From contig JAMPGQ010000018.1 of the NCBI GenBank assembly GCA_023663825.1, positions 1-34,055 on the forward strand: a DNA stretch of 34,055 bases, read 5' to 3'. Of the stretch, positions 1 to 34,055 are shown piece after piece. The notes beneath the pieces were generated by a model, which worked only from the letters and a program-made list of their open reading frames with translations, was not told the DNA's origin and did not search any database. The position numbers and the translations under genes are program-made. Numbering within the stretch: the first letter of the stretch is position 1; the number at the start of each line of letters is the position of its first letter. Source of the stretch: Anaeroplasma bactoclasticum (lineage in GTDB: Bacteria > Bacillota_I > Bacilli_A > Acholeplasmatales > Anaeroplasmataceae).

Positions 1-114
1 AAATTCCTAGTTATCCTTTCTCTTCTTTATGGGTGTTATTTTTTGACGTACACAATGAGGTAGAGGTAATATCACATATTTTTTTACTTTTTAAACATTT
101 TTTTACAAAAATAA

Positions 115-137
115 AAAGGAGTCTATCAAACTCCTTT
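115..137 (-). terminator. Rho-independent terminator after cotE
   Basis: The arms AAAGGAG (115-121) and CTCCTTT (131-137) form a 7-bp stem with a 9-nt loop. On the minus strand a T-rich run (TTTTTATTTTTG) follows directly. It lies just downstream of the cotE stop codon. The plus strand to its left (1-114) shows no gene that I can support. Confidence 0.75.
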
Positions 138-146
138 AGGATTCTA

Positions 147-662
147 CTACTTATCATTTAAAAAATCTTCATTAATTTCGATATCCAAATCATCGATGTC
201 ATCATCGTCGTTAACTACTGGCGTAAATACAGTAACCTGCATCTTTGTTTCCCCGATAACCTCTGCTAGAATTTCTAAATCAATATCTAGTTTAATCTCA
301 TTATCAATTATCTTAGCATTTGTTACAGTTGGATGCTTCAATATTTTAGCTAATACATCGTCACTATTTTTTAAATATTCGTTTACGATTCTTTTGACCT
401 TTATATCCTTTTTATAGGCAACCTTTTCTCTTAATACATCAGTTCTTGAATTTTCTTCAGTAGAATACCAAATATTAACCTCAAATTCGCCATTGATGTC
501 TACAAGGTCATTATTTCTAGTTGCTTCAAACTCATGATTAATAATCCAGCATCCTAATACTGAATAGGGATGCTTAGTTGTATTAATACTGTGCGTTATA
601 TGCATAGCCTTTTTACCTTTAGCTACTACTGCCTTAGTAACAATTTCACGGACTTCATTCAT
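147..662 (-). CDS. cotE: Outer spore coat morphogenetic protein CotE
   Basis: This 171-aa protein closely matches the CotE pattern known from Bacillus (about 181 aa). It has an N-terminal REIVTKAVVAKGKK block, a central LGCWIINHEF block, VNIWYS, and LAEVIGETK near residue 135. It ends in a very acidic tail (VVNDDDDIDDLDIEINEDF). In Bacillus CotE forms a ring around the forespore and anchors the outer coat, and the acidic C-terminus is typical. The start has a GGGAGG ribosome site at 671-676. A sporulation-type promoter candidate lies at 683-711 and a terminator follows, so it is probably monocistronic. Its presence argues for a Bacilli spore former. The identification rests on remembered family motifs and is strong. 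Confidence 0.93.
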   Translation of the reverse strand: MNEVREIVTKAVVAKGKKAMHITHSINTTKHPYSVLGCWIINHEFEATRNNDLVDINGEFEVNIWYSTEENSRTDVLREKVAYKKDIKVKRIVNEYLKNSDDVLAKILKHPTVTNAKIIDNEIKLDIDLEILAEVIGETKMQVTVFTPVVNDDDDIDDLDIEINEDFLNDK

Positions 663-682
663 TATACATACCTCCCTAATGC

Positions 683-711
683 TAGTATATGAAGAAGATA
701 GAATTTAAGTG
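683..711 (-). promoter_or_regulatory. Candidate SigK/SigE-type promoter of cotE
   Basis: On the minus strand, CAC (709-711) is followed after 17 nt by CATATACTA (683-691). This fits the Bacillus SigK -10 pattern CATANNNTA with a short AC-containing -35. SigE and SigK -10 elements are similar, and B. subtilis cotE is known to use both factors. The placement 20-50 nt upstream of the cotE start supports the call. The -35 carries little information, so confidence is moderate. Confidence 0.5.
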
Positions 712-738
712 CTAAAGATAATTTAAACTCAACTGATA

Positions 739-1632
739 TTATTTTCTCTTAATAGGAATCCAAATTTCAGAATAGTAATCTTCTGCTTGTGAATCTTTCT
801 CACTACTGTACCACTCTATGTCATACTTACCAAAGATTTCGTAATCCTTATTGCCAGGTAACCATTCTTTAAATATTTTTGTATTTACATCCTGAAGTGC
901 CTTAGGCATTGGTCCTATACATTTAAATCTAGCCCACTCTAATTCTGGAAGCTCTACTACCTCTAAGCCTTGAGGAACCTCTCCACCCTCATAATATCCT
1001 GCAATATAATATTTGAATTTACCAGGTGAAGTTTCTTCAGCACAGCATAAACCAAATTCTCCAATGCGATGCTTTAAAATGGCTTGCTCCACTAAAGTTG
1101 TAGGCTTTTCTCCTTGATATAATCTTGTATGGTATTTACTCCATATCTCATCCCAAAATAAAGGAATTTCTTTGTAAGAATTTTCAAATGAAATCTCCTT
1201 TGAAAAACCAATCAATTTAAAGTTACTTCTTTTTTCTACTATAAAATCCATATAATTTCCTCCTTTGATACTAAGTTCTATATGTAGTGGTTGAAAGTCT
1301 TTCAATAGAGAAGGGTTCCTTTTCACTTCGTTTGGGGTACAACTATGGAATCTAGTAAAAGCTTTAGTAAAGCTTTCAGGTGTCTCATATCCATATTTAA
1401 AGGCAATATCAATTATCTTAGATTTTTGCAAAGCAATTTCCTTACCCGCCTCAAATAGCCTTCTATTTCTAATATATTCACCTAGTGTATATCCTGTTAT
1501 AATTTGAAAGCCTCGAGCTAAATACATAGAAGATATTCCAATGTAGCTAGATACATCAGTGGGCCCAATTTCTTCTAACAAATGCTCTTCCATATAGGAT
1601 ATCGCAGTTTTAATACAAGTACTCCATTCCAT
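739..1632 (-). CDS. AraC-family regulator with GyrI-like effector domain
   Basis: Residues 1-110 form an AraC/XylS double helix-turn-helix. The first helix pair is around DVSSYIGISSMYLARGFQ and the second around IIDIAFKYGYETPESFTKAFTRFHSCTPNEVK, the typical C-terminal AraC signature. Residues 127-297 look like a GyrI-like small-molecule-binding domain (FKLIGFSKEI, WDEIW, ending EIWIPIKRK). This order, DNA-binding first and GyrI second, matches Rob-type regulators that bind hydrophobic compounds and often control efflux. The start has GAGGAGA upstream. Its partner may have been the transporter whose ATPase relic lies at 1780-2217, but that is inference. The ligand and targets are unknown. Confidence 0.88.
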   Translation of the reverse strand: MEWSTCIKTAISYMEEHLLEEIGPTDVSSYIGISSMYLARGFQIITGYTLGEYIRNRRLFEAGKEIALQKSKIIDIAFKYGYETPESFTKAFTRFHSCTPNEVKRNPSLLKDFQPLHIELSIKGGNYMDFIVEKRSNFKLIGFSKEISFENSYKEIPLFWDEIWSKYHTRLYQGEKPTTLVEQAILKHRIGEFGLCCAEETSPGKFKYYIAGYYEGGEVPQGLEVVELPELEWARFKCIGPMPKALQDVNTKIFKEWLPGNKDYEIFGKYDIEWYSSEKDSQAEDYYSEIWIPIKRK

Positions 1633-1740
1633 AGACCTTCTCCTCGCTTTCCAACCATTTATATTCTATACCAATTCCTACAATTTTTCTTGTCTAAAAA
1701 GTAAAAGATTTGTCCTATTTTTAGTATACCATAATAAAGA

Positions 1741-1770
1741 AAAAATAGGTAACAAAAGTTACCCATTTTT
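1741..1770 (-). terminator. Terminator downstream of the ABC ATPase relic
   Basis: The arms at 1741-1753 and 1758-1770 (core AGGTAAC / GTTACCC) form a tight stem with a 4-nt loop, flanked by A and T runs. On the minus strand it ends in TATTTTTTC. It closes the transcript of the decayed ATPase gene. Confidence 0.7.
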
Positions 1771-1779
1771 CATTAAATA

Positions 1780-2217
1780 TCATATTTGACAATAATTTCG
1801 GCAGGAGTTTTTCTCATCAGGATTATAATTGGAAGTTATCCAAAAAAGTTTTATTCCTCTATGATGAATTCTCTTCGAAAGTCCTACCTTTCCTATAATT
1901 TCCTTGGCTTCTTTTTTAGCTTCTTCATGAGATTTTCCTTTAAGTATAATAAAGGAAACATTATTTTTTCTAAACATATCCATATCATTTTGATTATAGT
2001 AAGAGGTTTCATTTCTCTGAAATAATATTTCTCCCTCTTCATAAGTATCTACTGCAGGAATCACATTTAATAAAGTAGATTTTCCACTTCCAGAATCTTT
2101 AGGAATTGCTACAATCTCTCCTTTATTAAATTTTAAATTGATATTTCTTAAGCCTAGCGTAACTACACCATTGTTGATATAAAATTTGCTACTATTTTTA
2201 AGTTCAACTATATTTAC
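1780..2217 (-). pseudogene. Decayed ABC transporter ATPase (MacB/LolD type)
   Basis: Translated upstream of the first usable start, the frame reads VELKNSSKFY, then GLRNINLKFNKGEIVAI, then a damaged Walker A (PKDSGSGKST). It continues LLNVIPAVDTYEEGEILF and FRKNNVSFI. This is the N-terminal half of a FtsX-associated ABC ATPase. At that point the Q-loop and much of the helical region are missing. The text resumes at EAKEIIGKVGLSKR, then leaves the family pattern at the position where the LSGGQ signature should follow. No Walker B remains. The frame is preceded by a stop with no start codon (the ATG at 2222-2224 is in another frame and stops after six codons). A GTG at 2062-2064 could still start a 94-aa fragment. 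I see no permease gene beside it. Confidence 0.8.
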
Positions 2218-2280
2218 ATCTCATTTTCTTTCTGTATTATACTGTATCAACTATACTATGCCAAGCGTTACCAAAAAAAC

Positions 2281-2309
2281 TTTACAATAGAATCGTATTA
2301 TAATATAAT
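2281..2309 (+). promoter_or_regulatory. SigA-type promoter for the plus-strand membrane protein
   Basis: TTTACA (2281-2286) and TATAAT (2304-2309) are separated by 17 nt. This is close to consensus and lies 25 nt upstream of the GTG start of the only plus-strand gene in the window. Confidence 0.7.
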
Positions 2310-2333
2310 ATTACATATAGGAGTTGATTAATT

Positions 2334-3194
2334 GTGAATATCATATCTCTTGCTATTTCTACATTTATTTCTAATTATATTATAATGTTTATTATAAGAG
2401 TTTTACCCTTACGTAATAAGCGCTTGTGGCAATCTATAGTAATCTCCTTATTCTGTTTAGGAGAAATCATTGGCTATATTTTAATCTTTGTCACACCTTA
2501 TTCACTAGATCTCATTACCATACTTGAGGTAATCGGTAGTATCTTCGGCGTATTAATAGGATATGTTGCCTCTATGATGATTGTCCTAGATGGTATAACT
2601 CTTTTTAAATCTAGAAGATTAAAAGAGTTTGAAAGAAATCTAAATAATAAGGAGGGAACTTCTTTCCCCAGATGGATTTTAGCAATCATTTCTGGAACTC
2701 TCGGCCTTATGCTTCTTATCTATGGAATTATTACTTCTTTAAATTATAATTCTAAGCTACTTCTTACAATTATAGGATTATTTGTAGGAGCAGCTATATT
2801 TATTGGTGTAAGTATTTACCTGTTTATCTCAGGTGCCCCAAAGCATAAAACAATTCGTGCAGAAAATCTTTTATTTATCGTAGATTATGAGGGGCAAAAA
2901 ATCATCTATCAAGCTAAACTTTCAAAGGAATTTACGATTGAAAATGCATTAGGTAAGTTGATGGATATGTATATGCTTGATGAGTATGGGTTAATCATTA
3001 CTCCTTCTAATCATTACATTGTTAAAGGATTGAAGCTTGAATATTCGGCTAAGAATATGTTAAATGAAATCAATATGAGCGTTTACGATGGAAATTGCTT
3101 TGATGAAGCCATAAAGAATTTCCAAAAATATAATCGTAAGAAAATCATTCTTGATGAGCAAAATCACATTCAAAAAATTACTATAATTAAGTAA
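2334..3194 (+). CDS. Polytopic membrane protein of unknown function
   Basis: I do not recognise this 286-aa protein. It has about five membrane segments (roughly residues 2-25, 33-53, 62-88, 113-133 and 141-168). A soluble C-terminal part of about 115 residues follows, mixed alpha/beta in appearance and ending in a basic stretch (NRKKIILDEQNHIQKITIIK). The segment between helices 3 and 4 is highly charged (FKSRRLKEFERNLNNKEG), which suggests it faces the cytoplasm. Translation starts at GTG with ATAGGAG 10 nt upstream. It has its own promoter and a bidirectional terminator, and it runs opposite to every neighbour. No catalytic motif is visible. Confidence 0.75.
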   Translation: MNIISLAISTFISNYIIMFIIRVLPLRNKRLWQSIVISLFCLGEIIGYILIFVTPYSLDLITILEVIGSIFGVLIGYVASMMIVLDGITLFKSRRLKEFERNLNNKEGTSFPRWILAIISGTLGLMLLIYGIITSLNYNSKLLLTIIGLFVGAAIFIGVSIYLFISGAPKHKTIRAENLLFIVDYEGQKIIYQAKLSKEFTIENALGKLMDMYMLDEYGLIITPSNHYIVKGLKLEYSAKNMLNEINMSVYDGNCFDEAIKNFQKYNRKKIILDEQNHIQKITIIK

Positions 3195-3304
3195 TTTATA
3201 TTATATTTTTACAATCCAAATTTTAGTAGAAAGAGGCTGTAAAAAACTGAAGTATTTAGACATTGGGTTTTTACAACCATTTTCCTTATATTGAAATACA
3301 AAAC

Positions 3305-3329
3305 CGCTCTAGAAATCAAATCTAGAGCG
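3305..3329. terminator. Bidirectional terminator between convergent genes
   Basis: CGCTCTAGA (3305-3313) and TCTAGAGCG (3321-3329) are perfect 9-bp arms with a 7-nt loop. On the plus strand ATTTTAAGTTTT follows, and on the minus strand GTTTTG follows. It can stop transcription from the plus-strand gene and from minus-strand transcripts that begin in the gap. Confidence 0.75.
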
Positions 3330-3356
3330 ATTTTAAGTTTTGAAATATTTGTTTTT

Positions 3357-3375
3357 TTTGTCGAATATTGTCGGA
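3357..3375 (+). promoter_or_regulatory. Possible tandem Spo0A boxes
   Basis: TTTGTCGAA (3357-3365) matches the Bacillus 0A-box consensus exactly. ATTGTCGGA (3367-3375) is a near match starting 10 bp later, a spacing that would put both on the same helix face. The site lies between convergent gene ends, where no regulated promoter is obvious, so it may be fortuitous. Confidence 0.3.
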
Positions 3376-3545
3376 GTGTCTTTTTAAAATAAATTTTAAA
3401 AGTTCACTTCATTATACCATCTATTTTTAAAAAAAATATTTTTTTAAAAACATACTTATAATAATTTCAAGCGTGTTTGCAATTTTGCTTTTTGCATACA
3501 ACAGATAATTATTAGAATGAAGCAAAAATAAGGTGCTTTGTATCT

Positions 3546-4646
3546 CTAAACATTAAATTTGAATAACATTATATCACCGTCTTTAACGACGTAATCCTTC
3601 CCTTCTTGGCGTACCAAACCTGCTTCTTTTGCCTTTAACATAGATCCACAGGAAACTAAATCCGTATAGGCTACAGTTTCAGCACGAATAAATCCTCTTT
3701 GAAAATCCGTATGAATAATACCCGCACATTCAGGTGCTAGCATTCCTTTTTTAAATGTCCAAGCTCTACACTCATCAGGACCTGTTGTAAAGTAGGTTGC
3801 ATAACCTAATAAATCATAGGTTGCTGTAACCAAACGATTTAAGCCTGGTTCTTCTATACCTAAATCAGTTAAAAACATTTCTTTATCTTCATCATCTAAT
3901 ACAGCGAGCTCTGATTCAATTTGAGCAGATATTCCGATAATTTTAGAATTTGTTTTTTCTGCATAAGACTTTAGCTTTTGATATAAAGCATCTGCCTCTG
4001 GATTGGCAATAGAAGATTCTGCAATATTTGCAACAAACATGAAAGGCTTAGAAGTGAGTAATCCATAATTTTTTAAATAGGGTAGCTCTGCTTCACTAAA
4101 CTCTAAACTACGAATAGGGAGTTCTGCTTCTAATGTTTTTTTAAGCTTCTTTAAAAGTTCAAATTCAAAAGGTGCATCATCAACCTTAGATTGAGCTTTC
4201 TTCTCTATTTTTACAATTCTCTTATCAATGGATTCTAAATCAGATAAAATCAATTCTAACTGAATGATTTCTGCATCTCTAACTGGATCGATTGTTCCTT
4301 CAACATGGGTGATATTTCCATCCTCAAAACAACGGACTACTTCTAAGATAGCATCACAATTTCTAATATTTCCTAAGAACTGATTTCCTAATCCTTCACC
4401 CTTAGAAGCTCCTTTTACTAAACCTGCTATATCTGTAAATTCACAAACAGCTCTAGTAGATTTTTTAGGATTATACATCCGGGTTAAGACATCTAATCTA
4501 CTATCAGGAACCTCAACCATTCCTACGTTAGGTTCAATTGTAGCAAAAGGATAGTTTGCAGCTAAAGCGCCCGCCTTAGTGATTGCATTAAATAAAGTAG
4601 ATTTCCCTACATTAGGTAATCCTACAATTCCCGCAGTTAATGCCAT
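3546..4646 (-). CDS. ychF: Redox-responsive ATPase YchF (Obg family)
   Basis: The 366-aa product starts MALTAGIVGLPNVGKST, the canonical YchF N-terminus with its P-loop. It carries the G3 motif DIAGLVKGASKGEGLGN. The G4 region is NIAES in place of NKxD, as in this family, which prefers ATP to GTP. A coiled-coil middle part is followed by a C-terminal TGS domain (GPDECRAWTFKKG, IHTDFQRGFIRAETV). Family members bind ribosomes and affect stress responses. I chose the ATG at 4644-4646 because AAGGAGA lies at 4654-4660; the upstream 15 codons would run into ppa. It lies 16 nt after ppa and is probably cotranscribed. Confidence 0.96.
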   Translation of the reverse strand: MALTAGIVGLPNVGKSTLFNAITKAGALAANYPFATIEPNVGMVEVPDSRLDVLTRMYNPKKSTRAVCEFTDIAGLVKGASKGEGLGNQFLGNIRNCDAILEVVRCFEDGNITHVEGTIDPVRDAEIIQLELILSDLESIDKRIVKIEKKAQSKVDDAPFEFELLKKLKKTLEAELPIRSLEFSEAELPYLKNYGLLTSKPFMFVANIAESSIANPEADALYQKLKSYAEKTNSKIIGISAQIESELAVLDDEDKEMFLTDLGIEEPGLNRLVTATYDLLGYATYFTTGPDECRAWTFKKGMLAPECAGIIHTDFQRGFIRAETVAYTDLVSCGSMLKAKEAGLVRQEGKDYVVKDGDIMLFKFNV

Positions 4647-4662
4647 AATATAATCTCCTTTA

Positions 4663-5196
4663 CTACTTAATATATAAATTCTTATATGCAATTATAGATT
4701 CTTCTATAATGCGTTCAGCTTCTTCTCTTCCACAGATTTCAGTTACTACAGTATCCTTACCCTCTAAAGTCTTATACACAGAAAAGAAATGAGTCATCTC
4801 ATCAAAATAATGCTGAGGAAGCTCACTGATATCTCTATAATTATTCATCATTGGATCAGTTTGACATACTGCAATAATTTTCTCATCACTTTCCTGTTGG
4901 TCAAACATTTTAACTACACCAATTGGAAAGCATTTAACTAATACAAGTGGATCAAATGTTTCATTACATAATACTAAAACATCAAGTGGATCCTTATCCT
5001 GTGAATAGGTTCTTGGAATAAAGCCGTAGTTTGCAGGATAGTGGGTAGATGTATACAAAATACGATCTAATATAATTAATCCTGTTTCTTTATCAAGTTC
5101 ATATTTTTTCTTACTTCCCTTAGGAATTTCTATACAAGCAATGAAATTATCTTTTTTAATTCTATCATCGTCAATATCATGCCAAATATTATGCAT
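4663..5196 (-). CDS. ppa: Soluble inorganic pyrophosphatase (family I)
   Basis: The 177-aa protein has the family I pattern: FIACIEIPKGSKKKYELD with catalytic Glu and Lys residues, HYPANYGFIPRTY, and the metal-binding DKDPLDVLVL motif. It hydrolyses pyrophosphate to phosphate in the cytosol, pulling biosynthetic reactions forward. The GTG three codons upstream (5205) lies inside the ribosome site AGAGGTG. The ATG at 5194-5196, seven nt after that site, is therefore the better start. It is followed by ychF after a 16-nt gap. Spore-forming relatives often use the manganese-dependent family II enzyme, so family I is mildly notable. Confidence 0.94.
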   Translation of the reverse strand: MHNIWHDIDDDRIKKDNFIACIEIPKGSKKKYELDKETGLIILDRILYTSTHYPANYGFIPRTYSQDKDPLDVLVLCNETFDPLVLVKCFPIGVVKMFDQQESDEKIIAVCQTDPMMNNYRDISELPQHYFDEMTHFFSVYKTLEGKDTVVTEICGREEAERIIEESIIAYKNLYIK

Positions 5197-5264
5197 AATT
5201 TTCACCTCTTTGTTTATGATACCACAAAATGGTAAAAAAATAAAGGCTAACTTATGAATTAGCC

Positions 5265-6035
5265 TTATTGCATATAATCATACATAATCTTTAACGCATT
5301 TTTCTCAAGTCTTGAAACTTGAGCTTGTGAGATGGAAAGCTCTTCAGCAATTTCCATTTGGGTTTTATCTAAATAATACCTGTCATAAATAATTGCCTGT
5401 TCTCTTTTAGAAAGCTTAGAAAAAGCTTCCTTGATCATATTATTTCTCATCCAGTTTTCTGTAATATAATCTGTACCACCAATTTGATCCTCTAGCTCTA
5501 TGACATCTCCCCCATTGTCATAGATTGGAGTGGACATACTAATAGTATCTTGAATTGCCTCTAATGCTAAAATTACATCTACACTATCCACATTTAAGTA
5601 TTGGGCAATTTCGTTTATGGATGGTTCTCTATGATGTTCTAATAAAAATTTATCCTTATAGCCTATTGCCTTGTACGCAATATCCTTATAGCTTCTAGAT
5701 ACACGGATAGAACCATTATCTCGTAGATGTCTTCTTACCTCACCGATAATCATAGGACACGCATAAGTTGAAAATCGAACATTATGCGATAAATCAAAAT
5801 TATCTATAGCCTTCATAAGGCCAATACAGCCCACTTGAAATAAATCATCCATACTTTCCTTTCGATCATTAAATCGCTTCAGCACAGATAAAACCAGCTT
5901 TAAGTTACCAGCAATCATCTTTTCTCTAGCTTGCATATCTCCATCTTTTATTTTTAATAAAAGTTCTTGTTGTTCTTCATTGGATAGAGTTTTAAGCTTA
6001 GAGGTGTCTACACCTGTAATCTCAACCTTATGCAT
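5265..6035 (-). CDS. sigG: Late forespore sigma factor SigG
   Basis: The 256-aa sigma factor begins HKVEITGVDTSKLKTL, almost the N-terminus of B. subtilis SigG. It has region 2 with LFQVGCIGLMKAIDNFDLSHNVRFSTYACPMIIGEVRRHLRDN. Region 3 includes IRVSRSYKDIAYKA, and region 4.2 includes KTQMEIAEELSISQAQVSRLEKNALK. SigG drives late forespore genes after engulfment. It sits directly after sigE, as in Bacillus and Clostridium. The 50-nt gap holds a SigG-type promoter (6055-6085) and an AAGGAAG ribosome site. The CGCIGLM-like stretch and the DTSKL motif separate it from SigF. Confidence 0.96.
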   Translation of the reverse strand: MHKVEITGVDTSKLKTLSNEEQQELLLKIKDGDMQAREKMIAGNLKLVLSVLKRFNDRKESMDDLFQVGCIGLMKAIDNFDLSHNVRFSTYACPMIIGEVRRHLRDNGSIRVSRSYKDIAYKAIGYKDKFLLEHHREPSINEIAQYLNVDSVDVILALEAIQDTISMSTPIYDNGGDVIELEDQIGGTDYITENWMRNNMIKEAFSKLSKREQAIIYDRYYLDKTQMEIAEELSISQAQVSRLEKNALKIMYDYMQ

Positions 6036-6054
6036 ATAATCTTCCTTTCATATT

Positions 6055-6085
6055 TAATATGGAAGACTTCTACGAAAACTATTCA
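6055..6085 (-). promoter_or_regulatory. SigG (or SigF)-type promoter upstream of sigG
   Basis: On the minus strand TGAATA (6080-6085) and CATATTA (6055-6061) are exactly 18 nt apart. This agrees with the B. subtilis SigG consensus (GHATR, N18, CATNHTA). The -35 starts immediately after the sigE stop codon and the -10 lies about 20 nt before the sigG start. Autoregulation of sigG from such a site is established in Bacillus. Confidence 0.7.
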
Positions 6086-6790
6086 TTATTTAGATACAAT
6101 TGTTAGTTTTTTTTCCATCTCACACTTCAACTTATCAATAATCTTTTTTTCTAATCTTGAAATATAGCTTTGGCTGATGCCAAGTTTATCAGCTACTTCC
6201 TTTTGGGTTAACTCCTCATGATGATATAGCCCAAAGCGTAAGGTGATGATTTCTTTTTCCCTTGCAGAAAGCTTCTCTACCGCCTCATACATAATCCTTT
6301 CCTTTTCATTAGAAATAGCTTCATCAATAGCAAGCATCTGATTAGTAGGAATCACATCTGCAAGTAATAGTTCATTGCCATCTCCATCTACATTTAATGC
6401 CTCATCTAAGGATACCTCATTTTTTTGTTTACTGACCTTTCTTAAAAACATAAGGATTTCATTTTCGATACATCGTGAGGCATACGTTGCAAGCTTGATA
6501 TTTTTATCTAGCTTGAAGGTTTCTACTCCTTTGATTAAACCCATAGAGCCTATAGATATCAAATCCTCCAAAAGCACCTTGGGAGATTCAAAGCGTTTGG
6601 CAATGAATACGACCAGTCTCATGTTTCGCTCAATTAAAATGTTTCTTGCTTCTAAATCTCCTTCAAGCATTGCCTCAACGTACTTCTTTTCAGCCTCTTC
6701 CTTAAGTGGCTCTGGCAAGCTCATCTGATTATATAAATAACAAACTTCATCCTTTTTAAACAGCTTTGATAAAAGCTTCAATAATAACAT
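6086..6790 (-). CDS. sigE: Mother-cell sigma factor SigE precursor
   Basis: The 234-aa protein shows the SigE pattern: ARNILIERNMRLVVFIAKRFE, LEDLISIGSMGLIKGVETF, KLATYASRCIENEILMFLRK, a VSLDEALNVDGDGNELLLADV linker, and KLGISQSYISRLEKKIIDKL in region 4.2. SigE directs early mother-cell genes. The N-terminal extension MLLLKLLSKLFKKDEVCYLYNQ is amphipathic and would act as the inhibitory, membrane-binding pro-sequence cut by SpoIIGA. It is roughly ten residues shorter than the Bacillus one. The ribosome site (AGGGGGAT) lies inside the last codons of spoIIGA, two nt upstream, which implies translational coupling. Confidence 0.96.
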   Translation of the reverse strand: MLLLKLLSKLFKKDEVCYLYNQMSLPEPLKEEAEKKYVEAMLEGDLEARNILIERNMRLVVFIAKRFESPKVLLEDLISIGSMGLIKGVETFKLDKNIKLATYASRCIENEILMFLRKVSKQKNEVSLDEALNVDGDGNELLLADVIPTNQMLAIDEAISNEKERIMYEAVEKLSAREKEIITLRFGLYHHEELTQKEVADKLGISQSYISRLEKKIIDKLKCEMEKKLTIVSK

Positions 6791-6792
6791 TT

Positions 6793-7533
6793 CTATCCCC
6801 CTAATAAGTTTGAACCAAACATCACATTAAACGCTATGTCTCCATAAGCTAAATAGACATCCTTTTTTACATACTTATTTTTAATCTTTATTTTAAAGCT
6901 TTTTACCTCAAATAAAGGAATCTTCTTATCTGTGCTTAAGCTTTGAATCGTTATTGTCTTATAATAATGTCCAATTTGAATATTCCTTTTTAAAAAAACA
7001 ATTGGAATATTATCCTCAGTAGTAAGGAAATTGCCTGTATCACAGAAACCACTTAAATAAATCGTTCTATTATCATCCTCTATCATCACCTCATATTCTA
7101 ATACATCTGGCCTAAAATGAAATTTTTTATAAATTGCATAGAAGGCAAATAATACTAAAATACCACCTAAACAAATTAAGACTACACTAAAATGATTCAT
7201 CATTTTATAAAGAATTCCTGCACTCCCTCCTAGTGTAAAATTAAGCATTAAATAGATCAAACACAAAAATAATGCTTTAGTTGGTCTTTTTGTTATAAAT
7301 GGGCATATCGAAATTATCATCATCATAAGATAACGCATATCTTCTATCTGATATGGTAAGAAGATATATAATAGGATATAGATACCATCTAGAACACAAG
7401 AAATAGAGATAGCTATCGTATTTGGCTTAATTCTTAGCAAATAATAGGCTATCTTAACAAAACATAAATGGATACCAATGTTAGTAATAACTAGTAGCTC
7501 AATATATTTCATGGTGCTAGTATAAACCATCAT
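6793..7533 (-). CDS. spoIIGA: Pro-SigE processing aspartic protease SpoIIGA
   Basis: The 246-aa product has about five hydrophobic segments in residues 8-136 and a cytosolic C-terminal domain. That domain carries the aspartyl protease motif SGFCDTGNFL, with the catalytic Asp near residue 165. SpoIIGA activates pro-SigE at the sporulation septum. Position immediately before sigE confirms the call. It is shorter than the Bacillus protein (about 309 aa) and ends soon after FNVMFGSNLLGG. Two starts are possible, 7533 and the ATG at 7512 (MKYIELLVI), and neither has a clear Shine-Dalgarno sequence. Poor translation initiation might limit the protein, or the start may be non-standard. Confidence 0.92.
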   Translation of the reverse strand: MMVYTSTMKYIELLVITNIGIHLCFVKIAYYLLRIKPNTIAISISCVLDGIYILLYIFLPYQIEDMRYLMMMIISICPFITKRPTKALFLCLIYLMLNFTLGGSAGILYKMMNHFSVVLICLGGILVLFAFYAIYKKFHFRPDVLEYEVMIEDDNRTIYLSGFCDTGNFLTTEDNIPIVFLKRNIQIGHYYKTITIQSLSTDKKIPLFEVKSFKIKIKNKYVKKDVYLAYGDIAFNVMFGSNLLGG

Positions 7534-7550
7534 AAACCAAAAAAATGTAG

Positions 7551-7587
7551 AAAAAAAAGATAGTCCAAAATTATTTTTAGACTATCT
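7551..7587 (-). terminator. Strong terminator after the phosphoglucomutase gene
   Basis: AGATAGTC (7558-7565) pairs with GACTATCT (7580-7587), and on the minus strand a run of eight T follows. It separates the phosphoglucomutase transcript from spoIIGA, so the spoIIG operon should have its own promoter in the short space of about 20-40 nt that remains. Confidence 0.85.
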
Positions 7588-7608
7588 TATAAATAGTAAT
7601 ATAATTTA

Positions 7609-9297
7609 TTATTCGATTGTATTAACGATGGCTAATACTTCTTCTGTAAGCTGTTTTAGCTTAGTATTAGATTCCTCTAAAGTATTACCAACCACGCCAT
7701 AGTAAACCTTTAATTTAGGTTCAGTTCCTGATGGTCTTAATACAAACCACATATTATCGTTAAGATAATATTTGATGACATTACTCTTAGGTAAGTGAAT
7801 TTCTTCTGTTGTGTTTGCCTTAAAGTCCTTTTTCACACTAAGCTTAACATCATCCTTAGCTAAGATATCGAAACTCTTTAAGGAAATGTCATTGGTTCTG
7901 AAATAATCCATAATTCTTTGGATCTTTGCAGCACCCTCTAAACCTTGTAAGCCAATGTTTGTGATACCTTCCTTATAGTAGCCATATTCTTCATAAACAG
8001 CATTTAAAGCATCTACTAAATCCATACCTTTTTCACGGTAGTAAGCAGCGGTTTCACAAAGCATCAATATTGCTTGGATAGAGTCCTTATCACGAACACA
8101 AGCAGAAACTAAGCAGCCATAAGATTCCTCAAAGCCGAATACATAAGTACCCTTGCCACCTTCCATTTCTCTTGCCTTTTCGCCGATAAACTTAAATCCA
8201 GTAAGAGTGATTTCAACCTTCATACCATACTTTTTCGCAATAGCAACAGGTAGAGTTGAAGATACATTGGTAGTGAATACATAACCATTCTTAGGTAATG
8301 TATTTAGTTCTTTTCTAGTCTTTAAAATATAATCCAAAACTAATGCGGCAGTTTGATTTCCCGTAAATAATATATATTCTCCATCATGCTCAACTGCAAT
8401 ACCTAAACGGTCAGCATCTGGGTCAGTAGCTAAAACAATCTTAGCACCAATCTCTTTTGCATAAGCAATAGCCTCATCATAAGCTTCCTTATTTTCAGGG
8501 TTAGATGTTTTAACACCTGAAAAATCAGGGTCATTTGTCATTTGACAAGCAAGAGGGAATACTTGATATCCAACACTCTTTAATACATCAGGAGCGAACA
8601 CTTGTCCTGTACCATGAAGAGGTGTGTATACAAGCTTAAAATCTTTATTTAAATTAGGACGTAAAATAATTTTCTTTACTTCCTTAATATATGCCTCATC
8701 AACCTTTTTACCAATATATGTAATCAACTTATGGTTTTTAGAATGGTCAATTGAGAAATAATCATCAATCTTATTGATTTCAGCAATAACCTGATCTGCA
8801 TCCTTTGGTACTAGTTGACAACCACTTTCATCATAAATCTTATATCCATTATATTCCTTTGGATTGTGTGATGCAGTAATCATAATACCACCAACACAGC
8901 CAAAATAACGTACTGCAAAGGATAATTCTGGAGTTGGTCTTAAATCTTCAAATAAGTAAACGCGGAATCCTAGAGTCGTAAGTACTTCGGCAGAGATTCT
9001 TGCAAACTCTTTTGATTGATGACGGTTATCATGGGAGATAGCTATTCCTCTTTTAAATGCTTTCTTAAATTGAGATAAATAACGGCCAAAGCCTAAGGTT
9101 GCCTTAGATACGATATAGATATTCATTCGGTTTGTACCAGCGCCTAAAACTCCTCTTAATCCGCCTGTGCCAAATTCCAAGTCTGTTGTAAAGGCTTCTT
9201 GTAAGGCATGGTCATCCATTGCATCTAATTCTTTTTTTAAGGCTGGATCAAGATTAGGATTCTTCTTCCATAAATCTGCTTTTTCTAAATAATTCAT
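7609..9297 (-). CDS. pgcA: Alpha-phosphoglucomutase / phosphomannomutase
   Basis: The 562-aa enzyme belongs to the alpha-D-phosphohexomutase family. It has LEFGTGGLRGVLGAGTNRMN near the N-terminus, the phosphoserine loop TASHNPKEYNGYK, and the metal loop DPDADRLG. The sugar loop GFEESYG and the phosphate loop RPSGTEPK follow in that order. It interconverts glucose 1-phosphate and glucose 6-phosphate for cell-wall and glycolipid precursors. Length and N-terminus match B. subtilis PgcA. I chose the ATG at 9295-9297 because AAGGAGA lies at 9307-9313; the 47 upstream codons have no family similarity. The gene stands alone between terminators. Confidence 0.94.
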   Translation of the reverse strand: MNYLEKADLWKKNPNLDPALKKELDAMDDHALQEAFTTDLEFGTGGLRGVLGAGTNRMNIYIVSKATLGFGRYLSQFKKAFKRGIAISHDNRHQSKEFARISAEVLTTLGFRVYLFEDLRPTPELSFAVRYFGCVGGIMITASHNPKEYNGYKIYDESGCQLVPKDADQVIAEINKIDDYFSIDHSKNHKLITYIGKKVDEAYIKEVKKIILRPNLNKDFKLVYTPLHGTGQVFAPDVLKSVGYQVFPLACQMTNDPDFSGVKTSNPENKEAYDEAIAYAKEIGAKIVLATDPDADRLGIAVEHDGEYILFTGNQTAALVLDYILKTRKELNTLPKNGYVFTTNVSSTLPVAIAKKYGMKVEITLTGFKFIGEKAREMEGGKGTYVFGFEESYGCLVSACVRDKDSIQAILMLCETAAYYREKGMDLVDALNAVYEEYGYYKEGITNIGLQGLEGAAKIQRIMDYFRTNDISLKSFDILAKDDVKLSVKKDFKANTTEEIHLPKSNVIKYYLNDNMWFVLRPSGTEPKLKVYYGVVGNTLEESNTKLKQLTEEVLAIVNTIE

Positions 9298-9463
9298 ACT
9301 AAAAATTCTCCTTATAGTTCTATTATACAAAAAATTGAAAGGGTTTTCTACAATAAAATAACTCTTTATTACTTTTTGTTCTTTCCAAAATAAAAATTCT
9401 TCTTCTGCCGTATTCAATAAAAAATATTTAAAAAACAAGCTATGTCGAATTTAAATTGATTCA

Positions 9464-9544
9464 TCAATTTGGTATTACTGCATATGCATACATTGTTGAA
9501 CTTAATGTCATAAAGATTATTATGACTAAAATTATTTTTTTCAT
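9464..9544 (-). CDS. Possible 26-aa signal-like peptide or gene relic
   Basis: An ATG at 9542-9544 opens a 26-residue frame MKKIILVIIIFMTLSSTMYA followed by YAVIPN. It reads as a signal peptide with an AYA-type cleavage site and almost nothing after it. No ribosome site is evident. Its first part resembles the N-terminus of the exported protein just upstream (9561-10040), so it may be the stub of a lost gene. It could also be chance. Confidence 0.25.
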   Translation of the reverse strand: MKKIILVIIIFMTLSSTMYAYAVIPN

Positions 9545-9560
9545 AATTATTACGTATAAT

Positions 9561-10040
9561 CTAAATTCTAACACGAACAACGTGTAAGGTTTCGCTAGAT
9601 TCAAAATAAAGAAAATAGCTAATTTCTCTATATTCAATCGTTTCGTCAAATTTACATTTGAAAGGTCCATCTCCACTTGTTTTATAAAAATATGAATATG
9701 GAAGTTCAAAATCTAATAAAAACTCCTCTGGTACTGGCTCATTCCTATATTCATTTAAAACAAATCGATAATCATCTTTAATATATTTTTCTAATGCACG
9801 ATCTGTTTTCCAATCATTATTAAAAAGTTCTGTTTTTTGTCCTTCTTCTACCTGAAATACATAATAATACACGCCATCTCCACGAAAACTGCTTCGAGGT
9901 GAATTGTAATACAAAAGATTTAAATTAGGAAGATTCAAGTCAAAATCCTCATTTAATCTAGAAATTTCACTTATTTGAGTACAACTAGAGGTCTCTATTA
10001 ATGCAAAAAATATAAAAATAATTAAAACAATTTTTTTCAT
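9561..10040 (-). CDS. Small exported protein, possibly a lipoprotein
   Basis: I do not recognise this 159-aa protein. It begins with a lysine-led hydrophobic signal (MKKIVLIIFIFFALIETSSC) and a Cys at residue 20. The preceding TSS is an imperfect lipobox, so lipidation is possible but not certain. The mature part is rich in aromatic and acidic residues, with YYNSPRSSFRGDGVYYYVFQVEEG and a beta-rich C-terminus ending YFESSETLHVVRVRI. The start has GAGGAG upstream (10048-10053). It lies just after the terminator of the uronate operon with no clear promoter of its own, so some expression may come from read-through. Confidence 0.7.
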   Translation of the reverse strand: MKKIVLIIFIFFALIETSSCTQISEISRLNEDFDLNLPNLNLLYYNSPRSSFRGDGVYYYVFQVEEGQKTELFNNDWKTDRALEKYIKDDYRFVLNEYRNEPVPEEFLLDFELPYSYFYKTSGDGPFKCKFDETIEYREISYFLYFESSETLHVVRVRI

Positions 10041-10065
10041 ATATTATCTCCTCGTATGTAAGAAA

Positions 10066-10088
10066 AGGCATAATTCAAAATTATGCCT
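10066..10088 (-). terminator. Terminator of the uronate operon
   Basis: AGGCATAATT (10066-10075) and AATTATGCCT (10079-10088) are perfect 10-bp arms around a 3-nt loop. On the minus strand TTTTCTT follows. It lies 9 nt after the kduD stop codon. Confidence 0.85.
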
Positions 10089-10097
10089 CTTAAAATC

Positions 10098-10898
10098 TTA
10101 CTTTGGTTGTTTACCAATGTATGCTAAAATACCCCCATCAACATATAAGATGTGGCCATTTACTGCATTAGATGCATCGGAAGCTAGGAATACAGCAGGT
10201 CCTGCTAATTCTTCTGCTTCTAACCAACGACCAGCTGGTGTCTTCGCAATAATGAATTGGTCAAATGGATGACGAGAACCATCTGGTTGAACCTCACGTA
10301 GAGGTGCAGTTTGAGGTGTAGCAATATAGCCAGGTCCAATACCATTACATTGGATATTGTACTCACCATATTCAGAACAGATGTTTCTAGTTAACATCTT
10401 TAATCCACCCTTAGCTGCTGCATAAGCAGATACTGTTTCACGGCCTAATTCAGACATCATAGAACAAATATTAATAATCTTACCATGACCCTTCTTAATC
10501 ATTGAAGGAAGTACTGCCTTAGCCATAATGAACGGTCCATTTAAGTCAATATCAATTACTTGACGGAATTGAGCTGCAGTCATTTCAAGCATAGGAATAC
10601 GCTTAATGATACCAGCATTATTTACTAAAATATCAACTACTCCAACTTCTTTTTCAATTGTTGCAATTAACTCACTTACTTGGTCTTCATTTGTAACATC
10701 ACATACATAACCATGAGCCTTAATTCCTGCTTCCTTATAAGCAGCAAGACCTTTGTTTACTAAATCTTGGTTAATGTCATTAAATACTATAGTAGCTCCT
10801 GCTTCAGCAAGTCCTGATGCAATAGCAAAGCCGATTCCATAAGATGCACCTGTAACTAATGCAATCTTACCATCTAATCTAAAATCACTCATTTTCAT
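10098..10898 (-). CDS. kduD: 2-keto-3-deoxygluconate-forming dehydrogenase KduD
   Basis: The 266-aa short-chain dehydrogenase has the cofactor loop TGASYGIG (residues 17-24), NNAG near 93-96, and the catalytic Ser146, Tyr159 (YAAAK) and Lys163. A late GPGYIATPQTAPLR block is typical of gluconate 5-dehydrogenase/KduD proteins. In this operon it should reduce 3-deoxy-D-glycero-2,5-hexodiulosonate, made by KduI, to 2-keto-3-deoxygluconate with NAD(P)H. Many databases would call it gluconate 5-dehydrogenase; kduI next door favours KduD or the streptococcal DhuD role. AAGGAGG precedes the start. It is the last gene of the operon. Confidence 0.88.
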   Translation of the reverse strand: MKMSDFRLDGKIALVTGASYGIGFAIASGLAEAGATIVFNDINQDLVNKGLAAYKEAGIKAHGYVCDVTNEDQVSELIATIEKEVGVVDILVNNAGIIKRIPMLEMTAAQFRQVIDIDLNGPFIMAKAVLPSMIKKGHGKIINICSMMSELGRETVSAYAAAKGGLKMLTRNICSEYGEYNIQCNGIGPGYIATPQTAPLREVQPDGSRHPFDQFIIAKTPAGRWLEAEELAGPAVFLASDASNAVNGHILYVDGGILAYIGKQPK

Positions 10899-10918
10899 AA
10901 AATATTTTCCTCCTTAAA

Positions 10919-11755
10919 TTATCTTAAATCAGTAGTTTTGATATTATCCATATCATCAAATTCTTGGTTTTCTCCACACATTGCCCAAATGAATGTGTAG
11001 TTAGATGTACCAATACCAGAGTGAATACTCCAGCTTGGAGAAATAACTAACTGTTCATTTTGCATAACAATATGTCTAGTTTCTTCTGGTTGTCCCATCA
11101 TATGGAATACAACATTATTATCAGGAATATTGAAATAGAAATAAACCTCCATACGACGCTCATGTGTATGAGAAGGCATTGTATTCCAGCCCGAACCTTC
11201 TGCAAGTTCAGTCATACCCATAGCTAGCTGACAGCTCTTACATACATCTGGATGGATGTACTGGTTGATAACACGCTTATTTAAAGTCTTTGCATCTCCA
11301 CAAGGACGATGATTTGCCTTATCGAAATCAATATAATAGGTTGGATAAGTCTTGTGAGCAGGACAGGAAGAAATATAGAATTTAGCAGGTTTTTTTGGAT
11401 CATTTGATTCAAATACTACCTCTTTTGTCCCCATACCTACATACATACCATCCTTAGATTTTACGTTGTATACCTTACCATCAAGTGTTACCTTGCCAGC
11501 TCCACCAATATTGATGATACCTAACTCACGACGCTCTAGGAAGTAAGCTGCCCTTAATTCATCTGAAGCTTCAAGTGATAAAGCTTTTGTTACAGGCATT
11601 ATGCCACCAGAAATAATACGATCTTGATGAGAGTAAACAAGTAATATATCATCTGTCTCAAAAACCTTCTCCATTAAATAATGGCGTCTTAAATCTGCAG
11701 TTGTATAATGCTTAGAATCCTCTGGATGATTTGCATATCTAACTTGTAATTTCAT
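10919..11755 (-). CDS. kduI: 5-keto-4-deoxyuronate isomerase KduI
   Basis: The 278-aa cupin enzyme has the KduI start ([30 protein letters not shown]). Its zinc site is seen as the two His of [14 protein letters not shown] with a Glu five residues on, plus the later His of [17 protein letters not shown]. It isomerises 4-deoxy-L-threo-5-hexosulose uronate, the product of polysaccharide lyases acting on pectin or glycosaminoglycans, to the diketo acid used by KduD. Length agrees with the family. Only 1 nt separates its start from the stop of the upstream isomerase-like gene, which suggests coupled translation. Confidence 0.95.
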
Positions 11756-11756
11756 A

Positions 11757-12596
11757 CTATTCTCCTTTTAAAATATTTTTAACAAAATCAAAGCTTTCTT
11801 GCATATCAAAAGGCTTTGAACCTTCAAAGATAAGATAAGCATTTGGATTTGTTTCTTTAATTCTATTTAGCAAATAGGAATAATCAATCAAGCCCTTTCC
11901 TATTGCACACTGCTTTAAAGCACCATCTACTAGGGTAAAATCCTTCAAATGAAAGATAACAATCTTTCCCTTAAACAATTCTAGACATTCTTCAAATATT
12001 TCCTTGTAAAATTCATAATTAGATATTGCTAAATAATTATAAATATCTACTGTGTAAAATACATGACCATTGTCAATTTCATCAACTAAACGCTTTAAAG
12101 CCTTAGGTTCAAACATACAATGTCCAAAGGCGCCCTCTAAGGCAATATTTCCATCTACTTCTTTAGCATACCCAGCTAAATCAGTAAATATTCTTTTAAC
12201 CTCTTGATAAGCCTCTTCTGTACGATTTAGGGGATTATACGTCCATTTATCATCATTAAAGGAACCTGTCTCAGAACCAACAAAATGTCCTTCAAAATCA
12301 TTTAGATATTTTAAATGCTCTTTAAATTTAGCTATATTAGTTTTAACTAGATCTTTATTTGAATGAACAGGATTAAAGTACGCTCCCATCATAAAGATTT
12401 CTATACCTTCATTTGCAAAGGCCTGATGGATAGCTCTAGCCTTTTCCTCACTTAAGGTTCCTGGAAGTCCAGTCTCTCCTTCAACTGCTTTATTTAAGAC
12501 AAGCTGAACTCCATCAAAGCCAATAGCTTTAGCCTGTTTTGCTAGAGTTTCAGGATTGCTTTTACCAAAATCATGGACACGAACACCTATTTTCAT
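11757..12596 (-). CDS. Sugar isomerase/epimerase-like TIM barrel protein
   Basis: The 279-aa protein fits the xylose isomerase-like TIM barrel superfamily (AP endonuclease 2 fold). It has an early [10 protein letters not shown] strand and metal-ligand candidates E ([10 protein letters not shown]), D (YTVDIYNYL), H (IFHLKDF) and E ([11 protein letters not shown]) in the usual order. Members epimerise or isomerise sugars and sugar acids using a divalent metal. Within this operon it may feed an unusual uronate or ketose into the KDG route, but the substrate cannot be read from the sequence. A stable hairpin precedes it at 12621-12639. The ATG at 12594-12596 has AGGAGG about 6 nt upstream. Confidence 0.8.
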
Positions 12597-12620
12597 TGTT
12601 GCCTCCTAATACACGATAAG

Positions 12621-12639
12621 GGTGCTACTAGGTAGCACC
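12621..12639 (-). other. Intra-operon hairpin
   Basis: GGTGCTAC (12621-12628) and GTAGCACC (12632-12639) form a perfect 8-bp stem with a 3-nt loop, between kdgK1 and the isomerase gene. On the minus strand no T run follows, so it is more likely a processing or RNA-stability element than a full terminator. Confidence 0.55.
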
Positions 12640-12655
12640 TCTATACATAATTTTT

Positions 12656-13678
12656 TTAACGTTGTACACGTCCGTTAGCATTACCGCCAGCTAAGGATTC
12701 AACCTCAGAAGCAGATACTAAGTTGAAGTCTCCATTAATAGTATGCTTTAATGCTGATGCCGCAACAGCAAACTCTAAAGCTTCTCCTTGAGTAGCCTTA
12801 GTTAATAAACCATGGATAATACCACCAGAGAAGGAATCTCCACCACCGATACGGTCGATGATAGGATTAATATCATAACGTTTAGATTCATAGAATTCTT
12901 TTCCGTTATAAATTAAGGCTTTCCAACCATTATGAGTAGCTGAGAAAGATTCACGAAGTGTAGAGATAACATATTTGAAACCAAATTCTTTTGCCATTTG
13001 TTCAAAAATCTTATGATATCCTTCTGCGCCTGTTTCACCAGCTTCAACGTTTGCATCTGGCTTGAAGCCTAAGCATAATTCTGCATCCTCTTCATTACCA
13101 ATACATACATCAACATATTGCATTAAAGGCTTCATAATAGAAATTGCCTTCTTAGAAGTCCATAGTTTCTTACGGAAGTTTAAGTCAACAGAAACTGTTA
13201 CACCATGACGCTTTGCAGCCTCACAAGCAAGACGAGTCAATTCTGCTGCCTTATTAGAAATTGCTGGAGTAATTCCAGACCAGTGGAACCAATCTGCACC
13301 TTCCATAATTGCATCAAAATCAAAATCCTCAGGCTTAGCCTCAGCGATTGCAGAATTAGCACGGTCATAAATAACCTTAGAAGGACGCATAGAAGCTCCT
13401 GTTTCAGCATAATAAATACCTACACGATCACCACCACGAGCAATGAACTTAGTATTTACACCATATCTTCTTAATGCATTAACTGCAGCTTGTCCAATCT
13501 CATGTTCAGGAAGCTTAGAAACGAAATATGCATCATGTCCATAGTTTGCACAAGATACTGCAACGTTTGCTTCTCCTCCACCATAAATTACATCAAATGA
13601 ATCTGCTTGAACGAAACGAGTATTTCCAGCTGGAGATAATCTCAACATAATTTCGCCCATTGTTACTACTTTTGCCAT
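12656..13678 (-). CDS. kdgK: 2-keto-3-deoxygluconate kinase (PfkB family), copy 1
   Basis: The 340-aa kinase has the PfkB N-terminal sugar site (MGEIMLRLSPAG, YGGGEANVAVSCANYGH) and a middle VSVDLNFRKKLW segment. The C-terminal ATP/anion-hole motif is DRIGGGDSFSGG, whose second Asp is the catalytic base. It should phosphorylate 2-keto-3-deoxygluconate to KDPG, the substrate of the aldolase encoded by the first gene of the operon. Length and motifs fit KdgK. A second, moderately similar kinase lies at 14164-15195, which raises the possibility that one copy uses a related keto-acid. Confidence 0.88.
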   Translation of the reverse strand: MAKVVTMGEIMLRLSPAGNTRFVQADSFDVIYGGGEANVAVSCANYGHDAYFVSKLPEHEIGQAAVNALRRYGVNTKFIARGGDRVGIYYAETGASMRPSKVIYDRANSAIAEAKPEDFDFDAIMEGADWFHWSGITPAISNKAAELTRLACEAAKRHGVTVSVDLNFRKKLWTSKKAISIMKPLMQYVDVCIGNEEDAELCLGFKPDANVEAGETGAEGYHKIFEQMAKEFGFKYVISTLRESFSATHNGWKALIYNGKEFYESKRYDINPIIDRIGGGDSFSGGIIHGLLTKATQGEALEFAVAASALKHTINGDFNLVSASEVESLAGGNANGRVQR

Positions 13679-13699
13679 AAAACTTTTTTCTCCTTTTTC

Positions 13700-14155
13700 T
13701 TAATCTACTTTAATTTTTATTACTGCTTTTTCAACAATCTCTTCATCAACCTTGCCCTTTGCTAAGTGTATGTCTTCTCTAAACACTAACGCAAAGCTTT
13801 CCTTAAGTGTGAAATAAACTGCATCTGAAGCACTATATTTTGTAACATCCTTATCTGTATTATAAGGTGTAGTTACCTGAAGCGTTGGGTTAGTAATATC
13901 CGTATAACCGAATAATTCCTTACCCTTAAGCACGATTTGCAAATCCAAATAGTGCTCATGATTTTCAAAATAGCATTCCTCTAAAGGTCTTGCAACATAG
14001 GTATCACGATTTACATAAACGTTCTTACCATCAATTTCAGTTTTTCCCTTTGGAAGAGCCATCAAATCATTATTTAAAACGAAATCTATAGCAGTATCAA
14101 TATTTTTGCTGATACCCTTATAGCGTTTGATATCTCTTAATTTTGCTACTATCAT
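13700..14155 (-). CDS. YhcH/YjgK/YiaL family (EbgC-like) protein
   Basis: The 151-aa protein resembles the DUF386/YhcH cupin family, which includes the small beta subunit of evolved beta-galactosidase and proteins of sialic-acid and gulonate operons. Visible blocks are LPKGKTEIDGKNVYVNRDTY, FENHEHYLDLQIVLKGKE with two His and a Glu as likely metal ligands, and FALVFREDIHLAKGKV with another His. Members are thought to act on anomers or isomers of acidic sugars, but a firm reaction is known for few. It sits between the two kinases, 8 nt after the upstream one, and so belongs to the uronate operon. Confidence 0.85.
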   Translation of the reverse strand: MIVAKLRDIKRYKGISKNIDTAIDFVLNNDLMALPKGKTEIDGKNVYVNRDTYVARPLEECYFENHEHYLDLQIVLKGKELFGYTDITNPTLQVTTPYNTDKDVTKYSASDAVYFTLKESFALVFREDIHLAKGKVDEEIVEKAVIKIKVD

Positions 14156-14163
14156 ATTATTAC

Positions 14164-15195
14164 CTACCTTACAACCTCTGCAGTGCCATTTGCCGCCATA
14201 AATGTTTCAATATCCTCACAGGATAACAATAAAGCATCTCCATAAATTGTATGCTTTAATACAGAAGCATTTAAACCATAACGTACAGCATATGCAGGAT
14301 CTTTAAAATTTAATAGTAAACCGTGTATTACACCTGATGCAAAAGCATCACCACCACCAATACGATCAAAAATATTAAAACGGATTGGCTCGGTTAATTC
14401 CCAGCTTAATTTATCCCCTTCTAATTTAAAATAGTATCCAGCTAAAGAATTTTCTGTTGCGGAATAAACAACACGATCTGTACCAAAGATATATTTCAAC
14501 TTGTACTTTCTTATCATCTTAGGGAATACATTTCTTCTTTTTTCAGATAAAGTTGTACCTGTAAAATCATCATCTAATGGAATTTCTAGAATTGTATTAG
14601 CATCATAAAAACTAGCAAAAACAATATCTACATAATTCATAAATTCTTTATAGACTGGTCTTGCTTCTTCAACAGTCCAAAGCTTAGAACGATAGTTAAA
14701 ATCAAAACTTACATGAACTCCATATTTCTTAGCTTCCTTACAAGCTCTTAATGCTACCTTTCTAACTCTTTCTCCTAAAGCAAGTGTAATACCACTTAAA
14801 TGAAACCATGTTGCATCCTTAAAGATTTCCTCCCAATCAAACTCTTCTTCCTGTATACGGGTAATTGCAGAGTGCTTACGGTTATAGATAACCTTAGAAG
14901 GACGTCCTCCAAAGCCTGTCTCTAAGAAATAAATACCAATCGTTGATGAACCACGAACAACATATTTTGTATTTACTCCATGAGAAAGTAGGTGCGTAAT
15001 CGCCCCATCACCAAGCTGATTTGGTGGAAGCTTAGAGATGAATGCTGTATTATGTCCCATATGAGACAGCGCTACAGCAACATTAGCTTCTCCTCCCCCA
15101 TAATTTACCATAAAGGAATGCGTTTGATTAATCGTGGAATAATCTGGCGTAGAAAGCCTTAGCATGATTTCTCCAAACGTCAATATTTTTTCCAT
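14164..15195 (-). CDS. PfkB-family sugar kinase, KdgK-like, copy 2
   Basis: The 343-aa protein shares the layout of copy 1: FGEIMLRLSTPDY, VNYGGGEANVAVALSHMGH, GIYFLETGFGGRPSKVIYNR, VSFDFNYRSKLW and DRIGGGDAFASG. The catalytic Asp is present, and the C-terminus even ends alike (EVVR against RVQR). It is a plausible second KDG kinase. Divergence along the whole length, with a longer acidic insert near residues 205-215, is compatible with a different substrate such as 2-keto-3-deoxygalactonate or another keto-acid. It follows kdgA by 23 nt. Confidence 0.82.
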   Translation of the reverse strand: MEKILTFGEIMLRLSTPDYSTINQTHSFMVNYGGGEANVAVALSHMGHNTAFISKLPPNQLGDGAITHLLSHGVNTKYVVRGSSTIGIYFLETGFGGRPSKVIYNRKHSAITRIQEEEFDWEEIFKDATWFHLSGITLALGERVRKVALRACKEAKKYGVHVSFDFNYRSKLWTVEEARPVYKEFMNYVDIVFASFYDANTILEIPLDDDFTGTTLSEKRRNVFPKMIRKYKLKYIFGTDRVVYSATENSLAGYYFKLEGDKLSWELTEPIRFNIFDRIGGGDAFASGVIHGLLLNFKDPAYAVRYGLNASVLKHTIYGDALLLSCEDIETFMAANGTAEVVR

Positions 15196-15218
15196 ATATG
15201 AAATCCTTTAACCTTGGA

Positions 15219-15869
15219 TTACTTAGCTGCTCTTGCTTTTTTAACTTCTTCAACAAAACGAGCTGCCATAGCAGTTACAGCATCAAAGTCGCCCTTCTTA
15301 GCACCTGCAGTCATAGACGAACCAGCAGACACAGCAACTACACCAGCCTTAATCCAGTCAGCGATATTGTCAACATCAACACCACCAGATGGCATTAGGT
15401 TAGCATAAGGAAGTGGTCCCTTAACATCCTTAACAAATCTAGGTCCTAAAATATCACCAGGGAATAACTTAATTACATCACAACCAGCATCTAAAGCCAT
15501 TTTAACTTCTCTAACTGTTTGAGTTCCTGGTACATAAGGTACTTGATATCTATTGCAAAGTTTTGCAACCTCTTCATCGAAGCAAGGTGAAACAATGAAC
15601 TTAGCACCATTTAAGATAGCTGCTCTTGCAGTTTCGCTATCTAAAACTGTACCTGCACCAATTAAAACATTAGGATCCTTTACATAAGCCTTAGAAAGGT
15701 TTGCAATAATGTCTCCTGCTCCTGGTACTGTGTAAGTAACTTCAATTGCATTTACTCCACCCTTAATACAAGCCTCAGAAATTTTTAATCCCTGTTCAGT
15801 AGATTCAGCTCTTACTACTGCTACTACTCCAACTTCAGAAATTTTACTTAAAACATCAAACTTTTTCAT
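15219..15869 (-). CDS. kdgA: KDPG/KHG aldolase
   Basis: The 216-aa class I aldolase (also called Eda) has GVVAVVRAES with Arg20, AIEVTYTVPGA with Glu43, the Schiff-base lysine in DVIKLFPGD (Lys134), and the phosphate site LMPSGGVD. It cleaves 2-keto-3-deoxy-6-phosphogluconate to pyruvate and glyceraldehyde 3-phosphate, the last step of this pathway. I chose the ATG at 15867-15869 with AAAGAGG upstream rather than the longer frame reaching 15905. It is the first gene after a consensus promoter, so the pathway is encoded in reverse order of its reactions. Confidence 0.94.
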   Translation of the reverse strand: MKKFDVLSKISEVGVVAVVRAESTEQGLKISEACIKGGVNAIEVTYTVPGAGDIIANLSKAYVKDPNVLIGAGTVLDSETARAAILNGAKFIVSPCFDEEVAKLCNRYQVPYVPGTQTVREVKMALDAGCDVIKLFPGDILGPRFVKDVKGPLPYANLMPSGGVDVDNIADWIKAGVVAVSAGSSMTAGAKKGDFDAVTAMAARFVEEVKKARAAK

Positions 15870-15924
15870 TTTTATAATACCTCTTTCTTTTCTCATATTT
15901 AACAAATGAAATGTTTATGTTTTT

Positions 15925-15953
15925 ATTATAAATTGATTTCCATAATTTGTCAA
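15925..15953 (-). promoter_or_regulatory. SigA promoter of the uronate operon
   Basis: TTGACA (15948-15953) and TATAAT (15925-15930) are perfect consensus boxes spaced by 17 nt on the minus strand. Between the -10 and the kdgA ribosome site lies an imperfect dyad, AACAAAT then ATGTT with one central base (15901-15915), which could be an operator. A promoter this strong suggests tight repression from elsewhere, since no regulator is encoded in the operon. Confidence 0.85.
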
Positions 15954-15984
15954 TGAAAGCCTTATCATAAAACTTAAGTTTTTG

Positions 15985-16166
15985 TGAAAAGTTCACTAAA
16001 GCCACTACAATAATTTACATATTCCTATAAAAAATTCGGTTTTATACAGAATGTGACTTTTCTTCACATACTGAAGCACTAAGATTTAAAATAAAAATGC
16101 CTACTAACATAAACTAGGATATGTAAGTAAGCATTTTACCTTATCTTGTTTTTATTAATTTTTTTA
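15985..16166. repeat. 182-bp near-identical direct repeat, copy 1
   Basis: The segment matches 20776-20958 with two substitutions (at about 16003 and 16139) and a one-base difference in an A run, about 98% identity. It covers the last codons of the second ABC gene (shared end KLIKTR), the terminator hairpin and about 100 bp beyond. Similarity stops sharply on both sides. Small dyads inside include TGTGA/TCACA and CTTCA/TGAAG near 16053-16077. No coding capacity or consensus promoter was found in the noncoding part. Confidence 0.9.
16094..16137 (-). terminator. Terminator of triad A
   Basis: Arms of 17 nt (16094-16110 and 16121-16137) pair at 15 positions. The core is AAAATGC with GCATTTT, and on the minus strand TTTTATTTT follows. 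It starts 3 nt after the stop codon of the second ABC gene and lies within the long repeat. Confidence 0.75.
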
Positions 16167-17853
16167 ATTTGGATTTAAAAATAACGTAATTCTTCAATTC
16201 ATTTAGAAGAATCAAAAGGAATAAAGATATTCCAAAAGAAACTAAATACGTTGTAGTATCAAAACGAAAAACATATCTATTATAGTGAAAATTTCTAAAG
16301 AAGACCCATGCGAACAAATGAATTAAACCAGTTATCAAAACAATAAGTACAATTGGGGCAAAATAAAGTTTTCCCTTCAATTTATCTCTAATCTCAAGAT
16401 TGGTTTGTCCACATACTTTATAAAAAGCAACTAAGTTATAATAATAAGAAGACTGCTTGTTAACAAAAACAATATATAAAGCAATAGATAAGCTAATCAT
16501 AATTGAACAAATTGTTATTCCAAAATTCAATTCCATAGCATATTCTGCACGCATAAAGGTTTTTATTTCTTCAAGGCAATTTTTAATTGGTAGATTTAAA
16601 GCCAAGGTCTTCTTGTGATTGGTTGATAGTATGGTGTCAGATGAAAAACCACCTTCTTGATAAAACTCATATAATGCTTCTACATTCTTAGAATCATTTA
16701 CATAATAATCTAATACCAAATCATAATTTAAAATTATGACAGGCTTTTCATTTGTAATAATCTCTAGTATTTTATATTCCTCACCAAAATGACCATTATG
16801 CTCCAAAAAGGTGTTAGACACAATGACTTCATTATAGCTTGTAATTTTTTTCGATGTCTTATAATTGAAATCATAATCTATAAAACCAATTATTTTCTCA
16901 ATCAAATTTGAGTTAAAAATAAAATATGTATGCTCCTCTTCATAAATCTTTCTAAACTCGTTCTCTGTAAATTCAAATTTTTCATCTTGATTTATTTTAA
17001 AATAACCAGCAGGATAATTTTGAATATCATAAAGATTAGGAGAAATTAAAATAGAAAGACTAGCATTAAAGAAAATCATAATCAATGGAATCAACATATA
17101 AATTATGATGTTAGTAAAAGATAATGAAATTCTTTTTCTTTTTTTGTTAACAATCTCTTTTTCCTCTAATATCTCTTCAATCGGAACAAATTCATTTAAT
17201 AATAGCTTGTCATCATAAATTTCGCGATTAGATATAGTAATTATTCTATCTACATATTTCTCCGCTAAAAAGGTGTCATGAGTTACTAAAATAACTAACT
17301 TTTTCTCAGAAATTTCTTTTAGAATACTCATAATAAATTCACGATTTACAGGATCTAAATTCTCTGTAGCTTCATCTAAAATTAAAATATCATTTTTCTT
17401 TAATAAGCTTACAGCAAGGCAAACTCTTTGAGCTTCCCCAGTGGATAGGGTTGATACAACACGATTCTTATATTTTTCATTTAAATGAACCTGCTTTAAA
17501 ACTATTTCTATCTGTTCTTCTTCATTAATATTATAGATATTTAATATCTCTTTCAAATTTTCATAAACTGTCTTATCATTCAAAAGAACTTGTCTTTGAG
17601 GCATATAAGCAACCTGTTTTAAAACATGCCTAATTCTATCATTTTCTTTTTCAAAAGATAAATTTTCACCATTATAAATCAATTCACCACTATCTGATGC
17701 CTCAATACCAGACATGATATTAATCAATGTGGATTTCCCTGAACCACTCTCTCCTGATATTGCGACAAAACCATGATTATCAAAGGATAGATTAATATCT
17801 ACAAGTACTTTTTTAGTTTTAAAGGCTTTAGATATGTGCTTCAATTCAAGCAT
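16141..17853 (-). CDS. Triad A second ABC ATPase-permease fusion (MacB-like)
   Basis: This 570-aa protein has an N-terminal ATPase: Walker A GESGSGKS at 34-41, Q-loop YMPQ at 83-86, an altered signature LSTGE at 136-140, Walker B ILILDE at 156-161 and switch His191. A first helix lies near 245-268, followed by an extracellular domain of about 170 residues. Three helices follow near 443-464, 495-518 and 533-553. The segment after helix 2, FYKVCGQTNLEI, resembles the FtsX-family coupling motif. This is the order of MacB (type VII ABC). The gene follows its partner by 4 nt with GAGGTGAT as ribosome site, and the two probably form a heterodimer. The substrate is unknown. Confidence 0.85.
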   Translation of the reverse strand: MLELKHISKAFKTKKVLVDINLSFDNHGFVAISGESGSGKSTLINIMSGIEASDSGELIYNGENLSFEKENDRIRHVLKQVAYMPQRQVLLNDKTVYENLKEILNIYNINEEEQIEIVLKQVHLNEKYKNRVVSTLSTGEAQRVCLAVSLLKKNDILILDEATENLDPVNREFIMSILKEISEKKLVILVTHDTFLAEKYVDRIITISNREIYDDKLLLNEFVPIEEILEEKEIVNKKRKRISLSFTNIIIYMLIPLIMIFFNASLSILISPNLYDIQNYPAGYFKINQDEKFEFTENEFRKIYEEEHTYFIFNSNLIEKIIGFIDYDFNYKTSKKITSYNEVIVSNTFLEHNGHFGEEYKILEIITNEKPVIILNYDLVLDYYVNDSKNVEALYEFYQEGGFSSDTILSTNHKKTLALNLPIKNCLEEIKTFMRAEYAMELNFGITICSIMISLSIALYIVFVNKQSSYYYNLVAFYKVCGQTNLEIRDKLKGKLYFAPIVLIVLITGLIHLFAWVFFRNFHYNRYVFRFDTTTYLVSFGISLFLLILLNELKNYVIFKSKLKKLIKTR

Positions 17854-17857
17854 AATA

Positions 17858-19915
17858 TCACCTCAATTTTTTTCTTGGGATAAATTGCAAAAGCGATTCT
17901 ATACAAATATGCAATATTAAAGCAATACTTGCCAATATAAACCAATTCTTTAGAGTCATCCAACGTAAAGCATAATATGTTATTACAGACACATATTTAA
18001 CTTGTGCGATGCTAGCATAAATAAAAGCGTAAATCAAAATACTAATTAGTGCTAGGATTGTGCTACTTATAATTTTTGCAAGCCATAGTTTCTTCTTATT
18101 ATAGTCACATTTATTATAAAAGAAATCCCTATTTCTATTTATCTTTCTATTCATCAGTCCAATAATAAAGTATATCCCTATAATCAAAATGATTGCAGCA
18201 AGATAGCATAAGATTTTTACTTGAGTGTTAGACTTATGATAATACATAGAATAAGAAATCCCTTCATTTTTTAAATGATTAATGAAGATTTGACATTCCT
18301 TAAACGTGTTAAAGTAAAATCTTGTACAAGCAATAGCATTTTCATCTGTATATTTTTTAAATGTAGCTTCATTCATAGCTAATAGATGTTTAGAAGGCTC
18401 ACACTCTAAAATATTAGAGTATCTTTGAAAAGAATTTATATAAGTAACTGTCAAACGCTTTGCGGATGATATTTTAGAGGTAGCAATTGTATCATCAGGT
18501 AAAGTATTATCAATGACACAATTAAAGTCTCCTTTTTCATTTAACGTAAGGATATTTTCAAGACCATCATCTATATAAAAATAGAATTGACTACTTATAA
18601 CAGGTTTAGAAGAAAGATATGCTTCAAGATCTGCTTTTGAAGCATAGTAATCTAAATAAAATGAATCCATAGAATCATGAGGAGATTGGATAATACCTAC
18701 AATACTATACTCACCATATTTTTTTCCAATAAAAGATTTAAAATATTCTTGATTGGTATTATATTGTGTTTCGCCTATAGATATTACAACCTCCTTCTCT
18801 TTTTTATATATCCTTCCCGCAAGAATATCTTTTTCACTCAGAGGAGCAATTTGTAATTTATATTCTTCATTCTCATTTACATCTTCTATCATTTCATAAT
18901 ATCGCAGAAAAATATTCTCTATAGCATCTACAGCACCAAATTTCTCTTTTAATTCTACTATATCCTTAGAATAGATTGGATGACTAAAGGAAGAGTGCAC
19001 TTCTACATTATATTTTGTACCTTCTCCACAAACACCACAATGATTATCATCACTGCCCTCATAGTATACTCCACTATAAATACCAGATAAAGATTCATTA
19101 TTAATGCTTGTAACAAAGGTTCCAATCGCCAAAAAACAAGAGCATAAAAAGAATAAAAGTAAATAAGATACTGCGGTCTGAATATGTCCCTTAATTCCAG
19201 TAAGGAAGTTAAACTTAACTAGAGGAAATACTCTCGTTTTAGTTTTGAATGGAGAATTCATTATAATATCTTCATTATTTCTTACCACTTTTCTATCTAC
19301 AATCTTTCCGTTTTCAAAACGGAAAGATATATCTTGCACTCCTTCAACCTCTTCAGATTTATGAGTAATATATATTACTATTTTATTTTTAACTTCTTTT
19401 AGCATATTAACAATAATATTAGAATTTTTTTCATCTAAACTGTGTGTCGCTTCATCAAGAATCAATATAGGCTTAGTAGATAGCATCATACATCCCACAG
19501 CAACTCTTTGTGCTTCTCCACCACTCAAATCAATTATCTTTTGATTCTTTAAATTCGTTAGTTTTAGAGATGAGCATATATTTTCTATTTTTTCTTCCAC
19601 CTCAGTCTCATTATACAAATGATAACATTTTGCATATAAAGTTTGATATATTGTAAAGTTATTAATTAAAGGTTCATTTGCCTCTAAGTATTCTACATAT
19701 TTTTTCACATTAGAGGAAATATCCTTATTATCTATTTTTATACTTCCTGAATCCATTAGAATAATTCCAGCTAAGATTTTAGCAAAGGTGGATTTTCCTG
19801 AGCCACTTTCTCCTGTTATTACAACAAAACTCGGATTAGGGATTTCCAAATCCATATTAAGTTCAAAGTGCTCTTCTTTAGTTTCATATTTTTTATATAA
19901 ATTAATAAAAAGCAT
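17858..19915 (-). CDS. Triad A first ABC ATPase-permease fusion (MacB-like)
   Basis: The 685-aa protein carries Walker A GESGSGKS at 35-42, signature LSGGE at 130-134, Walker B LILDE at 151-155 and the switch His in VIYITHK. The Q-loop Gln is missing: the aligned text is YLEANEPLI. Helix 1 is near residues 245-268, then an extracellular domain of almost 300 residues with a CGVC pair, then three helices near 570-593, 612-638 and 655-676. An AGGAGA ribosome site precedes the start. It lies downstream of the exported protein gene beyond a strong hairpin. Architecture and pairing suggest one half of a heterodimeric mechanotransmission-type transporter. Confidence 0.85.
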   Translation of the reverse strand: MLFINLYKKYETKEEHFELNMDLEIPNPSFVVITGESGSGKSTFAKILAGIILMDSGSIKIDNKDISSNVKKYVEYLEANEPLINNFTIYQTLYAKCYHLYNETEVEEKIENICSSLKLTNLKNQKIIDLSGGEAQRVAVGCMMLSTKPILILDEATHSLDEKNSNIIVNMLKEVKNKIVIYITHKSEEVEGVQDISFRFENGKIVDRKVVRNNEDIIMNSPFKTKTRVFPLVKFNFLTGIKGHIQTAVSYLLLFFLCSCFLAIGTFVTSINNESLSGIYSGVYYEGSDDNHCGVCGEGTKYNVEVHSSFSHPIYSKDIVELKEKFGAVDAIENIFLRYYEMIEDVNENEEYKLQIAPLSEKDILAGRIYKKEKEVVISIGETQYNTNQEYFKSFIGKKYGEYSIVGIIQSPHDSMDSFYLDYYASKADLEAYLSSKPVISSQFYFYIDDGLENILTLNEKGDFNCVIDNTLPDDTIATSKISSAKRLTVTYINSFQRYSNILECEPSKHLLAMNEATFKKYTDENAIACTRFYFNTFKECQIFINHLKNEGISYSMYYHKSNTQVKILCYLAAIILIIGIYFIIGLMNRKINRNRDFFYNKCDYNKKKLWLAKIISSTILALISILIYAFIYASIAQVKYVSVITYYALRWMTLKNWFILASIALILHICIESLLQFIPRKKLR

Positions 19916-20016
19916 AATTTTCTTCTCCTATGTGTTAATTATTCATAAATCTAGTTTGAGTTAAAGCAATAATAAACCACACATTGTTTTTAGGTAAGGT
20001 TTATAAATTTTCACAT

Positions 20017-20056
20017 AATTAAGCCACATTTTCAAAATCAAAAATGTGGCTTAATT
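20017..20056 (-). terminator. Strong hairpin between exported-protein and transporter genes, triad A
   Basis: Perfect 16-bp arms (20017-20032, 20041-20056; core AAGCCACATTTT) surround an 8-nt loop. On the minus strand the hairpin is followed by ATGTGAAAATT, so it has only a weak T tract. It could cause partial termination or block 3' decay, and so favour the exported protein over the transporter. Confidence 0.65.
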
Positions 20057-20073
20057 CATTAGAAACCTTAGTA

Positions 20074-20643
20074 TTATAAATTCTTCATTTCTACTTTCGC
20101 TTTAATATAAGCTGTTTTACCATTCCATTGATAAGGATTGTAAATCATTATTCTATATTTATGATTGGCTTGAATAGCATATCTGCTTTCAGAATTGGTT
20201 GATACAGAAAATACCTTGCTCGTAGGTATTCCATCTGGATTTGTATAGTTAGTATCGTCTTTGCCACAGAACATTAAATAGATATCTGATTTTAAATTAT
20301 CATTTACAAAAATTGAAGAGCCTGGCTTTCTTAGTTCAGGAATCCATTTTTCATTTACATACTCTTGCAAAACAAAATATACAGAGTTACCACTGATAGA
20401 ACTTATATTAACTTGAACATATTCAAAGTTTTCCTTATATTCAAATGGTTCTGACTGATAATTATCTTTATCAGCAACACTAACTCCTTCTTCTCCTCCC
20501 AAAACTATAGTAGTTTCACTTGTAGTATCCAACATTAAAGGACTTGCTTGTGATTCAAAATCAGTAGCAGCGTTACTATTTATTCCTAAAAATAAAAATA
20601 ACCCTACTACAAAAAATAATAGTAAAGTTTTAATCTTTTTCAT
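20074..20643 (-). CDS. Triad A exported protein of unknown function
   Basis: The 189-aa protein starts with a clear Sec signal peptide (MKKIKTLLLFFVVGLFLFLG then INSNAA, cleavage probably after residue 25). The mature part is about 164 aa and looks all-beta. Compared with its paralog at 24883-25449 it keeps the blocks IYLMFCGKD with a single Cys, TNY..PDG, KVFSVST, and the C-terminal QWNGKTAY then KNL. No lipobox, LPxTG anchor or catalytic motif is seen. The start has AGGAGGG upstream and a near-consensus promoter. As first gene of the triad it may be the cargo, a toxin or bacteriocin, or a receptor for the transporter. I do not recognise the family. Confidence 0.8.
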   Translation of the reverse strand: MKKIKTLLLFFVVGLFLFLGINSNAATDFESQASPLMLDTTSETTIVLGGEEGVSVADKDNYQSEPFEYKENFEYVQVNISSISGNSVYFVLQEYVNEKWIPELRKPGSSIFVNDNLKSDIYLMFCGKDDTNYTNPDGIPTSKVFSVSTNSESRYAIQANHKYRIMIYNPYQWNGKTAYIKAKVEMKNL

Positions 20644-20684
20644 ATATTTCCCTCCTCGTATGCTTCTTTACTCATCTTGTAATA

Positions 20685-20713
20685 TATATATCACAGTTTT
20701 CAATATGTGTCAA
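20685..20713 (-). promoter_or_regulatory. SigA promoter of triad A
   Basis: TTGACA (20708-20713) and TATATA (20685-20690) are spaced by 17 nt on the minus strand, about 40 nt upstream of the exported-protein start. Confidence 0.75.
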
Positions 20714-20775
20714 GAATTCCATTTAAAATACATTTAAAATATTAGCTTTTTCCCCTTTTTTTTCATTCCGTTAAT

Positions 20776-20958
20776 TGAAAAGTTCACTAAAGCTACTACA
20801 ATAATTTACATATTCCTATAAAAAAATTCGGTTTTATACAGAATGTGACTTTTCTTCACATACTGAAGCACTAAGATTTAAAATAAAAATGCCTACTAAC
20901 ATAAACTAGGATATGTAAGTAAGCATTTTATCTTATCTTGTTTTTATTAATTTTTTTA
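20776..20958. repeat. 183-bp near-identical direct repeat, copy 2
   Basis: This is the partner of 15985-16166 in the same orientation, 4.79 kb away. It includes the last codons of the triad B second ABC gene, its terminator and about 100 bp beyond, which here reach to 63 nt upstream of the triad A promoter. The adjoining coding sequence differs much more between the triads, so the repeat is conserved or homogenised beyond its surroundings. Confidence 0.9.
20886..20929 (-). terminator. Terminator of triad B
   Basis: The same hairpin as at 16094-16137 (arms 20886-20902 and 20913-20929), 3 nt after the stop codon of the triad B second ABC gene, with TTTTATTTT following on the minus strand. Confidence 0.75.
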
Positions 20959-22681
20959 GTTTAGATTTAAAAATCAAAAAATTCATTAATTCGTTTAACA
21001 CAATTAAAAGAACTAAACTACAAGTAAAGGAAACCCAATATGTAGTAGCATCAAATCGAAATAGTTCATGATTATAGCCTATTTTTTTAAATATTAAAAA
21101 AACTGAAATAGAAACGATGCCACTACATAAAATTATAAATATTAAAGGAAAAATATAAAAATCCATTTTCAATTTTCCTCGAATTTCTAAATTTGTTTTC
21201 CCACACACTCTATAAAATGCAACGATTTTATAGTAATAAGGGGCTTGTTTGATTGCCAATACTATAAAGAGAGAAAGACTTAATAAAATCATAAGTGCAC
21301 AAATAGTTGTTCCGAAGCTTAACTCTAAAGTAACGCTCTTATAATAATTTGATATAGCCTCTTCATATTCATTTACAATTGGCAAATCCAAGGATAAGGT
21401 TTTTTTCTCATCTTTAGTGATTATTGTAGTCTTTGAAAACAAGTCTTCTTGAAAAGCCTTGCAGACCAATTCAAAGCTCATAGACTCATTTGGAAAAAAA
21501 TGTTTCCATGTCAGCTCATAATTTATAATAAGAACGGGTTTTTCTGTCTTTATTGTTTCAATTACAGAATATTTTTCCATAAATGTCGGATTTAACTCTA
21601 AGAAGGTATCTGAAACTATAAATTCATCAAATGATGCTATGGTCTTGGAAATTTTGTAATTAAAATCATAATCAATAAAGCCTTTTAGAAATTGTCCAAA
21701 CAAGCATACATCGTTAAATAGGAAATATGTGTTTTCTTCTTCATAAATTTTTTTTAACTCTTCCTGTGTAAAAAAAGTATCTTCAGCATAAATAGCGCCA
21801 TCCTTTTTTATAGGGTCTTTTTTAAAATGGCTTAAAGGGCAATTGGATTCAGAAGATATATTTGGCTTAATCCAAATCGATATTTGAGCAATCAAAAAGA
21901 TAAATATTAGTGGAATTAATAGATAAAATAAAATATTTTTCAATGGTAAATTTAATCTTTTTTTTCTTCTCCCTTTTATTTGTTCTTCTTCATTACTCTC
22001 TTTTATAAAAGGAATTCGGGAGTTATCAAGCACCACATCAGAATAAATTTTTCGATTTGAAATTGTAATCAATCGATCTACATATTTTTCAGCTAAGCTC
22101 GTATCATGAGTCACTAAAATAACAAGTCTTGTTTTTGATATTTCCTTTAATATATTTAGTATGAGCTCTCGATTTACTATATCTAAATTTTCTGTTGCTT
22201 CATCTAATATTAAAAGATTTGCTCTTTTTAACAAACTCATTGCAATACAAACTCTTTGGGCCTCTCCCGTGGAAAGTGTTGAAACAATACGATTTTTATA
22301 TGTTTCATTCAAATGGACCTGATTTAAAATAAAATCAATTTGACTTTCATCTGTAAGATTATATAGATTTAATATTTCCTTTAAATTCTCATAAACTGTT
22401 TTGTTATATAAAAGAATCTGACTTTGAGGCATATAGGAAACATATTTTAATATAGATTTTATTCTTTCTGACTCTTTTTCGAAAATCATATTTTTTCCAT
22501 CAAAAATATATTCTCCAGAATCAGCACTTTCTATTCCAGCAATAATATTAATTAATGTTGTTTTGCCACTACCACTTTCTCCAGTTATAGCAATAAAGCC
22601 CTTGGATTCAAAAATTAAATTAATATCCTCAAGTACTTTTTTATTTTTAAATTTTTTATAGATATGTTTTAATTCCAACAT
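20933..22681 (-). CDS. Triad B second ABC ATPase-permease fusion (MacB-like)
   Basis: This 582-aa paralog of 16141-17853 has Walker A GESGSGKT, Q-loop YMPQ, the same altered signature LSTGE, Walker B LLILDE and switch VTHDT. The ATPase half is highly conserved with its paralog, while the extracellular domain after helix 1 (about 250-270) is much less so. Three C-terminal helices follow, with FYRVCGKTNLEI in the FtsX-like coupling position, and both proteins end KLKKLIKTR. Its start lies 5 nt after the first ABC gene with AAGGTGAT as ribosome site. It is probably the obligate partner of 22687-24753. Confidence 0.85.
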   Translation of the reverse strand: MLELKHIYKKFKNKKVLEDINLIFESKGFIAITGESGSGKTTLINIIAGIESADSGEYIFDGKNMIFEKESERIKSILKYVSYMPQSQILLYNKTVYENLKEILNLYNLTDESQIDFILNQVHLNETYKNRIVSTLSTGEAQRVCIAMSLLKRANLLILDEATENLDIVNRELILNILKEISKTRLVILVTHDTSLAEKYVDRLITISNRKIYSDVVLDNSRIPFIKESNEEEQIKGRRKKRLNLPLKNILFYLLIPLIFIFLIAQISIWIKPNISSESNCPLSHFKKDPIKKDGAIYAEDTFFTQEELKKIYEEENTYFLFNDVCLFGQFLKGFIDYDFNYKISKTIASFDEFIVSDTFLELNPTFMEKYSVIETIKTEKPVLIINYELTWKHFFPNESMSFELVCKAFQEDLFSKTTIITKDEKKTLSLDLPIVNEYEEAISNYYKSVTLELSFGTTICALMILLSLSLFIVLAIKQAPYYYKIVAFYRVCGKTNLEIRGKLKMDFYIFPLIFIILCSGIVSISVFLIFKKIGYNHELFRFDATTYWVSFTCSLVLLIVLNELMNFLIFKSKLKKLIKTR

Positions 22682-22686
22682 TTACA

Positions 22687-24753
22687 TCACCTTAATCTTT
22701 TTCTAGGAATAGATTGCAAAATCATTTCAATACCAATGTGTAAGATAAGAGCAAGTCCTAATAAAATAAACCAATTCGCAACTGTCATCCACCTTAATCC
22801 ATAATACATAATTACTGAAGTATATTTAACTTGAGAAAGTAAAGCATAGATAACGGCATAAATGCCTAGGCTAATTAATGCCAAAATCGTACTACTCATA
22901 ATTTTTGCAAACCAAAGTTTTTTCTTGTTGTAATTGCATTTACTATAAAACAAATCTCTATTCCTATTCAATCTTCTATTGATTATTCCAACTATTACAT
23001 AAACCACTATAATCAATATAAACGCACCTATATAACTTAACAATTGGATAGTTTGATTATATTGATAATATGTGAATGTAAAGGAAATGTTTTCACTTTT
23101 TAAATGCTTAATAAAATTTTCGCATTCTTCAAAAGTATTGAAATAAAAATATGTACAAGGAATCATTGTTTCATCAGCAAATTTATCATAGGTGGATTGA
23201 TTCATCGATAATATGTGTTCTGAAGGGATACAATTTAAATTTTCCGCACAGCTATAGAATTGAGGATAATTATAAACAATTTGAAAACTGTTAGAATCTG
23301 TAATTTTAGAGGTTGCAATTGTGTCATTGGATAAAGAATTATCAATAACACAATTTAAAAAATCATCTCTTTCAAAAGAGAAAACTTCTTTTTTGACATT
23401 TACGTCATAAGCATAGAACAAAAATGAATCTATTTGTGAATTATCTATAGAAGCTTTAAAGCTTTCAAAGTCTTCTTTAGAAGCATAAAATACATTTCTT
23501 ATGCTATTATCATGTGGGGTTTGAACAATACCTACTATTGTATACTCCCCATATCGTTTTCCAATAAAAGATTTAAAATAATTTTGTTCTGTATAAAACT
23601 TTGTCTCATTTATTGCTAATACAGCTTCTTTTTTATTTCTATACAATCTTCCGACCAATACGTCTTTTTTTTGAAATGCACCAAGATGTAAATTATACAA
23701 ACCATTTTCATCTGTCAACATTTGATATGATGGGCTATAATGATTTTCTATAGCACCAACTGGTTTAAAGCGTATCTTTAATTCCTCTATCTCATCTTGA
23801 TAAATTTTACGATTATAGGAAGAATGAACTTCCACATAATATCTTGTAGCATCCTTACATACGCCATATGAATCATGCCTAGAGTCTTCACTTCCAGCAT
23901 ATTCCGTTTTAGGACTACATAACACCTCTTCATTATTAATACTCGTACAGAAGGTACCAATAGCAAAAAAACAAGAGCACAAAAAAAATAAAATCAAATA
24001 CGAAATAGAAGTTTGCAGATGTCCTCTAATTCCTGTGAAAAAACTATTTTTCACAATAGAAAAAACTTTTGTTTTATTATAAGATGGCACTTCAACAAAT
24101 TGATCATAAATTTGATTCATCTTTTTTGTTTCTGTTATTCTCCCTTTATCAAAATGGCAATAAATATCTCCTATTCCCTCTACTTCATCAACCTTATGAG
24201 TAATATAAATCACCATTTTATTTTTGATTTCTTTTAAAATATTAATAATAATTGCAGCATTATTTTCATCTAAACTATGCGTTGCTTCATCTAAAACAAG
24301 AATTGGTTTAGATGATAACAGCATACAGCCAACTGCAACTCTTTGAGATTCGCCTCCACTCAAATCGATAATCTTTTGATCTTTCAAATTTGTCAATTTC
24401 AAAGAAGAACAAATGCTTTCAATTTTTTCTTTCACTTCATTTTCATCATATAAATGAAAACACTTAGCATATAAAGTCTGATATACCGTAAAGTTATCAA
24501 TTAGAGGTTCATTAGCTTCTAAATATTCTACATAACTTTTTAAATTAGATGTAATATCTTCACCGTTTAGCTTTATAATTCCATGATTCATTGAAATTAG
24601 CCCAGCTAAAATTTTTGCAAAGGTTGATTTTCCTGCACCACTTTCTCCAGTTATAACAACAAAACTTTGAGAAGGAATTTTTAAGTCTATATTTAATTCA
24701 AATTGTGATTCCTTAGTCTTATATTTTTTATATAAATCTAAAATCTCAAGCAT
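22687..24753 (-). CDS. Triad B first ABC ATPase-permease fusion (MacB-like)
   Basis: This 688-aa paralog of 17858-19915 has Walker A GESGAGKS, signature LSGGE, Walker B LVLDE and switch YITHK. As in its paralog, the Q-loop Gln is absent (YLEANEPLI). Residues 1-200 are strongly conserved between the two. The extracellular region (about 270-560) diverges more but keeps VEVHSS, FIGKRYGEYTIVGI..PHD and the N-terminal Cys-containing loop. Helices lie near 245-268 and in three C-terminal positions, ending IPRKRLR against IPRKKLR. GAGGTGATC precedes the start. A paired conserved defect in both copies suggests that asymmetry of the two ATP sites is functional. Confidence 0.85.
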   Translation of the reverse strand: MLEILDLYKKYKTKESQFELNIDLKIPSQSFVVITGESGAGKSTFAKILAGLISMNHGIIKLNGEDITSNLKSYVEYLEANEPLIDNFTVYQTLYAKCFHLYDENEVKEKIESICSSLKLTNLKDQKIIDLSGGESQRVAVGCMLLSSKPILVLDEATHSLDENNAAIIINILKEIKNKMVIYITHKVDEVEGIGDIYCHFDKGRITETKKMNQIYDQFVEVPSYNKTKVFSIVKNSFFTGIRGHLQTSISYLILFFLCSCFFAIGTFCTSINNEEVLCSPKTEYAGSEDSRHDSYGVCKDATRYYVEVHSSYNRKIYQDEIEELKIRFKPVGAIENHYSPSYQMLTDENGLYNLHLGAFQKKDVLVGRLYRNKKEAVLAINETKFYTEQNYFKSFIGKRYGEYTIVGIVQTPHDNSIRNVFYASKEDFESFKASIDNSQIDSFLFYAYDVNVKKEVFSFERDDFLNCVIDNSLSNDTIATSKITDSNSFQIVYNYPQFYSCAENLNCIPSEHILSMNQSTYDKFADETMIPCTYFYFNTFEECENFIKHLKSENISFTFTYYQYNQTIQLLSYIGAFILIIVVYVIVGIINRRLNRNRDLFYSKCNYNKKKLWFAKIMSSTILALISLGIYAVIYALLSQVKYTSVIMYYGLRWMTVANWFILLGLALILHIGIEMILQSIPRKRLR

Positions 24754-24781
24754 AATTGATCACCTCGTATCAGTAAATTAA

Positions 24782-24814
24782 CAAACCACACGAATTTGAA
24801 ATACATGTGGTTTG
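24782..24814 (-). terminator. Hairpin between exported-protein and transporter genes, triad B
   Basis: CAAACCACA (24782-24790) and TGTGGTTTG (24806-24814) are perfect 9-bp arms with a 15-nt loop, followed on the minus strand by TTAATTT. It occupies the same place as the 20017-20056 hairpin of triad A although its sequence differs, so the structure rather than the sequence is kept. Confidence 0.55.
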
Positions 24815-24882
24815 AAAATCATTTACATTTATACTTTTTGCGAATAATAAATAAATAAATATCTCGAATCGCAACAAATAAT

Positions 24883-25449
24883 TTATAAGTTTTTAACTTT
24901 CAATGTTGCGTTCACATATGCAGTCTTGCCATTCCATTGCTTTTTATTATGGACTACTATCCTATAAAGTTGATTTGCAAGTATGGCATTTGAATTATCA
25001 CTTGTTGATACAGACAAAACTTTTTTAGTGGTCACACCATCTGGTGTTACATAATTAGTTTTATCTTTACCACAAAACATCAAGTAGATATCTGTCTTTA
25101 AATCATCATTTGCAAAAATAGTATTAGCAGAATTTACTACATCTTCAGGAAGCCATTTAGTTCCATCATACTTTTGTAAAGTAAACCAAAGTGAATTACC
25201 CTTAATTGTACTTATATAGACTTGAGCATAAGCATAATCCTGACTACATTTAAATGGTTCAGAATAAAAACTTGTGCCATCTGATATGGCAGTCTTATCA
25301 GTCACTAATGTTATAGTTGAAAACCTCGTAGGATTAGTAGTTAATGGACTTACTGTTTCTTCTGATGTCATTGTAGCATTACTATTTATGCCTAAAAATA
25401 AAAATAACCCTACTATAAAAATCACTAGTAAAGTTCTAATTTTCTTCAT
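24883..25449 (-). CDS. Triad B exported protein of unknown function
   Basis: The 188-aa paralog of the 20074-20643 protein begins MKKIRTLLVIFIVGLFLFLG with cleavage probably after NSNA. It keeps YSEPFKC, LKTDIYLMFCGKD, TNYVTPDGVTTKKVLSVST and QWNGKTAYV. The mature part is beta-rich and, apart from one extra Cys (FKCSQ), has only the shared FCGKD Cys. I chose the ATG at 25447-25449 because a perfect AAGGAGGTG lies at 25456-25464; the longer frame would start within the promoter. Homology with triad A extends through the whole protein, most strongly in the signal peptide and C-terminal third. Confidence 0.82.
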   Translation of the reverse strand: MKKIRTLLVIFIVGLFLFLGINSNATMTSEETVSPLTTNPTRFSTITLVTDKTAISDGTSFYSEPFKCSQDYAYAQVYISTIKGNSLWFTLQKYDGTKWLPEDVVNSANTIFANDDLKTDIYLMFCGKDKTNYVTPDGVTTKKVLSVSTSDNSNAILANQLYRIVVHNKKQWNGKTAYVNATLKVKNL

Positions 25450-25480
25450 ATTCTTCACCTCCTTCTTTACTTCAAGATAA

Positions 25481-25509
25481 ATTATAGCATGACTTATACT
25501 CAAATACAA
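25481..25509 (-). promoter_or_regulatory. SigA promoter of triad B
   Basis: TTGTAT (25504-25509) and a perfect TATAAT (25481-25486) with 17-nt spacing on the minus strand, in the same relative place as the triad A promoter. Confidence 0.7.
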
Positions 25510-25592
25510 GAATTTGATTTAAAAAAATTGGCAAAGTTTTTCATTTTTTTACAAAAGTATCTATTTTTTAGTTTTTTGTTTTTTTGAAAATA

Positions 25593-25633
25593 AAAACTGT
25601 TTGGAAAAGTAGGGTAACTATCCAAACAGTTTT
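25593..25633 (-). terminator. secA terminator
   Basis: AAAACTGTTTGGA (25593-25605) and TCCAAACAGTTTT (25621-25633) are perfect 13-bp arms. On the minus strand TTATTTTC follows. It separates secA from triad B. Confidence 0.88.
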
Positions 25634-25638
25634 ATTAG

Positions 25639-28206
25639 TTATCTTAAGCCATGACAGAATTTATATTTCTTACCACTACCACAAGGACATGGATCATTTG
25701 GACCAACATGTACCTTCTTTTGGTCAGGCTTTTTCTTTACTGATTCATCCTTTACCTCGTTGGTTGTAAGACCCTTCATTGGATCTTCTTCCTCCTTAGG
25801 CAACTGAATTTGAATCTTAGTATGGGTAATATATTTTAAAATTTCTAAATTGATATTTTCATTTAATTTTTGGAAACGAGCATAACCTTCTTGTTGATAG
25901 ATTTCAAGAGGATTTGTTTGAGCGTAGGATTGTAATACTACTCCTTGACGTAAGCCTTGCATATCATCAATATGCTTCATCCAATATTGATCTAATACAC
26001 GTAAGGAAACATCCTTTAAATAAATCTCAAATAAATTATCTGGCAAATTCAAATTATATTTTTCTTTAGCTTCCTTAGCTACATTTTTATTTGCTTCCAT
26101 ATAGCTATAAGCTCTTTGGCAAATATAATCAATGATTTGTTCATCATCTAATGTCTTTAATACATTTACATCAATAGAATTTGGGGGAAGGATAGATCCA
26201 TTAAAGCTTTGAGCAATCGCATCATCATCAATTTCAAACTTTTTAGAGCTAATTTGACGCATATGAGAATAGCTTACATTCTCAACAGCTCTTCTAATCA
26301 TATTTTTGACAAGTTCTTCTAGATTTTGAACCTTTACAACCTGCATTCTTTGTTCATAGAAAATTTCTCTTTGACGACGAATAACATCATCATATTTTAA
26401 GACATTCTTACGAGAGTCAAAGTTATTTCCCTCAACTCTAGTTTGGGCTGAGGTAACTGCTCTAGATACCATTTTAAAAGTAATAGGTGCATCTGGATTT
26501 CCTGTGTCCTTATTCATCAAGTTGATAATCATGGCAAGCCTATTTTTAAATGTATCTCCACCAAAACGTTGAATCAAATCATCCTCAGTAGAAATATAGA
26601 ATTGAGAAAATCCTGGATCTCCTTGACGTCCAGAACGACCTCTTAGCTGGTTATCAATACGACGAGATTCATGGCGCTCTGTACCAAGAACTACTAAACC
26701 ACCAAGCTCTTTAACACCTTCACCAAGCTTAATATCGGTACCACGACCAGCCATATTCGTAGAAATCGTTACACTTTTTAGTTGACCTGCCTTGGCAACA
26801 ATTTCAGCCTCACGCTCATGATTCTTAGCATTCAAAATTTCATGAGGAACACCCATTCTTCTTAGCATTCCAGAAACTAACTCTGATGTTTCTACATTGG
26901 CAGTACCAACAAGAACTGGCTGACCAATTTCATATAATCTTTTCACCTCTGCAACTAAAGCATTGAATTTAGCCTTTTGAGTAACAAAGATTAAATCTGG
27001 CATATCCTTTCTAATTACAGGAACATTTGTTGGAACCTCTACAACATACATATTATAGATATTTCTAAATTCCTCTTCCTCTGTTTTAGCAGTACCTGTC
27101 ATACCAGATAGCTTCTTATACATTCTGAAGAAATTTTGATAAGTAATCGTGGCAACTGTTTGAGTTTCCTTTTTAATCTCGACATTTTCCTTAGCTTCAA
27201 TTGCTTGATGCAAGCCCTCAGAATATTGTCTACCCTTTAGGATACGTCCTGTAAAGGAGTCGACAATTAAAACCTCCCCATCTTGAACAACATATTCCTT
27301 ACCATTTGCAAAGATATAGTTTGCCTTCATCGCATTGTTGATAGCATGGACAAGTTCAACATATTGTAGGTCATAGATGTTACTTACATTAAATACCTGT
27401 TCTGCCTTTGCCATACCAGATGGAGTTAGTTGTACATGACGAGACTCAATATCAATTTCATAATCCTCTTCTGCTAAACGCTTTGCAAAGGTATCTGCAC
27501 GTAAATATAATGAAGAATTATTTTTTGGAGCACCTGAAATAATTAAAGGTGTTCTTGCTTCATCAACTAAAATAGAGTCAACCTCATCGATAATAGCATA
27601 ATTTAAACCCTTTACCTGAGTGATTTGATTTTCATTACGCACCATATTATCTCTTAAATAGTCAAAGCCTAATTCACTATTTGTAGAATATAAGATGTCA
27701 CAAGAATATGCAGCTCTTTTTTCTTCTGTAGATAACTCACGAATATTAAGTCCAACGCTTAAGCCTAAGAAACGATATATATTACCAATTTCTCCTTCAG
27801 TCTCACGTCTAGCCAAATATTCATTAACTGTAACAATATGAACGCCTTCTCCACTTAAAGCATTTAGATATGCCGGCATAACAGCTGTTAAGGTTTTACC
27901 TTCACCTGTTTTCATTTCTGCAATATTACCACCATGGATGGCTGTGGCACCTATCAACTGAACATGGAACGGCTTCATGCCTGTTACACGGTAAGCTGCT
28001 TCTCTAGCTACGGCATAAGCCTCAACTAAAATGTCATCTAAGGTCTTACCATTTTTAAGCTGCTCTTTAAACTCAACTGTTTTATTTTTTAATTCTTCAT
28101 CGGTTAATTTTGAAATGCTTGGCTCCAACGCTTCAATCTTTAAAGCGATTTTTGCACAACGTTTCATTTCCTTATAACCTGAATCAAATAATTTCTTTAA
28201 TCCCAT
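25639..28206 (-). CDS. secA: Preprotein translocase ATPase SecA
   Basis: The 855-aa motor protein has IHGGNIAEMKTGEGKTL (Walker A), YAIIDEVDSILVDEARTPLIISG (DEAD motif), TNMAGRGTDIKLG and RQLRGRSGRQGDPGFSQFY in the second helicase domain. It ends in the zinc-binding SEC-C motif PNDPCPCGSGKKYKFCH. It drives export through SecYEG, which the exported proteins of the neighbouring triads probably use. It follows hpf, as in many Bacillota, but the prfB gene that often follows secA is replaced here by triad B. The ATG has no strong Shine-Dalgarno sequence close by, and a small hairpin lies in the leader. Confidence 0.98.
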   Translation of the reverse strand: MGLKKLFDSGYKEMKRCAKIALKIEALEPSISKLTDEELKNKTVEFKEQLKNGKTLDDILVEAYAVAREAAYRVTGMKPFHVQLIGATAIHGGNIAEMKTGEGKTLTAVMPAYLNALSGEGVHIVTVNEYLARRETEGEIGNIYRFLGLSVGLNIRELSTEEKRAAYSCDILYSTNSELGFDYLRDNMVRNENQITQVKGLNYAIIDEVDSILVDEARTPLIISGAPKNNSSLYLRADTFAKRLAEEDYEIDIESRHVQLTPSGMAKAEQVFNVSNIYDLQYVELVHAINNAMKANYIFANGKEYVVQDGEVLIVDSFTGRILKGRQYSEGLHQAIEAKENVEIKKETQTVATITYQNFFRMYKKLSGMTGTAKTEEEEFRNIYNMYVVEVPTNVPVIRKDMPDLIFVTQKAKFNALVAEVKRLYEIGQPVLVGTANVETSELVSGMLRRMGVPHEILNAKNHEREAEIVAKAGQLKSVTISTNMAGRGTDIKLGEGVKELGGLVVLGTERHESRRIDNQLRGRSGRQGDPGFSQFYISTEDDLIQRFGGDTFKNRLAMIINLMNKDTGNPDAPITFKMVSRAVTSAQTRVEGNNFDSRKNVLKYDDVIRRQREIFYEQRMQVVKVQNLEELVKNMIRRAVENVSYSHMRQISSKKFEIDDDAIAQSFNGSILPPNSIDVNVLKTLDDEQIIDYICQRAYSYMEANKNVAKEAKEKYNLNLPDNLFEIYLKDVSLRVLDQYWMKHIDDMQGLRQGVVLQSYAQTNPLEIYQQEGYARFQKLNENINLEILKYITHTKIQIQLPKEEEDPMKGLTTNEVKDESVKKKPDQKKVHVGPNDPCPCGSGKKYKFCHGLR

Positions 28207-28260
28207 TATTCATCACACAAGAGTATCCTACTCTTCCTTCCTAACAAAATAACACATTCT

Positions 28261-28289
28261 ATAATACAATAAATAAAAACTTTTTTCAA
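28261..28289 (-). promoter_or_regulatory. secA promoter
   Basis: TTGAAA (28284-28289) and TATTAT (28261-28266) with 17-nt spacing on the minus strand, about 55 nt upstream of the secA start. The leader contains the perfect dyad AAGAGTA/TACTCTT (28218-28234). Confidence 0.65.
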
Positions 28290-28342
28290 GTTTTAACAAC
28301 CAAACCTTTTCATTTTATTACGAATATTTCCTCAATAAAAGG

Positions 28343-28371
28343 AAAGAGGCTCAAAAACTATGAGCCCCTTT
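28343..28371 (-). terminator. hpf terminator
   Basis: The arms at 28343-28353 and 28361-28371 pair at ten of eleven positions around a GGCTCA/TGAGCC core. On the minus strand CTTTCCTTTT follows. It separates hpf from the secA promoter. Confidence 0.75.
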
Positions 28372-28405
28372 ATTCGCTTTGCAATTCTTAAAGAACTAGA
28401 AACTT

Positions 28406-28927
28406 CTATTTAGCTGTTGTTTCAATTACAGCATAATTGCCATCATTACGTAAATAAATAACATTAGTCTTACGAGTTTCTTTATCCAAATAAATAAAGA
28501 AATCATGTCCTAATAACTCCATTTGATCAATTGCTTCCTCACGAGTCATAGGCTCTAGGTCAACATTCTTATCACGAACAATTCTTTCTTCTTCAGGCTT
28601 AGCATCTACAGTACGAATTCCTTTTTTACCCATTTTATCCTTCATACGATCGTTGTAGTGTCTTACCTGTCTTACGAGCTTATCGATAGCTCCATCAATA
28701 GCGGCATAGATATCCACCTCTTCTACTTCTGCACGAAGTATGATATTTTTGGCTGGAATTGTTATCTCAACCTTATGGAATGCCTTATACACCTTACATA
28801 CTACACGGGCTGCTAGATTCTCATAATCTGGTAAAAGCCCCTCTAGCTTCGTAAGTTTTTTTAAAGCATACTCCTTATTTGCATCTGATGGTGTAAACCC
28901 ATTCTTTCCAACAATTTCTACCTTCAT
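28406..28927 (-). CDS. hpf: Long-form ribosome hibernation promoting factor
   Basis: The 173-aa protein has the N-terminal S30AE fold (MKVEIVGKNGFTPSDANKEYALKKL, VEITIPAKNIILRAEVEEVDIYAAIDGAIDKL). A linker follows, and then the C-terminal dimerisation domain typical of the long form (PMTREEAIDQMELLGHDFFIYLDKETRKTNVIYLRNDGNYAVIE). It pairs 70S ribosomes into inactive 100S dimers in stationary phase. It has its own consensus promoter. Position before secA matches the common Bacillota order comFC-hpf-secA. Confidence 0.96.
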   Translation of the reverse strand: MKVEIVGKNGFTPSDANKEYALKKLTKLEGLLPDYENLAARVVCKVYKAFHKVEITIPAKNIILRAEVEEVDIYAAIDGAIDKLVRQVRHYNDRMKDKMGKKGIRTVDAKPEEERIVRDKNVDLEPMTREEAIDQMELLGHDFFIYLDKETRKTNVIYLRNDGNYAVIETTAK

Positions 28928-28952
28928 AAAATATCACTCCTTTTCTACCATT

Positions 28953-28981
28953 ATTATAGCATAAGTTAAAAGCGTTTTCAA
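28953..28981 (-). promoter_or_regulatory. hpf promoter
   Basis: TTGAAA (28976-28981) and TATAAT (28953-28958) with 17-nt spacing on the minus strand, placed just after the csp stop codon. No terminator is seen between csp and hpf, so read-through could add to expression. Confidence 0.75.
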
Positions 28982-28985
28982 TAGA

Positions 28986-29186
28986 TTATAACTTATACAC
29001 ATTTTGAGCTTGTAACCCTTTTTCACCAACAACTAGGTCAAACTCAACCAACTGGCCTTCATTCAAAGTTTTAAAGCCATCATCTAAGATACTACTATAA
29101 TGAACAAAAATGTCATCGTAGTTTTCCTTAATAATAAAGCCATAGCCCTTTTCATTATTAAACCACTTCACCTTGCCTACTAGCAT
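28986..29186 (-). CDS. Cold-shock protein (CspA family)
   Basis: The 66-aa OB-fold protein has RNP1 KGYGFI and RNP2 DIFVHYSSI and the family start [11 protein letters not shown]. It is an RNA chaperone that binds single-stranded nucleic acid. The start has GGGAGG upstream (within 29196-29203). It lies between the zinc-ribbon gene and hpf, an insertion relative to the usual comFC-hpf order. Confidence 0.95.
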
Positions 29187-29269
29187 AATTCCTTACCTCC
29201 CTTAAGTTTACTATAATCATACCTCTTTTGAAGTATAATTTTCAATAAAAAATGTACCAAAAAAAACGA

Positions 29270-29644
29270 CTATTTTTTCAGTTCACAACAAACCAATAAT
29301 ATCGATTTTTTTTGCGTGTCTGAAAGAAAGCTTAAAAGCTCTATGTTAAAATCACTTACTTTAAAAGAATCTAAATACACAAAAAAATACTCCTCATATC
29401 TTTGTAGAAAATAGGCTACACTCTTAGATATCTCTATTTGATAAGCATCTAAGTTTAGTTTGTAGATTTTCTTAAAAAGAGATACAACAAATAAACTAAA
29501 GTTTTCTAAAGGTATCTCTTCAAAAGAAAAAGATAAAGGATAAGCATTTCTACAAGAATTACATATGTAATATTTTTTTGTCTCAAAAAGACTTAGAAAA
29601 TTCCTTTTCACATAAAACTTTTTCTTACAGTTATAACAGACCAT
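29270..29644 (-). CDS. Zinc-ribbon protein, possible degenerate ComFC
   Basis: The 124-aa protein opens with a four-Cys zinc ribbon (CYNC at residues 3-6 and CNSC about 25 residues on). A helical middle part follows (FKKIYKLNLDAYQIEISKSVAYFLQRYEEYF). The end, FFVYLDSFKVSDFNIELLSFL then KKSILLVCC, has no phosphoribosyltransferase PRPP loop. ComFC competence proteins start with such a zinc ribbon and usually sit just before hpf and secA, so this may be a shrunken relic or derivative. I chose the ATG at 29642-29644 because GAGGTG precedes it; the longer frame adds 37 unsupported residues. It also follows triad C by about 130 nt and could serve that system instead. Confidence 0.6.
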   Translation of the reverse strand: MVCYNCKKKFYVKRNFLSLFETKKYYICNSCRNAYPLSFSFEEIPLENFSLFVVSLFKKIYKLNLDAYQIEISKSVAYFLQRYEEYFFVYLDSFKVSDFNIELLSFLSDTQKKSILLVCCELKK

Positions 29645-29774
29645 TTTTTTCACCTCATATAAATAATTACCAAAAAAGATCTGTTTTTTATATAAAAAGA
29701 AAAAAAGATGCTTAAAAACACATTTTTGTATCTTAAAACATCTTACTACAAACATTTTTTAGACATTTGCTTTA

Positions 29775-31367
29775 TTATTTATTTAATTTTCTTTGAATAT
29801 ATATCAAGTAAAGTAGATTACTAATAAAAAGAAATAACAATATGGTTGTTAAAATCATCCAAATTGAAGGATGCAAAATAGAACTCCAAGGGAAAATGAC
29901 TCTTTTCTCATATTGAGTAACTAAATAAGCCACTAAGAAATAGCCACCTATTCCTAAAAACAAATACTTTACCAAATCTCCAAGAATTTTTGAAATTCCT
30001 AATTCAATATTAGAGTTTCCATATTGTTTCAAAAAAATCAACTTTTCTTTTTCATTTCTAACCTGAATTATAGTATTAAAACATATAAAAACAATACTCA
30101 ATGCACTTAGAACTATAATTATAGTAGTAAATAAATTTTCATTTATATTATTGTAAATTGTAGACAAAAGACCTGTATTCTCAATATACACTTTCTTTTC
30201 TGAAAAGTATTCTTGCAATTTCTCATCATTTAAATAAGCCATTCTGAAGGAAGTTTCTTCTAGGGTATCTCCTTCTATTAAAAAAGTTTGATATGACTTA
30301 TTTACTAAGTCTTGTTCAATAGGATAATCTATGATTCCTTGTACATAATATTTTTCATTTTTAAAAGTAAATGTTTTACTAAGACAATCTGCATTATTTT
30401 CAAATACATAACAGTTTTTATAGCCATCTAAAGGATTTGCTTCTTCTTTCAAAGAAAAATCAAAGTGTTTATAATAAGTAACATAATAAAAAGGATTCAA
30501 TTCCATTTTCTCTTGAATAGAAAGTTCTATTCCATAATACATAGATAAGGATTTATCTTCTACATCATTTTTTAACTCTATGTAATGCAAATGATTTTTT
30601 TCATAATATCCATATGCAACTTCATATGAATTTGCATTCCTAATCGTTAATGCAAAAAGGATTGAAGTAAATAATAGAAAATAAACGAAAAAGGAAGCAA
30701 TTGATAAAAGCTTAAACTGAGATACAAAGAAAAATAAAGATGGTTTAAAGGTTCTTCTTTTAAATTCTACTTCTGCGTTTTCTTTATGAATCGATAATTC
30801 ATAAGAATCTAGATTTAAAACAGTTCCACCCAAATCCTCATTATGATCAACATATATTACCATATGACTTTTGGAATATTCAATAATGCAAGCTTTTATT
30901 TGATCTAGATTCTCTTGATCTAAAAAATTAGAAAACTCATCTAATAGTAGAATACTAGGCTCTATTGTAAAAGCTAAAGTAAGCTCTACAAGTTTTTTTT
31001 GACCACCAGATAATTCTTTTACTGGAACAGTTAAAATATTACTTATTAATTTTTCAATATAAGGAGTATTCTTTTTAAGACCGAGAGCTTTAATATTTTG
31101 TAGAACAGTTAAATTTTCTAAAAGAAAAATATCTTGATGAGCTAAGATAACATTTTTTTGTAATGAGCTCTTTGTTTGTTTTAAATCATTAATTAAAATA
31201 TTTCCTTTAAATGACGTTGATGCAGAAAGGATTTTTAATAGAGTAGACTTCCCACTACCATTACCACCTTCTATTTTAACTAGATTATCTTCTAGGACAA
31301 GATTTAATTGATTAAATACACAGTTTTCCTGATAATATTTTTCAATATCACAAAATTCTATCTTCAT
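29775..31367 (-). CDS. Triad C second ABC ATPase-permease fusion (MacB-like)
   Basis: The 530-aa protein has Walker A GGNGSGKS (about 34-41), Q-loop LAHQD, signature LSGGQ, Walker B ILLLDE and switch His in VDHNE. Helix 1 lies near residues 215-240, then an extracellular domain of about 160 residues, then three helices in the last 130 residues. The coupling segment LIFLKQYGNSNIELGISKIL has the FtsX-family pattern. Its ATG overlaps the stop of the upstream gene by four bases (ATGA), so translation is coupled. AGGAGA lies at 31373-31378. It has the same plan as the A and B proteins but is divergent, with a canonical signature. Confidence 0.82.
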   Translation of the reverse strand: MKIEFCDIEKYYQENCVFNQLNLVLEDNLVKIEGGNGSGKSTLLKILSASTSFKGNILINDLKQTKSSLQKNVILAHQDIFLLENLTVLQNIKALGLKKNTPYIEKLISNILTVPVKELSGGQKKLVELTLAFTIEPSILLLDEFSNFLDQENLDQIKACIIEYSKSHMVIYVDHNEDLGGTVLNLDSYELSIHKENAEVEFKRRTFKPSLFFFVSQFKLLSIASFFVYFLLFTSILFALTIRNANSYEVAYGYYEKNHLHYIELKNDVEDKSLSMYYGIELSIQEKMELNPFYYVTYYKHFDFSLKEEANPLDGYKNCYVFENNADCLSKTFTFKNEKYYVQGIIDYPIEQDLVNKSYQTFLIEGDTLEETSFRMAYLNDEKLQEYFSEKKVYIENTGLLSTIYNNINENLFTTIIIVLSALSIVFICFNTIIQVRNEKEKLIFLKQYGNSNIELGISKILGDLVKYLFLGIGGYFLVAYLVTQYEKRVIFPWSSILHPSIWMILTTILLFLFISNLLYLIYIQRKLNK

Positions 31368-33028
31368 ATTTTTCTCCTATTTAAACTATATTCAAATCCT
31401 AATAACAGCAAAGATAAAACCAAGGATGCTAAAAGAAGTTCAAAATGAACTGGAGTAGCTAATATATTCAGCTGTCTTAGTTCAAAAGAAGTATAATGAT
31501 AAATCCAAAAATAAATTATGATCATACCGATAATGCTACTAAATATCAAAGATATAGTAGTTAAAATTATTTCTCTTAAGAGTAGGATACTTGATAAAAA
31601 AGGAGACGGAGCGCCAAAAATTCTTAGTTTTTCATCTAAATATGCTTTATTTTTTCTTTGATAAATTTGAACTAATTCTATATATAGATATATTCCTACA
31701 AATATAATCAAAGCAGCTATGCAAAATATTTTAGGAAAAAGTACACTTTGAAATAAGCTTGCATAGTTAGAATTTGAATATGCAAAATGGTAATCTGTTG
31801 GAAGGCTTTCTTGAGATGAAATTACAAAATTTAGTTTTTTAAGAAAATAGTCATCGAAAGTATCAATATAAGAGCTAGGAAAAACAATATAAGAACATAA
31901 CTCCTCTTTTAATTGCATATCATTAAAGAGATTTTGCTTTGTAGATTCTCTTCGCAAATTATCTATATGTCTTTCTTCATTATCCAAATCTATGATTAAA
32001 CTATAAAGAGATATATCCTCTTCTTGCTTGAATAAAAAATCACTAACAATAACATCTGTTATAGCTTTTGAAAAATAAACATTTTTTATCTGTTTTAAAA
32101 TAATTTCTTTATCCTTTTCAAATCTCATAGACCTCATATATTTAAAACCAACCATATCAAAGAAAGAATTCTCATTGCTATATAATTCATATACACTTTC
32201 TAAAGAATCATTACTTTCTATATAGCTATATTTCATTATATTTTTAGTATATATTTCTTCCATTTGTTCTTTTGAAAAGGTAAACATTTGTATCAGTAAA
32301 ACACTTAATAATAGTAAAGCAAATGTTATTGACATTTTAAAGAAAAAGATAAATTTATCTTCTAACAATATTTTAATAAAAATTTTAAACGGAACCTTAG
32401 TCTTGCTACTTTTATTATAATTTTGCTCAATTTCCATAATTTCATTATTTAAAGACAATTGTGTATTCATTTCAATGATTTGATCCGCATATTCTTCTAC
32501 TTGCTCATCATGAGAAACACATATAATAAGTTTATCTTTTTTGAATTGATTTATAAAAGAAAATAACTCTTGTTTTCTATTTTTATCTAAGGAAACTGTG
32601 GGTTCATCCAAAATAAAGCAATCAAAATCAAAAAATAATCCACGCTCTAAATTTGCACTTTTTTGTTGACCCCCAGATAACTTTTTTATCTTTTTAGTTT
32701 TTGGAAATTCTTTTAAATCTTGGCTTAAAAATTCATTGTTTAATTTTAAATTTTCTTCTAGAGTTAATTCATTAAAGAGAACATTGAATTGTGGAACATA
32801 GCATACTCTTTTAAATAAATCGTTACCTAAGACCTTTATATCACTATTTTGAAATAAGATTTGACCATTATATGGCAACAGGCCAAGAATGGTTCTTAAT
32901 AATGTGGTTTTACCACTCCCATTAGGTCCTTTTATCAAAATACAACCAGTAAAGGGAAAACTTAAATTTTCTATATTTAAAAATACCTTATTTTTATATT
33001 TTTGAGTAACATTTTTTAAAACGAACAA
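31364..33028 (-). CDS. Triad C first ABC ATPase-permease fusion (MacB-like)
   Basis: The 554-aa protein has Walker A GPNGSGKT at 34-41, Q-loop YVPQ at 77-80, signature LSGGQ at 117-121, Walker B CFILDE at 137-142 and switch VSHDE. Only 37 residues separate the Q-loop from the signature, so the helical subdomain is unusually short. Helix 1 is near 228-250, then a large extracellular domain, then three helices with DEKLRIFGAPSPFLSSILLLREI in the FtsX coupling position. I favour a TTG start at 33026-33028, because GAGGTG ends 6 nt before it and overlaps the alternative GTG at 33037. The product then starts FVLKNVTQKY like its relatives. Confidence 0.8.
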   Translation of the reverse strand: MFVLKNVTQKYKNKVFLNIENLSFPFTGCILIKGPNGSGKTTLLRTILGLLPYNGQILFQNSDIKVLGNDLFKRVCYVPQFNVLFNELTLEENLKLNNEFLSQDLKEFPKTKKIKKLSGGQQKSANLERGLFFDFDCFILDEPTVSLDKNRKQELFSFINQFKKDKLIICVSHDEQVEEYADQIIEMNTQLSLNNEIMEIEQNYNKSSKTKVPFKIFIKILLEDKFIFFFKMSITFALLLLSVLLIQMFTFSKEQMEEIYTKNIMKYSYIESNDSLESVYELYSNENSFFDMVGFKYMRSMRFEKDKEIILKQIKNVYFSKAITDVIVSDFLFKQEEDISLYSLIIDLDNEERHIDNLRRESTKQNLFNDMQLKEELCSYIVFPSSYIDTFDDYFLKKLNFVISSQESLPTDYHFAYSNSNYASLFQSVLFPKIFCIAALIIFVGIYLYIELVQIYQRKNKAYLDEKLRIFGAPSPFLSSILLLREIILTTISLIFSSIIGMIIIYFWIYHYTSFELRQLNILATPVHFELLLASLVLSLLLLGFEYSLNRRKI

Positions 33029-33051
33029 ACAAAACACCTCTTTTTTTTTAG

Positions 33052-33070
33052 TGTATATGCTCTTAAAATA
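33052..33070 (+). repeat. 19-bp inverted repeat, distal copy
   Basis: TGTATATGCTCTTAAAATA is the exact reverse complement of 33951-33969. This copy lies between the exported-protein stop codon and the first transporter gene of triad C, 24 nt upstream of its start. The match ends precisely at 19 bp on both sides. Confidence 0.85.
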
Positions 33071-33086
33071 TATATTAAATATTTTA

Positions 33087-33932
33087 TTAAAGTTTTATAT
33101 TATAACTATAATTTTGTTTCAATTTTAATTTTTTGTTTACTTCATTTGATGTACTTGTACTATAGTTTTCCCAACCAGCATCATCTATATAATATTCCGC
33201 TCTATAATCCCAATAAAATGTCAAGTTCTTACCATCATAGGATTGTGCGTTTTTAATACAAAAATAAAAACTAGCCATATGTGTATTTGATCCTACATAA
33301 ACACCATCATTACAACTTGTATATCTTGTATAATTATATGAAACAGATATTTTTTTTGAATTATCACATTTTACAACCCATTCAACATCCTTATGATCTT
33401 CTGTTATAGAATAGTTTGGTGTCCAATATCCATTTTCCGAATCATAGGTAAAACCAATTGTTTCACTCCAAGAGCCATTTTCATTTTTTGGAGAATAGCC
33501 TACACCAATAATAGGAACTTGAGAACCATTGAGTGTTGGTTGTTCTATAAATATTTCTTGATAAATTGCCTTGTTTCTAACACGAGCATTTCGTGCAACA
33601 CTAATTTCTTTATCGTATGGATAAGTATTGCAAAATGATGCTAAAAAGATATATAAGGTATCATGTTCATCATCATAATACTGATATGCTCCTTGCCAAG
33701 TACTAAAATCTGCACAGTCATGTAATCCCTTATTATGCGCAGTCCAATAATTTTTATTATATTGTACTGTATAATTTTTCTGGTCACTTTCATGTATTAC
33801 TTCCATTTCAGAAGGAATATCAAATCCCATCATTGTTGCGATGTTGGTGGCATTTACATTTAAGTTTATTGATAAAATAATTGCCAAAACCAATATAAAA
33901 ATAATGCTTGTTTTTTTCACTATATATTTCAT
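33087..33932 (-). CDS. Triad C exported protein of unknown function
   Basis: The 281-aa protein starts with a Sec signal (MKYIVKKTSIIFILVLAIIL, likely cleavage after NVNA). The mature part is rich in Tyr, Trp and Asn and appears beta-structured: YWTAHNKG, TWQGAYQYYDD, IPIIGVGYSPKNENG, ISVSYNYTRYTS and LTFYWDYRAEYYIDDAGW. It has five Cys (CADF, FCNTY, KCDN, SCND, FCIKN). No recognisable domain, lipobox or sorting signal is present, and similarity to the A and B exported proteins is not evident apart from layout. I chose the ATG at 33930-33932 with AAGGAGA at 33938-33944. The gene is enclosed by a perfect 19-bp inverted repeat. Confidence 0.78.
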   Translation of the reverse strand: MKYIVKKTSIIFILVLAIILSINLNVNATNIATMMGFDIPSEMEVIHESDQKNYTVQYNKNYWTAHNKGLHDCADFSTWQGAYQYYDDEHDTLYIFLASFCNTYPYDKEISVARNARVRNKAIYQEIFIEQPTLNGSQVPIIGVGYSPKNENGSWSETIGFTYDSENGYWTPNYSITEDHKDVEWVVKCDNSKKISVSYNYTRYTSCNDGVYVGSNTHMASFYFCIKNAQSYDGKNLTFYWDYRAEYYIDDAGWENYSTSTSNEVNKKLKLKQNYSYNIKL

Positions 33933-33950
33933 AATTATCTCCTTCCCAAT

Positions 33951-33969
33951 TATTTTAAGAGCATATACA
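33951..33969 (-). repeat. 19-bp inverted repeat, promoter-proximal copy
   Basis: This copy is the exact inverse of 33052-33070 and lies in the 5' leader of the exported-protein gene, between a candidate -10 box (33976-33981) and the ribosome site (33938-33944). The two copies enclose 880 bp carrying the whole gene with its ribosome site but not the promoter. Confidence 0.85.
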
Positions 33970-33975
33970 ATCATT

Positions 33976-34003
33976 ATTTTACATCTTTTTATTTTTTTTT
34001 CAA
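33976..34003 (-). promoter_or_regulatory. Weak SigA-type promoter candidate of triad C
   Basis: TTGAAA (33998-34003) and TAAAAT (33976-33981) with 16-nt spacing on the minus strand, about 45 nt upstream of the exported-protein start. The region is A/T rich, so chance matches are common. Nothing else could be assigned to 34004-34055. Confidence 0.4.
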
Positions 34004-34055
34004 TAGTTAATTAATTATTTTTGAGTTCCCCCATTTTTTAATTCAAGTAAAATTC

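Follow-up and report, generated by a model that had tools for sequence, protein, structure and literature searches.

Which function could be served by a signal-peptide protein encoded together with two unlike ABC transporter fusions? The question is raised by a 34,055-nucleotide contig of Anaeroplasma bactoclasticum (JAMPGQ010000018.1), here called the window, in which three such units lie around csp, hpf and secA (names read off the translations, without a family search). As the first-pass annotation had claimed, the ORF list gives all three the same order (signal-peptide protein, fusion, fusion), with one unit (triad C) upstream of csp-hpf-secA and two (triads A and B) downstream. All their genes are open frames on the minus strand. 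The window is the entire contig, so that triad C starts about 80 bp from a contig end. The genes concerned are the following.

16141-20643, minus strand: triad B (exported protein, fusion 1, fusion 2)
16141..17853, minus strand: triad B fusion 2, 570 aa
17858..19915, minus strand: triad B fusion 1, 685 aa
20074..20643, minus strand: triad B exported protein, 189 aa
20933-25449, minus strand: triad A (exported protein, fusion 1, fusion 2)
20933..22681, minus strand: triad A fusion 2, 582 aa, domain order as in fusion 1, signature LSTGEAQ
22687..24753, minus strand: triad A fusion 1, 688 aa, NBD, TM1, extracellular domain and TM2-4, signature LSGGESQ
24883..25449, minus strand: triad A exported protein, 188 aa, signal peptide ending in NSNA, ORF listed from a TTG at 25509
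28986-29186: csp, named from its translation
29270..29755, minus strand: zinc-ribbon protein, 161 aa, 19 bp downstream of triad C
29775-33974, minus strand: triad C (exported protein, first fusion, second fusion)
29775..31367, minus strand: triad C second fusion, 530 aa, 4 bp overlap with the first
31364..33037, minus strand: triad C first fusion, 557 aa
33087..33932, minus strand: triad C exported protein, likely ATG at 33932, signal peptide ending in NVNA, ORF listed from 33974
G000:C56, L026:4211-8685: triad D, third copy of the cassette, on another contig of the same genome

It is uncertain whether the zinc-ribbon protein belongs to the triad C unit; its TIGR04104 match (24.3 bits) is under the cut-off of 45. 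Inspection of the ORF list revealed no MacA-type adaptor gene next to the triads, and the exported proteins match no adaptor family.

The claim that every transporter protein follows the MacB order was borne out in all six fusions of the window. Each has an N-terminal ABC_tran domain in Pfam, with Walker A, signature and Walker B motifs; by hydropathy, a single hydrophobic region follows, then a long loop and, at the C terminus, three or four grouped segments. Similarity between the two fusions of triad A is confined to the ATPase. The ABC signature is asymmetric in triads A, B and D, being LSGGE in all three copies of fusion 1 and LSTGE in all three of fusion 2, and the two genes are spaced by 4–5 bp. 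Unlike, adjacent and signature-asymmetric fusions indirectly suggest that the A/B/D transporter is a heterodimer.

In none of the six fusions did the membrane or extracellular part match an NCBIfam model, or a Pfam permease model, above cut-off. The FtsX/MacB permease model PF02687 was not among their listed Pfam matches, whereas other fusions of this genome (C12, C14, C38) do pass it. The predicted structure of fusion 1 (pLDDT 50) is too poor for confirming the fold. The hhalign figures for the permease vary with sequence set and order: compared with the first member of the conserved pair, A/B/D fusion 1 gave 92% in a small set but 9% and 28% in a larger one, and it gave 2%, 73% and 80% with the second member, fusion 2 gave 82% over 26 columns with family IV and 60% with family VI, and in triad C the first fusion gave 19% or 74% with the first pair member and the second at most 46%. 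BLAST of fusion 1 against the first pair member of G417 gave E values of 3e-5 to 0.009. A scan of genome contigs gave matches in the ATPase alone.

Triads A, B and D are diverged paralogous copies of one cassette. Their divergence is about equal over the whole cassette, and the exported part is not faster. Triad C was rejected as a further copy: its exported protein has no BLAST match to that of triad A, and its fusions resemble those of A chiefly in the ATPase. The earlier implication of a single system comprising A, B and C is not supported. The C exported protein shows a likeness to family IV, an exported family found elsewhere in the order, which is suggestive but unproven (BLAST E 0.036; hhalign 12%, P 0.0023, best of 36 pairs); a search of 160 genomes of the order returned the protein itself and two weak N-terminal matches. 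A/B/D fusion 1 had no confident match elsewhere among the 160 order, 395 class and 363 phylum genomes sampled.

Further features of triads A and B are the following.

25375..25549, minus strand: triad A conserved leader block, with TTGTAT-N17-TATAAT, an AGGAGG ribosome site and signal-peptide codons
24782..24814, minus strand: triad A hairpin in the intergenic gap 3' of the exported gene, CAAACCACA...TGTGGTTTG, gap z -3.2
20017..20056, minus strand: triad B 17-bp hairpin in the intergenic gap 3' of the exported gene, with the core AAGCCACA...TGTGGCTT, gap z -4.9

The leader of triad A, in which TTGTAT-N17-TATAAT was read as a promoter by eye, is identical to that of copy D at 168 of 175 positions (96%). 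The promoter and signal-peptide block is thus conserved between A and D, and the mature exported proteins have diverged. For A, B and D, strong RNA hairpins are predicted in the gap that follows the exported gene, which suggests an unequal dose of exported protein and transporter. The C12 gap had a z of -2.5, and a clear hairpin was absent from the gaps of triad C (z -1.6) and family III (-0.3, -1.4) and from two family-IV gaps (-0.7, +0.3). The triad A gap also holds a second, weaker hairpin, closer to the stop codon of the exported gene.

Hydropathy shows one N-terminal hydrophobic segment and no other anchor in each of the A, B and C exported proteins. The structure predicted for that of triad A is a jelly-roll beta-sandwich (pLDDT 64). 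Foldseek gave 1501 weak matches for this model, none at E 0.001; with VIA the best match, at Z 9.0, was an insecticidal-toxin subunit, followed by GOLD, P-domain and CBM folds at about 7–8.5. We read this as a generic jelly roll, modelled at low confidence, and not as kinship. NCBIfam and Pfam scans matched the window's exported proteins to no known bacteriocin or toxin family, and PDB profile searches gave no credible relative, for the A/B exported protein or overall. No enzyme family was above cut-off in the scanned exported proteins of the window or of families III–VII, the Pfam scan having left out L097, L103, L116, L110 and L152 of families III and IV. Weak genome matches of the exported-protein profile fall mostly within the first 100 residues, signal peptide included, and were taken as noise. 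The best one (G423, E 2.5e-4, residues 1-176) lies within a 470-aa frame, with no fusion in the 3.5 kb covered.

A plasmid or phage origin and a defence-system reading were rejected. Neither fusion 1 nor the exported protein of triad A had a plasmid match. The fusion 1 profile, the sole profile tried against viral contigs, had no match there, and six proteins had no PHROGs family at E below 0.03. Matches to PADLOC defence systems fall in the generic ATPase.

The same layout recurs elsewhere in the genus with unrelated exported proteins, in one more triad family (two species) and in single-fusion units of several species. The exported families that share it have no detectable mutual kinship, apart from the one weak likeness of triad C. 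Family IV is present in 11 of 160 genomes of the order. Its exported gene adjoins a MacB-type fusion in 10 of them, a linkage that spans two of the order's families; the match in the eleventh (G150, not recovered at E 0.01 in the ORF scan) is at the end of its contig. Scattering of these genes was not seen, and this linkage supports the earlier inference of a MacB-type (type VII) transporter dedicated to an exported protein. Seven of the 10 fusion-linked family-IV units also encode a lipoprotein. A match of the family-III profile in G145 was dropped, its translation being that of a MutS-like gene.

A signal-peptide ORF lies directly upstream of 17/30 variable fusion clusters, against 18/196 other genes (Fisher p 1e-8) and 1/11 conserved pairs; the remaining 13 clusters have no signal-peptide protein there. 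The count omits five loci fetched through the exported protein (6 fusion clusters, 4 matches), with which it becomes 21/36. The distribution of the loci over species is patchy, the exported proteins are missing from most species sampled, and decayed remnants lie beside an ATPase fragment in G001 and G013. Loci that combine an exported protein with one or more dedicated NBD-MacB fusions therefore recur, with a patchy distribution. Long secreted proteins are coupled to a fusion in the C38 and L100 units.

The fusions themselves are common in this lineage. The query ATPase was matched in 11/11 genus genomes, and all 10 of those sampled (all except G002) have at least one N-terminal-ATPase fusion. 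A side-by-side pair is present in nine of the 10, the pair in G007 being merely suggested by a frame cut at a contig end. The expectation that Bacillota encode ATPase and permease separately thus fails here, and the pairing of two fusions is not the unusual feature it was first taken for.

Among named layouts the lactococcin 972-type cluster (lcn972-orf2-orf3, scbABC; TIGR01653/TIGR01654/TIGR03608), which the first-pass annotation did not mention, comes closest, and the window genes fail its family models. In that cluster, a Sec-exported beta-sandwich protein comes first, and a large membrane protein and then an ABC ATPase follow. The exported gene of each of A, B, C and D is likewise next to a membrane protein and an ATPase, but these two are fused, and in place of one membrane protein of two halves there are two proteins, each carrying an ATPase. 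TIGR03608, the lactococcin 972 ABC subfamily, was the best NCBIfam model for three of the six fusions (16141, 17858 and 20933) and the second for 22687, at 158, 112, 154 and 104 bits, respectively, and triad C gave 57 and 81, all against a cut-off of 254.85. TIGR01653 did not match the exported proteins of A, B and C (NCBIfam, E up to 1), nor, at E up to 10, did TIGR01654 match the membrane part of any of the six fusions. The window's exported proteins, at 188-281 aa, exceed in length the lactococcin 972-type precursors encountered in this analysis, which have 92-142 aa. Excerpts from PMC11796350 describe lactococcin 972-like bacteriocins as beta-sandwiches whose export involves no dedicated transporter, call the functions of the B and C genes of lactococcin 972 loci still unverified in 2024, and treat immunity as a presumed role of the two genes downstream of streptococcin B; strains with those two genes but without the streptococcin B gene were inhibited, which the authors blame on non-expression.

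MacB and other NBD-first type VII transporters share with the window fusions the N-terminal ATPase, TM1, large extracellular domain and TM2-4, but the window loci have two unlike subunits, an exported protein and no MacA-type adaptor gene alongside. Family IV, with its exported product, lipoprotein and ABC protein, resembles the combination of LanI and LanFEG in lantibiotic immunity, but its product has 250-300 aa, no modification genes were noticed beside it and the ABC protein is a MacB-type fusion. A description of the present layout was not found in the literature searched, which does not prove that there is none.

As the best explanation, we propose that the units encode Sec-exported antagonists with dedicated type VII ABC self-protection, lactococcin 972-like in working and outside its family models; we hold this tentatively, as a reading that falls a little short of probable. 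A small beta-rich protein would exit through Sec, as the signal peptides indicate, and the predicted hairpin past its stop codon may leave it in excess over the transporter. The two co-translated fusions would form a heterodimer with two joined ATPases, whose cycle would mechanically move the large extracellular domains. The ABC pair would thereby strip the exported protein from, or keep it off, the producer's membrane or wall precursors, which would amount to self-immunity; alternatively, the same pair might release it. In sister loci a single fusion, presumably a homodimer, would do the job, often beside a lipoprotein that could act as a LanI-like second immunity factor, and several unrelated exported proteins of the lineage would ride the same chassis.

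This reading draws on the dedicated linkage in family IV and in the variable clusters, and on unrelated exported families sharing one layout with a patchy distribution, as in antagonist arsenals. The decayed remnants, the family-IV lipoproteins, the conserved leader with a diverged mature protein, the hairpins of A, B and D and the below-cut-off TIGR03608 matches also point to it, as do the beta-sandwich lactococcin 972-like bacteriocins. Moreover, MacB-type systems are tied to antimicrobial-peptide protection or handling (YknXYZ and SDP; BceAB; AS-48H) in excerpts from the review PMC5985334, which puts question marks on the YknZ and AS-48H functions. The first-pass idea of a bacteriocin with immunity is compatible with these data but goes beyond them. 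Counting against antagonists are the lack of a bacteriocin or toxin family match and, for the A/B protein, of a credible PDB relative, the generic low-confidence jelly roll, the presumptive basis of immunity even for streptococcin B, the greater length of the exported proteins, the gaps without a clear hairpin, the 13 clusters without an upstream signal-peptide protein and the equal divergence of the cassette.

The main rival is a mechanotransmission system like FtsEX-EnvC or YbbAP-TesA, in which the exported protein would be a stable extracellular partner doing envelope work (wall remodelling, lipid or carbohydrate handling) on ATPase movement. We judge it unlikely, although there are documented type VII machines that work with an extracytoplasmic partner of their own (FtsEX; YbbAP-TesA, excerpts from PMC12646458). 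The genes are tightly linked, and the triad A model resembles carbohydrate-binding modules and GOLD and P-domains. To our knowledge, however, partners of these types are conserved core genes, and here unrelated exported proteins, non-enzymes by all models tried and variable between species, swap on similar transporters and are missing from most species; the hairpin, too, suggests an unequal dose. Still less probable is an export or release pump: the exported protein would serve at the surface or in colonisation (adhesin, matrix or S-layer-like), and the ABC pair would extract it from the membrane once Sec has delivered it, much as LolCDE extracts lipoproteins. The exported gene does lie directly upstream of the fusions, family IV has lipoproteins, and C38 and L100 have their long secreted proteins, but the A, B and C proteins have no further anchor, so that Sec and signal peptidase alone should free them. 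The fusions could also be general peptide-resistance or sensing transporters with chance neighbours. They are abundant enough in the genus for some exported neighbours to arise by chance, as upstream of the 18 other genes, but the enrichment in variable clusters, the family-IV linkage over two families and three copies of one whole cassette speak against it, and this reading, already disfavoured, is very improbable.

The antagonist reading can be extended to a modular arsenal, which we consider possible but clearly short of probable. Several unrelated Sec-exported families would each be tied to a dedicated NBD-MacB fusion or a pair of them, in many cases together with a lipoprotein. The type VII machine (homo- or heterodimer) would provide immunity or release in a general way, so that secreted antagonists could be exchanged on it. 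In this picture A/B/D is a newcomer restricted to the lineage, its promoter-leader module conserved and its mature proteins diverged. If so, a little-studied, uncultured lineage would hold many unrecognised secreted antagonists missed by the family models tried, and the linked NBD-MacB fusion would be a handle for finding them.

If this is right, the separable, duplicated subunits seen here would also bear on the role of the comparable lactococcin 972-type membrane and ATPase genes (discussed in excerpts from PMC11796350). Fusion 2 gave 66% with the N half of TIGR01654 in a profile comparison, and 18% with a re-cut set. Hydropathy shows two long loops in the lactococcin 972-type membrane proteins seen in relatives, and their non-overlapping halves compared at 90.9% over 91 columns; such duplicated-looking halves suggest two unlike MacB-like halves, as in a heterodimer.

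The source genome (G000; 2.06 Mb, 96% complete) encodes units consisting of an exported protein and two fusions, the latter being single chains with an ABC ATPase and a MacB-like membrane part. Three of these triads (A, B, and C) lie in the window, the entire contig C9, with secA, hpf, and csp (named from their translations) between C and A. The genes, all on the minus strand, are as follows:

16141-17853, minus, ORF, triad B fusion 2
17858-19915, minus, ORF, triad B fusion 1
20074-20643, minus, ORF, triad B exported protein
20933-22681, minus, ORF, triad A fusion 2
22687-24753, minus, ORF, triad A fusion 1
24883-25449, minus, ORF, triad A exported protein
25639-28206, minus, secA
28406-28927, minus, hpf
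28986-29186, minus, csp
29775-31367, minus, ORF, triad C second fusion
31364-33037, minus, ORF, triad C first fusion
33087-33974 (likely ATG at 33932), minus, ORF, triad C exported protein

Triads A and B have a spacer of 4-5 bp between their fusion genes, and the two fusion genes of C share 4 bp; a small zinc-ribbon protein gene occurs 19 bp past triad C. In each of the six fusions the ABC ATPase is N-terminal, with its motifs present (6/6); by hydropathy, it is followed by a single hydrophobic region, then a long loop, and finally three or four segments at the C terminus, which is the MacB order. ORF layout, ATPase, and hydropathy order thus bear out the units of an exported protein plus two MacB-like ABC fusions described in the first-pass annotation. 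Its view of three like triads held for gene order, which is the same in all, but not for C, which by BLAST is no copy of A or B: its exported protein had no BLAST relation to that of A and its fusions were related mainly in the ATPase, and we rejected it as a further copy.

A third copy of the A/B type, D, was found on contig C56 (L026:4211-8685). A, B, and D are paralogous cassettes, with BLAST identities of 48-56% among exported proteins, 48-58% among fusion 1 membrane parts, and 43-50% among fusion 2 membrane parts. In these copies, all fusion 1 proteins carry the ATPase signature motif LSGGE and all fusion 2 proteins carry LSTGE, an asymmetry that seems to be of the kind met in heterodimers. 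Signal peptides of the exported proteins were read by eye and from hydropathy. Pfam and NCBIfam gave no match above cut-off for the three exported proteins of the window or for those scanned from families III-VII, described below; the A protein is modelled as a jelly-roll sandwich (pLDDT 64), resembling many binding modules.

Around the start codon of the exported gene (A of ATG = 0), A and D agree in 168 of the 175 positions from -100 to +74. Identity in nearby 60-base windows was mostly 47-67%, the exceptions being 78% at -120 to -60, a window lying across the block edge, and 80% at +360 to +420. Inspection by eye placed the downstream edge at the predicted signal-peptidase site, and found a promoter-like TTGTAT-N17-TATAAT and an AGGAGG site within the block; the promoter stretch was absent from triad B in the alignment. 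RNA of the gap between exported gene and fusion 1 folded better than shuffles in A (z -3.2), B (z -4.9, folded minus the last 14 bases of the gap), and D (z -3.8); values elsewhere were -1.6 (C), -0.3 and -1.4 (family III), -2.5 (C12), and -0.7 and +0.3 (two of family IV). The predicted hairpins have the stem core AAGCCACA/TGTGGCTT in both B and D and AAACCACA/TGTGGTTT in A, a difference consistent with a paired change. The exported protein of A, B, and D is probably made in excess.

Loci of this kind are patchily distributed. Among 160 genomes of the order, the fusion 1 profile of the A/B/D family matched only the three copies in G000; four further matches appeared in 395 class genomes, each with E 0.0009 or weaker, and one in 363 phylum genomes. 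Two of the further matches (G214 and G417) are members of MacB-type pairs (735 + 800 and 748 + 806 aa) with no exported protein alongside; against the first member of the G417 pair, BLAST gave E 8e-4 (A), 3e-5 (B), and 0.009 (D) for fusion 1. The fusion 2 membrane part matched only the three copies among 60 relatives. Matches to the exported-protein profile elsewhere were weak and mostly N-terminal; at E 0.05 they occurred in another 32 of the 395 genomes, the strongest with E 2.5e-4. Plasmids had no match for fusion 1 or the exported protein of A, and viral contigs none for the fusion 1 profile.

The query ATPase was matched in 11 of 11 genus genomes, and 36 stretches were picked from these matches, with long frames favoured and a choice that is not exhaustive. 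One kind is a fusion pair of ~700 + 880 aa, usually without an exported neighbour. This conserved NBD-MacB pair recurs at L118-L129, L028:3255-8152, L048, and L049, with 735-750 + 800-806 aa further off. The other kind comprises variable units, many of which have an upstream signal-peptide ORF. Another triad is family III, in which a 225-aa exported protein accompanies fusions of 687/695 aa (G005) or 692/697 aa (G003); within a locus, the two fusions share 48.5% and 50% identity. Family IV has a ~250-300-aa exported protein, often a lipoprotein, and one fusion. In its G065 unit (L150:3616-9256), two fusions of nearly equal length (833 + 843 aa) stand in tandem, and this unit may be an intermediate between the single-fusion and triad layouts. 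At L029 (contig C16 of G000), tandem 170-aa lipoprotein ORFs with identical starts (6588-7100 and 7155-7667) lie between the family IV exported gene and the fusion, either a duplication or an assembly artefact. Other exported proteins form families V (C14, L117), VI (C12), and VII (L115). At L115:3085-8467 (G004) the exported gene is flanked by fusions (765 aa - 281 aa - 740 aa), and the row of genes at L032:158-7735 (contig C38 of G000) consists of a D-Ala-D-Ala carboxypeptidase-like ORF, an exported GLUG-motif protein of 1221 aa, and a fusion.

Apart from a weak likeness of C to IV, the exported families have no clear mutual sequence relation. Profile comparison of the membrane parts of fusion sets III-VI and the conserved pair gave 94-99.6% for 13 of 15 set pairs, seven of them spanning 338 to 457 columns, and 48% and 12% for the remaining two, both involving VI; by these profiles the membrane parts are related. 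The link of A/B/D and C to these sets is uncertain: fusion 1 gave 2-92% against the conserved pair and C's first fusion 19% or 74%, depending on set and order, and fusion 2 gave 82% against family IV over 26 columns only, likewise set- and order-dependent. Triads are one variant of a wider theme specific to this lineage, and the triad observation is strengthened because the layout generalises to relatives.

The first-pass annotation had proposed a co-occurrence check of the three genes; in family IV, exported gene and fusion proved linked. A profile seeded with four members already known beside fusions matched in 11 of 160 order genomes; in 10, from two families of the order, the exported gene and a MacB-type fusion belonged to one run of genes on the same strand, and the eleventh (G150) was at a contig end. 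Without the seeds, linkage was 6/6 judgeable, including G006, whose locus was first fetched for its fusion. A lipoprotein gene (lipobox by eye) was present in 7 of the 10 linked units; in G062, a 153-aa gene at that place had no signal peptide in the called frame. Family III matches in five of 160 order genomes were two seed triads, two loci beside ATPase fragments, and one false match. The loci beside fragments, L153:6419-6998 (G001, where the exported homologue is itself a fragment) and L154:7055-8527 (G013), read as decayed units. By a crude rule, 17 of 30 variable fusion clusters (7/10 in G000, 10/20 in congeners) had a signal-peptide ORF immediately upstream, compared with 1 of the 11 conserved pairs and 18 of the 196 other genes; loci fetched via the exported protein were left out of the fusion count but not of the other counts. 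These counts speak against the exported genes being chance neighbours of the fusions, a reading we disfavour.

In way of working, the triads may be likened to the lactococcin 972 cluster. By the tests made the triad is not such a cluster, because it fails the models for the exported protein, the membrane protein, and the ATPase alike. The lactococcin 972 membrane proteins examined resemble a single chain of two MacB-like halves, and the triad could therefore be the unfused form, each half bearing an ATPase; this is an architectural analogy and does not imply descent. In the TIGR01654-like membrane proteins at L080-L091, the N half matched the non-overlapping C half at 90.9% over 91 columns, which suggests an internal duplication. 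In Lcn972, the pair of genes downstream is considered a putative ABC transporter for immunity (PMC4055356). A 2024 paper describes experimental data on the products of the two lactococcin 972-type downstream genes as lacking, and found strains with scbBC alone to be inhibited, which its authors explain by a lack of expression (PMC11796350).

Our reasoned guess at the function of the triads, which is cheaply testable, favours an antagonist that would leave via Sec and whose own dedicated type VII (MacB-type) ABC pair would either protect against it or release it; a Sec-dependent bacteriocin with self-immunity was one of the options in the first-pass annotation. The two fusions would form a heterodimer, and the pair would confer immunity. 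The strongest rival is an FtsEX/YbbAP-like partner system, which fits the tight linkage and the binding-module fold of the exported protein and is a poorer fit to the swapping of exported proteins and to patchiness. A surface-protein release pump comes next.

Elsewhere in the window, a weak match to an ABC ATPase at C9:1996-2205 (E 5e-6) is overlapped by a 94-aa ORF (1780-2064, minus), which may be what is left of a further MacB-type fusion. The translations at 5265-7533 (minus) read as two sporulation-type sigma factors and a SpoIIGA-like gene, which suggests a spore-forming lineage.
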